A DNA stretch of 64,000 bases from Omphalotus guepiniiformis. Lineage: Eukaryota > Basidiomycota > Agaricomycetes > Agaricales > Omphalotaceae. The DNA lies in contig JAQOOI010000021.1 of the NCBI GenBank assembly GCA_028554645.1, forward strand, positions 1 through 64,000, given 5' to 3'. Positions 1 through 64,000 of this stretch are shown piece by piece (position 1 is the stretch's first letter; the number at the start of each line of letters is the position of its first letter). Below the pieces are notes generated by a model that ran no database searches, was not told the DNA's origin, and saw nothing but the letters and a program-made list of their open reading frames with translations. The translations under genes were made by a program, and so were the position numbers.

Positions 1-157
1 GTGGAGTCGTCTCTGGAGTGGGTACTCCCTTGGTTCCCGGCTCTCTCTGCCCATGCGTAATCCCTGCCACCATCGCATTCTCCAGCCAAGAGTATCGATC
101 GACGAACTCCCTGAAGGCCTCAGCTACCGCCACGGCTTCAACCTCCCGCTCACTCAT
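1..157 (-). CDS. Partial open reading frame cut by the window edge
   Basis: On the minus strand an ATG at 155-157 opens a frame that runs without a stop to base 1, about 52 codons, starting MSEREVEAVAVAEAFREF. It is acidic at first and then proline and threonine rich. I do not recognise it. The composition resembles the N-terminus of a retroelement Gag, but that is a guess. The rest lies outside the window. Confidence 0.25.
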   Translation of the reverse strand, partial: MSEREVEAVAVAEAFREFVDRYSWLENAMVAGITHGQREPGTKGVPTPETTP

Positions 158-393
158 CGGTGACTCTCTGCTCAAGGACACGGGCCGGTAGGGCCTTCGC
201 TGCGGCTCAAACCAAAAAAGGCTCGGAAGTACCAGGTCTTGGAGTTGGTGCAAAGTCAGGATTGGTCGCGAGTGCGGTTCAGGATTCGGTCATACTTCAT
301 TGGTCCCGGTCATGATTCTCCAAATTGCGCATCGGGGTTAATCAGGAAGGCGGAGATGTTGTCACATGGGACACCACCGGAGTTCCTGAAACC

Positions 394-1948
394 CGTGCAA
401 ACAAAATTGTGTACTACCCAGCCTGATCCTATGCCCTTGGATGACAACAACACCTGGGACACAAAAGTCAGAGACAGTCCAAGGACTCAGCGCTGGCAGC
501 CAGCCTCAATGTCACTGCGTGTTGAGTATGCCAATTTAGGCATCTGCCCCAATCACCGGAAGGCCAACTCCACCTAGAAGGATGATGGGCAGTATCCAAA
601 TCCGTGGACCAACGTCCTGCAAACAGTACACAGTGTCAGTTGAATGCAACAGGTGAAGCTAGAGTGCACAGATTGTGTATGGCAACCTGTCCGAAAGGCA
701 GTGTTCGAGTGCTCCCGATGAATGCGGTGCGCAAAATTGTGTACTGCCTGTCCTGCTCCTAGGCATCAGCATTTTTTTTTTTCAGGTGTCCCTGTTGTGC
801 ACAGCAGTTAACAACTTGATGAAGCCTATTATGTAATTGCTCATCGATAATGACTAAATTAGTAAATAAGTAAATATCTTCTGGTGCCTGACAATCGTTT
901 GCGCGTGTAGCCGTGGTCGCAAATTTGCATACTCGCTTCTCCAGAGGGGTCCCAGAGAGAGAAACTGTGCCACTACATCCTGCTGGGCAATATAGCAGTA
1001 CATGTAAATTGGTGGAAGTCCGCCATACTAGGCAGAATGTAGAATGTGCCCACCGAAAGAGAGTCCGGTCGGAAGTTAGTACACAATTTGTGCCACGTCC
1101 GCAGCCTGGCCACCCCCCAAGGCACCGACTGCCTGACCTTGAGGCGGCCAGGCTGCGAGACACGTGCACGAATTGCGTTACTAACTTCCGACCGACTGCC
1201 TGACCTTGAGGCGGCCAGGCTGCGGACGTGCCGACAAATTGTGGACTTAACTTCCGACCGGACTCTCTTTCGGTTGGGCTACATTCTACATTCTGTCCTA
1301 GGTATGGCGGACCTTTCCACCAATTTACATGTTAATGCTATATTGCACGCAGGATGTAGTGCACAGTTTCTCTCTCTGGGACCCCTCTGGAGAGCGAAAG
1401 TATGCAATTTGCGCACTGCTACAGCGCAACGATTGTCAGGCACCAGAGATAGTTTACTTATTTACTTATTTACTTATTTATTCATGAGACCCAAATTACA
1501 TATCAGCTTCATCAAGTTGTTTAACTGCTGTTGCAACACCGGGACACCTGATGCTGAATGCCATAGGAGCAGGACAGGCAGTACACAATTTGCGCACTAG
1601 CATTCATCAGGGGCACTGAACACTGCCTTTCGGAACAGGTGCCATACACAATATCTGTGCGGAGCGTCTAGCTTCACCTTGTTGCATTCCAACACTGACC
1701 ACTGTGTACTGTTTGCAGAGACTCCCGTGGGTACCCGGATTGGCATACTGCCTATTATCATCCTTCTAGCGTGGAGAGTGGCCTTCCGGTGTGATGGGCA
1801 GGTGCCTAAATTGGCATACTCAACACACAGTGACATTGAGGCTGGCTGCAGCACAGAGTCTTGCGATCTGTCTCTGAATTGTGCCCAAGTGTTTGTTGTC
1901 ATCCAAGGGCATAGGAGCACGGCTGGGTAGTACACCAATTTGTGCACG
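394..1948. mobile_element. Nested fold-back (long inverted repeat) element
   Basis: Bases 394-1948 read as an imperfect giant palindrome centred near 1170. The ends are complementary: the left starts CGTGCAAACAAAATTGTGTA and the right ends with a GTACACCAATTTGTGCACG-like copy. Inside lies a second palindromic layer (727-1597, ends GTGCGCAAAATTGTGTACTG and its complement), then a third core around 1070-1260 that contains a local duplication of a GACTGCCTGACC segment. Every layer is bordered by a variant of GCACAAATTGTGTAC. The open frames here (for example 239-577 plus and 1597-2001 minus) are the two arms of the same palindrome, not genes. I see no transposase. Best reading: non-autonomous fold-back or MITE-like elements inserted into one another. 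Confidence 0.6.
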
Positions 1949-2072
1949 GCGTTCAGGGACTGTTTTTCACTGGCAGCTCTCTTTCCCCCTTCCCCTGCCA
2001 AAAAAAAAACCCTCAGGAGTTGGGAACCCTACTCACTTTTCCTATATAACCCCTAACCCTAACCGCTGTTCC

Positions 2073-3995
<1,923 letters not shown>

Positions 3996-4063
3996 TTTTG
4001 ATGAGAGGTAGAAGAGGATGAGATGGGGGGTTATTAAGGGAGTGTCATGGGGGGACAAAATGT

Positions 4064-4782
4064 ATGGATGTATTTCCGGAAGGAAGAAAGATTTGCAAAC
4101 GTTATCGGACCGGGTTTCCCATCCTTTCCCAACGGTCCGACCTTGTCCTCGGGACTTTTGAGAGCTTCAGACGATCTTCGGGGTGCCTCAGGGTATACCT
4201 ACCTCCAAATCCAACAATAGCCACAGAAGCGGCATTATTGAGATAGAGCACCCGCCGGTCGACGATGACCCAAGATGTAAACACAAGACGGAGCGAACTG
4301 TCGAACATCTAAGCTGTGCTATTTGAGGGCGTGCGCGAGGTGTAGCTGGCAATTTCCTAAAGCTAAGGTTTAGAACGAACCAAATTGATGACCATAATTG
4401 TTTCTTACACCCATAAAAACCTATATCTTCGAGTAGTCCTCACCTTAGACGTGATGCAAGCGTATCACTGGGCCCAAGTCGTAGGCGCGACGACTCAGAA
4501 GATGTAGATGAAAGCTTGCAGACTCTCAAAATCGCATAATGATGGATAGAGTAGAACTGAAGAGCGATGTACCAGACTGCCAGTAAGGCCGGATTCGGAT
4601 AATGTAATGCTACCTTATCAGGACTTTCTTGGTTGGTCTCGCCGGCGGCCCGGCCTTGGCCTGCCTTGGCATATTCGGATTCCGGAATTCCGCAGTTTTG
4701 ACAAGAATCGTGTGTACCAATGGCTTAGCACAATCAAATACATTTATGGTCAATTCCTCTGAAAGACTCATCCATCTCTAAA
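4064..4782. other. Intergenic region, no gene seen
   Basis: This 0.7-kb gap lies between the DUF2264 start and the start of the Zn2Cys6 gene, so it should hold both divergent promoters. I see only a GC-rich patch near 4640-4675 and no convincing open frame or repeat. Confidence 0.5.
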
Positions 4783-7302
4783 ATGTCCACCTCCTCAAGC
4801 AAAACTCCCTATGCATCGACGTCGAAACGCAAGAAACCACCAGCCTGCGATTTCTGCAAATCCCATCGTGTACTTTGCCATCCCCAGCCACCAGGAATAC
4901 CGTGTCCGCGTTGTTTTGAGAAAGGTGTAGAGTGAGTTATCTGACTTCGTTTGGCTATGGATTGTCTTGATGTTTTCTCTCTCTTCAGATGTACGACAAC
5001 GCCAGTTACTCGTAGGAGAAGAAGAACAAAGGCGGAGGTTCTACAATCAAGGATGGAAGCGGCGGCTGCGAGTCGAGATGGTGCTGGGAGTGGAAGTCTA
5101 GCCGTGAATACTCCTTTGAGCGGACATTCAGATGACTCGGAACCCAGCTCGTCTCAATATCAAACTCCCTCACATCTGGATAGTGGGCTTGTGCCCGCAT
5201 TATGGAGCCTTGTGCAGCGTAACTCACTAGGTCTAACAACATTGACCCCTCCAGGCCTCGATCTTCCAGCATCCCTAGTAATCGAACTATTCCGAAGTGC
5301 GTCTTCGTAAAACCTTATTAATATTGTTCAATTCCTCAAACTCACAATTTATTGTTTATCCAGGTTTTCGCGACGTACCCCAATTCCACCACCCACTAAT
5401 GCCCTATAAACGATTAGAATCAACTCTCCAACAATCCTCAGGTCAATTATCCCAACTCCCACCTCAAGACCGTGTACTCGTTCAATGCATACTAGCTGTT
5501 AGCTCTTTGTCTTCTATGGATCTACATATCATAGGCGCAGGGAACTGTTCCGTCGAAGACGTCGATCTCGTTTCCTCCCGCCCTTTAATGGCCCATAACG
5601 CAGACTTGCGCGAGTACGGTCGAAGACGTGAATCAATGTGTCGGAAGCTACGTGAGGATGCTGTGAGGTCGGCGACTATCGAAGGTGTTACGATTAATGT
5701 TTCGCAAGAGAATGCTGCGTCTTGTGTGTTGTTGGACTTTTTACAATATCGTGAGGGGTTACCCAAATATTTTCTGGTATGGGTGCTAAGAAGTCCGCCT
5801 TCCTTTTTTGATTAGATGCCACAGGTCAGGGTATCACCCCTTTCGCTTCTGCGTATACCGCCCATCTTCGAAGTATGCAGGAAACTCCGGGGTTGACGCT
5901 AAGCATCGATACTGGGGATATGCTTAGGTGGTCTTCGTTTTTGGTGAGTAGGTAATCGTAATGTGGATATCAGAGGCTCTGGTTGACCGGACGATTTAGA
6001 TGCAACATGCGTTAATGGCGCTTTTGAGCGGCAAATCTATACCGTTGTGAGTTCGAGTTCACTATCTATACTGATTTCATTTGTTACTGACCTGACCACC
6101 GCCTTCGTCTTAGTACGAAACATGATCAACGTCTTATTTGTGGTGAAGAGCCTCGGTCGTTGGAGGAGGCGCTGAAGATTTTGTTATCTGATGATGCCAC
6201 GCCGGGAGACTTTTTCTTACAGTTGCATCCTCGTCAGTCAGAGTAATGCCCTCTTTTCCTGCGTCACGAATGTTAAATGGTTCGGCGGCAGTGAGCTTAT
6301 ACATCAGCGACCTCGCACGCGAGAACTCGGAGCGTCTAACAGGAGGTGCGTACCCCACATCCTACATCCCATTCACAACGACACACTGGAATCTAACCCA
6401 AACATGTAACCCCCTCCCCGCAACAGCTTACGCACGCCGGCAACCATTCGACGAAGCAGCGCTTATAATTCATCTATCTTCACTGGACACACTATACAGG
6501 GTAGTCGGCGCGTTTAAAAACCGCGCAGACGTTCTTGTGTCCAATGAGAAAGACACCACTCGTGCTCATTTCATACGATTATGCAAATTCGGTGTTGTGA
6601 GCATGTGGGCTTCCCTAATCTTACCTATATACGGTGACCTCGAGCATCGTTGTTCGGCTTACTCTTCCTCTTCCTCTACGACTTCGACTTCGGGTGATTC
6701 AGCTCAGGCTGAAGTTGCTGCTGGTGGTGCTGGTGGTGGTGGTGGTGTTGTCGACGAAGCAGAAGAAAGAAGCCGCGCACGACTAGAGTTATCTTTCCTT
6801 CAAGTCCGAAAAACAGCATTAAAAGCTGCTATTGAAGTAGCTGAATGCCTAACGGCTGTTCCTTCTATTCATCGGTTGACGCATATAAATTATACGGATA
6901 TACATAGATGGGCTAGGCTTTTGTTGACTACGATGGATGTTGATGAGGTTAGTACGCTTGAGAGGGCTTTGGCTTTGGAACGGTGAGCGGCGTTTTTTTT
7001 TTTGGGTTTCTCGTGAAAGAGGCGACTGATGATTTTTGTTTGGGATACATAGTTTTCGAGACGCTCTCAAATTAGCTGGATTTTCATGGGTTGACAGAAC
7101 TGGATTGATTGAAGTCATCGAAGCTAGGTTATCCGATATCGCGGTGGGGTTCGAGCAAAATTTCTTCTCGGTCCTGAATGCTGTCACAGCTGGTCCGAGT
7201 CCTGATCATCATGAACATTCTTTAACACCTGGACTTTTGACTCTTAATACACTCAATAACACTGGTTTTACGATAGAGGATTATACTACATTGAATATAT
7301 GA
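4783..7302 (+). CDS. Zn2Cys6 (fungal binuclear cluster) transcription factor
   Basis: The ATG at 4783-4785 opens a Lys/Ser-rich tail followed by a full zinc cluster with spacing C-x2-C-x6-C-x8-C-x2-C-x6-C (ACDFCKSHRVLC ... CPRCFEKGVEC), split by an intron at 4932-4988. A basic RRRRRTK stretch follows, as expected for a DNA-binding nuclear factor. Further introns that restore the frame: 5297-5363, 5777-5829, 5944-5999, one near 6055-6113, one near 6233-6290 (donor uncertain), 6346-6426, and one near 6983-7052. The last exon ends at 7302 with IEDYTTLNI. The middle and C-terminal parts are helical and leucine rich, in the style of the fungal regulator middle domain, with a Ser/Thr and Gly-rich insert near 6660-6770. 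Target genes are unknown. It is the best preserved ordinary gene in the first 14 kb. Confidence 0.85.
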
Positions 7303-8148
7303 TAATTTGTGACTTTGCTTGTAGCCCTCCTCCTTCCCTGGAATTACAGTGCAGTGTATATATGCGTGTGTAACTTGAAAGAACCAGGCAGGGAACGACG
7401 TCGTATCGTATCGTATCGTATCGTATCGTATTGTAGCGCATTGTTATCGTAGCATTCGCCCTAGGGTCTACACTATGAACAAATCCCTGCTATGCTATGC
7501 CATGCCATGATGTACTCTATATCATCATATCGTACCGTAGTATTCATACACCCGCGCGCACCCGCAGCTTTCGCAACTGCATAGTGACCTTGTAAACATT
7601 GTAAACAAGGAACAGTAGAAGAGCGTCAAGTCAGGGTACATAGAAGGGATATATATATGAATGTATGTGTACGAATAAACAGGGATGAGATGGAGGGTAA
7701 CAGAGTACGTGAGAGGGAGGAACTTGCTCCGTGAATTGAGGATTGAGGAAAGGAAGGGAAGAAATGTACAAGATTAATAAATAATAATTCATGGGTGAAT
7801 TAGGAATGGTGGGATGAGTGCGTCGGGGTAAGTTGAGGAAAAGAGGGAGGAGCTGGCGTGGAAATAATGTATGGATAATTCGACGAGAAGGAGAAGGGAA
7901 GAGGGGACGCGTTTGTCCGTTTATCTGACTGGTTGGTGGGTGCCTGACCGGAAAGAAACGAGATGGGTAACGTAACGTAACAAGAAAAGAGAGGGAGAGG
8001 TATGAGGGAAGGAAGGGGCAAGAGAGAGAGAGATGAGCGTCGAAAAGCAATGGTATGCTATGGCCCAGGAACAGGGATGGGGTAGAGAAAAAGAGAGCAA
8101 TCGCAACTGCAAAAGTAGGGTGAACCCTCAAAGCCCTACTCCAACATT
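7303..8148. other. Intergenic region between convergent genes; microsatellite inside
   Basis: This gap separates the 3' ends of two convergent genes. It holds a TCGTA pentamer repeated six times (7401-7430) and an otherwise purine-rich plus strand (7680-8100). The minus-strand open frames here are low-complexity proline/serine translations of that composition and I do not support them as genes. Confidence 0.6.
7401..7430. repeat. (TCGTA)6 microsatellite
   Basis: Six perfect copies of TCGTA, followed by degenerate copies to about 7445. Confidence 0.9.
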
Positions 8149-9357
8149 CTACCCCTCAGTCCCCTGCGTCCCCGACCCCGCCCCAGTCAACTGAGGATCA
8201 ATCCCCTCATGTCCTCCTCTCGCTCCTCCCCCAGCTCCTCCACCTCCAGGCCCACCACCAGCTTTCGCGCCAGTACCAACAGCAGCAGCAGCAGCCGCCG
8301 CCGCAGCCTGCGCCTGAAAAGGTGTAGGCAAAACAAGTGACCTATGAAACCTCGCTCGGAATTCATTCGCTGATGTATCTATCGTCGGTGCTGCACCAGC
8401 ACCAGCACCTGTACCCGCATTTGTGTTTGTCGAATTGGCGTTATTAGAGGCGGAAGGATTATTGGTGTTGTTGGGCCCGGTGGGTCCTGTGGTGGTAGTA
8501 CTATTAGTTGATGACGTAGAGGCTGTTGAGGACGATGCGGAATCTGGTGCTGGTGCATTGCTGGCGGTGGGACCTGTAGTTGCAGATGTTGTTGAAGCTG
8601 GGGTAACGAATGATGGGTGGGGATGACCAGCTGATAATGAGGCGTAGTGGGCAGGTAAAGGTGTTCCTTGTTGTTCGTAGTGATGTCTTCTCTAAAAACC
8701 CAACGTATCAGCTACGATATCACGATACACAAAAAGTACTCGACACTCACCTGCCTATCCCACTGATCCCAAGCATCAGCAATAATAGGTTCAAGACTAA
8801 CAAGCTCGTCGTTCGTCATCTGAAGAGTATTCAACAGATGCTGCTTCAGCAGCGGTGCGCACGAAAACGACAGCAAAAGTGTCGTAGCGAATGTTTGACC
8901 ACCGTGGCCTTGACCCTGCGGGAACGGTGGTTCGTGTCCGTGTCCATGGTCAATAGGATGATGGGAATAACCTAAACCAGGAGGATGGGTCATATCAGGC
9001 ATTAAAATCACTTGATGATACGCGGTTGGATAGCTGTACCTGCGGTTGTTGTTGAGGATGTAGATGGACGCCCTGCACATGATGGTACCCCACCTGCTGC
9101 TGCGCCTGTACCTGTGCCTGTACTTGAGCTTGGGCCTGTTGCTGCTGAACAGTAACACCAAGTCTATCCCGCTCTCTCTTCCTTCGCTGCCTTTCGGCTG
9201 CTTTTTCGCGCTTGATCCGTTGACTGGGCGTCTCGTTCTCCCTGTTCCTCTTCCGTGAACCAGAGGATCCTGGGGACCCACCTGGGTGAGGAATAACGGT
9301 TACGGGGCCTAGAGATGAAGGTTGGAGAGATGTTGGGTCGGTTAGAAGTGAATTCAT
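8149..9357 (-). CDS. Basic-region, low-complexity putative nuclear protein
   Basis: The first exon begins with MNSLLTDPTSLQ at 9357 and carries a strongly basic block, SQRIKREKAAERQRRKRERD, followed by a Gln/Ala/Val run. The look is that of a DNA-binding basic region without a clear leucine zipper. A later exon contains LLKQHLLNTLQMTNDELVSL, plausibly helical. A GTGAGT donor after DQWDRQ (near 8749) joins to RRHHYEQQGTPLP, and the C-terminus is Ser/Thr/Asn, poly-Ala and Gly rich, ending at 8149. The junction between exon 1 and the His-rich part near 9000-9050 changes frame and I could not place a clean intron there. Function is unknown; a transcriptional role is inference from composition. 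Confidence 0.5.
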
Positions 9358-9976
9358 TAGTGGCTCTTGTTTCTGGATTCGTTGTTCCTGCCTTCCTGCC
9401 CTTGTTCCAAGTCGTTGTATTGCTGTCCCTTCTCGTTTCTCTCTCTCTCTTTCTTATCCTTCACTCAAGAAAATAAAAAGTCCAATTCCTGCGGGTAATC
9501 CTCCCAAAAGTGAACTTGGTTCGAGTATACATTATAACTCACCTTGTTACAACATTTGCGCAACCTGACGGACGTTGAACACATCGTCAAGCGCGTAACG
9601 AGAACGAGAACACAATGGAAACGCGTAGTATTCCGTCGATTGGTAACGGATTTGGACGATTGAATTGCTAAGAAAAACGAGTCAGGAAAGCTGTATGATG
9701 GAGATATAAAGAAAGAGACACGACGTACATCGCTCGTTTCAACGCACGAAGGCTGACACGTCATCGAATAAACCTCGTCTTGAAAGACGACGAAACATTC
9801 CTATCTCTCTCGAAACCTCTGCACTCCTATTTCCCCATCCACAACAGACAGAGCTGACTCGAGATGCCCGCCAATTTAAGCCCCCGTTGAATTAGACGCG
9901 GCCTATTTGTTTCCTCCCAGTTTCCTTCCCTGCTCTTGTATTGTTGCATTCCAAGATGTTCGACCGCCCAGGTGTG
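9358..9976. other. Upstream region of the basic-region gene
   Basis: This is likely the promoter and 5' leader of the minus-strand gene that ends here. It contains a TCTCTC tract at 9441-9455. No supported gene. Confidence 0.4.
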
Positions 9977-10392
9977 TCAGGCGAAAGCAAAAGAACGAGT
10001 GAGCTCGCGTCTGAGTCGATTAGCATCGGCACTCGGGAAGAAACTCCAAAGGGGGTAGGAGCCTAAGGTGGACAGGAGGTGTTGGCGGGTGAACCTAGAG
10101 GCTAGTAAGGCACAGGAAAGAGATTTGTTGATGCGTTGGTAGAAAGCGTAGTTTTCTCCCTCAGGCATTGTAGATAGAGCAAGAAGCCAAGACGCGGTAG
10201 GAACGACGATGGCGAAGAGCAAAGAAGATATTGGAAAATAGACGCCCGATTTTTCTGAAAAGTCATCTGATGTATAATCGAACGATATTGCGAACGTTCA
10301 GTGGATTGCATTGAAAGATTATCGATTATGTGTTGAAGATTTTCTTCACGACGTCGGTAATTGATGAGAATCCGAAACACCTGCTCACCCAT
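9977..10392 (-). CDS. Possible small multi-exon gene, not recognised
   Basis: On the minus strand the most protein-like segment ends at 9977 and contains a hydrophobic stretch (LLFAIVVPTASWLLALSTMP) that could be a membrane segment, then ENYAFYQRINKSLSCALLAS. Upstream, candidate GT-AG pairs (GTAAGT near 10457, GTGAGC near 10385, acceptor CATCAG near 10268) suggest tiny exons, but no start could be fixed. The competing frame from 10392 is also open. I do not recognise a family. Confidence 0.3.
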
Positions 10393-11155
10393 CCTCTAGC
10401 TGAATTCTGAACCTCTCTACTTTCGTCTTCTTCTTCCCAAGGCAGATGCAACTTACGAGGCGAGCGTCAACGAGTGAGGAAGAATTTGATCACAGGGATT
10501 TATATGAAGACGTTGAGGACAAGAGTGGCATCGTTTTGCAAGGAGATTGCGAGGGTGGGGCGGGGGGTAGGAAGCGAGTGCGGATAAAACTCGAAAGAAG
10601 GCGAGGAAGGAGATAAGGATTTCGGAGATGAACAGGGTGCGGATGTAGGAAATGCTGTTAATCTTATGGCTGGTGATTAGAAGGTGAGCTACGTACCTGT
10701 ATTCCCTTTTTTATTCGTTCATTATTCATGTCCTTTCTTTCTTTATTTGTGAGGATATGTCTAATGAATGATTGCGTTGTAGGAATTACAAGTCATCTCA
10801 GGAATATACTTCGTCCACGGTGATACGCCCACATCCCTATACCAGTACGCCGTCCTCATCGTCTCCCTCACTCATTCACATACACATCACTAACGCACCA
10901 CCTACTCCACAGACTCCTTCGCCTCCAACCTTCACCGGTTCCTCAACGTTCAACATCTACCTCGCAAAACACAATACAAAGATTGAACAAGGTATACCTT
11001 AGGCGAACGCTTCATTTCCAAACGTGCAGCTAGGGAAACTGGAACCTGGGTAGCATACGATGCACAAGATTTCTGGCGACCACGGCGACGACTGCTGCTT
11101 CGACTTCATCGACTTCACAAGGAGACGCAAGCAAGGAGGATACGACAAAGACAAT
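10393..11155. other. Region upstream of the MAPR-like gene; possible lost N-terminal exons
   Basis: Scattered Ser/Thr/Pro-rich open frames and a GTGAGC donor with a TTGTAG acceptor (near 10684-10782) suggest 5' exons of the following MAPR-like gene, including a short hydrophobic MLLILWLVIR stretch. I could not assemble a continuous frame into the conserved domain. Confidence 0.3.
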
Positions 11156-11673
11156 TATGCAGCCAGCGCAAGGACGGATCTTTCACCTCCAAAGAATGAC
11201 CCATACACGTTAGAAGAGCTTCAAGTTTACCATGCGTCTGATCCTTTCAAGCCGATATATGTGTCTATCAAAGGTAGAAAAAAATCGTAACCCCACTTCG
11301 ACCCTATTCTCATTCACCCATCTCTATTAGGCACAGTATTCGACGTAACACACAAAAAAGACGTGTACGGTCCAGGAAAATCATACAGCATATTCAAGGC
11401 AAAGGCGAAGGGACTTGGAATGAGTAGTCGCAAAGCTGAACATGCTATACCGGATTATAGTCAGCTTGATGAGAAGGATAGGAAGGCTTTGGATGATTGG
11501 CATGAGTTTTTCTTGTGCGTTATCCTTCTTTCCTTTCGTTGTCGGTTCTACTTGTACTGAATGGTAGGTTTGCGTATAGGAAATAGTATAGCGTCGTTGG
11601 AAGAGTAACGGAATTACCTGCTGCTGTTGCTGGGAATGAGGTTAGGAATAGGCCGCAGCAGAGCGCTTTGTGA
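11156..11673 (+). pseudogene. MAPR / DAP1-like cytochrome b5-fold heme-binding protein, interrupted
   Basis: The domain reads TDLSPPKNDPYTLEELQVYH, KPIYVSIKGTVFDVTHKKDV, YGPGKSYSIF, GLGMSS, ALDDWHEFF. This is the signature of membrane-associated progesterone receptor / Dap1 proteins, which bind heme and assist sterol cytochromes P450. Introns 11274-11330 and 11515-11567 join cleanly. The last exon reads FAYRK, then a TAG at 11584-11586, then YSVVGRVTELPAAVAGN to a normal stop at 11671-11673. Family members usually have Arg at that position. The frame also shifts before TDLSPP, and the usual AGKDGS-like loop is replaced by KAKAK. The copy is probably non-functional unless the stop is a sequencing error. 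Confidence 0.7.
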
Positions 11674-12048
11674 TACCTACACCTCGGCCGTTGAGGGTGG
11701 CCATCTATCTATGGTTCGTCTCGTATTCGTGTATTCGTTGCAACGCGACTCAGTAGAGTTACATTCTTGTCTTTTTTAGATTATAGTTTTGCTGTCGCGT
11801 CGACTTTCGTCTCGATCTCTCTGTCTGTTTCACGCAATTTTGAATTCGTGTATATTAAATCCTTGCCACCCAATCAGATTTTATTCATTTGGCATTCCTT
11901 AGAAGGATACTGGCTCGAATTTCGCATCTACTATATGTGTGTAGTCAAACTCGTGTGTGAGCACGACATGGAATTGAATGTAATAATACACGACTCCCTT
12001 GCAAATGGGTGAAACAAAGCTACAAGAAAATCAGTACATTTATATCAT
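11674..12048. other. Short intergenic region between convergent genes
   Basis: AT-rich 3' region between two converging damaged genes. I see no supported gene. Confidence 0.4.
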
Positions 12049-13567
12049 TCATACACACTTCCAATTCTCCGGTAACGACGCATCACCCACACCAACATAT
12101 CGATTCCTAAACGGAAAACGACAATGCCTCCTGACGAGTGCCGGGGCAGGGTTGTTCTCATCCTTCTCATCACCCTCATACTTCCTCCCTTCAATAAGAT
12201 CCGGCGCAACCCCCTCCTCAACCCACCTCACCATCGCCACTAACACATTCCTTTCAGGACTCGCCTCTCAATCGGTTCCCTTTCTCGTTCTCTTTCTCGC
12301 TCCCGCTTCTCTTCTCCCTCACCTTCATTATCAACCTCCTCTTAGACCGGTTCCTCGTTCATACCAAGCCCCCTGGCCCTCCAATCCCAGCTAACGTCTG
12401 CCCAATTTCCCAAGCTCCAACACCCCTCGAACAATGTCCCATCCCACTTATCCTAAAAAACCTATAAAACTCATCCATATCCTCCGGATGCATCTCCATC
12501 GTCCTTGCGACGTGCGTATAATACCTCTCGGAGTTTGTAGGTGGTATTATACCATCTGCCTGACCGTGATACACGAGGAGCTTTCCTCCAAGGGAGCGGA
12601 ATGATGTTAGGTCGCCTTTCCAGGTTGAGATGTTGAATGGGTCGAGGTGGGAGGAAAGAGAGTAATCGGTGAGGGTTAGGTTGGTTAGGGGGTATGTTGG
12701 GTCGTTGTATACTTCCTAGCGGAACCAGTCCTGTATAGGGCAGTTAATAGGAAAGAGATTTAGAATATGAATGAGTCTAGGTACTCACAGCTGTGTACGG
12801 GAATAGCTTCCCGTTATATAGCATATCGACCGTTCGTTGATCTTCACTCCCAGGTTGTTGCCTCGGAAACAACATCTCCCCATTTACTCCAAAAAGCGGA
12901 GCAAAAACACTCCTAACAACCTCCGCCTGTGTCCCCGTTAAACACCCCTTCTTCTTCTCCTGTCCCTTCCTACAAATCAACCTCTCCGGCACATAATCAC
13001 ACATACCCGGATCCTCCAAAATCCCATCACGCACTCCATCAAGCTCATCGCATTGTTCCAGGATATCACGATGTACAACCTCAGTCTATTGCTCCGGACG
13101 GATGAACCGTTCGTCGGTTTGCGTACTACCAGTGAGTTGAAGGAAATGACCGGACCAGGAGAGGAGGTTGTTTAGTGAAGCTGCTGGTGCACCTGCTACA
13201 ACACCGTCGAAATCGGAAGGGAAGTTTTGGATGGATTTTAGACCTTGACGACCGCCGGTTGAGCAGCCTAGGAAGTAGGATTTGGTGTGGGGTTTGTTGT
13301 AGAATTTTTGGGTTAGGTGTTTTCCGAGGAGGATGCCGGTGTGGATTCTGTGGGGAGGTGGTTGGTTGGATGTTGTTTGGTGGAGGAGAGAAAGGAGTGA
13401 ACGTACGAGCGGTAGGCGTAATCTTCTACTACGCCGGGAAAGGAACATGTGAGGAGGTTGATGTTTGGGTTCTGATATACCACGTCTTGTGGAATTTTGT
13501 GTGCGAGGTCGGGGTGGTTCTCTAGACCTGATACATGATCCTGAGCGTTGACGTTGATGTATTGCCA
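12049..13567 (-). pseudogene. Tannase / feruloyl esterase family gene, decayed
   Basis: Tannase-family blocks appear in order on the minus strand: EDYAYRS joined through a GTACGT..CCCACAG intron to IHTGILLGKHL, the nucleophile elbow FLGCSTGGRQGLK, FPSDFDGVVAGAPA, VRDGILEDPGMCDY, KLLVYHGQADGIIPPTNSER, SGMGHC, and a C-terminal NVLVAMVRWVEEGVAPD. The Ser, Asp and His positions of the catalytic triad are therefore visible. Damage: an in-frame TAG after FIRPEQ (near 13087), a TAG at 12716-12718 after DWFR, a TGA after GGLV with a frame change before NVLVAM, and no N-terminal third (similarity stops near 13570, where repeats begin). An intron near 12732-12786 is intact. In life the enzyme would be secreted and cleave gallate or ferulate esters from plant material. 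Confidence 0.75.
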
Positions 13568-13685
13568 TTCTATGGGAATCTGCTCTGAAGGAGATGGAAG
13601 AATGAGGTAAAGAGGAACCCGCTCATTGCGGGGGCACCACGTCAGCCATCTGCCAGTGGCATCAACTAGAAAGACAATGGTCTGT

Positions 13686-13703
13686 GCGTAACCCCTAACC
13701 CTA
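13686..13703. repeat. Telomere-like C/T/A run
   Basis: AACCCCTAACCCTAC resembles two to three CCCTAA units. It is interstitial and short. A similar CCCCTAACCCTAACC lies at 2049-2064. Confidence 0.4.
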
Positions 13704-13707
13704 CAAA

Positions 13708-14045
13708 TACCTTCCAAATGTAGTAGTACCACAAATTGTGGTAGTTATATAAGCAGTACCAGCATCCCGTTGCGACACAAAGACAAACACATTCCAAATA
13801 TAGTAGTACCACAAATTGTGGTAGTTATATAAGAAGTACCAGCACCCCGTTGCGACACAAAGCCAAACACCTTCCAAATGTAGTAGTACCACAAATTGTG
13901 GTAGTTATATAAGCAGTACCAGCACCCCGTTGCTACACAGAAAACAAATACCTTTTAAATGAAGTAGGACCACAAATTGTAGTTGTTGAATAATAAGTAT
14001 GAGCACTCCATTGTTATGTGTGTACAAATACCTCCCAAATGAAGC
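13708..14045. repeat. 80-bp tandem repeat with a palindromic core
   Basis: Four full copies and a partial one. The block CTTCCAAATG recurs at 13711, 13791 and 13871 (exactly 80 bp apart), with diverged copies at about 13952 and 14032. The best kept part of each unit is the dyad TACCACAAATTGTGGTA followed by GTTATATAAG. Later units decay to the right. The minus-strand frame at 13701-13892 is a translation of the repeat. Confidence 0.85.
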
Positions 14046-14303
14046 ATTTCTCAATGCAGAGATATTTCTTTAATTAAATATGATAGTCTTACATACAGGT
14101 ACTCAAATAATTACAACCTAATATATTTTCTTGCAAGGTGTATCAGTACAATAAAGATTTAATACAAATGTAGCATAGTGGTTTCAGTGTATTCCACTGG
14201 AAGGTGTTTAATAGATTGACCCTATAGAAGAGATATATGAATAAAGCTTGACAATGTTGCAGTACAGAGGTTTGATCTTTGATACAAGCTGACTCCTAAT
14301 TGG
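14046..14303. other. AT-rich spacer, nothing recognised
   Basis: AT-rich sequence between the 80-bp repeat and the 72-bp duplication. No gene and no clear repeat. Confidence 0.4.
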
Positions 14304-14450
14304 AGTGTTTTCTTTTATATATCCCTGATCCCTTGACCTATCCTCACCCCCTAACCTAACCTAACCTAACCTATCAGTGTTTTCTTTTATATATCCCTGA
14401 TCCCTTGACCTATCCTGACCCCCTAACCTAACCTAACCTAACCTATCCCC
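14304..14450. repeat. 72-bp tandem duplication with CCTAA runs
   Basis: Two near-identical units start with AGTGTTTTCTTTTATATATC at 14304 and 14376. Each ends in four CTAAC-type pentamers. The CTAAC runs resemble degenerate telomeric or subtelomeric DNA but are pentameric. Confidence 0.8.
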
Positions 14451-14995
14451 TTACCCCTAACTAGGGCTTGCTGCGCAAGCCTACCCAGCACTCAACTCCT
14501 AACTAATTTCTAACTGAACCTAATCTTAAGCCGGAAAGCATAAAGTGGCTGTGCCATCACGGTCCCGGATCTATATCCAGCCGGTTAGCCGGTTGCACTG
14601 CTGGCACTGCGCTTGCCTCTCACTTAAGAGAAAGAATGAGTTCTGCAACAACACACAGTGCAAGCTTGGCCAAGCCCTTTCTCTGAGAGGTGCATGCAGA
14701 CCCTATGGGCCCACTATATCATTTTTGGCCACATCTGTGCAGGGGATGGGAGGATGTGGCCTGTGCAATAGAGGAGGAGGGCCTGCTCAGACCCGCCTGA
14801 CTATTTGGCCCACATCCTGGGAGGGGATGCACTTGGAGGGACGAGACATATATCATCCTCAAGAGGACATGCTAGAGAACATTTCTCGCCAATAGTTTGA
14901 GGCGCTCGGAGGAGGTCCTGCGAGGATGTGGATGAAAAGCTGGGAGGCGGCCGTTAGGGCTAACAGCCGCAGGCATAAGAGTAGTAACCCCTAAC
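14451..14995. other. GC-richer block with one open frame, not recognised
   Basis: This block is clearly richer in G and C than its flanks. A plus frame (14545-14895, 116 codons, several Cys residues) is open, but I recognise no family and see no splice sites or neighbours to support it. It could be a relic of a mobile element. Confidence 0.3.
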
Positions 14996-15012
14996 CCCTA
15001 AAATCCTATCCT

Positions 15013-15105
15013 GCCTTATCTTATCTTATCTTATCTTATCTTATCTTACCGTATCTTATCTTACCGTATCTTATCTGACCATATCTTATCTGACCATATC
15101 TTGTC
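15013..15105. repeat. (TTATC)n microsatellite with variants
   Basis: A pentamer run of CTTAT units grades into ACCGTATCTTATC and GACCATATCTTATCT double units. Confidence 0.85.
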
Positions 15106-16256
15106 CTACTTGCTCATGCTCTATCTACTCTTGCCTTTCCTGTATCCCCTGCTTCATCTTCTCCTGTCTGATCTGGTGGGCTGTTTGCTGCCCTTAAATA
15201 TCCTTGAATGTGTTCATGTGGCATGAAACTGGGGCTCCAAGTGTGTATATATCCCTAATTCTTTCCAAACACTCCTGTGGATTGCTACATGCACTGAAAA
15301 GTCACATATACTGTGTTCAAATGCTCTACATATCATTTTATGATGAATCAACAGTATATATGGTGTTGTTCACGTTGTGGCAGCTACATACTGGCCATTA
15401 ATATATCTACAAAGCACAAGAAATGAACAAACTTAACAGTGTGATGTATTAGCTACTTCCTGATCACTTATGCACATGTAAATCACAAGTAATCAAAAAA
15501 TATGCTGTGCATATTTAATAGTGAGATCTTAGAAAATGCCAAATTCAAAACTACCTGGCCTTGCTTTGAGTTGATCTCCAACATATTCATCTTTTATTCA
15601 ACTTCAACTTCAAAATTAAATATATCCAACACGGTTATGATATCATTCTGTGGTTGATGATATGACTTATGAGATATATGATATATTCCTTAAATACCAA
15701 TGATTTTTATACAACAAGGGCATATAGTGACATAAGGTGATATACATTACATCTACTTAACTATTCATGCAACTTGTTTGAATGCTATTCACTTCTTTGG
15801 CCCACACACAGGGTAGGGGTGATTGGAGATGTGTGAAAGTGGTATACTTCCCACTAGAGATCTATCAAGAAGTATTACAATCAAGTTTCATTCCACTCAC
15901 ACAACTTTTATTGCAATTGGTGTGTCACATACTTGACAACTTGTGTGGTTACTTAGAAGGCCTGCCATGTATACATATCTCCCAAAGACATATTCCACCA
16001 AGGGGCAACCTATTTACACACCTTTTTGTGTAAGACTTATGTTTTACATGCATCCTAACTTGTAACACCTCATTGAAACACCATTCATGATCCTATGGTT
16101 ATGAAAGTCTTAAATATCTCACTATAAGTCTATCAGACATATTTCACCAACTTTTAGCTCATTTGTGCAATTTCTCATTGCATTTGTACAACTTTTGCAT
16201 TTTACATTCCTCACATCTTGGTTGCCTCATTAGAACACTATTTGTGATCCAAATCT
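15106..16256. other. AT-rich region with decayed satellite copies at its right end
   Basis: No supported gene. From about 15780 onward, fragments such as CAAGTTTCATTCCACTCACA, CACCTCATTGAAACACCATT and CATATTTCACCAACTTTT follow the order of blocks in the adjacent 147-bp satellite. The left edge therefore looks like old, diverged monomers. Confidence 0.5.
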
Positions 16257-19200
16257 CATACCAGCTGTGTTTATCTCACTGTACATTTCTCATCATATAT
16301 CCCACCAAGGTTCATCTCATTCGCACAATTTTTGCATTTCACATACTTCACATTTTGTTTGCCTCATTAAAAGATTATTTGTGATCCGAATCTCATGGCA
16401 GTTGTATATATCTCACCGTATATCTCTCAACATATATTACACCAAGTTTCATCTGATTCGCACAACTTTTCTTACGGCTTGCATTTTACGTACTTCACAT
16501 TTTGTTGGCCTCATTGGAGCACCATTTGTGATCTAAATCTCATGGCAGTTGTATATATCTCACCGTACATCCCTCAACATATATTACACCAAGTTTCATC
16601 TCATTCGCACAACTTTTCTTACGGCTTGCATTTTACGTACTTCACATTTTGTTGGCCTCATTAGAACACCATTTCTGCTCCAAATCTCATGGCAGTTGTA
16701 TATATCTCACCGTACATCCCTCAACATATATTACACCAAGTTTCATCTCATTCGCACAACTTTTCTTACGGCTTGCATTTTACGTACTTCACATCTTGTT
16801 CACCTCATTAGAACACCATTTCTGATTCAAATCTCATGGCAGTTGTATATATCTCACCGTATATCTCTCAACATATATTACACCAAGGTTCATCTCATTC
16901 GCACAACTTTTGCATTTTACGTACTTCACATTTTGTTTGCCTCATTGGAACACCATTTCTGATCCAAATCTCATGGCAGTTGTATATATCTCACCGTACA
17001 TCCCTCAACATATATTACACCAAGTTTCATCTGATTCGCACAACTTTTCTTACGGCTTGCATTTTACGTACTTCACATCTTGTTTGCCTCATAAGACCAC
17101 CATTTCTGATCCAAATCTCATGGCAGTTGTATATATCTCACCGTACATCCCTCAACATATATCACACCAAGTTTCATCTGATTCGCACAACTTTTCTTAC
17201 GGCTTGCATTTTACGTACTTCACATCTTGTTCACCTCATTAGAACACCATTTCTGATCCAAATCTCATGGCAGTTGTATATATCTCACCGTACATCCCTC
17301 AACATATATCACACCAAGTTTCATCTGATTCGCACAACTTTTCTTACGGCTTGCATTTTATGTACTTCACATTTTGTTGGCCTCATTAGAACACCATTTC
17401 TGATCCAAATCTCATGGCAGTTGTATATATCTCACCGTACATCCCTCAACATATATTACACCAAGTTTCATCTCATTCGCACAACTTTTCTTACGGCTTG
17501 CATTTTACGTACTTCACATTTTGTTGGCCTCATTAGAACACCATTTCTGCTCCAAATCTCATGGCAGTTGTATATATCTCACCGTACATCCCTCAACATA
17601 TATTACACCAAGTTTCATCTCATTCGCACAACTTTTCTTACGGCTTGCATTTTACGTACTTCACATCTTGTTTGCCTCATAAGAACACCATTTCTGATTC
17701 AAATCTCATGGCAGTTGTATATATCTCACCGTATATCTCTCAACATATATTACACCAAGGTTCATCTCATTCGCACAACTTTTCTTACCGCTTGCATTTC
17801 ACGTACTTCACATCTTGTTGGCCTCATAAGAACACCGTTTCTGATCCAAATCTCATGGCAGTTGGACATATCTCACCGTACATCCCTCAACATATATTAC
17901 ACCAAGTTTCATCTCATTCGCACAACTTTTGCATTTCACATACTTCACATTTTGTTTGCCTCATAAGAACACCATTTCTGATTCAAATCTCATGGCAGTT
18001 GTATATATCTCACCGTACATCCCTCAACATATATTACACCAAGTTTCATCTCATTCGCACAACTTTTCTTACGGCTTGCATTTTACGTACTTCACATCTT
18101 GTTTGCCTCATAAGACCACCATTTCTGATTCAAATCTCATGGCAGTTGTATATATCTCACCGTATATCCCTCAACATATATTACACCAAGTTTCATCTCA
18201 TTCGCACAACTTTTCTTACGGCTTGCATTTCACGTACTTCACATCTTGTTTGCCTCATAAGAACACCATTTCTGATTCAAATCTCATGGCAGTTGTATAT
18301 ATCTCACCGTACATCCCTCAACATATATTACACCAAGTTTCATCTGATTCGCACAACTTTTCTTACGGCTTGCATTTTACGTACTTCACATCTTGTTTGC
18401 CTCATAAGACCACCATTTCTGATTCAAATCTCATGGCAGTTGTATATATCTCACCGTATATCCCTCAACATATATTACACCAAGTTTCATCTCATTCGCA
18501 CAACTTTTCTTACGGCTTGCATTTTACGTACTTCACATCTTGTTTGCCTCATAAGAACACCATTTCTGATTCAAATCTCATGGCAGTTGTATATATCTCA
18601 CCGTACATCCCTCAACATATATTACACCAAGTTTCATCTGATTCGCACAACTTTTCTTACCGCTTGCATTTCACGTACTTCACATCTTGTTGGCCTCATA
18701 AGAACACCGTTTCTGATCCAAATCTCATGGCAGTTGTATATATCTCACCGTACATCCCTCAACATATATTACACCAAGTTTCATCTGATTCGCACAACTT
18801 TTCTTACGGCTTGCATTTTATGTACTTCACATTTTGTTTGCCTCATTGGAGCACCATTTCTGATCCAAATCTCATGGCAGTTGGACATATCTCACCGTAC
18901 ATCCCTCAACATATATTACACCAAGTTTCATCTCATTCGCACAACTTTTGCATTTCACATACTTCACATTTTGTTTGCCTCATAAGAACACCATTTCTGA
19001 TTCAAATCTCATGGCAGTTGTATATATCTCACCGTACATCCCTCAACATATATTACACCAAGTTTCATCTGATTCGCACAACTTTTCTTACCGCTTGCAT
19101 TTCATGTACTTCACATTTTGTTTGCCTCATAAGAACACCATTTCTGATTCATATCTCATGGCAGTTGTATATATCTCACCGTACATCCCTCAACATATAT

Positions 19201-20095
19201 TACACCAAGTTTCATCTGATTCGCACAACTTTTCTTATGGCTTGCATTTCACGTACTTCACATTTTGTTTGCCTCATAAGAACACCATTTCTGATTCATA
19301 TCTCATGGCAGTTGTATATATCTCACCGTACATCCCTCAACATATATTACACCAAGTTTCATCTGATTCGCACAACTTTTCTGACCGCTTGCATTTCACG
19401 TACTTCACATCTTGTTGGCCTCATAAGAACACCGTTTCTGATCCAAATCTCATGGCAGTTGTATATATCTCACCGTACATCCCTCAACATATCTCACACC
19501 AAGTTTCATCTGATTCGCACAACTTTTCTTACGGCTTGCATTTTATGTACTTCACATTTTGTTGGCCTCATTAGAACACCATTTCTGATCCAAATCTCAT
19601 GGCAGTTGTATATATCTCACCGTACATCCCTCAACATATATTACACCAAGTTTCATCTGATTCGCACAACTTTTCTGACCGCTTGCATTTCACGTACTTC
19701 ACATCTTGTTGGCCTCATAAGAACACCGTTTCTGATCCAAATCTCATGGCAGTTGTATATATCTCACCGTACATCCCTCAACATATCTCACACCAAGTTT
19801 CATCTGATTCGCACAACTTTTCTTACGGCTTGCATTTTATGTACTTCACATTTTGTTGGCCTCATTAGAACACCATTTCTGATCCAAATCTCATGGCAGT
19901 TGTATATATCTCACCGTACATCCCTCAACATATATCACACCAAGTTTCATCTGATTCGCACAACTTTTCTTACGGCTTGCATTTTACGTACTTCACATCT
20001 TGTTCACCTCATAAGAACACCATTTCTGATTCAAATCTCATGGCAGTTGTATATATCTCACCGTACATCCCTCAACATATATTACGCCAAGTTGT
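16257..20095. repeat. 147-bp satellite array (27 phase points) with 137-bp variant monomers
   Basis: The anchor CATGGCAGTTGTATATATCT (or a close variant) recurs at 16257, 16394, 16541, 16688, 16835, 16972, and so on to 20039. Of 26 intervals, 22 are exactly 147 bp and four are exactly 137 bp. The short ones lack the ten bases CTTACGGCTT. Short monomers begin at 16257, 16835, 17854 and 18873; the last three are spaced 1,019 bp, or seven monomers, apart. Dimer-level copies also occur: CTGACCGCTT at 19381 and 19675 is 294 bp apart. Because 147 is divisible by three, long open frames run through the array in two plus frames (for example 17929-20097). I treat these as a by-product. Placement (centromeric, pericentric or subtelomeric) is unknown. 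Confidence 0.95.
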
Positions 20096-20925
20096 AACCC
20101 ATTTGCACCCCTTTTCTTACAACTTACATTTCATATTCTTTACAACTGGTCTCCCATCTGCCCTTTACCTTGTGCTTAGTTTGTGACACAGGTTTCACTT
20201 GGTCAATGCATCTTTATGTTCTTTTTCTCCTTTAAACGCCAAATCATCATTGCAATACAATAATATCTTCTGTACTTCAATAAACAAAACAACACTTGAA
20301 ATTCACTCATCACAACCATAAGCCATAAGTAAGTCAAGCTCTCAGTCCTACAACTTTTTTTTCCTCCACACTCTCCCACTCTGAACATATTTTCATGTTG
20401 CAAATGTGACCATAGACTCAATGTGTGCCCTACAAATCCATCACAGTATACATCAATTTGGATTGCAAGGTGATATGGATTGCAACATGATATATATTGA
20501 CAAAAAGGCTACCAAGTAGGATATAACTGCATATGATGTATGCCTTCATTTAGTGATTAAATATCACCACGCGGGGATGAAAGTTGTCCATGACGGTCGT
20601 ACATGCATTTATTATTGTATGTCCGTTGAATTGATTGCTAAACGTACCATTGGCAAACCCATATAAGTTCACGCAGTTTCTTCGCCATGTAATAGATCAT
20701 TGAGAAGTGGTCCACGACGGTTGCATGTGCAGTGTTGTATGTCTCTCGAATTAAATGGTAGACGCACCATGGCAAAACCTCTTCAGTACCCGCCTTGTGT
20801 GTTATACAACAATTACAAACCAACCCAGACCCCACCCACTCTGATCCCAGAATAGATGAACGTGTATCTCTCGTACAGTGTTCTGTACGTATACGCACAC
20901 AGACATGGTGCTCGGCTATACACCA
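20096..20925. other. Spacer after the satellite, no gene supported
   Basis: AT-rich. The first 90 bases are a decayed satellite end. Minus frames at 20203-20421 and 20638-20898 are short and have no family signal. Confidence 0.4.
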
Positions 20926-22340
20926 AATACATATCCGTTCACGAGGGAAAAGTTAGTATTATTGATGGAGAGAGAGTGAACTTACTCCGTATTCGTGAAC
21001 CAGGGTTAGACACACGGCTATAGAGAAGATACACATCCGTCTACGACGGGAAAACAATGAATTAGGTGTGCCAATTGCCAATAACAAGTGAACTCACGGT
21101 GTCATGTGGATACGCACGTTGTCCAGGCAGGCTCTTGTTGTGAAGAAGGTAGAAAACATACCTACATACAGGGAGTCGTCGGAACTCAATAGGAAACTTG
21201 AGCTTGCCACTGATCGATATTGCAATGCTTGTGTCCATGTTCCCTCCGGGTATGCATTGAACACACAAACACAGCGTGAACTTAAACATGTGGAATGAAG
21301 GTGAGGAACATGATCTATACCTGACTCATAAGTCACAAGCACTCCGAGGAATAAACGGAGAAGTATATCAGCCGCTTGCCAGAGGGATCCGCGCTTCGCT
21401 TCGTGACATTACTTATGGAAAACTTGCTTACCAAGTCTACTACATAGTACCAGCTATGCAGTTGAGTCAGTATCGCGATAAGTAATTCACAGAATATAAT
21501 TACCATGTATGTGTGTAGCAACTTTGGTTTTATCGGTCGGAAACGCCTGTACGACGCGGGGAATGATGACCATGACGATGGATGAGTTACGATGAACTTG
21601 AAGTGCGATCCTGTATGCATAACCTGTGAAATCGCGTGCTGCGCTCCGTGGTACATGCATACATGCGGTTGTCTGTGCGTGAGGCGGTTGTCTGTCGTCA
21701 GTGCATGAAGGAAATGAACGTTTGAACGTTTGTTAGAGATTTCCATACCTACATACTTTGACTTGGAAACAAACTTGACACGCACGTACGCAATACATGT
21801 TGCTAGGTTGTACAAAAGATATATATCCGTCTACGACGGAAGGCGAGTGACTTAGAACTGTAGTGACCTTTGTATTCGTGAACGTAGAAAGGGCAACAGA
21901 ACTCACATTATCCCCTGTATACGCACGCTAGGCTATACAATGAATATCTATCTGTCTACGAGGGAAATAGTGTGAAATAGCATTGTCGATGCAAGTAAAC
22001 GTACTTTGTATCCATGAACGTAGCAAGGGTTCGACAGATGTAGGCTATACAAAAGATGCACATCCGTCTACGACGGGAAAACAAGGAATAAGGTGTGCCA
22101 ATCACCAACAGCAAGTAGTGAACTCACGGTGTCATAGGTGCTAGGTTGTATAAGAAATACACATCCGTCTACGACGGAAGTAGAGTGATAAACGGTGAAC
22201 TTTGTGTTCGTGAACGGAGCAGAGGCAAGAGAACTCACAATATCGTCTGTATACGCACAGGTGATTGGTGTTAGGCTATGCAACAAATATCTATCTGTCT
22301 ACGACGGAAATAGTGTGAGTTAGGAGTGTCGATGCAAATG
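20926..22340. repeat. Degenerate array of modules carrying CCGTCTACGACGG dyads
   Basis: A loose module recurs: GGCTATACAA..AGATACACATCCGTCTACGACGGGAAA, then GAATTAGGTGTGCCAAT, then GTGAACTCAC. The dyad is clear at 21037-21049, 21827-21839, 22064-22076 and 22165-22177, with variants near 20932, 21952 and 22291. Read on the minus strand, GTGAACTCAC is GTGAGTTCAC, a splice-donor-like string that recurs with the module. No open frame follows the modules, so this may be non-coding leader, trailer or repeat. Confidence 0.65.
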
Positions 22341-22975
22341 AACTTACTCTGTATTCATGAACATAGCAAGGGTTCGAGACACGCACATACACATCGATCT
22401 ACAACGGGAAACAATGAATTAGGTGTGCCAAACATTAACGAGTAACTCACAATGTGGTCCCAACACGGTGACTATAGCAATCATTTGGAATATGTTTGCT
22501 ATAAGAACATAACCCTAAGAACATACGAACGCGTCTACGACATGAAAACAGTGAGTTAGAAAAAACATAGCAATGAGTGAGCTTACTAGGCTGTACAATA
22601 AACACCGTTTACGGATCGTCGTCCGCTATTGTCGTCAATCAGCACATAATAGGAATTGACTTGTACTTCACCTCTCGTTACCACACTTTAGGCTTGAACG
22701 TTGCACAGGCGTAGATTGGCGTCCTGGAGGGCGATACGTGTGTACGGGCCATTCAACTGCACGATCCGTGATGAGTCTCAAACACCAACACCAGCAACAA
22801 CACTCGATTGTCGCACATAGAATATTTTCATACCTTACATTGCGTGTCACGAGCATGAGAAGTAAATTCACAAACAAGACTCGTCCCCCGTCCATAACGT
22901 TCACGTTGAAGTAATAAAACTACTCTGAATGCATGTTAGACATTCCAAGTGAGTCGAACCAAAATAGAACGTACC
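22341..22975. other. Region 3' of the first GIY-YIG gene
   Basis: More degenerate module sequence up to about 22620, then unique sequence. The minus frame 22668-22904 is Cys/Trp rich without a recognisable family. No supported gene. Confidence 0.35.
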
Positions 22976-23460
22976 TTAAAGCCCCGCTACAAAGTTAATA
23001 GCCCGGCGGATCGCTATCACTGTACCCTTCCGATCTCCTCCAAATTGGAAGATCTCGCGATGTCGTCGTCCACCTCACGAAACTCAGGAAAAATCGAAAG
23101 AAAATACTAAATGACTCACAATGTAGGCATTTGTCTCGTGGCCTCCGCAGACACATCCGGTGCAAGAGTAGATGAACGAGTCGTTCTTCCAAGGACGACT
23201 CCTCTGTAAGGTAAAATCATATAAAACAATTGGTACGTACCTGCACGAATACTGTAGCGCACCGGCATTGCGCCATGCCAATGTTGTACCTGCCCCGCAC
23301 ACTGCCTTTGCCACTCCTTCTTCCGCCGTTTCACATCGCAAGTTCGTCCGACTTTGTAGCATGAACTTGTTCCGATCCGAAAGAAATAGATCCAGCCCGG
23401 CCTATCGGCCACTGATACAGGCCTTCGTATAGCGCGCTTCCACGAGTCAGAGAAAGACAT
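22976..23460 (-). CDS. GIY-YIG nuclease-like protein, T5orf172 / MUG113 type, copy 1
   Basis: Start MSFSDSWKRAIRRP at 23460. Exon 1 carries RPGWIYFFRIG ... YKVGRTCDVKRRKKEWQRQC, the two short strands and the Arg/Glu helix of the GIY-YIG fold in the T5orf172 form. After GCAG an intron (GTACGTACC..TTACAG, near 23190-23245) leads to SSLEERLVHLLLHRMCLRRP and KCLHC. A second intron (GTGAGTCAT..TCGTGAG) leads to GRRHREIFQFGG and the stop at 22976-22978. The choice of the GTGAG acceptor is supported by copy 2, whose protein continues in parallel. The length, about 120-130 aa, fits a stand-alone domain. Many such fungal proteins are lineage-expanded; the cellular role is unknown. It lies inside dyad-bearing arrays. 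Confidence 0.8.
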
Positions 23461-23499
23461 GTCGGTAAGAGTGTAGGTGACGAATGAAAAGCGTGCAGT

Positions 23500-25190
23500 A
23501 ACGATCTGGACAAAGTTCAGAGTAAGAAGCTAGGAAAACTTCGTACTACTCACCTGATACGATAAGAGATGATGCGCAAGTGACTCGTAACGACTAAAAA
23601 TGTACGGAAGACGGTATCGTTAGTGGTAAAGCTGAAGGTACAATCGTACTTACTCGAGTGGTTAACGTTTAAGTTGATTCAGACGACGTCTCGTGCGTGC
23701 TGCTGAAATTGGTGGACAGAGAGGGTAGTAACGCTCTAACACGATCTGAAAAGAGAAAAGAGCGTTGAAGGCGAGTGTATGATAAGAATAGCAACCAACC
23801 AGACTTACCTGAGATCCATATGTACAACAACGACCACTTAATTTCCCGAACGCACAGCTAAGTCGAAATTAAGTCAGGCTTATTCAGATGAACCAATTCG
23901 TAAGTGCTTTTCTAAACATATAACAACACCCAGGTCACTTCAGACAAAGTTTAGTGATAGAAGGAGAGACGCACCGAGATCCCGAGTTCTCAAGGACCAA
24001 CTGGCGTAGCGTGAGCAAGGCGAAGTAGCTAGTCCATGTAGTCGTCTACGACGGACACATGAGGGTGGTTTATCATCCCGAGGCATTGTGAAGCTCAGAG
24101 ACTATTGACCTTTGGCAACGAAATTGTGACCCATGCATCAGCAACGGCAGGGTGAACGAGAAGATGTCCCTCAAGTTCCGCTGGAGCCACTTGAAATTCT
24201 CATACTTTCATGATTTCCTTAAACATCTTTGAGTATAAATTGCCAAATGTACTATAGAAGGAACGTAGGGTTTAACTTTCAAACGATCTACGACGAATAT
24301 TTCGCCGTCCTTGTGTGGTTATGTGGTTAAGACGCCCTGATGGCAATTCGTGCTGGATAAAAGGACAAACTGGCAAAAAGACAAGGAAATCCGGCGTAAA
24401 AATGTGCGAAGAACCTTACCTAACTCACCTGAGATCAATGGATATCCAACCGCCATGTTGGCAATTCGTCGTGGACGAAAGGATAGACATGCAAAAAAAA
24501 AAACAAAATCCGGCGTGACCATGGAGTAGAACCTTACTGTACTCACCTGAGTGCAATGAAGATGGGGTTCATATTGAATTGCAGACTCGTCGTGGACGAA
24601 AGGATAGTCCTGCACACATGAGGGAAGGTTGAGGGTTGCTACAACCAAGGCCTGCACAAATGCAAGGAAATGAAGCGTGAAATGATGCCACAAAATGCTG
24701 CTGTACTCACCTGAGATCAAAGATAGTAATGAATATGTGGTTAAGATGCCCTGATGGCAATTCGTCCTGGATGAAAAGATAGACTGGCAAAGACAAGGAA
24801 ATCCGGCGTGAAAATGCACGAAGAACCTTACCTTACTCACCTGAGATGGATGGATATGAGTCTTAAGCAACCAACCACTATGTTGGCAGTTCGTCGTGGA
24901 CAAAAGGATAGACCTGCAAAAAAACAGGAAAATCCGTCGTGACAATGTAGTAGAACCTTACTGTACTCACCTGAGCGCAATGAAGATGGGGAACATATTG
25001 AATTTCGGTACTCGTCGTGGACGAAAGGACAGCTCTGCACACAGGAGGGAAGGTCGAAGGTTGTTATAACCAAGGCCTGCACAAATGCAAGGAAGTGAAG
25101 CGTAAAATCATGCCACAAAACGCTGCTGTACTCACCTGAGACCAAAGATAGTAACGGATAACGGATACGTAGATACGACATTGCAAGCGG
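23500..25190 (-). repeat. Array of repeated exon-like modules with splice signals, upstream of GIY-YIG copy 1
   Basis: Read on the minus strand, a module of roughly 110-180 bp recurs: a pyrimidine tract and AG acceptor-like site, GTCTATCCTTTCGTCCACGA, CGAATTGCCAACAT or CGAGTCTGCAAT, then a donor-like ATCTCAG-GTGAGTA. Donor-like sites fall near 23553, 23812, 24426, 24541, 24707, 24836, 24966 and 25132. TTCGTC-N3-GACGAA dyads fall at 24465-24479 and near 24586, 24890 and 25010. Larger blocks are duplicated: the stretch with TTGAGGGTTGCTACAACCAA near 24625 recurs near 25045. It may be a multi-intron 5' leader of the minus-strand gene or a repeat that happens to carry splice-like strings. Long minus frames here are repeat translations. 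Confidence 0.6.
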
Positions 25191-25435
25191 ACAAGCCGTT
25201 CATTTTGGTGGCAACGTATTGGCTGGAATATCAAGTAAGCTCACGAATAGTACCTTTAGGAGTGGTGAGGGGAAGTTTTTTGTAGCAACTTACAACCAGC
25301 TCTTCAATAACGATAAGGACATAAGAACGGAACGGAACATGACACAATTTCCACACATCAAGTACAACTGGCTCTGGAATACTGGATCAATAGATGAGAT
25401 AACGGCGAGCAGACAGCATACAGAATGTGCATACC

Positions 25436-25916
25436 TCATAGTCCCGCCACAAACCACATGGCCCTTCGAATCATCCTCACAGCATCTCTCGGTCGTCCTC
25501 CAAACTCAAATATCTCTTGGTGGCGCCGTCCGCCTGACAAACCTTAGCCCAAATCGATGAGAAATGAAACAACTCACAATGTACGCAAATCCTTCGTGGC
25601 CGGCGTCGACAGAGTCGTTGTAGAATTAGATGTACCAATCGTTCTAACCCAAACACATACTCTATGACTTGAATACGCTGATGTGAAAGAATGGGTACGA
25701 ACCTGCGCGAATACTATATCGAACCGGTACTCCGCCGTACCAGTGCTGCACCTGTCCCTTACACTGCCTTCTCCACTCTCTTTGGCGACGTCGCATGTCC
25801 ACCGTCCGTCCTACTTTGAATGTTGCACCAGAAGTGCCGATTCGAAACAGATACAGCCATCCCGGCCTATCCGCTACTGATACGGGCCGTCGCAGTGCGC
25901 ATCTGAACGAGGTCAT
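25436..25916 (-). CDS. GIY-YIG nuclease-like protein, T5orf172 / MUG113 type, copy 2
   Basis: Start MTSFRCALRRPVSVADRPGW at 25916. The fold motifs LYLFRIG, FKVGRTVDMRRRQREWRRQC and VRYSIRAG align with copy 1 almost residue by residue. An intron (GTTCGTACCC..GGGTTAG, near 25645-25705) leads to ERLVHLILQRLCRRRPRRI and CVHC. A second intron (GTGAGTTG..TTTGTCAG) leads to GRRHQEIFEFGG, AVRMIRRAMWFVAGL and the stop TGA at 25436-25438. Intron positions match copy 1, so the two are paralogues rather than recent copies. Upstream on the same strand lies another run of donor-like sites. Function unknown; a DNA-cleaving role is inferred from the fold only. Confidence 0.8.
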
Positions 25917-26800
25917 CTCGAAGGTGGTGTATGAGGACGCTGAGATATATCCACTGAAGATCTGAACTGTTGAGAAACGTTAAGAGTGATAACATCTGCG
26001 AGAGACATAGTACTCACCAAAAAGATGAGGTACGTGATTAACCAAAAACCTAAGTATCGGGACGGACGGTTGTGTTGTTCGTTGCGGTTCGTGGAGGTGA
26101 GCGACAACGATCGTCTGAAAAAAGGCCAGATTCAGCATAGTAACTTAGAAGCAGGTAGAAGTACTCACCTGAGATTAGTGGGATCAGTGACTTCACCGCG
26201 CAACCAATTAGCGCACTCACGTTCCAGGTGGGAGGAGTGAAGAGTGAGTAATGGTGCTGCGAGAATCTGAAGACAGAGTTTGTTCAGTTTGTTCAGTTGT
26301 TAACCACAGAGAAGAACGTAAGAGTACTCACCTGAGATCAATATCATCAAGGACACAGCGCAAGCAACAAAGTGGCGCACGATTGTTTTAGGAAGACAGG
26401 AGTGAAAAATCGTGCTTCGAAGATCTGCAAACCGAGTGACTTCAGTTGGTTTGTCTGTTTGTTATATGAAGAACATAAGAGTACCAACCTGAGATCAGTA
26501 TGATCAAAAACATAGGGCGAGCAAGTAATTAACACACGATACGACTATACAGTTTGGGCGATTTGCCGCGAGGAGGAAGACACTGAGATATGGTATGAAG
26601 AAGGTAGGTTCACGAGATCAGTTGGATGAACGACATAAGCGAGCTACACAGTAACGCACGATTATATTGGTCGGTGGGAGAAGTGTGCGCCACGAAGAGG
26701 AGGAGATTGAAGTGTTTTGCTACGAGAGTCTGTATTCTGTAAATAACTAACGACATGTGAAGAACGTAGGGAGAATACTCAACAAAATTCAATAGGATTA
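25917..26800 (-). repeat. Leader-like region with repeated splice-donor motifs upstream of GIY-YIG copy 2
   Basis: Minus-strand donor-like GTGAGTAC after CTCAG recurs near 26012, 26162 and 26326, with weaker copies near 26484 and 26610, about 150 bp apart. Each is followed by a diverged copy of a block containing GCGCACGATT on the plus strand. An intron-like segment GTGAGTACTATG..CAACAG (near 25965-26020) would end just upstream of the start codon. I infer a repeated, spliced 5' leader. Confidence 0.5.
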
Positions 26801-28410
26801 AGGAAAAGAAAAAAATTGCTCATCAACGCACGATTGTAATGGGTATGGGTTTAGGAATAGTGCACAGCGGGATCTGCGGTGCTGAATGGGGACGACGCTG
26901 GTACACTAGTTGGTTGGTTGGTTGGTTGGTTTTTTAATCACTGGAAGTTTATCGAATTCGGCTAAGGGCAAAGCGTACTTGTTCAAGAGATCATAGAGAT
27001 ATATAAGGAAATGTAGTCAAAGTATGTACGACCGCAACAGAACGACCACAACACGATCTGGTCTGGTCTGATTGACTACCATATCTGAATTTCCTACAGA
27101 GGGCTAGCATGTGAACATCGCCTGCGCAACAGAGAAGAGAAGGCTCGTCTACGACGGGTAGCATGTTGTTGTTCAGTGTGTCAGATGGAAGGGTAATGAG
27201 GGTAAGAAGATGGTAACTTGGCCGTAATGATTTCGTCTGGTCCACGACCAATGAGAAGGTTTGAAATGAGCAGCGAAAGAGCATGCATAGCATGTCATAA
27301 GGAAGGGTATTGGCGGTAGGACTGGGCCAATTATTCCGCCCGTCTACAACAAATGAGAACGTGGATAAGGGGCGTAAGAAGATGAACTACTTATGTCCAA
27401 AGGAACTTTCTTCGCGTAACAAAGGGAGAGAGAGGACTCGTCCATGACGAAGTAACATGGACGTTCGTTCGTACGCTATGTTTAGCATATCGTAGGGGTG
27501 GTATTAGCAGGCAGATGGCAACGTTGTTCTGATTAAACCGCCCCGTCCACGACAAATGAGAATGGCTTGAGTAAGGGGTTCAGACAATCGGATCAAATGA
27601 GTGGCGCCGGGGAGGGGGAGGGAGTGATCATCTGAGGAACGATAGACGCTTGGAACGGAGAGGATGCGGTCAGGACAGCGGAACAGAGATGGCCCTAATG
27701 TCGTGTCGTGTCTACGACCAATGGGAAGGTTTTGAACAAGGAGTCTCTGCAAAGACAAATGGTATGCACTTACACGCAGGGCGTAGAGGTATCAGATCAA
27801 AATATTCATTGAGAATGAAGTTCGCCACGATAGGCAGAAAGTGAAGAACTGGGAAACGAAACGTCTGCGACGAATGGACGAGCCTTAGATGCGAGAATTA
27901 GATGAGAGGTATGCAAAGGTAAGGGTACGTACATCGAAGACGCAGAGGCGTTGGACAATTGAGAGATGAAGCTCATCGGATCAGGGGAAGTAAGAGTTTG
28001 ATAAATCGTTTCAGAAGTAGGCGTTTGAGACAGCGATGCAATGGGAAATTTACGAAACGAATCGTATGCGGGGATTTGGAGAAGTTCATGACCATGAGAA
28101 TTCTGCAATTGACCGGTCTGCGAGAACAGCAATACGTACAGCCAAGACGGACAGACCAATAGCGTCTGTGGGAGGATGTGCGGGGCGAAGTTGAACCATA
28201 AATAGGTAGCCTGGAGGGTTAGCTGAAGGGCATTTAGCTCATATGGGTGCAAGAGACATGTTGAAACATACCGGGGACGCCATCCAGCAGCGTGACTCAA
28301 TCTGATGCAAGGAAATACTTCGGTACATATTAGAAATGGCATGGGAATGGCATGCTCACCTGAAAGCTTTCGGGATGACGATGGCGACTCGTTGACCAAC
28401 TTAGGGTCTT
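26801..28410. other. Dyad-rich region without a supported gene
   Basis: Holds a TTGG tetramer run (26908-26931) and several degenerate dyads followed by AATGAGAA-type sequence: near 27146 CTCGTCTACGACGGG, 27438 CTCGTCCATGACGAAG, 27541 CCCGTCCACGACAAATG, 27703 CGTGTCTACGACCAATG. A 208-codon minus frame (27806-28432) is open but shows no family motif and no splice support; I leave it uncalled. Confidence 0.45.
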
Positions 28411-29010
28411 CCATGCCTCGAGCACATCTCAAGGCATGGCTATTCTCGAGCCTAAACCTGTGGAGGTACGTCCCTTTTATACACAGAGCAAATCTCCGTG
28501 CACAAAGAAGATGCCCGGAGCAAATCTCCAGGCACAGGGAAGAGGAAGTGTGTGAGCACTAAGTTGACTTCGTCGTAGAGCGGAGGACAATATTTGGACA
28601 CCAAGTTTGTATCGGGCGTCTTGTCGATTGTCACGTGTAGCTGAAGGCTGTAGGTAAATATTTACCTGCAACGTCACGTGTGGTTGGAGAGCAAATATTT
28701 GTGTGGCGCACTTACTTTACCACCCACATATCTATCTGTCTACGACGAAGACTCATAGCCACATCATTTCCGATCGCTTCGGCAATTCTCGTGCCTTTTC
28801 TGCGCTTTTTTCTTCACGCTCGTTATTCTCCTCTCCTCCTTGCTCCGCCCAAAGCGATCGGTATCGTGTTAGGGTCATTGTATTTCTTGGAGATAAGCTC
28901 TAAGACGTACTCTCTATCGAGTGATTACCAGGCGGTACTTCTTGGAGATCAGCTCCAAGAAGTTTTTTCGAGCTCTCCTCCTCCATTGGCCGTGTTTTTG
29001 GAGATACGCT
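28411..29010. promoter_or_regulatory. Hairpin cluster and palindromic boxes upstream of protein A
   Basis: Inverted repeats sit in series: 28411-28439 (CCATGCCT stem), 28482-28500, 28512-28534, 28886-28904, 28937-28963 (perfect 11-bp stem ACTTCTTGGAG) and about 28996-29013. All share a loop region of the form GAGC-NNA-TCTC or its complement. Between them lie AGGTAAATATTTACCT (28652-28667), CACGTG (28675-28680) and CAAATATTTG (28692-28701). The same three boxes sit at the centre of the 39.8-kb palindrome. A dyad CTGTCTACGACGAAG lies near 28736 and TTCGTCGACGACGAA near 29122. Likely promoter or protein-binding region of the following gene. Confidence 0.6.
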
Positions 29011-29375
29011 CTAAGTAACACATTCGCAGTCTCCAGCCACAAACGACGTACCGAAGTCTGTACGCATCTCTGGTCCGTCGCGTGTCGATCGCACTCTTAA
29101 GCTATAAAGCTCCTCAAATTCGTCGACGACGAACCTCGTCTGTCTCACAGTCTCTCCATCTCCTTTTCAAGATTCCAAATGTACGTCCCCGTTTCTCTCG
29201 ATAAATATGCTGTCTTTGACGCCGGTTACGGTCTTTAGTGCTGTTCGTTTCGCCGTTGACGAACCCCGTACAACTGTCGCCCTACAATACTTTGTTTTAT
29301 TGACCACCTGATCTTCAACGTACGTGCCCATTCTTAAATATGCCTTCTAATCTCTGAAATTGCCGTCGTCTATAG

Positions 29376-32114
29376 ATGAATTCTGAAATTGAAATTGTCC
29401 CTACCACGGTGTACTTTGACGAAGCCCTGTTTGGCATATGGTCCTCTCCCAATGTATCTTCCCTTCGTTTGCCCATTCCTGCTTTCGATAGAGACGTCCC
29501 CTCCAATACCTCATACTCAGACTTTGCTCGGCCTCGCTGGCTATGCAACTTCTACCCTTACCTGGCGTTCTGGCCCCTTAATGCAAAGCTTACCGGACCA
29601 CTTTTCACGCGTCTAAGCCCTCTCCATTTGTCAACAGACGGTGTTGCTGACCGTACATCCTTACTGGGTCGACGGAGGCTGGCAGCTAATATAATACACT
29701 CGTGGTTGCGGTTGGAGGAGGCGCTTCTCGACTTCGCATACTTTCTCCTTAATCGCAAGTTTCCCGGCGCCTCGGAGCTAGGCGTCTTAGTACGTCCCAG
29801 TGATTGTGGATATATGGCCACATATGAAACCGATACAGGCGTTGTACGTGCAACAAACCGGGCGAGAAATGCTTTCCTTGCACTTTCTGCCATGTGCTCT
29901 TTTGCAATTGCAGCCAACATGTCAAAGAAGGACTCTGAACTTGCGGAACCAGCATGGGTTACTGCATGCCGGGAGAAAGGAGTACATGCCCAGTGGCTAG
30001 CCGAACTTCAGAAGTCGTTTGTGTGCGATTTCTCTGCTGGTCTCCGCCCCGGTGCATATGTGAACGCGTACCATTCGACTTGGGCTAGAGCTTTCCCCGC
30101 GTTCGTGCATGCGAACGTACCTCTTTGGATCTGGTGGGGCCACTCGCCCCATCCGGTCCTTGACACACGATATATGGCCAAATACAAACCCTCCGAGTCA
30201 CAGGTAAAGGTAGCCAAAACCCGTAGCACCTTTATCTATGATCCCAACAACAATGCTTCTCACTCAATGTTCGACGACGACTTCACTCATCCAGAAACGG
30301 CAACGACAGATCAGTCAAGGGATTTCGAGTCCTCTGACCTCCCCACCATTTCCTTATCCACTCGTCAACTCCCAGACGAAATGTTCGAGGATTTCCGTGC
30401 GCGTATGGACAAGGAGGCAGCAGATTTCAAGTCCAACGAGAACGAAGAAGAGGAGCTGGAGCGAAGGGGAAGGGAGGCTGATGCGCAGGGTGAGAGGTGT
30501 GATCCCATGCTAATAGAACCTACGATTGGTAAAGCCATGTTTGAGTGGACTATGGGCACAGATGGACGCCAGATTCGGAAGTTCATTCCACTATCCGAGT
30601 GGAGGATCAAATGGCGCTCCGTGGGCTTCATGCGGCGACGGTATTATGGTTTTCTGGACGAGTGGGACCTTGAACCGGCATCCAGCGATGACACTTCTGT
30701 CGACATAATGGAAGAGTTAATTAGTCCACGTTCTCCCTCCATCATTTTTTCCTCTGATGACGACTCTTTGCTCACTTCTCGCACTCCACTTCCGGAAGAC
30801 TTTCCTATTCCCCCAAGCACAGACAACAGCGTCACACCGTCCGCGTTGGTTGCAACGTCGAGGTATTTTTCGCAGCCTGGCGACGTGGCGAGTGCTTGTC
30901 GGAAGGATGTGGAACAATTGTTTGCCGACGCTGTCCCGGCCAAAAAGGTCGATACCATGACTATTGAGCAGGTCTTTCACCAGCGTTATGGCTTTCAACC
31001 GACTCTACCCTACGACACTCACCCGCTTATGATGCGAACTGCTTATCCTGAGGTCGAAGCAAGTTGTTCAGGAGCTTCGAGTGTAATGGCCCGCCTTGGA
31101 TTCAAATACTACCATGATCATGAGCTGAAATCAGCTGTGGTTGACCTGTACAATTTTGTTGTTGCACACCATGATCGTCCAAAAGCCTTTCCATCTGTGT
31201 GGGACTATGCGCCTGAGTTCAGGAAGCAAATCAAGTTCCATACAAAGTGGCAATACCATAGGGTCTTCAGCAGGCTTCACCTCATTGGCATCACTGGTGA
31301 ACCCATTGAGAAGCAGTGGTATGTGATAGCTTTGCGAGATTCAACGACCGTGGTCCAAGTGTTCCGTGAGGATGAATCTGGAATCTTAGCTATTGTGCGC
31401 AGCCTCGTCTCTCGCGGTATTCCGTTTCGGACTGTCAAATTCCTGCGCAAGGAACCGACGTTGAAGGCAGGCAAGAATGGATCTGATCTCGGGTTTCGTC
31501 CTCGAAATCATGTTTTCGATATTGTGGAATTCAGGGCCTATGAGCAGGCGAAACGTGACGTTCTTAGCACCAACATTGGGAGAGTTGCTCTTATGCGTGG
31601 TGGGATCCTTTGGCGCCTTGCACAAGATATTGTTCCTGTCAAAGCCGTGACTGTTGGCCCCTCTGCTTCGTCGAAGACAAATGGTCATGTTGTAGGGCGG
31701 TATAAGGATCATTTTCTTGTTGACGATAGTATCGATTGCAGGAGCGAAGATCTGATTTGTGGTATGTACCGAGTTGCGACAGGCAAGTTGAACTCATTGA
31801 AATCCTAGGAATGTAATGTCTAATTGTACTTTACAGATCAGAACAAGCAGACGGAACTTCGTTCATGGTGGCCGAGTAGCAACGTCTGGGAGACTGGTGG
31901 CTATGCCTCAGGGTACTGGACCGCAGATGCTGAGGCGTGGTATCAACGGCGTCTCAAAGAAATCAGGAGCGGGGCTGCACGTCTGTATACTGCAACAGAA
32001 TGGCGACAGAAGCTGAAGGTCAGGGCAGGACAGACCGCACGGTTCAACAACAGTCTATGCAGGGTTGCCGATTGTTTTTTGCAAGAAGATTTCTCGTACT
32101 GGGTGACATCGTGA
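29376..32114 (+). CDS. Lineage-specific 887-aa protein (protein A), function unknown
   Basis: Start MNSEIEIVPTTVYFDEALFG at 29376. The first exon runs to 31761, an intron 31762-31836 (75 nt, GTATGT..TTACAG) follows, and exon 2 ends at 32114. The spliced length is 888 codons including the stop. There is no signal peptide. Features: an aromatic-rich N-terminal half (WLCNFYPYLAFWPLNAK, PLWIWWGHSPHP), an acidic linker near residues 285-360 including NENEEEELERRGRE, a KFIPLSEWRIKWRSVGFMRR block, a Ser/Asp-rich linker (near 450-510), and a C-terminal domain ending SWWPSSNVWETGGYASGYW ... YQRRLKEI. I know this type only as hypothetical proteins recurring in mushroom genomes. It is followed by a 39-bp dyad repeat and preceded by the hairpin cluster, which links it to the SNF2/protein C modules. 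Confidence 0.8.
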
Positions 32115-32244
32115 TGGGCCGCAAAAAATGTATATAGCACTACAATTATATTTGCTTCTGTCAATGGTTCGCGCTTCCTTGACAATCTGTTCTTTTCCAC
32201 CCGTTCGACCGCTATATTTTTGAGATGTAAATGTAACGAAACAA

Positions 32245-32545
32245 GTAACAAACAACTGTAAGTGCATGTGTGTTCTTCTGATTCGTCGTCGACGAACTGT
32301 AAGTGCATGTATCCTTCTGATTCGTCGACGACGAACTGTAAGTGCATGCATCCTTCCGATCCGTCGTCGACGAACTGTAAGTGCATGTATTTTTTCTAAC
32401 TCGTCCACGACGAACTTCTAGCACAGTTATCAACTTGTTTTCCACATTTCATCGCGATGATTCATGCGTGACAGTTTTACTTGACTGAAGCACGCAGATG
32501 ACTGCAAGTGCATGTCTTTTCTTTTAATTCGTCGACGACGAACTC
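32245..32545. repeat. 39-bp tandem repeat built on the TCGTC-N3-GACGA dyad, 3' of protein A
   Basis: Dyads begin at 32282, 32321, 32360 and 32399, exactly 39 bp apart, each followed by CTGTAAGTGCATGT. A further copy lies at 32528-32542. Spacers differ (GTC, GAC, GTC, CAC, GAC) while half-sites hold. Minus frames here are repeat translations. Confidence 0.9.
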
Positions 32546-32891
32546 CTACTGTTAATATTATATTCACGGTTGTTCCACATTTCATCAATGATTAATGTGC
32601 GACACAATTTCTTAACTGAAGCACGCAAGTTTGTCAGGATCTCATCTATTTCTAAGACCACATCGAGTTGTAAATGTGTAGCTACATGAAGATAGGACAT
32701 TATCATATCTCGGACTACTAGACACCGCATGCCGACTACTTCGTTGCCTCACGACGCTTCCTATCAAATTTTTTTATCATGCTAACGCGGGGAGGTGATA
32801 AATCGTCGTCGATCTGTAAATGCTCAGGTCGGCGATGCAATGGTACATGAGAGCCCGATCGATGAGTGTGCTGACGTTGTGCAACATCTGT
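32546..32891. other. Spacer between convergent genes
   Basis: Lies between the 3' ends of protein A and the SNF2 gene. No supported feature apart from a weak TCGTCGTCGATC near 32802. Confidence 0.4.
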
Positions 32892-35800
32892 TTATGACAA
32901 TGCGTCAACTATATGCATCCATAAGCCCTCCTGACATTTACCTTCATTTGCTTGAAGTGTACCTCCATCTTGGGAGCTCTGTTGTGAACTTGCGGACGCG
33001 CGGGAAGTCGACGTAGAGGGTTCACGAAGGAAAGGGTTGGTGACTTTCGGTTTCGGTGTCACTTTGCCTGGAGGTTTACGAAGGAAGGGGTTGACAGTTC
33101 CTGGAGGGCCAGCTAGCAAGCAAGGTATCAGTTGTATGATCGAACCGAGGGGAAGAAAATGAAGCTCCGTACCGATGCCTGACGTCACGGCCCCAGCTAT
33201 AACAAAAAGTCCTGTTGCTAAGACACAACTCAAATGATGCTGGGATCGATACGCACCAATAGGACGATTCATTGCAACGCTAGAACGAGAAGCTGGTTGA
33301 ACAGCCACTTGAGACGTCGCACCAATAGGACGATTCATTGCAGCGCTAGAACGAGAAGCTTGTTGAGCAGCCACTTGAGACATTGCTTGAGGAATTGCAG
33401 GGTCCAAGTGGTTTGAAGATCGAGATAATCCAGATGACGAGTGATGAACGAGAGGTGCATTCGTCGCAGACGAATGATCAAGGTTCACGCTACCTGCGGT
33501 GTGATGTAAGCTCGTCCTCCTTGAACTTGGCGGCGGTTGACTACGAGAGTCACCCCTTGCGCTAGATCTAGCGGGACCGACTGCGATCCGATGACTGGGC
33601 AACAGGTCTGAACACACAATCAGTACTCCGTAATATATATATGTATCAATTACTTCACCTGGCCTTCGTCTGGGCGCTCGTTTGGGCAGAGGACTATCCA
33701 CAGAAGAATCCGAGCTGGACAGATCTTGATTTACCGACGACGTGCTTTTTCGAGGAGGTGAATTACCAAACAATTCCTGGTCGTAAGCGTCCCCGTTGCC
33801 TGTTGGCATGAAGTGAATCAATGAATCAATGGATCAGAAAGCACGGGAACCTACCGTCCAATCCAGATATGCCATCCTGGGGTTGCCTTGCTGCATCGAT
33901 GGATTGTTGGTGGATCATTGGGTCTGTTCCATCCCAGTCCCTGTCCGATATTACCATCCCGTCTGAGTCAGAAGTGGCGCCACGAGGCTCTTCTCCGTCC
34001 TGCGATAAACCGAGTCCCTCTGTGTCGATCATTGCACCACCACCAAGTCCGTCCCCATCTGATATGTCCATACCGTCCGTATCAGTGGTAGCGCCACCAA
34101 GTCCGTCCCCATCTGATATGTTCATGCCGTCTGTGTCAGTGGTTGCGCCTCCAAGTCTGTCCCCATCCGACATGACCATCCCGTCTGTGTCGGGATCTGT
34201 TGAAGCTGCCGCGATATTTCTATCTGCGATGTCGACGCCGGATGTGGATGGGTCGTTTCCTCGCTGATTTTGCGATTCCGACGCACTGTCGACTGCAACC
34301 TTTCTCTGCCTTGACTGTCGACCTGTACTCTGCCTCTTCTTCCGAGGGGCTTGCTTTTCGGCATCGACGTCCTGAAGTTTTTCGCCGTCGTCATCATACC
34401 CAGCCTTGCCACTGAGAAGGTCGCGAAGCTCTAGTGCAAAAATGAGAAATAGGAAAAGCTGAAGTCAATACAGCACGTACCCTTTCCTAGCTCCTTATTG
34501 ACAAATGCCTCGAACATCTCTTCTTTTCCCCGGGCCATGTTGCTCATTAGGATGTCCGATGAATTGCTAGCCAGCAGATAAATACACTTCACAATCGATT
34601 TCTGGGGTTGCCGGTGAGCCCGTCCTCGGATCTGGCGTTCATCCTGGGCACTCCATGGTTGATCCTGTCGCAATTGTAACATTAGACAATATTTGTCAGA
34701 CTGTATACCATCGATACTCACAAAGAATATAACAACATCAGCAATTGCTAGATTCAGTCCGGTAGTACCGATACTCGAGAAAATGAAGACTCGAGGGCTC
34801 CCTGGCTGATGAAACTCTGTTACAATCTTGTCACGTTTCTCGAAGGTGAGGTTGCCGTCAATACTTAGAGTGTCGACACCGTGAAGTTTGAGGACCTGTA
34901 TAAAATCATTCACGAAACGCTCGAGGATGGACAGACAAACAAAACACGGCCGCACGTTTCGAAGTATCCCATGCATCAAGGGAAATTCAGCATATATCAG
35001 GACTTTCCTTTCCCGCATAACGCCTTCGCTAGGGCGAGGGTCGAATTCCGGAAATACGAGTTTCCCATCTTCGAAATCAATGTCCGGAACATCATCCCGC
35101 CTGAGATACCATTTGCATATCTGTGCACATATCTCCATCTTCGTGGACTTCAAGGGCTCCCACTCGGCAAGCGTGTTGAAAATGGGATTGGGAGCATTCA
35201 CATCAGCCTTTGCGTAGCCTACAGCCATACGATATTCCAAATAAAATTTCTGGATGACGAAATGTCAAAAGCAAATCAAGATACCGAGATGTGTCTTACA
35301 TTTGTGAGAAATTTACCGGTCTCATTGGCGGATATGATTCTGCAGAGCAAGCTCATTGTGACAATCATATCTCTGGATGAAATAATGCAACACACCTAGC
35401 CTTAGCCTCCTCCGCTCGTTGCTGGATTATCTCATTCTCACGTTCCGTGAGCTCAAGCACTCCGACAATGTCTTTGTGCGGAGGGAGATCGAGAAGACTT
35501 TGTCCTCTCCAGTTACGACTGTCAACAGTACGTCTGAGAACGGAGCCATAGAACTCTCTCTGAATTCGTCTGACAGCTGCGATTTGAGCTGTACGCAAAG
35601 CAAATCCGTCGTCGTCCATCTTCTTCGCGCGTCGAGCTTCTGCCGCATGTGCCTTGCTCTCATCGTGTGACCGTTCAGTATAAAAATATGGAACGCCAAC
35701 TAGACGTCCTAAAGACTCTAAATCCTGCTCCGGTTGAGCTCGCAAATATAAATGCACATTTATATCACTTACTCTAGGAGCCGTCGTCAAGGGCGTGCCA

Positions 35801-37890
35801 GTTAGCACCAGTCGCAAATCGGTACGCTTCAAGATATGCATCGTCGCATATTGCTTTGCCCCCAAGTTCCGCATTTCGTGGGCTTCGTCTATCGTCACGG
35901 ACAGAAATCGCTCTTGAAACAATGTGCCTTCAGGTGAACGTACCTGCTGAGCAGGGTCCCATGGGCGCCGACCCCGTTCAGTGGGTACTCGAAAGATGCG
36001 CTTGAATTCGTTCAATAGTGACTTAGTCATGTTTGAACCGCATCGATAAGTGATCGTAAAATATCAACATAAATACTAACCACTCACAGAATGAGTTGTA
36101 ACAATAATCTTATTTTGAGGACTCTGCTTGGATTTGTGAAATATTCCAGCGGTGCCCCAGAAGGTAGAGTCTCCGTCCTTCTGAGCATTGTACTCGAAGA
36201 TGTCGATGCTCTTTGGTAAGAACAACATTTGGAGCTCGTGAATCCACTGCGCGCGCAAAGTTCCAGGCACCACGATCAGGTGAGGAAGTGGTGTGAGTGT
36301 CTCTTCTCCTCCAAGAAACTTGTGGGTTCCTACGTGGAACGATTCGGCCATGAGTCAGAAACTGAACAGGATCAATAAGGAATTCAGACTCACGAAGAAG
36401 TGGCGGAAGATTTTCATTTTTTGCTTGCAAGAATGTGACTTGGTTTAAGAATGCTATCGTGGAGATACATAACGTGGTCTTGCCTAATCCAACTTCGTCA
36501 CAGACAAGTATTCCATGATTATGAACCGCATCGGAAGTCTTTGTGAACGTATTCCTGATGATAGAGTGAACCCCGGCCAGCTGGTGCCAGTGCAAGCGTA
36601 GCGGCTCAACAGAGCCATCCCCGGGAGGTTTGAAGAGGTCGGGGTGATTCCACGCCGTGAATCCGGATTTGTGACGAAAAGTATTGAACTGATGAGGCAG
36701 GCGCTGGCGGATGAAACCCAGACTCTGCGCAAGGGCATCTGGATCGAGCAAAGCCTCCACCTCCATCCCAAGGTCACCCGCTTCGACATCACGGAGGTTA
36801 AGCGTTGCACGATCTTCATCATCGATTGCCGGGCGCTCGTCGTCCTCGTCAAACCGAAAATATTGGCTATAGACATGGAGAAGTTCCACGAGGTCCTCCG
36901 CCGTTGCCAGCGTCCTCAAGATCTTCTGATTTACCCTGAATAGACCTAAAAATTGTCACTGAATGAAGCACATCCCAACAACCACGAGTATGAGAAACAA
37001 CAACAACATACGTTTTTCGGAAACGGTTTGAGACTGAGGTACCTTCGCCCCCAGGGAGTTCATGAGACGGTTCAGCTCGGAGAGCATGTCGTTAGCACTT
37101 GAAAGATTCTCTGGTGTGCCGTAGATGTCTGCGATATCTTTCCATTTCGCGACAGCGCGTATTGCGGAGATGATCTTGGCTTTGGTGACTTTTTCAGCAT
37201 CGAGCGCTTAAATTCCAAGTTGTAAGTTAAGGACAACTGAGTGTGTAGTACGAGAAACGCACCCTCAAATGCTGTTTGAGCCGCAGCCTTGAGATCATCA
37301 ATCCTATCCCTGTCCTTTCGCACCTGATCGCGAATTCGTGCCCAGGATCGTTGCGCAAATATGGCTAAGGGTTTCCTAAGCTCTTGACTGAGCCTTATGC
37401 TGTTATTAGCGAAGGCCTCTATGCCGAAGAGAGCCAGTGCGATGCTGTCAGCGGCAATAGGAACCCATAAATCGGCGATGGGCCAGGGACCTTTCAACGA
37501 GCCTTGACCAACAAGGAGGGAGATCGGATGAACATCGTGTGCTCTAAGGGCTGTAACGATAAGATTGTGAATGCCCCACTTCTCCCAGTTTTTGAGGACG
37601 AAATTAGCCCATATCTTACGCCCTGGATATTCAGCATTACCCTGGCGCGCAACGGCAAACTTGATCTTGCTCTCCTCAGAGTCACGCCGATTGTACTCCT
37701 GGAAATACGATAACACATCGTTAGCATCTCTGCGACTCCAACCTTTCGGCAGGTACTCGTCTTCGGGAGGAAAGAGACCGTGGGTGACATGTGTGAGTTC
37801 TTGCCACACAGGCCACTCCCAGGGTGCTCCTGGCGTATCATCCAGAAAATAGAGCTTGATTAGAGCACTAGCAGCGGTGTGACTTGGCAT
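32892..37890 (-). CDS. SNF2-family ATPase with long repetitive C-terminal tail, copy 1
   Basis: Start MPSHTAASALIKLYF at 37890; many short introns. N-terminal domain of about 330 aa, then the helicase: motif I CDEVGLGKTTLCIST (near 36490), motif II TIDEAHEMRN (near 35880), motif III LVLTGTPLTTAP (near 35800), motif V GTTGLNLAIADVVIFF (near 34740) and motif VI QIRGRAHRQPQKS (near 34610). This is an SNF2-like double-RecA translocase that would use ATP to move on DNA or remodel nucleoprotein. After the motor comes a non-globular tail: an 18-residue repeat DTDGMxISDGDGLGGATT (54-bp period, 34045-34200), a duplicated QxASRSSxAMNRPIGA segment and NPFLR repeats, ending VDALS at 32892. An in-tail intron (GTGAAG..TTCAG near 33605-33660) and a 24-nt exon near 33180 are likely. 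Divergent from protein C across a palindrome. All motor motifs are intact. Confidence 0.85.
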
Positions 37891-39021
37891 CGAATCGAAA
37901 TGTAGCACAGAGGAGAGATTAGGGAGAGGTTAATCGATTGAATGGTATATTTATGAGGAACAGTTTCTAACAACGATGCAAAATTTTTCGTAGAAAAAAA
38001 AACTACGACCCACTCGGTCCGACATGTGATTGCAGAGCAATGGAAACTAGCTTTGCACGAGGCAAAGGCCTTTGAATACATCGACGAGACATCAATGAAA
38101 TAGGGCGATGCAGCGCATGCCAGATCTACAATCCATTCTCTTTCGCTAGGAAGAAGTAATGGATTAGTGGGTTAGACAGTTTATCAGTTGAACGCGATTG
38201 AACTTACGAAGAAGATGAACAAACAAGCAGTCGCAACTAACACCCTAGTATTGCGCAATTGTTCGAGCGCTGGGCCACTAGGAAATTATTAGCCATCTCC
38301 GTTGATTTATCACACATTCAGAACTTACAAGGAGCGCCAGAAAAAATCATGTTCACATATGTTTTAGGGGATACACAGTAGAATTCGTCGAAGACGAAGA
38401 GAACTCTTACACATGGGGATTGTGCACGTTCCGGGTACATACGATAGCATTCGTCTATGACAAATGGGACAAAATCTAGGTCGACAAATCAGGAGTAGGA
38501 GAATAACATAGTCGAATGGGAATGAGGCGAAGACTTCGTCTAAGACGAATGGGGGAACATGATGGATGCAGCCAAAAGTGTAAGATAAGAATTTGTCTAC
38601 GCCGAATGGGAGGACAATCCAGATCAATGGGGCAGGAGCGATAGAGGGAGAACCGTATACCGAAGTCCAATGGAAACGAGGCAAAGACTTCGTCCTGGAC
38701 GAATGAGGCGAACGTGACGATGCAGCTAGGGCAAGATAAGGATTTGTCCACGACGAATGAGAGGGTGACCGGATCCACGAGCAAAAAATCGATGCAGGGA
38801 AAGGGCAGGTAAAGGGGTATAGCGAACTAAAGCTTAGTTCCGAGTAGACGTAGGCGAATATCGTATTGAAAACATGTAAAAGCACGAGGGTAGATGAATA
38901 AGCTGTAAAAGCAATTTGAATTGAATTTTGGAAAGCTTCCTGTTAGGCATAGATACCAAGCATCTGGAGGAATATCTTTAGAGCAAGAAGAAAAACTATT
39001 GGGATTTTGCGATGATGAGGA
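37891..39021. promoter_or_regulatory. Upstream region of SNF2 copy 1 with a row of dyads
   Basis: Contains six dyads in 0.4 kb, most followed by AATG: near 38375 TTCGTCGAAGACGAA, 38450, 38535, 38591, 38690 TTCGTCCTGGACGAA and 38744. I see no gene; the minus frame 38364-38885 translates the array. Confidence 0.55.
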
Positions 39022-40608
39022 ATGGCGTAAGAATAGGACTTCGTCCACGACGAATGAGGTGAGCGTGATGAGGCCAGAGCAGATCTACGGGTCCGGAGAA
39101 TTCGACACACAGTGTCTGGAAGCGAAAGAGGAAAGGTAAAGGTACAAGACACGAGGCTAGCCAGGAGAACACGCCGTATGGGCAAATTTCGAATTCTAGA
39201 GTTCGTCCGGCGAGGCATGAATACGGTCATCTGAATGAAATAAAGAAATTTCAGAAAACGTGCTCAGAAAAATATGCTTGTGCGAACCTGAGTGAATACA
39301 CCGCCGTACGCGAAACACCTGCTTGGAAACCCTCCATCCATCCATCGATTGATTACGCCGTCCGACTACATCGCCTGAGGTTAATAGGGCCAATGAAAAA
39401 GAGAGCAAAAAAAAAAAAAAAAAGTACATACAGGGCTATATGTACGCACTAACCATATGGGCACAGCACCTATCGATCGACTACACCTATGCTTGAAGCA
39501 AGAAAACAGTGAGAACGAACTGAAATTGAGAAAGACATCAGACTAACCGAATCCGAATCCGAAGGAAGGATCTCCGACACAACATGCGCAGATGCCTTGA
39601 GCGTATCTCAAGGCATGCCAGTGCACGAGGGTGACCTATACCACTGCGCTACCCAGAGCAAATCTCTGGGTAGCGCTATGTGGAAGAGCGGACGCCATAC
39701 CCAGAGCAAATCTCTGGGTATGGGTGAAGAGCGTGAGGAGCGCACTTCGTCGTCGACGAAGCCGCAGTTACGCCACACAAATATTTACCAGCAGCCTCAG
39801 ATAACAAATATTTGGGATGATCACGTGGTTCGACGACGCTGCTGGTAAATATTTGTGTGGCGTAACTGAGGCTTCGTCGACGACGAAGTGCGCTCCTCAC
39901 GCTCTTCACCCATACCCAGAGATTTGCTCTGGGTATGGCGTCCGCTCTTCCACATAGCGCTACCCAGAGATTTGCTCTGGGTAGCGCAGTGGTATAGGTC
40001 ACCCTCGTGCACTGGCATGCCTTGAGATACGCTCAAGGCATCTGCGCATGTTGTGTCGGAGATCCTTCCTTCGGATTCGGATTCGGTTAGTCTGATGTCT
40101 TTCTCAATTTCAGTTCGTTCTCACTGTTTTCTTGCTTCAAGCATAGGTGTAGTCGATCGATAGGTGCTGTGCCCATATGGTTAGTGCGTACATATAGCCC
40201 TGTATGTACTTTTTTTTTTTTTTGCTCTCTTTTTCATTGGCCCTATTAACCTCAGGCGATGTAGTCGGACGGCGTAATCAATCGATGGATGGATGGAGGG
40301 TTTCCAAGCAGGTGTTTCGCGTACGGCGGTGTATTCACTCAGGTTCGTACAAGCATATTTTTCTGAGCACGTTTTCTGAAATTTCTTTATTTCATTCAGA
40401 TGACCGTATTCATGCCTCGCCGGACGAACTCTAGAATTCGAAATTTGCCCATACGGCGTGTTCTCCTGGCTAGCCTCGTGTCTTGTACCTTTACCTTTCC
40501 TCTTTCGCTTCCAGACACTGTGTGTCGAATTCTCCGGACCCGTAGATCTGCTCTGGCCTCATCACGCTCACCTCATTCGTCGTGGACGAAGTCCTATTCT
40601 TACGCCAT
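39022..40608. repeat. Near-perfect palindrome 1, arms about 772 bp, 42-nt spacer
   Basis: Left arm 39022-39795, spacer 39796-39837, right arm 39838-40608. Matching pairs sum to 79630-79633 along the whole arm, so only a few single-base indels separate the arms. Near the tip each arm carries TTCGTCGTCGACGAA (left near 39747) and CACACAAATATTTACC; the spacer holds CAAATATTTG and CACGTG. Each arm contains three perfect hairpins: 39593-39615 (stem TGCCTTGAG), 39649-39675 (stem GCTACCCAGAG) and 39696-39724 (stem CCATACCCAGAG), all with GAGC-NNA-TCTC loops. It separates the divergent SNF2 and protein C genes and is likely to be their shared regulatory region or a recombination product. Confidence 0.95.
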
Positions 40609-41060
40609 CCCAATGGTTTTTGGGGGTAAATCTTCCGACCACTCTTTGCCTGGAGGAGACTCTTCCTATATCGAATTCTCTAGGTTAGGTTCATTGATCT
40701 TATCGCCTCAGCCTTATCATTCAGCTCATTCGTCGTGGACGAAGTCTTATCATTACGTTCCCAATGGTCTTAGGGGTGAAGTCTCATCCTCGTTGTGGAC
40801 AATTTGTCCCTGCTCACCCTGATCATGGTGTCCTGATCTGATGTGATTTCTCTTTCATTCGTCCTAGACGAGTACGTCTTGGTGGAGAATGTTTTTCTTT
40901 GCTTCTGAGATGCTCCGAAGTTCCTCTCCGATGCCATTTTACCCCATTCATCTTAGAAAGGTCATATCGTATGCTACATGGAGCGTGTAGTGTCTTAGTT
41001 TGGTCAATTGATGGTCAATAAATTTGTGTGCTTCCTGAAGTTGCACACCCTAACCCCTTC
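40609..41060. promoter_or_regulatory. Leader region of protein C copy 1
   Basis: Between the palindrome and the start codon. Contains dyads near 40577 (in the arm), 40727 TTCGTCGTGGACGAA and 40858 TTCGTCCTAGACGAG. Confidence 0.45.
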
Positions 41061-43737
41061 ATGAGCTCCTTGTATTCTGATCTTCCACCCAAGTCGTACT
41101 CTCTACGCGAGTACCTCCACCTTGTGAAGCAGCTGGAGGAAATCGAGAGTCCCGAATTTTATCGAGTTCTGCTCACCGGTGAAGTTGTCGCTGATGCTGT
41201 TGAAGAAGGTGATGAGCATCAAGTATCCCTTGACCTCACTCGCAATACCCTTCCTCGCAATTATAAGGTGGATCTCATCAGGGATTACGATTCAGTCATC
41301 GGAATCACGCAGGACATTGTCGTGGACACTTTCATTTCTGTCTATCCTGTCCCTAACCCCGCCGAGGTCTTGACGTCGAGTATCCATATCAAGTATCCGG
41401 TTCCAGTTCAGAATGTAAGTGTTGCAGTCATGCATAACCCCTTAGCTCTAATTACACGTATACCTGTGCACAGGGCCACGAGCGCGTTCCTGTTCATCAT
41501 ATCCCAAACTTTCAGCTCGCGTTCTGGGGCTCACGACACATGCTCCACATTTTCTTCCCTACCCTTGCTGCGGAAGGCCATCGTAAACGCCCTCTGACAG
41601 AGGAGCATCTCTCAGCGTTTTACGAGCATGGTCTCCGTCCCGTCATTAAAGACTCCTTACCTGGAGACGTTTCTGACTGGCCCCCATCGTACAAAGCGGA
41701 GATCTTCCGAGCTAGGAAACGGACTGGCCACATGGCGTATCAGACCAAACTTCTACCTGCCTGGCTACTTCCAGGGCTTGCAAATGATATTCGCCAATCA
41801 CTAGACGACAACGGTGCTGAGTGGGCACGAGATTTCTTCTTTGTCCACACACTACGGGGTACCAAAGGAGGTTCGAGGCATCAACGCGAGTCTGCACAGG
41901 ATGCGTTGGAAGAGTTTTTAGCTCAATCGGACATTCCGATGAATGCGACGCAGTCGGGGCAGTGGTGGATAGATGTGGGCCTCGAATTATCTAGTGCCAC
42001 GGGCGACTGTTTGCAGTGGGCGACATCCTCACACTTCCACATTGTCCAGGAGCTGCTGCAGATCTCTGAAGACAACGCCAGTCGTATCACTAGTCTCGGA
42101 AGCTCCAAGTACTACCGCGACATTGCCAGCCATCTCATGGCTGTATCAGGTTGTAGGATTGAACCTGGACAACGTGCGGCGAGCCCATTCGAAGCTTGCT
42201 ACTTCCAGATGTATACTACGGATAAGGCTGTGACCTATAACCCAGAGGGCCGCTATCATGGGAAGGCGATCACGATGAGTGCGGCAATGGGGAAGACTCA
42301 GCCTCCTGAGTTCGTCGAGGGACTGTTCAACGCATACATAGCAGCCCTCAAGGAGAGTCCATCCAATGCCCGTGTTGAAGCTCGCGTGCCTATCGCACAT
42401 GCCACAACTGTTTTCATCAACTTCTCCAATCGCCTTATCCGTCGCTCCCTTTTGATGGTCAGGAAGTCTGAATGGTGGTACGTTATCATACTTTCTGTTC
42501 AGTAGTAGCATATTAGCTCATATGTGTATGCAGGAATTTTCGAGCGTATCGTGTGTCTGCTATTAGACATATTCTTATGAGTCAAGCGTCGGGCAAGCCA
42601 GACTTTCGCGTTCATCCAGCTGCGCTTCTTCTCACTGCGGCTTGCGTCTGGCTAATCAACGGGCTTCATTCACGCCCTGATGACGGTTCGGCAGCACGTA
42701 ATCTCATGCGGGCAGTGCTACTGCTCACGAACGCTGCAGAGCCCGATCCATACACCCTACTGTATCCTAAGAGTGGCGGGGACGTAGACGCCCCAAACAA
42801 TCGCGAGGACGAGGAGAGTGACGAGGAACTTTATGTAGTACCGTACTGTCCGTTCGGAGCAATCTTCCTGCGCCGAATCGTTATTGATGTCGACGTTCCG
42901 CGCATGAGAAAAGGTGGCTTTTATCTTTCGTCCTCCGCCTTCCAGTTCTTTTTTGGTGGCACAGAACAGGAAATCCGGGACAGATACACATCCATAGGAA
43001 TTCTTTCGAAGAATGCGGTAGCTAAACGTCGTGTCGCCACCAACAAGCTTTTCAAGACACCTCTTGTACCCCCTGACCCCTCTCACGCAGTGCTCTTCAA
43101 TGTCGAGGCCCTTGGCCATGCACTTCCCCCTGCAGCTGTTGACTCAGGTTCTGATGACGATCCGGATCTCTCCGGGGAGGAACGAGAACGTCAGCCTGAG
43201 GGCCTTGATCAACATCTCTCCGACATTTACCGCCAGTTTCTCGTCGACGTTGTCATGAAGAGCCCCAACCCCAAAAGCGCGTCATTGGCATCGTATTTCA
43301 AGCTCACGAAGGCCGAACGTCTTGCAGTTACTGATGAGACGTATCAGAACGACTGTCTTTCAGACTTATGGCGTGCGTGCCGCTGGAAGATTGGAACGCG
43401 GGGCGAGTTCGAAACCGTTTTCAGTCATCTCTTCCCGGTGAAGGGTCACGAAACGACGGCGAAGGCTCAGAATTATTCGCAGTGCCGATACTACATCATG
43501 TGGAAGACCATGTGTGTCTCCGCCACTCAGGAGGCCGTGGACGATGCCCGTCGAGCGATCCATAAGAAGCTCTCGACATTCTTCTGGCTTCCACATGCTG
43601 CTCAAGATAAAATGTGGGCTACTTCGCAGAAGGGTACTGGCTTTACACATTTTCCTCCTGGTTCATCAGGGCCGTCACCACGTATCTTATGTCGTGGATA
43701 TCCAAATGTCAGAGTCGCTGAAGAAGTAGTCGAGTAG
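41061..43737 (+). CDS. Lineage-specific 853-aa protein (protein C), copy 1
   Basis: Start chosen at MSSLYSDLPPKSYSLREY (41061) because copy 2 begins MSMDALYSNLPPKSYSL; an upstream in-frame ATG at 41028 is less likely. Exons 41061-41414, 41474-42477 and 42534-43737 give 854 codons with the stop. Notable blocks: DYDSVIGITQDIVVDTFISV, RKRTGHMAYQTKLLP, FFFVHTLRGTKGGS, SGQWWIDVGLE, SSHFHIVQELLQI, NPEGRYHGKAITMSAAMGK, RLIRRSLLMVRKSEWWNFRA, GLHSRPDDGSAARNLMRAVL, PYCPFGAIFLRRIVIDVDVP, and a C-terminal PHAAQDKMWATSQKG. No transmembrane segment or signal peptide. I recognise no domain; nuclear or DNA-linked function is inference from its SNF2 partner. Its 3' end is partly duplicated in the adjoining repeat. 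Confidence 0.85.
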
Positions 43738-44260
43738 TACATTGTTGTTAACAACGTTCCAAAATACAATTTCGTTTTCTGCCTAGCAGTATGTGGGATG
43801 AACGCTTCGTCTACGACGAAGTCTCGTGTGCGTCGTGTCTTTCCGCACTTTACTCCAAATGTCAGAGTCGCTGAAGAAGTAGTCGAGTAGTACATCTTTG
43901 TTAACAACCTTCCAAGTATCTTATGTCTTGGATATCCAAATGTCAGAGTCGCTGAAGAAGTAGTCCAGTAGTACATCTTTGTTAACAACCTTCCAAAATA
44001 CAATTTCGTTTTCTGCCTAGCAGTATGTGGGATGAACGCTTCGTCTACGACGAAGTCTTTCTGCACTTTTCTCCAAATGTCAGAACCTTTCAAAAATACA
44101 ATTTCGTTTTCTGCCTAGCAGTAGGTGGGATGAACGCTTCGTCTACGACGAAGTCTTGTGCGTCATGTCTTTCCGCACTTTTCTCCTGGCACAATGTCGG
44201 ATATGTTTCAAAAACAGTTTCTTTTTCTGCGTAGCAGTATGTGGGATGAGTGCTTTTGTC
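43738..44260. repeat. Tandem repeat 3' of protein C copy 1 with perfect dyads
   Basis: Imperfect units carry CCAAATGTCAGAGTCGCTGA (a copy of the last coding bases), GTTAACAAC, TACAATTTCGTTTTCTGCCT and the dyad TTCGTCTACGACGAA at 43806-43820, 44040-44054 and 44138-44152, with a decayed one near 44258. The unit therefore includes the end of the coding sequence, which shows the array grew from the gene's 3' end. Confidence 0.85.
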
Positions 44261-44287
44261 TATGACGAAGTCTCATGTTTCAAATAG

Positions 44288-44996
44288 CAAGTGGCCCTGT
44301 AGAGAAGTGGTCTATGTGCAGATTAGATTGATGGCACTCAATCTGTGCACAGGTTCGAGTCCTGTGTGGGTCAATCGCATGCGCATTATGAGCGTTGCTT
44401 CAATAATGTGTTCGCTTTTATTTTTTCATAGTAAATACAAATACTATCTCTTTGAAACTCAAGTGAAAGTGTGCAAAGTGCAACATATATTGATAGTAGA
44501 AGAGTCTCATTGTAAGTTTCTATCTGTGATCTTACAGTAGCAATCTAAAAAATGTTACATGCTGAATATGAGTGATCTTAATATGAAGTTTTCCAAGTAG
44601 CCTGAAAGAAGTCCATACAATTCAATCAACTTAGACTGTAGATTTCACCATCTGATTTCATAAAAGAAATGCTTGACCAAATAACATTGTTCAATTGTAG
44701 AGCTCAGAAAAAAAGATCAGTCCTTATGAGCAGCCAAAACAAGGTGATGCAAATGCAATAAACAACTGATCCACAGAAATTTGCACATCCTGAATTCATT
44801 TTATTCACTCTGGTCTGTCAGACTCAACTCACTCTGTGCACCCTAATCTGTCAGACCCTACTTGAACCCTACTCAGTTCACTCTGTCAGACCCTACTTGC
44901 ACACTACGCACTCTAGTCTCTCAGACCCTACTCAGACCCTACTCATCCTACCTTTCAGACCCTATCTTGGACCCTACTAGTCTCTAATAACCCTAA
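44288..44996 (+). mobile_element. tRNA-derived SINE-like element, long form
   Basis: Begins CAAGTGGCCCTGTAGAGAAG with a tRNA-like head: B box GGTTCGAGTCC at 44352-44362, preceded by an A-box-like TGTAGAGAAGTGG about 50 bases upstream and a CAATCTGTGCACAG arm. The body continues through AGTAGCAATCTAAAAA and a longer 3' part ending in repeated TCAGACCCTACT pentamer-like strings and CTAATAACCC. The same sequence in the same order recurs at 61152-61852; only the head and body (about 260 bp) recur at 58041-58304. No protein is encoded, so it would depend on reverse transcriptase in trans. Confidence 0.75.
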
Positions 44997-45013
44997 GTTA
45001 TTTTTTTAAAATA

Positions 45014-45897
45014 TTGATCGGTTGTAGACATGCAAAAATTTTTGAGGATTCCGAGGGTTTACCTTTGGTTTCTTTGTGCCCCATGCCTCGGTCAACGGAG
45101 TGGGGTTCTTTGGTGGAGCGTGTGCATGGAGTTTTCATGGGGTTGGATCGGGACCTTCGATGGGTGAAAGGTCTACATCGTAGAGGGTCTCACATGTCTG
45201 TGCCTATGGGTATATCTTTCGGCGGTGGTCAAACCCAACCTGCCACTTTTGCTCACACAGCTCATAACGAGCGTGTTATATCCACCGTTCGCAGCAATTC
45301 TGATGTACAACGGGTGGTGGGTTTATGCAACAGTAAGCATACAGCATTTATTAAATGACTTTTCACATACCGTCTTCAGGCTACTTCAAATGTTATTATC
45401 CTTCCATTTATCGCCTGTACAGCAACGTGATGCATAGGCTTTGCTCACAGAATCCCGCCCTTCAACAAGCTTTCTCCCAATGCGCCTTTGCCGCTGCTAA
45501 CATCAACGTTGGCAAGGCTGTCACCCTCCGCCATGTCGATTATCTTAATTTGCTCTTTGGGCTTTGTGCAGTGTTTCCTACCGGCACGTATGATTATCAG
45601 CGAGGAGGCCATTTGGTGTTATGGGATCTGGGGCTGGTGATTGAGTTTCCACCCGGTACCGTGATACTCCTGCCATCTGCACTGCTGGAGCATTCAAACG
45701 TATCTATCCGAGATGGTGAGCAGCGGTGCTCGCTTACTCTTTACTCTGCATCTGGCCTTTTCCGGTGGTGCCATAACGGTGGTATGTCCGACAAAGATTT
45801 TCGGGCAAGTGCCAGTGGTGTGGTGAGGGAGGAGTGGGAGCGTCATAAGGGGAGGTTGTGGAGGGATGGATTGGATCTTCTGAGGTCATCAAATTAG
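45014..45897 (+). CDS. TET/JBP-type 2-oxoglutarate/Fe(II) dioxygenase, fungal class; 5' end missing or unclear
   Basis: Exon 1 (to 45332) carries PMGISFGGGQTQPATF; intron 45333-45379 (47 nt, GTAAGC..TTCAG) joins in phase to exon 2 (45380-45897). The double-stranded beta-helix core is complete: Fe-binding HxD in TLRHVDYLN, GTYDYQRGGHLVLWDL, the distal His in PSALLEHSN, and Arg in EQRCSLTLYSASGLFRW. This is the pattern of fungal TET/JBP proteins, which oxidise 5-methylcytosine. There is no in-frame ATG before MPRSTEWG (about 45083), and a SINE-like element ends at 44996, so upstream exons may have been cut off. Known members of this class often travel with KDZ DNA transposons; no such transposase is visible here. 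Confidence 0.75.
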
Positions 45898-46072
45898 TGG
45901 TGCAATTTTTGTTGTTTATGGACGCTGTACAATTCCTTTTTAGCCTTTATTATTGACCTATTAAAACAAATACCTCATTTCTCTTCTCATGTAGTAATGC
46001 AGAAGTAAGACGATACTCTTTAACAATGGTTTATTAATTTTTAAGAACATACACTAAGACTGTAAACAATGA
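45898..46072. other. Short spacer between convergent genes
   Basis: AT-rich 3' region shared by the TET/JBP gene and SNF2 copy 2. Nothing else seen. Confidence 0.4.
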
Positions 46073-49000
46073 TCATTGCTCCGACTGTCTTCTACGAAAA
46101 GCTTTCAGCATATTGCTTTTGGGGGGCGAAAGATCTCGGTCCTCCCCCTGTGATGGGCGTCTTGCGGCAAAGGTAAGAGCAGGTTGGTGTATGTCTGAAC
46201 GGCATTTTTTTTAGAATTATTGGCAATTAATGGGAAAGCATATACCATTGTTACAGAGCATACCTTGGCTGCCATGAGGAGTTTTTACTGCTCGGGAGGA
46301 AGATGAGGCTCCACGATCATCCCTGACAAATGGATTTACGGGTTTTATCATAGGTGCATCTAGGGACCAATTCTAAGCTTAGCCTTATCCACTAAAGGGA
46401 TGGAGATAAATATACCTTCACGCCTTACATCCCCAGTCACCTGCGCAGAGAGCCTAGGCCCTTGAGCGATTCGCGCCGTTTGATTCACGGCGGTTTGATT
46501 CATCCCCTTTGCCCGGGATAAATCTACGGCCCTGCCATGAGACTTCACTCAAGGTGGATGAAAGACATGGTGTACCTTCACTAGAGCTAACTCGCCTTGC
46601 ATCTCGATTGAATATCCCGGTTTGACTATTTCGTGCGAATGGATTAAGTTGCCGTTGTTTCAGCTTAGAGAGATCTGTAACAAAAAGTAAGGGATCTTTT
46701 CGTTTACAGTGGGAATGAGCTGTGCCATACCTTCACTAGAGTTGACCCGCCTTACATCTGGATTTTCCTGGTGAGATAATGCTGCGGTTTGGGTACTGCG
46801 GGCAAATGGGTTGATTTGTTTGGGTTTAGGAGGATCTAATTTGGGATGATTAAACCTTCGTCTGTTCACCATGGTCAGAATATACCATACCATCCCTGTC
46901 CGGCGGTGCCTTTGATTGGATAGTGCGAATGAATGGGTTGCTTGCCTTCCTCTGCGACGAATCTGCAAGGGCTGCCTTCCTCTGAGACAAATCTGCAAGG
47001 GCTGCCTTCCTCTGAGACAAATCTGCGAGGGCTGCCTTCCTCTGAGATGAATCTACATGGGGGTTGCGGGGGTTGCCACCTTGCTCATCCTGAGCCTCCT
47101 GGTGGGAGGGTCTGACCGTCTGAATAGTGCGGGTGGATGAATTAGCTTGTTTTGGGTTAGCCACTACCTCTAGCATAAACAATAATGACGGTGATTATTC
47201 ATTGTCCTTTCACAGAGAAATCAGGGTAGGCCTCACCGGAATCAACACGTCTTCCCTCTTGGTGAGAGGGCCTTGGCCCTGAAGCATTCTGGGTTAAAAC
47301 CCGCTGTTTAGGTCGAGCTGAAGGTGGATTTACTGGTTTCACCATGGATGAAGGTGCCTTTGCTGTAAAGATGATGAGAAAAAATCATCACATGCCACAG
47401 TAAGTCATCACTGACCGCCCATCTGGTCGTTCTCAGGCCTCTTCAACTGGGAAACCTGCCCCTGAGTTGGAGCTGCATCCTCAACCTGACCACTCTGTGA
47501 TTGGTGAGGTAAAGGGTTGGAGGGCAATACCGGTTCTAAGAGATGGCCAGAGATTAGCTGGTGGGTATTAACGGTGCAATAGGGTTCGCACCATGTGTCG
47601 CACCATGTTGAGCAGACACCTTCCGCCTCCTCCCTTCTTTCCTGATTGGGGTGGAGGTCTGAGAGGGCTGATGGGCGCCAGTGGTGATCCGTGCACTGAG
47701 GGAAGCAGTGGGGGACATGGAAGTACGCCAGTAACGTGCTGTTTACTGAGTGTTGAGTGCAATGGTCCAAATTACAAGTATGCCATACCTGAGTGACCTG
47801 CTCGCAACCGTTTTGGGAGAGGGCTCTCAATTGAAGAGTCCGAGCTTTCCGGCGCTCCATATGTAGAATCCGGTCGGGCAGGGGATGCACCAAGGTTTTC
47901 TACCGGACTTTCATAATCATCTGGTTTAAAAAGAAAGGCCCTTCCTTTAATTCCATTTTTCCATTCATGTCACAACGCAACTCACCTTCCCCTGTTGACA
48001 TGCCGGTATGGCCCTCTGACATGCTATAATCGCCTGAATAACGGGAGGTCAAAGTGGGTATCTAGACAATGATTGAATACATGCCTTCTGTATCTGGGGG
48101 AATGCGCTCCAGACCATCGCCATCAGAAATATCCATTGTACTGGACTCCGGATCCAACCCAAACCCATCAGATAACCTGGTACCGTCAGAATCTGCGTTC
48201 ATGTTCACATCACCTGGATCGTCTGAGAAAGGCAACCCATCCATGTCGGCATCACTGTTCACTATGCCAGAATTCCCCAATACCTTCAACACCTCCAGGT
48301 CAGGATCAGCGGTCGGGTGTTTTCCTGAATCCTTCAATGCTTTCAAATGCCCCATGTCCGGATCAGCTGCCTCTGTGTTATCACCATGGGCGGCAGCCTT
48401 GGCTGCCACCACAGATGGTGCAATCTGGCGTCTCTTGGTGTTCTTGGTGCTCCTCCTCCTGGCCTTGGTCTGTTTGTCACGCAAGGCCTCATCCTCCTCC
48501 TCCGATGCTCCATCCTCCCTGTTCTCCTTTAGCATTTCATCATCATCATACATCACCTTACCGCTGAGGAGAGCCTGAAGTTCTGGCATGAGAGCATTAC
48601 TTGAGTATTGAATTTGTATAGGGAAAGCCCAACTTACCTCTACCGAGCTGCTTATTTACGAACGCCTCAAACATATCCTCCTTGCCACGAGCCATGTTGT
48701 TCATCAGAAGGTCTGAGGAGTCATTTGCCAGAAGGTAGATGCATTTGACGATTGATTTTTGCGGCTGACGATGAGCCCGTCCTCGAATTTGACGCTCATC
48801 CTGGGCACTCCAAGGTTGGTCCTACATCGGTTTACATCATTCATCACTGCTACCATACATAGGATGGAATGACGCTCACAAAAAATATGACCACATCAGC
48901 AATGGCAAGATTTAAGCCAGCGGAGCCCACACTTGAAAAGATAAAGATACGAGGGCTTCCAGGTTGATGAAATGCCGCTACCACCTTGTCCCGTTTCTCA

Positions 49001-52000
49001 TAGGACAGGCTGCCGTCAATGCATAGGGTATCCATGCCATAGAGTGAGAGTACCTGTTAACAAACGTTCATATTATGCTTATGCGTTACTCCTCAGAAAA
49101 ACACATACGTTTCGAAGTACTCCATGCATCATGGGAAATTCAGCATATATCAAAACTTTCCGGTCCCTCTTAACTGGCGTTTGTGGGTCGGGTCGATGTT
49201 CAGGAAGGACTAGCTCCCCGTTTACAAAGTCCACATCTGGAACCATATCATCCGTGAGGTACCACCTACACACCTGCGCACAGATGTCCATCTTGGTTGA
49301 CTTCAGGGGCTCCCATTCTGAAAGGCGTCTGAACACTGGATTGGGGGCATCTGGATCCGCATTCGCGAAGCCAACAGCCATCCTGTACTCCATGTAAAAT
49401 TTCTGCCGATGGAATAATTGATGTCAGCACATCATTTCATGGCATTAGGGTAGGGGTAAACGCACATTGGTTAGGAATTTGCCGCTTTCGTTGGCTGAGA
49501 TGATCCTAAAGGGATCCCATTTCAATGAGAAGGCATGAATGACATGGTAAACGCAGCCACCCACCTTGCCTTGGCATCTTCTGCACGTTCCTGAATGATC
49601 TTGTTCTCTCGTTCGGAGAGTTTCAAGACACCGAGAATATCTTTATGGGGCGGGACATCAAGGAGCGTCTGGCCAGTCCAGTTGAGGCTGTCGGTTGTAC
49701 GCCTGAGAACGGAGCCGTGAAATTGCTTTTGTATACGCCTGACTGATGCAATTTGCACAATCCGTAATGTTAGCCCATCGTCATCCAGCTTTTTGGCGCG
49801 TCGAACCTCCGCAGCATCCTCTCTAGCCTCCTGGATGGAGGCCTCTGTGAGAAAGTGAGGGACCCCAACTAACCTGCCCAGCGATACCAAATCCTGAAAG
49901 AGATATCATTGTCGAATTGAACACTGGATGGAGGCAAAATAGAGAGGGTTTACGAACTTTTGGGGCTGTGGTCAAAGGTGTACCGGTAAGGATCAGCTTC
50001 AAGTCGCCTTGCTTGAGAATTTGAAGGGTGGCATAGTGCTTCTTGCCCAAGTTTCGCATCTCATGGGCCTCGTCTATGGTCACAGACAGGTATCTCCTGT
50101 CAAAAATGGTGCCTTGAAGGGGACGCTTGCGCTCTGGAAGAACCCATGGCTCCTTGTTTCTCCCTGCGCTGGTGGTGGACTTGAAGACCAGCTGATATTC
50201 GGTCTGTAGCGCCTGAAGCCATGGTTAAGCATAATAGAGGGTACGGTAAAGACGTTCACCTACAGAATGAGTGGTGATGATGATTTTATTCTGCGGTCTA
50301 TGATTTGAGGATAGAAATGGCCCGGCGGCCTCCCAAAAATCGGCATTCCCAGTCTTTTTACAGTTGTACTCAAAGATATCGATACTCTTCGGACGGAACA
50401 GGGTCTTGAGCTCATGAATCCACTGAGCTCGCAGTGTTCCTGGCACAACAATCAGATGGGCCGAGGGTGTGAGCTTCTCCTCTCCTCCAAGATACTTGAG
50501 TTTTTCTGTAGCAGAACTGTCAGTCGTGGCATTCATGATGGAAGGAACCGTACCTAGAATTGGTGGAGGAGCCTCCCCGTTGACCTGTAAGTGCACCACC
50601 TGATTGAGGAAGGCCATGGTGGATATACACAGCGCAGTCTTCCCCAACCCCACCTCATCGCAGATCAACATCCCTGTGCAATGGTCAGAATCCGGTAAGG
50701 CCGTGAATGTATTGCGAATGATGGAGTGAACACCCGCTAGTTGATGCCAGTGAAGCCTTAGGCGTACAAGGGCCTTGTTCCCAGAGACGAACTCATTGCT
50801 GTCCCATGCCGTGAGGCCTGCCTGGTGTCGAATGGTATTGAACTGATGGGGGAGGCGATGCCGAATGAAGCCCAAGCTGCTTGAAAGTTGGTCAGGGTCC
50901 AATTTAGCCTCCACCTCCATTCCTAGGTCCCCTGTGCCCGCATCCTGAAGCCCCACAACTGCAGGGGGTTCTGCATCCATGGCAGGTCGTTCCTCATTCT
51001 CCGTCCTAAAATAGGCATTGTAGACGGTCATCAGCTCTGCCAGATCCTCTTTGGTGGCAAGATCCTTGAAAGCCTTCAAATTCACGCGGAAAAGACCTAG
51101 TTACAATGCAATTGAACGGTCTCATGGAGTGTGAAACATGGCATACGACGTACGTTTTCCAGCAGGTTTTGCACTGGGTACTTTGGCACCAAGACCATCC
51201 ATGAGCCGGTTAAGCTCCGATAGCATGTCATCCGCCTTCGACAGGTTGTCTGGGGTGCCGTAGATATCCGCTATGTCCCTCCATTTAGCAACGGCACGAA
51301 TCGTGGCTGTTATCTTCCGTTTGGTGAGCTTTCCGTCGTTCAAAGCTAAAAGCAGATGTGAGTATAATAAAGCACCTTATCAACAATGGGCCTTACCGTC
51401 AAATGCCTTGATGGCGGCCTCCTCCAACTTGGATATGCGATCCCTATCCTTGCGTACCTGTTCTCGAATACGCGCCCATGATCTCTGTATAAAGGCCGTG
51501 ACAGGCTTCCGAAAGGGAGTCGGGAGCACCTCACTGTCACCAGGGAAGGGCTCCGTACCAAATAGCTCCAGGGCAATGCTGTCAAGCGCCTTAGGGACGT
51601 ACGCATCCGCGCTAGGCCAAGCGTCCAAGTTGCGCTCATTCAGGAGAAGGGAGATGGGATGTATGGAGTGCCTTCTGAGGCAAACGACGATGGTGTTGTG
51701 TATGCCCCAACGCTCCCAATTCTTCGCAACATACGTCGCCCAGATCTTGCGGCCCGGAACTTGCTCACTTCCCTTGGAGGACACGGTGAACTTGATCTTG
51801 CTATCCTCCGTATCGTGTTCATTATATCGGTGAAAGTAGGAGGATACATCGATGGCGTCACTCCTGGACCAGCCTTTTGGTAGGAGGCGATCCTCTTCAG
51901 GGAACAGGCCGTGATGGACGCCTGTAATCTCCTGCCAAACTGGCCAATTCCAGGGTGCTCCTGGCTCTACGAAGAAGAGTTTGATGAGGGCACTAGCTGC

Positions 52001-52021
52001 TGTATGGGATGGCATGGGCAA
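46073..52021 (-). CDS. SNF2-family ATPase with long repetitive C-terminal tail, copy 2
   Basis: Start MPMPSHTAASALIKLFF at 52021. Exon order and motif order follow copy 1: ICDEVGLGKTALCIST (near 50655), TIDEAHEMRN (near 50070), LILTGTPLTTAP (near 49985), GSAGLNLAIADVVIFF (near 48900) and the conserved RGRAHR segment (near 48780). By eye the motor is roughly two-thirds identical to copy 1. The tail differs in sequence but not in style: SDGD-type acidic repeats (near 48120-48260), an SQRKAALADL decapeptide repeated four times (46965-47060, 30-bp period), NPFIR, NPFAR and NPFVR motifs, and a basic end MLKAFRRRQSEQ with stop at 46073-46075. Many short introns interrupt the tail and their exact borders are uncertain. 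Divergent from protein C copy 2 across palindrome 2. Confidence 0.85.
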
Positions 52022-52383
52022 ACGGGTGTAGAGCTTTCCCGCAGAACTCTCAATTTAAGATGAACGATGAGCCTTGGCCCAAGGCGGAAGATCTTGCAAA
52101 GCGATCAATACATGTTAAGGGGACAAACAACGCTGCATAGCTATTATTCTGCATGGGAACTACAGCATATGCCACCTTCCAGTGGGAGAAAAAATACATT
52201 AAAAGCATATGGGGGTAGAAGATCCAATCTGAACGGAGGTTTGTTGAGCATGGTGCTCAGAACCCTATGAAAAAGCCTACGGCGTAAGAGCCAGATAAGG
52301 CTTGTGAGGCCCAACTAAGCAACTAAGCAGGGGAGGGGCAGCGGGTTCAGCGGTTCAGGATGCTGCATAGGTAAGAAAGGGGA
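52022..52383. promoter_or_regulatory. Upstream region of SNF2 copy 2
   Basis: Between the SNF2 start codon and the palindrome arm. No gene; no dyad seen here. Confidence 0.35.
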
Positions 52384-53915
52384 TCCTGCAACGTTGCAAA
52401 AGGTACATCAGAAATTGGTATGCGCGATGTAAATTTCAACTCACTGATAAGGGGGTGATTCAACCCCTGCAATTGGATGTATACGCTAAATGGATTACAT
52501 CGATAAGCTAACCTAACCGATGGAAAGCAATTAGAGATGTAGCAACACACTTCAAGCAGCCAGTACCATGTTCTAGACGATCCTGCCTTCCAGAGTTTGA
52601 GGACAATGACCATCTCCTGCTGAAATTCGGTGAAACGCCCCACCCGGAGCTAACTCCAGGCAGGTATATCGTCCCGCCTGACTCGTCGAGGACGAAGGGG
52701 GTTGGGTTGGTTTGAAGGGGGCTGGCTATAAGCCTATGGTAGGGGTATATGAACGGCGGTCTCCCGGAAGATTGGGTAGTAAGCTGACCTGATAGCGATA
52801 GTGATACATAACCGACCCTATACATTGTAGATCCAATGTGCGGTCGGAGATACACCACCACAAGGCGGTTCCCGAGTACATCTTGTCCTCTGCTGAAATT
52901 CCGCGAAACGACCTGCCCGGAGCTAACTCCAAGCAGGTAAATCCTATCAACATCGGATAAGAGCGTGCCTAGAGCTAACTCCAAGCACGCTACGACCGAG
53001 CCAACGGAGGGGGAGAGACACAGAGAGAGGGAGAGAGTGAGAGAGAGAGAGGACTTCGTCGTGGACGAAGAAGAACAATAGACGCTTGATAGACGCTGAA
53101 GACTTGTGGGAAGATCCGCGCTCAGGTCAGCTGACCGGGAGTCGGGGGGGCTCGACTCCCGGTCAGCTGACCTGAGCGCGGATCTTCCCACAAGTCTTCA
53201 GCGTCTTAGACATCAAGCGTCTATTGTTCTTCTTCGTCGACGGCGCTCTCTCTCTCTTCCTCTCTCTCTCTCTCTCTGTGTCTCTCCCCCTCCGTTGGCT
53301 CGGTCGTAGCGTGCTTGGAGTTAGCTCTAGGCACGCTCTTATCCGATGCTGATGGGATTTACCTGCTTGGAGTTAGCTCCGGGCAGGTCGTTTCGCGGAA
53401 TTTCAGCAGAGGACAAGATGTACTCGGGAACCGCCTTGTGGTGGTGTATCTCCGACCGCACATTGGATCTACAATGTATAGGGTCGGTTATGTATCACTA
53501 TCGCTATCAGGTCAGCTTACTACCCAATCTTCCGGGAGACCGCCGTTCATATACCCCTACCATAGGCTTATAGCCAGCCCCCTTCAAACCAACCCAACCC
53601 CCTTCGTCCTCGACGAGTCAGGCGGGACGATATACCTGCCTGGAGTTAGCTCCGGGTGGGGCGTTTCACCGAATTTCAGCAGGAGATGGTCATTGTCCTC
53701 AAACTCTGGAAGGCAGGATCGTCTAGAACATGGTACTGGCTGCTTGAAGTGTGTTGCTACATCTCTAATTGCTTTCCATCGGTTAGGTTAGCTTATCGAT
53801 GTAATCCATTTAGCGTATACATCCAATTGCAGGGGTTGAATCACCCCCTTATCAGTGAGTTGAAATTTACATCGCGCATACCAATTTCTGATGTACCTTT
53901 TGCAACGTTGCAGGA
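52384..53915. repeat. Near-perfect palindrome 2, arms about 760 bp, 8-nt spacer
   Basis: Left arm 52384-53144, spacer 53145-53152, right arm 53153-53915. Paired positions sum to about 106299 from edge to tip. The tip reads GACCGGGAGTCG, then GGGGGGCT, then CGACTCCCGGTC. Each arm carries dyads: CTCGTCGAGGACGAAGG near 52682 and CTTCGTCGTGGACGAAG near 53053 on the left, their partners near 53230 and 53604 on the right. Three hairpins (near 52644, 52912 and 52975) have GGAG-CTAA-CTCC cores, and a GAGAGA tract lies beside the tip dyad. The arm sequence is unrelated to palindrome 1 but position and design match. Frames such as 53315-53791 plus mirror 52508-53191 minus and are not genes. Confidence 0.95.
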
Positions 53916-54580
53916 TTTGCATACCTATGCCATTCCAACCCTGCAGTTTAGCATGTCTGTACTGGCTAGGGTCTTAAAAAACTGGTACCGGGTTCACCGG
54001 GTGGATCTAACCCAGTGGGTGTATTCGCTTGTGCATATGGAGTGCACAGACGCTGACTTAGATAGCGAAGCCCATACCCCGCAGTACTCTCCATGAGGAG
54101 CATACCCGGCCCCCTTCTACATGAGCCGCATTATCTGGGTTGGGGCCCAAAACCTTGCCCGCTCCAGTACTGCCTACCCCTCCTCGTGGTACCCCTATAC
54201 TGCCTACCCCTCCTCGTGGTACCCCTATACTCCACCTCGCTTCCGGAGGAATTTATCCATGGCAGGCCTTGTTGGAGGAGAATTACCGCCGATTTGCATG
54301 CCAGAAGACACAGCCATCAGATATAGTCAATTTCATACACCCGCGGTTCCTGTTGAGCTATGGCTGCCAGGATTTGATCACTCTCCTGCCGCCCCCAACG
54401 TTAGTAAGGTTTACATGGAGCTTATGATCCCTTCTGATCTTTTTTTTCACAGGCATGGGGTCTTGTTTCTTTCTACCTATCATCTTTCAAAAAAAAAAAA
54501 AACTTGCATACTGCCTTGTAATACAATCTTAAATACAACGAATGTTTTCCCAATCCTAACCCCATCGCTCCTTCTGAATC
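53916..54580. promoter_or_regulatory. Leader region of protein C copy 2
   Basis: Contains a 30-bp tandem duplication (CTGCCTACCCCTCCTCGTGG..., 54172-54231) and an A13 run (54489-54501). The open frames here look like leader sequence; no family signal. Confidence 0.4.
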
Positions 54581-57277
54581 ATGTCCATGGATGCCTTGTA
54601 TTCCAATTTACCCCCAAAGTCCTACTCCTTGCGAGACTACATCCAACTGGCAAAGCACCTGAACAGCGCAGAAAGCCCTGAGTTCCATAGGGTCATGCTG
54701 ACAGGTGAGGTGGTTGGTGAGGCTGCTGGCGGTGACCAGGAGCATCAGGTGGTCATAGACCCCACCCAGAATATCCTCCCCGACAACTATCCCCTTACCG
54801 TGAGCAGAGACTATGATTCTCTCATTGGCATCACTCAAAACATCGTGGTCAACACATTCATCTCGGTCTTCCCTGTCCCTAACCCTGCTGAGGCTCTGAA
54901 ATCTAGCATTCACATTATGCGTCGTATAATGACTGAGGAGGTGAGTTTGACCTGGATGCTTGGCACCATATTAACGACTGACTTGCCATGCAGGGGGAGA
55001 AGGAGGTTCCCATCCACAGGATTCCCAACTTCGAGTTCGGCTATTGGGGTTCAAGGCATATGATCCATATCTTCTTCCCTGCACTTGCAGCTCGAGGCCT
55101 TCTGGGCCGTCCTCTGTCGGATGAGCACCTCGCTATATTCTACGATCATGGGCTAAGGCCTTTCGTCAAGGCCTTCCTTCCTCAACAGATCTCTGATTGG
55201 CCCGCCACCTACAAGTCAGAACTGTTCCGTGCCCGAAAGCAGAACGGTCGCCTGTCTTATGGGACCAAGCTAATACCTGTAGAGGTCTTGGATGTACTTG
55301 CCAATAACATCCGCCAATCCCTTGAGGCCTATGGGGCGGATTGGGCGTCTGATTTTTTCTTCATCCATACCCTTCGTGGTACCAAGGGAGGCTCTGCTCA
55401 CCGTCGAAGTGCAGGGGAGGCTGCTTTGGAGGACTTTCTGACCCAGGCCAACATACCTATGGTTGCAATCCAGTCTGGCGAGTGGTGGATTGATGTTGGG
55501 CTGGAGTTTTCCACTCGCAACCAGGATTGCCTCCAGTGGTCCACTTCATCCCATTTCCATGCCGTCAAGGAGTGCCTGCAGATTGGCGATGAGGATGCCA
55601 GCCGTATCACTCATTTGGGCAGCTCCAAATACTCCCGGGACATCGTCAGTCACCTCATGGGTGTTTCGGGATGCAGGATCGAGCCTGGAGCTCGCGCAGA
55701 GGGTCCTTTTGAGGCATGTTACCTGCAGATGTACTCTACGGACAAGTCTGCGACCTACAATCCGGAGGGGCGATTTCATGGGAAGGCTATCACAATTAAT
55801 GCGGCAATGGGGAAGGTCCAACCACCCCCTTTCCTGGAGGGACTGTTCAGTCTCTACACGGAATCCCTGGCGGAGAGTCCTTCAAATGCCCGCATTGAGG
55901 TACGGGTGCCAATCGGGCGAGCTTCAGCGGTGCTCACAACCTTCAGCAGCAGTCTAGTTCGACGGTGTCTGTTGGCTTTCAGACGCAGTGTGTGGTGGTA
56001 AGTCCCATTGTAAAGCCCCTAGATTAGTGAGCTGATATGACCCCTGATACAGGAATTTTCGTGCATACCGTGTTTCCGCCATCAGCCATGTCCTTTCTCG
56101 GCAAGGATCTGGAGCACCTGAATTGCGCGTTCGCCCCGCAGCTCTTCTTATGACAGCTGCTTGCGTTTGGCTGGTCAATGGGCTTCACTCACGACCTGAC
56201 GATGGTTCAGCAGCACGTAGCCTGATGAGGGCTGTACTACCCTTGACCAATTCAGAAGACCCTGACCCTGACACCCTCCTGTTTCCTGGACAAGGCCGTG
56301 GCGACCACAGTGAGGAGAGCGAAGATGATGAGGATGGCCGACCCCGACCCCGTTTCGAGGACTATATCCCCTACAACCCCTATGGCGTTGTGTTCTTGCG
56401 CCGTGTGGTTGTTGACGTTGATGTTCCCCGCATGAGGAAGGGTGGGCCATACCTATCCTCCTCTGCATTCGAGTTCCTGTTCAATGCTTCCGAAGAGGCC
56501 ATTCGGGACAAATACCTTACGGTGGGAATTCTACCTAAGGAGGCCATAGCAAGGCGTAGAATTGTCACCAACAAAACTCAGCGAACACCCTCTGTGGCAG
56601 CACTTGCTCTGCTCACGGATGAAACTCACCAGAATCTGTTTAACCTGGAAGCAGCTGGCCATGCTCTGCCCCCTCCTCCGGTTGATAGTGGGTCTGACAA
56701 TGAGGAGTTCTCGGAGGGAGGTGATGGAGGGTATGACCAAGGTCTGGATGCGGTGATCTCAGAGATTTATCGCCAGTTCCTGGTGGATGTGGCCATGAAG
56801 ACCCCTAATCCCCGAGGCGCTGCTGCTGCACCATATTGCAAGCTCACGGAGCAAGAGCGGCTTGCAGTGAAGGAGGAACATTATCTCAACCCCTGTCTTT
56901 CGGACTTCTGGCGTGCTTGTCGATGGAAAAAGGCAAATCGCCAGGACTATCAGCTTGCCTTAAGCCACATGTTTCCTGAGCAGGACCATGAGACTACGGG
57001 AGCCGTTCAGAACTATACCCAATGTCTGTACTATATGAAGTGGAAGCGGTTTGCCAAAAAAGCAAGCCCTGGGGCCTTCAACGCTGCTCGAAAGGCCATC
57101 GAAGCGAAGGTTCAACGCCTTGCATGGATACCACATGCTGGCCAGGACAAGATGTGGGCCACTTCCCAGAAGGGCAAGTTTGACGGCCGCTTTCCTAAGG
57201 GCAGTACGGGGCCTGCACCGCGTATTCTCTGTAAGGTTACCCCGCAATGGGAAGTAGATGAAAACCCCCCTGTTTAG
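54581..57277 (+). CDS. Lineage-specific 862-aa protein (protein C), copy 2
   Basis: Start MSMDALYSNLPPKSYSLRDY at 54581. Exons 54581-54940, 54994-55997 and 56053-57277 give 863 codons with the stop. The middle exon is 1004 nt, the same as in copy 1, and both introns fall at the same codons. Conserved blocks: DYDSLIGITQNIVVNTFISV, FFFIHTLRGTKGGS, SGEWWIDVGLEFSTRNQDCL, NPEGRFHGKAITINAAMGK, SLVRRCLLAFRRSVWWNFRA, HSRPDDGSAARSLMRAVLPL, NPYGVVFLRRVVVDVDVPRM, PHAGQDKMWATSQKG. An acidic linker follows residue 570 or so (DSGSDNEEFSEGG). No domain recognised. The open frame and conservation across two diverged copies suggest it has been under selection. A dyad tandem array begins 260 bp downstream. Confidence 0.85.
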
Positions 57278-57539
57278 TAGTTTATATTTCAATGAACATG
57301 ATACTTTTCTGGAACATAACGCCCATGTACTTTTCCTCATGATGTTGGAGACAATATTTACTATCTACCTGTCCACCTCTACCCATCCTGGAGGAACACT
57401 CGCAATCAACAAAAACCGAAGCAAGGTTTGTAAGTGTTCATGGTCTTTCGCAATCAACAAAACCGGAACAACGTTCGTGATTTACTATCTATCCTTCATC
57501 AACGATCAACACTCATTGTTCTAACAAGGTTTGGGGTTT
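57278..57539. other. 3' region of protein C copy 2
   Basis: Contains a local duplication (CGCAATCAACAAAA blocks near 57400 and 57448) that leads into the dyad array. Confidence 0.45.
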
Positions 57540-58570
57540 ACTTTCTATGCTTTGTCGACGACGAACACTCAAACACTTATTGGTCCAACAAGGTTTGTTA
57601 GAACATATCCATGCGTCGACGAACACTCATTGGTCCAACCAGGTTTGTGGGTAGAACATATCCATGCTTCGTCGAGGACGAACACTCATTGGTCCAACAA
57701 GGTTTGTAAGAACATATCCATGCTTCGTCGACGACGAACACTCATTGGTCCAACAAGGTTTGTGGGTAGAACATATCCATGCTTCCTCGACGACGAACAC
57801 TCATTGGTCCAACAAGGTTTGTAAGAACATATCCATGCTTCGTCGACGACGAACACTCATTGGTCCAACAAGGTTTGTGGGTAGAACATATCTATGCTTC
57901 GTCGACGACGAACACTCATTGGTCCAACAAGGTTTGTGAGAACATATCTATGCTTCGTCGTCGACGAATACTCATTGTTGCAACCAGGTTTGGGATTTAC
58001 TATCTATCCTTCATCGATCATCGACGACGAACATTCATTGCAAGTGGCCCTGTAGAGAAGTGGTCTATGTGCAGATTAGATTGATAGCACTCAATCTGCG
58101 CACAGGTTCGAGTCCTGTATGGGTCAATCGCATGCGCATTATGAGGGTTCCTTCAATAATGTGTTCGCTTTTATTTTTTCATAGTAAATACAAATACTAT
58201 CTCTTTGAAACTCAAGTGAAAGTGTGCAAAGTGCAACATATATTGATAGTAGAAGAGTCTCATTGTAAATTTCTATCTGATCTTTCAGTAGCAATCTAAA
58301 AAAAAGGTTTGTGATTTACTATCTATCCTTCACTTATTGGTCCAACAAGGTTTGTGAGAACATATCTATGCTTCGTCGACGACGAACACTCATTGGTCCA
58401 ACAAGGTTTGTGAGAACATATCTTTTTAAAGGTTTGTGAGAACATATCTATGCTTCGTCGTCGTCGAACACTCATTGTTCCAACAAGGATTGTTAGAACA
58501 TATCCATGCTTTGTCGTCGTCCACGAACACTCATTGTTGCAACAAGGTTTGGGATTTACTATCTATCCTT
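57540..58570. repeat. Dyad tandem array with alternating 56- and 59-bp units
   Basis: Dyads begin at 57668, 57724, 57783, 57839, 57898 and 57954, a strict 56-59-56-59-56 alternation caused by GTAAGAAC (or GTGAGAAC) versus GTGGGTAGAAC in neighbouring units; the true unit is therefore a 115-bp dimer. Each unit reads dyad, CACTCATTGGTCCAACAAGG, TTTGT, AACATATC(C/T)ATGC. One decayed site is TTCCTCGACGACGAA. A SINE-like copy interrupts the array (58041-58304), after which units resume at about 58345-58560. It lies directly 3' of protein C copy 2. Confidence 0.9.
58041..58304 (+). mobile_element. tRNA-derived SINE-like element, short form
   Basis: Head and body of the same element as at 44288, with B box GGTTCGAGTCC at 58105-58115. 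It ends at AGTAGCAATCTAAAAAAAA and the array resumes directly (AGGTTTGTG). The A-rich end is typical of a SINE tail, so this short form may be the true element and the long forms composites. Confidence 0.75.
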
Positions 58571-58577
58571 CATTGAC

Positions 58578-61133
58578 TATGCTGTTTAAAAGTGTCAAAA
58601 AATAATTTCAGCACAAACTTCTATAAACATCATATCTCTCTTAGTCTTAGCTGTATACAACCCCTTGATCACATAATAGCAGATGGTGCTCACAATATTG
58701 CAGTTGTTGCTCGCGCTAGGACAGATAGTGCTCACACTATGGCAAGTAGCGCTCGCGCTGTAATAGCTAGTGTTCGCGCTATGGCAGATAGTGCGTGCGC
58801 GATCTTATATTGCTGGAGAATAACTTCAGAAAGGTGACTATTAAGTAGTATTCTAATCAAAGCAAGCATTAAGCAACTGTGTAATACCTTGTACAACTTG
58901 GCAAGATAAGATAATATTGAGATAAGTGTCAAAGCAAGTATTAAGCAAATGAGTATGGTCAACTATATAGTGCTAAGTAAGCACTTTGCAATAAGAATAA
59001 TAATCTGATTATAGAAGAACCTTGTCCTTGCATCAATATCATTGGTAAAACAAGCTCAATATTCTGAATCCATATAGGAGAAGGTTGTATTCTTCGACAC
59101 TGTTTCCAGATCTGCAATTAAGCTTGCTGAGAGCCTTAGCTTGCACATGACAGCAGAAGAATTTGATTGATTCAAGATATGAGTGATGATTCCCACAACT
59201 ATATACCAACCAATTTCTTGGTGTTGGCCTTGGAGAGATGGCATGGTAATCCGCTGCCTAGATGAAGAACCATCATATATGAGATTGTCTCAATAGATTC
59301 TGAAACAGATTGTGAGATCAAATATCTTGGTGAAAATATTCTTACCTGCTAGTTCTGTGGATAGATAGAGCTTACCTGTTGAAAATAGTGCCTTCAATGG
59401 CAGTAGATACCCAGTCTAACTGCTTATAGGACAGTCCAAGGACCAGTTTTTGACAAAATACAATGTCATAGAGTGTATGATTTGTGGACAAGATCAATTG
59501 ACTTTCAAGCATGCATATAATGGACTTCTTGTGTCCAATAGAATGTTAACTTTTTTTTGGCAATTTTTATATCATATTTTGGGCTCTAAATTAATTTGTG
59601 CAGAGATCAACCTGCCCAGGGAGTCTGACTTAGAGCATGAATCAAGAAAATCTGATGGTGTATACTAGCAATCTCAGATGTGCAAACAAGATCATAATAT
59701 TCCCAACTCTGACTTTGATAGCAAAACTGGTGTGTAGCATCTATAGTTAATTTCATATCATATCAATATGTCTGATTGTAGATTCAGCCCAATTTTCTGT
59801 CTAGATATGAAAGTCAACTTGTTTGGCTAGTATGACTACACTCCATGATAGTATTGAAGATAAACTTGCAAATATCCAGGATGGAATACTTAAGCCAACT
59901 CTAATGTCATTAATATCACTGATCAGGAATAGAGCATATTCAGACCAATGTAAGACCAGTGATATAACATTTAAATGATCTTATAGTAAATCATTAGTGT
60001 ATAGAAAATTATTATTCAAGCTTGTTAGTTTCAATATACAGTGATTAGTACTTGTTGTTAGTACTTCAAGTTCAAGTTCATTGAATGAGATAAAATTTCA
60101 TTCTGCAGGAATCAAATTGACAGTTGCAGAGGATACTGACCACTTTCACTTTACACAGGCTAGCTGTAGAGATAAAACAGAGGAGCAATGATGAAAGGGA
60201 GAATACCAAGCTGGCACTGTTACTTTTGAGAATTCATGTTCACTTACAAGATGTATAATCTATTATACAATTCATAATGAACATATTTCATGTAAATCTG
60301 TATTTTGTGATAATCATACTTTATGATCTTACATTGGTTCGAATATGCTCTAATTCAATAACAAAATGAAATTGGATCATGCCACTAGTACTGGACTTGA
60401 TTTATGGACAAAAGATAGAGTGTTTGTTTTGATTCACTTTAGTCTCTGCCTTCATCTAGGATACTTGGGATATTCTTATAGCTCTGCCCACTCATTTGCT
60501 TAATATGCTTTGATCTAGAATATCACATCTTAATAGTTGACCACACTTATAAGAGATAATACTAGTTAGTATTATCTGTATATTGAGTTATAACTTATCT
60601 ATCATCTGTGAGCACAACACAGATATATTCAGTCTACATATGCTATACAGATAGATAAATTTAAGCTACTTTTATAGGACCAGAGCCCTGTGATGCTAAT
60701 AAAGACCAACAAAGTGGTCATGTGGTCATATAAATGTGATAAGATAATTGAGATAAGCATCACTTATCTCAATATTATCTTATCTGGCTAAGTTGTATGA
60801 GGTGTTACACATTTGCTTAATGCTTGCTTTGATCTAGAACACCACTTAATAGTCACCTTTCTGAAGTTATTTTCCAGCAATATAAGATCGCGCGTGCACT
60901 ATCTGCCATAGCGCGAACACTAGCTATCATAGCGCGAGCACTACTTGCCATTGTGTGAGCACTATCTGTCCTAGTGCACGCACTACCAGCCATTGTGTGA
61001 GCAACAACTGCAATATTGTGAGCACCATCTGCTATTGTGTGATCAAGGGTTTGTATACAGCCAAGACTAAGAGAGATATGATGTTTATAGAAGTTTGTGC
61101 TAAAATTATTTTTTGACACTATTAAACAGCATA
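58578..61133. mobile_element. 2,556-bp TIR DNA transposon, non-autonomous, with 6-bp target duplication
   Basis: Ends TATGCTGTTTAAAAGTGTC and GACACTATTAAACAGCATA are complementary with one or two mismatches, and the inverted repeats continue for about 290 bp, with further matching to about 360 bp (GATAAGATAATATTGAGATA on both sides). ATTGAC directly flanks both ends (58572-58577 and 61134-61139). The inverted repeats contain tandem subterminal motifs of the type TAGTG-TCGCGCTATGGCA (58725-58800 and complement 60895-60985). The 1.8-kb interior is AT-rich and has no gene, so transposase must come from elsewhere. Superfamily not assigned. Confidence 0.85.
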
Positions 61134-61151
61134 ATTGACCAACATTCATTG

Positions 61152-61852
61152 CAAGTGGCCCTGTAGAGAAGTGGTCTATGCGCAGATTAGATTTATAGCA
61201 CTCAATCTGCCCACAGGTTCGAGTCCTGTATGGGTCAATAGCGCGCGCATTATGAGCGTTGCTTCAATAACGCGTTTGCTTTAATTTTTTCATAGTAAAT
61301 ACAAGTACTATCTCTATGAAACTCAAGTGAAAGTGTGCAAAGTGCAACATATATTGATAGTAGATGAGTCTCATTGTAAATTTCTATCTGATCTTTCAGT
61401 AGCAATCTAAAAACTTTTACATTCTGAACATGAGTGATCTTAATATAAAGTCTTCCAAGTAGCCTGAAAGAAGTCCATACAATTCAATGAACTTAGACTG
61501 TAGATTCCACTATATGATTCCATAAAAGATATGCTTGACCAGATAGCATTGTTCAATTGTAGAGCTCAGAAAAAACAGATCACTCCTCCTTATGAGCAGC
61601 CAAAACAAGGAGATGCAAATGCAATATAACCTGATCCACACAAATTTACATATGCTACTCAACCCACTCAGTCTGTCTCATCATCCAAGTTCTGCTCAAC
61701 TTCAGCTGCCTAACTCTTCTCACCTTAATCTGCCAGACCCTACCCACTCTATTCTGTCTGACCCTACTCATCCTACTCACCCTAGTCTGTCTGACCCTAC
61801 TGGCCCTGCCTTTCAGACCCTATGTTAGACCCTACTAGTCTCTAATAACCCA
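61152..61852 (+). mobile_element. tRNA-derived SINE-like element, long form, second copy
   Basis: Co-linear with 44288-44996, B box at 61216-61226. The right end CTCTAATAACCC abuts the coding sequence of a truncated SNF2 copy. Its left flank (AACATTCATTG) equals the left flank of the short copy at 58041, so the surrounding array was duplicated before the TIR element inserted. Confidence 0.7.
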
Positions 61853-62862
61853 TCCGACGTGTTCATTCCGTCCGTGTCCGTGGTCGCGTCCCCCAGCCCG
61901 TCTCCATCCGATATGATCATTCCATCTGTGTCGGTGGTTGCGCCCCCCAGCCCATCCCCATCAGACATGGCCATCCCGTCGGAGCCGGGATCTGTTGAGG
62001 CCGCCGCACTGGTGCCCACGCCCGTCGTCAATGGCTCACTAGCCGCCTCCTGCTGATTTTGGGATCCGGACGCACTGTCCACTGTTGTCTTTCTCTGCTT
62101 TGACTGTCGACCTGTACCCCTCTTCTTCCGAGGTGCTTCCTCCCCCTCATCAGCCTCCTCATCAAACACTGTCTTGCCGCTGAGAAGATCACGAAGCTCT
62201 GAAACAAAATAAGAACAATAGGCTTTAGTTGATACAGCGCTGCGTACCCTGTCCCAACTCCTTGTTTACGAATGCCTCAAACATGTCTTCTTTTCCTCGG
62301 GCCATATTGCTCATTAAGATGTCGGATGAATTGCTAGCAAGCAGATAAATGCACTTCACAATGGATTTCTGGGGTTGGCGGTGAGCCCGTCCTCGAATCT
62401 GGCGTTCATCCTGGGCACTCCAGGGTTGATCCTGCCGTAAATGTATCAGCCCCCCATGATCTTGAGACTATATACGGTCTATACTCACAAAAAAGACAAC
62501 CACGTCAGCAATTGCAAGATTCAGTCCAGTAGTACCGATACTCGAGAAAATGAAGACCCGAGGGCTCCCTGGCTGATGGAACTCCGCCACAATCTTGTCA
62601 CGTTTTTCGAATGAGAGGTTGCCGTCAATGCTTAGAGTGTCGATATTATGAAGTTTGAGGACCTGTAGAAAAGCCATCACAAAATGCTGGATGGGGACAG
62701 AAAAGCCGAGCACCTACGTTTCGAAGAATCCCATGCATCAAGGGAAATTCAGCATATATCAGTATCTTCCTCTTCCGCAAAGGCACTAGGCTAGGGTCAG
62801 GATCAAATGCCGGGAAGACCAGTTGCCCACTCTCGAAATCGATATCCGGAACATCATCCCGG
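61853..62862 (-). pseudogene. SNF2-family ATPase fragment, copy 3, truncated at both ends
   Basis: Contains RDDVPDIDFE, ILIYAEFPLMHGILRN, TLSIDGNLSFEKRDKIV, GTTGLNLAIADVVVFF, the RGRAHR block, EEMFEAFVNKELG, and two to three SDGDGLGGATTDTDGM tail repeats. The segments are nearly identical to copy 1. The N-terminal half, including the Walker A and DEAH motifs, is missing: similarity stops abruptly at about 62862 after ACATCATCCCG. The tail stops at 61853 where the SINE-like element begins. It cannot encode an active ATPase. Confidence 0.85.
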
Positions 62863-64000
62863 TGTTGCGCTGAAAACGCATACACACCTGAAATACCTGA
62901 AATTAAACGATTTCTACTGTGAATATGATGGGAATAAAGGGCTAGACTATGTCCCATAGTGCTAGCTAAAACATAGAACACGAATAGTTAAAGGCTCGAA
63001 GTGAAAGGACTACGATGTACGAGTATGCATCAAGACCTTATGGCTGATATGCCTCTAGACCTTCGGCGAAGTAACTACCTGCTGCGAGACTGTACAGTAT
63101 GGTCAGACCCACCCTGCCTGGCAAAGAGCCCTTCGTCTGGAAGTCGCTATTCAAGTATCTGTGTAATCCACGGGACTTAGGAAGGAAGAAACTACACACA
63201 CACAGGCGTAATAGCCTCATGAGCCTCGATAATGTCGAAAGGACAAAGCTAGAGGTATCGCCGAGCCATCAAAATGGTTTGTTCGAACTTAGCCGACCTC
63301 CTAGAACCTGCAGATTGATGATATACTGGAGATAACGCTTTATGATCGGAAATATATGATCGACGATTCCGTTCCGAGATACTAGATGGTCAAAGCTATG
63401 AAAATGATCAGTCTCGATGACTGTATAATAACTTATTAGTAAAGTAATGACAGAATTGACCTTCGAGCGCTGGATATTGGTATATCTACGAGGTGCTATG
63501 GAGTCTAGATGTCGAAATAGGAGAAAATACGGAAGCCCGACGGGATAAATGACTAGAAACTGCCCTCGGCGCCCCTATAAGTACACTGTAAAACAGTTAC
63601 GAAGATGAATAATAACGAAATGCATAGGAGTAGTTCGTTTAGAATGGCTCGAGCGCATGATAAGAAGGGTCTAGATGTACCAAAAACATCACTAAAACAT
63701 AATACTTACACATATATACCCAAGAACTGCACATAATTACCCTCTAGACGTGCCTACTTACCCAACTCAGTCATATTGTTTCTGTTTATATCCATTTTAT
63801 ACTCGATGTTATCCCTCTGTTCCTTTTAATTACTCCACTCAGTTTTCTATCTATTTATGAAATACTTACAAGCAGTAGAGTACATATACTGTCATGTATA
63901 GGGTCGAGCGCCCCAGGTTACGACTGCCCGCCAAATTGGAGAACTTTACGTATCTTCTAGAGCGTTAAATCGCAGAAGGCCTCTTGATTGTGAACGTCAG
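62863..64000. other. Terminal AT-rich region, nothing recognised
   Basis: Unique sequence beyond the SNF2 breakpoint. Short frames at 63038-63220 minus and 63099-63335 plus overlap in antisense and have no family signal. It may be part of the element that truncated the SNF2 copy, but no repeat partner lies in the window. Confidence 0.35.

Follow-up and report, generated by a model that had tools for sequence, protein, structure and literature searches.

The window analysed here opens contig C20 (2.78 Mb) of the Omphalotus guepiniiformis assembly (42.5 Mb in 80 contigs) and spans its first 64 kb. It carries two modules, elements A and B, in each of which an SNF2 ATPase gene and the gene of a second protein, protein C, are read divergently away from a long palindrome, the common design described by a sequence-only reading of the locus. 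In element A, the SNF2 gene lies on the reverse strand at 32892..37890 (exons from the ORF list and protein matches, unspliced), the palindrome at 39019..40611, and protein C on the forward strand in exons at 41061..41414, 41474..42477 and 42534..43737, the last including the stop. In element B, SNF2 occupies 48062..52015 of the reverse strand in ten modelled exons, the palindrome 52383..53916, and protein C 54581..54940, 54994..55997 and 56053..57279 (stop included) of the forward strand. Both copies of protein C have three exons, the middle one measuring 1004 nt as first claimed. The limits of element A had to be redrawn, as the stretch common to contig C60 at 99.5-99.9% identity reaches from 28809 to 44994. 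The SNF2 gene of copy B was modelled as far as 48062, the module having first been placed from 46.1 kb onwards. The right, C-side end of element A is exact; its left limit is the point where the similarity to C60 stops, bordered by CCCCTAACCCC on that contig but not in the window.

The spliced frame of SNF2 copy B encodes 1146 aa without stops and combines SNF2-rel_dom (1.5e-22) and Helicase_C (1.2e-15) Pfam domains with intact DEVGLGKT, DEAH, LTGTP and QIRGRAHR motifs, as expected of an SNF2 family ATPase. The intact motifs first ascribed to both copies are thus found in one spliced frame for copy B, and spread over separate exons of the unspliced reading for copy A. The two protein C copies, of 853 and 862 aa, are free of stops and 64% identical across their first 455 aa. 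They look to be under purifying selection, given their open frames and a dN of 0.30 with saturated synonymous change; between the A copy and that of a further element, F, dN is 0.08 and dS 0.73. The F copy of gene C (C20:83175-85823, also on contigs C63 and C78) is a single open frame lacking the two introns, which, together with an F SNF2 gene matching in separate pieces, hints at an RNA-copied C. On contig C78, C is present in two segments, residues 3-229 and 228-857, at 29970 and 144542, about 114 kb apart, which could reflect a large insertion or a misjoin.

Several other features surround these genes. ORF3 (29376..31808, forward strand, 810 aa) has no Pfam match and lies on the SNF2 side of element A, whereas its relatives (49%) adjoin elements of the D and E subfamilies on the C side. 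Between elements A and B, a 180-aa ORF (45355-45897, forward strand) resembles TET/JBP-type oxygenases, with Pfam Tet_JBP matching only at E 0.25. Downstream of protein C copy B, iteron-like direct repeats spaced mostly by 53-64 nt extend over 57454..58607. The region that follows is split by a 2.5-kb stretch (58578-61133) with inverted ends of about 226 nt (84-92%), and contig C42 carries the same junction without this stretch. An SNF2 C-terminal fragment at 62219..62858 (reverse strand) probably belongs to element F, the remainder of which lies about 15 kb away (SNF2 at C20:77891-80741, C at 83175-85823). A 243-nt repeat, 97% identical at 44284-44526 and 58037-58279 and with another copy after about 61150, looks like a tRNA-derived SINE, since visual inspection shows A and B boxes resembling those of tRNA genes. 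A long tandem array of repeated open frames with an HILHQVSS-type peptide covers 16812-20097.

The two modules, first taken as a duplicated pair, turn out to belong to a family of at least five or six subfamilies. Searches of the genome returned at least 60 matches to protein C and at least 86 to SNF2. Among the matches listed, sorted by place, 13 loci hold both genes, divergently oriented in all 13: on contigs C20 (A, B and F), C60 (A and D), C15 (B and D), C23, C41 and C58 (D), C17 and C61 (E) and C78 (F-like). The other loci are pieces of C alone. Near-identical copies might in part represent the two nuclei of one strain.

Palindrome A has arms of about 780 nt (39019-39798/39835-40611, 99.1% alike) and palindrome B of about 769 nt (52383-53144/53153-53916, 97.7% alike), close to the 770 bp initially estimated, and no further inverted repeat reaching 95% over 100 nt was found in the 64-kb window. 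A degenerate inverted repeat at 496-1849 (pieces 84-92%), adjoining an interstitial telomere repeat, is possibly an old palindrome. Nine of the 13 two-gene loci were examined (C20 A, B and F, C60 A and D, C15 B, C17 E, C61 E and C58 D) and all nine display an inverted repeat between C and SNF2. Its arms are 99.7% alike over 621 nt in D and 99.5% over 397 nt in E. That of F is largely decayed, with one 115-nt stretch at 99% and poorer ones around an 853-nt loop (60% over full arms), and the B-like copies on contigs C31 and C35 retain just one arm. The D and E palindromes are 79.2% identical over 395 nt; between those of other subfamilies, no alignment was obtained apart from 206 nt at 81% between A and F. 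The palindromes evolve as pairs, their arms remaining alike within diverged elements. Their occurrence at nine of nine loci, these alike arms and the clade words described below support the palindrome as a kept part of the element design, in line with the earlier suggestion that it is not accidental.

Short palindromic words specific to clades of the family recur at these sites. The word TTCGTCNNNGACGAA stands close to the centre of palindrome A (39746..39760), with a mirror site at 39873-39887 and an outer pair at 39040-39054 and 40576-40590, making four symmetric sites; palindrome B contains one (53055-53069) and that of F none. In element B, many sites are found instead in the iteron-like repeats behind C, nine of them when one mismatch is allowed. 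The pattern TTCGTC, a strong-weak-strong middle and GACGAA occurs 34 times in the window (one mismatch allowed) against 0.02 expected, and TTCGTC-N3-GACGAA has 96 sites genome-wide versus 5 for the reversed pattern. Among 50 listed sites of these 96, 46 are at most 5 kb from the start of a C or SNF2 match or from the shared terminus described below, as scored against hand-entered lists of match starts and termini, the four others being C17:491615, C17:595111, C20:24465 and C20:29119. The D and E elements have another word, CGAGAGTNNACTCTCG, which occurs 28 times (control 0). Every occurrence falls in the interval separating C from SNF2, seven D/E elements having four each, and in the four D/E palindromes read (C60, C58, C17 and C61) the sites are in the arms. 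A scan for gapped palindromes ranked TTCGTC-N3-GACGAA and CGAGAGTNNACTCTCG commonest in A/B and D/E, respectively; in F, a shifted form is as frequent as the word itself, with three each.

The elements are linked to chromosome ends, a feature missing from the first description. The telomere repeat of the organism is CCC(C)TAA, and seven contig ends carry arrays of it: the starts of C23, C41, C58, C63 and C78 and the ends of C51 and C61. Gene C lies within 34 kb in six of the seven. On contigs longer than 800 kb, 11 of 12 C loci among the matches listed are at most 90 kb from an end (p 6e-11 under a uniform distribution, for copies that are not independent). On the C side, the elements share a fixed terminus, AGTCTCTAATAACC, with 29 occurrences in the genome (control 0), of which 19 run on as C(2-6)TAA and 10 do not. 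In element A, this terminus (44979..44996, forward strand) runs into CTAA, one telomere unit; another copy at 61837..61850 (forward strand) has no telomere unit after it, sits behind the inserted 2.5-kb stretch and is perhaps the end of element B. Four of the 19 unit-joined termini (C19, C30, C51 and C60) extend into at least two telomere units, and the single unit at the remaining 15 could be the element's own end. The terminus stands 4.3 kb from the array-bearing end of C51, and for two sites, C78:147489 and C79:497470, the distance to a contig end exceeds 88 kb.

Truncated copies lack the distal part: those of A are cut at 41952 (C67) and 42201 (C11), those of B at 53912 (C42) and about 55834-55838 (C22), and those of F at C20:81617 (C63) and 81709 (end of C78). 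On C63, a telomere array is joined at that very point, within the loop of the F palindrome. Two other repeats join cut copies directly by fixed ends, ...GCGTGATCTAGGAGT on C67 and the end of C78 and ...GGGCATAACTGGT on C22 and C42, as if capping broken chromosome ends. Short interstitial telomere repeats at positions 2047, 13689 and 14985 of the window are all oriented as a left chromosome end, which suggests stacked former ends.

Such elements recall several known systems. Yeast Y' elements and telomere-linked RecQ helicases are multicopy subtelomeric sequences that adjoin telomere repeats and include a helicase-like gene. The present elements are likewise multicopy, placed at chromosome ends beside telomere repeats and equipped with a helicase-like gene, but the latter encodes an SNF2-family ATPase and is accompanied by a divergent partner gene and a palindrome. 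MoTeR and FoTeR are telomeric non-LTR retrotransposons of fungi. PMC7367193 describes MoTeR elements at telomeres, with a fixed end that bears interstitial telomere repeats, telomere-healed distal truncations and arrays spread by break-induced events. The telomeric seat, the fixed end joined to telomere repeats (19 of 29 termini, four with at least two units) and the distal truncations are traits shared with such retrotransposons, whereas the gene content (SNF2 and C) and the central palindrome are not. No match to the reverse transcriptase that such retrotransposons encode was found in the scanned ORFs (C, SNF2 and ORF3).

Comparison of protein C with nuclease folds, proposed at the outset, ranked Rep_trans first for the predicted fold, a possible nicking-enzyme nature that the sequence-only reading had omitted. 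Conserved D, D, Y and E residues, candidates for the three acidic metal ligands and the strand-borne tyrosine of Rep_trans, fall in Rep_trans order on separate predicted strands, and motif IV RxE is present in all 28 protein C members. The fold and catalytic residues of C may, by prediction, resemble those of Rep_trans initiators (PF02486; pT181 RepC/RepD and RepSTK1), whose catalytic fold is crescent-shaped and TBP-like, and of archaeal Rep-Arvir, and here too the gene of a putative enzyme adjoins a palindromic site marked by a word specific to the clade. Unlike these proteins, C is about 850 aa long with a C-terminal half without family, its host is a fungus, and sequence matches are lacking: PF02486 has no match up to E 10 in the fungus's own genome, read without splicing, and is absent among the Pfam matches of the 28 members. 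Instead of RxD and YxK/YxxK, motifs I and III read [WYF]xD and YTTDK. According to PMC13107129, Rep_trans had appeared restricted to bacteria before an archaeal family was added.

Eukaryotic DNA elements with tyrosine nicking enzymes of the HUH type include Helitrons and Replitrons, which are thought to copy themselves by such enzymes, Helitrons also carrying a motor. The present family would resemble both in its putative tyrosine nicking enzyme, and Helitrons in its motor. Protein C, however, has no Pfam match of the HUH or Helitron type. Identity with Helitrons, in which an HUH nuclease is fused to a Pif1-type helicase, was rejected, as Pfam shows no such match in C and the motor is an SNF2 protein encoded by a separate gene.

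The pairing of C with SNF2 does exist in other fungi, so that one half of the refuting condition set by the sequence-only reading, C homologues away from SNF2 genes, was survived. Protein C has 37 homologues in a protein search and 40 with a profile, the nearest from Lentinula lateritia (52%), and those named are Agaricomycetes, judging from names. The N-terminal 410 aa of SNF2 likewise retrieved 37 homologues, nine of which share a contig with a C match and 28 of which are not linked; linkage occurs in eight of the 13 species having both proteins, same-contig calls resting on species and equal contig size, with some contigs short. Locus tags are consecutive in four pairs, namely VKT23_019929/019930 (Stygiomarasmius), C0993_012195/012196 (Termitomyces), C0991_009198/009199 and NP233_g8898/g8897. 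Going by such tags, C is the second gene on a chromosome of Marasmius oreades (E1B28_000002) and the first on two scaffolds of Lyophyllum shimeji (LshimejAT787_0100010 and _4400010); the tags of other homologues do not suggest an end.

The core of the family is SNF2 and C genes diverging from a palindrome, with a fixed C-side terminus mostly running into a CCC(C)TAA unit. As for the mobile or selfish nature first envisaged, the observations are best matched by a selfish element of chromosome ends. We propose, at about even confidence, that these are telomere-resident selfish elements of Agaricomycetes in which C is a Rep_trans-like nicking enzyme and new copies become fixed via telomere repeats. 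Protein C would be a TBP-fold tyrosine endonuclease, binding the palindromic word of its own clade and nicking in or beside the extruded palindrome. The nick would leave a 3'-OH from which synthesis is primed, running either to the end of the chromosome or around a circular copy, while SNF2 would be the motor that removes nucleosomes or drives DNA movement there. Through telomere repeats, new copies may then be fixed at other chromosome ends, whether they integrate or arise by break-induced replication, and copying across the hairpin would keep the arms alike.

The main rival concerns movement, as break-induced replication alone could spread copies. A passive, Y'/RecQ-like subtelomeric element would spread only in this way between telomere-sharing ends, with a C that is no nuclease and both genes serving telomere chromatin or persisting as a selfish pair. 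We regard this as rather unlikely, even though ordinary end repair would account for ends at telomere units, distal cuts and near-identical copies on different ends, and break-induced spreading is described for MoTeR in PMC7367193. It leaves unexplained the palindrome with alike arms in every locus examined, the clade-specific words and the Rep_trans-like residue order. The palindrome could also be a two-way control region that acts in expression and not in DNA copying, its words bound by C or a host factor to activate or repress the two genes, or its hairpin RNA silencing sister copies. Both genes do point outwards from it at all 13 two-gene loci among the matches listed, and the words are symmetric within it and recur in repeats 3' of C; this reading is nevertheless improbable, as a promoter should not need arms of 400-780 nt at 98-100% identity. 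Finally, a by-product of fold-back repair at subtelomeric ends, kept near genes by chance, would suit the differing centres of near-identical copies (spacers of 220 vs 104 nt in D and 24 vs 149 nt in E) and the decay of F expected of unstable DNA, but is very improbable given the same place in five subfamilies, the lack of a comparable repeat elsewhere in the window and the confinement of the D/E word to the interval between genes.

In a further-reaching reading, the palindrome itself is possibly a chromosome-end-forming site, as suggested by the telomere joined inside it on C63. That the family is a telomere-bound eukaryotic element which copies itself with a TBP-fold (Rep_trans-like) tyrosine nicking enzyme and an SNF2 motor at a long palindromic, possibly end-forming, origin is advanced more tentatively than the proposal above, at somewhat less than even confidence. 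With an enzyme, a putative site and putative catalytic residues all named, the proposal is readily testable. To our knowledge, no Rep_trans-type initiator was known in eukaryotes before, telomeric parasites depend either on a reverse transcriptase or on recombination, and the rolling-circle elements known from eukaryotes work with HUH enzymes. If true, protein C would be the first such initiator in eukaryotes, and a Rep_trans-like fold would then be present in all three domains of life. Telomeric parasites would have a third route, based on a Rep_trans-like enzyme, an SNF2 motor and a long palindrome at fungal telomeres, and mushrooms would offer a natural setting in which palindromes drive changes at chromosome ends.
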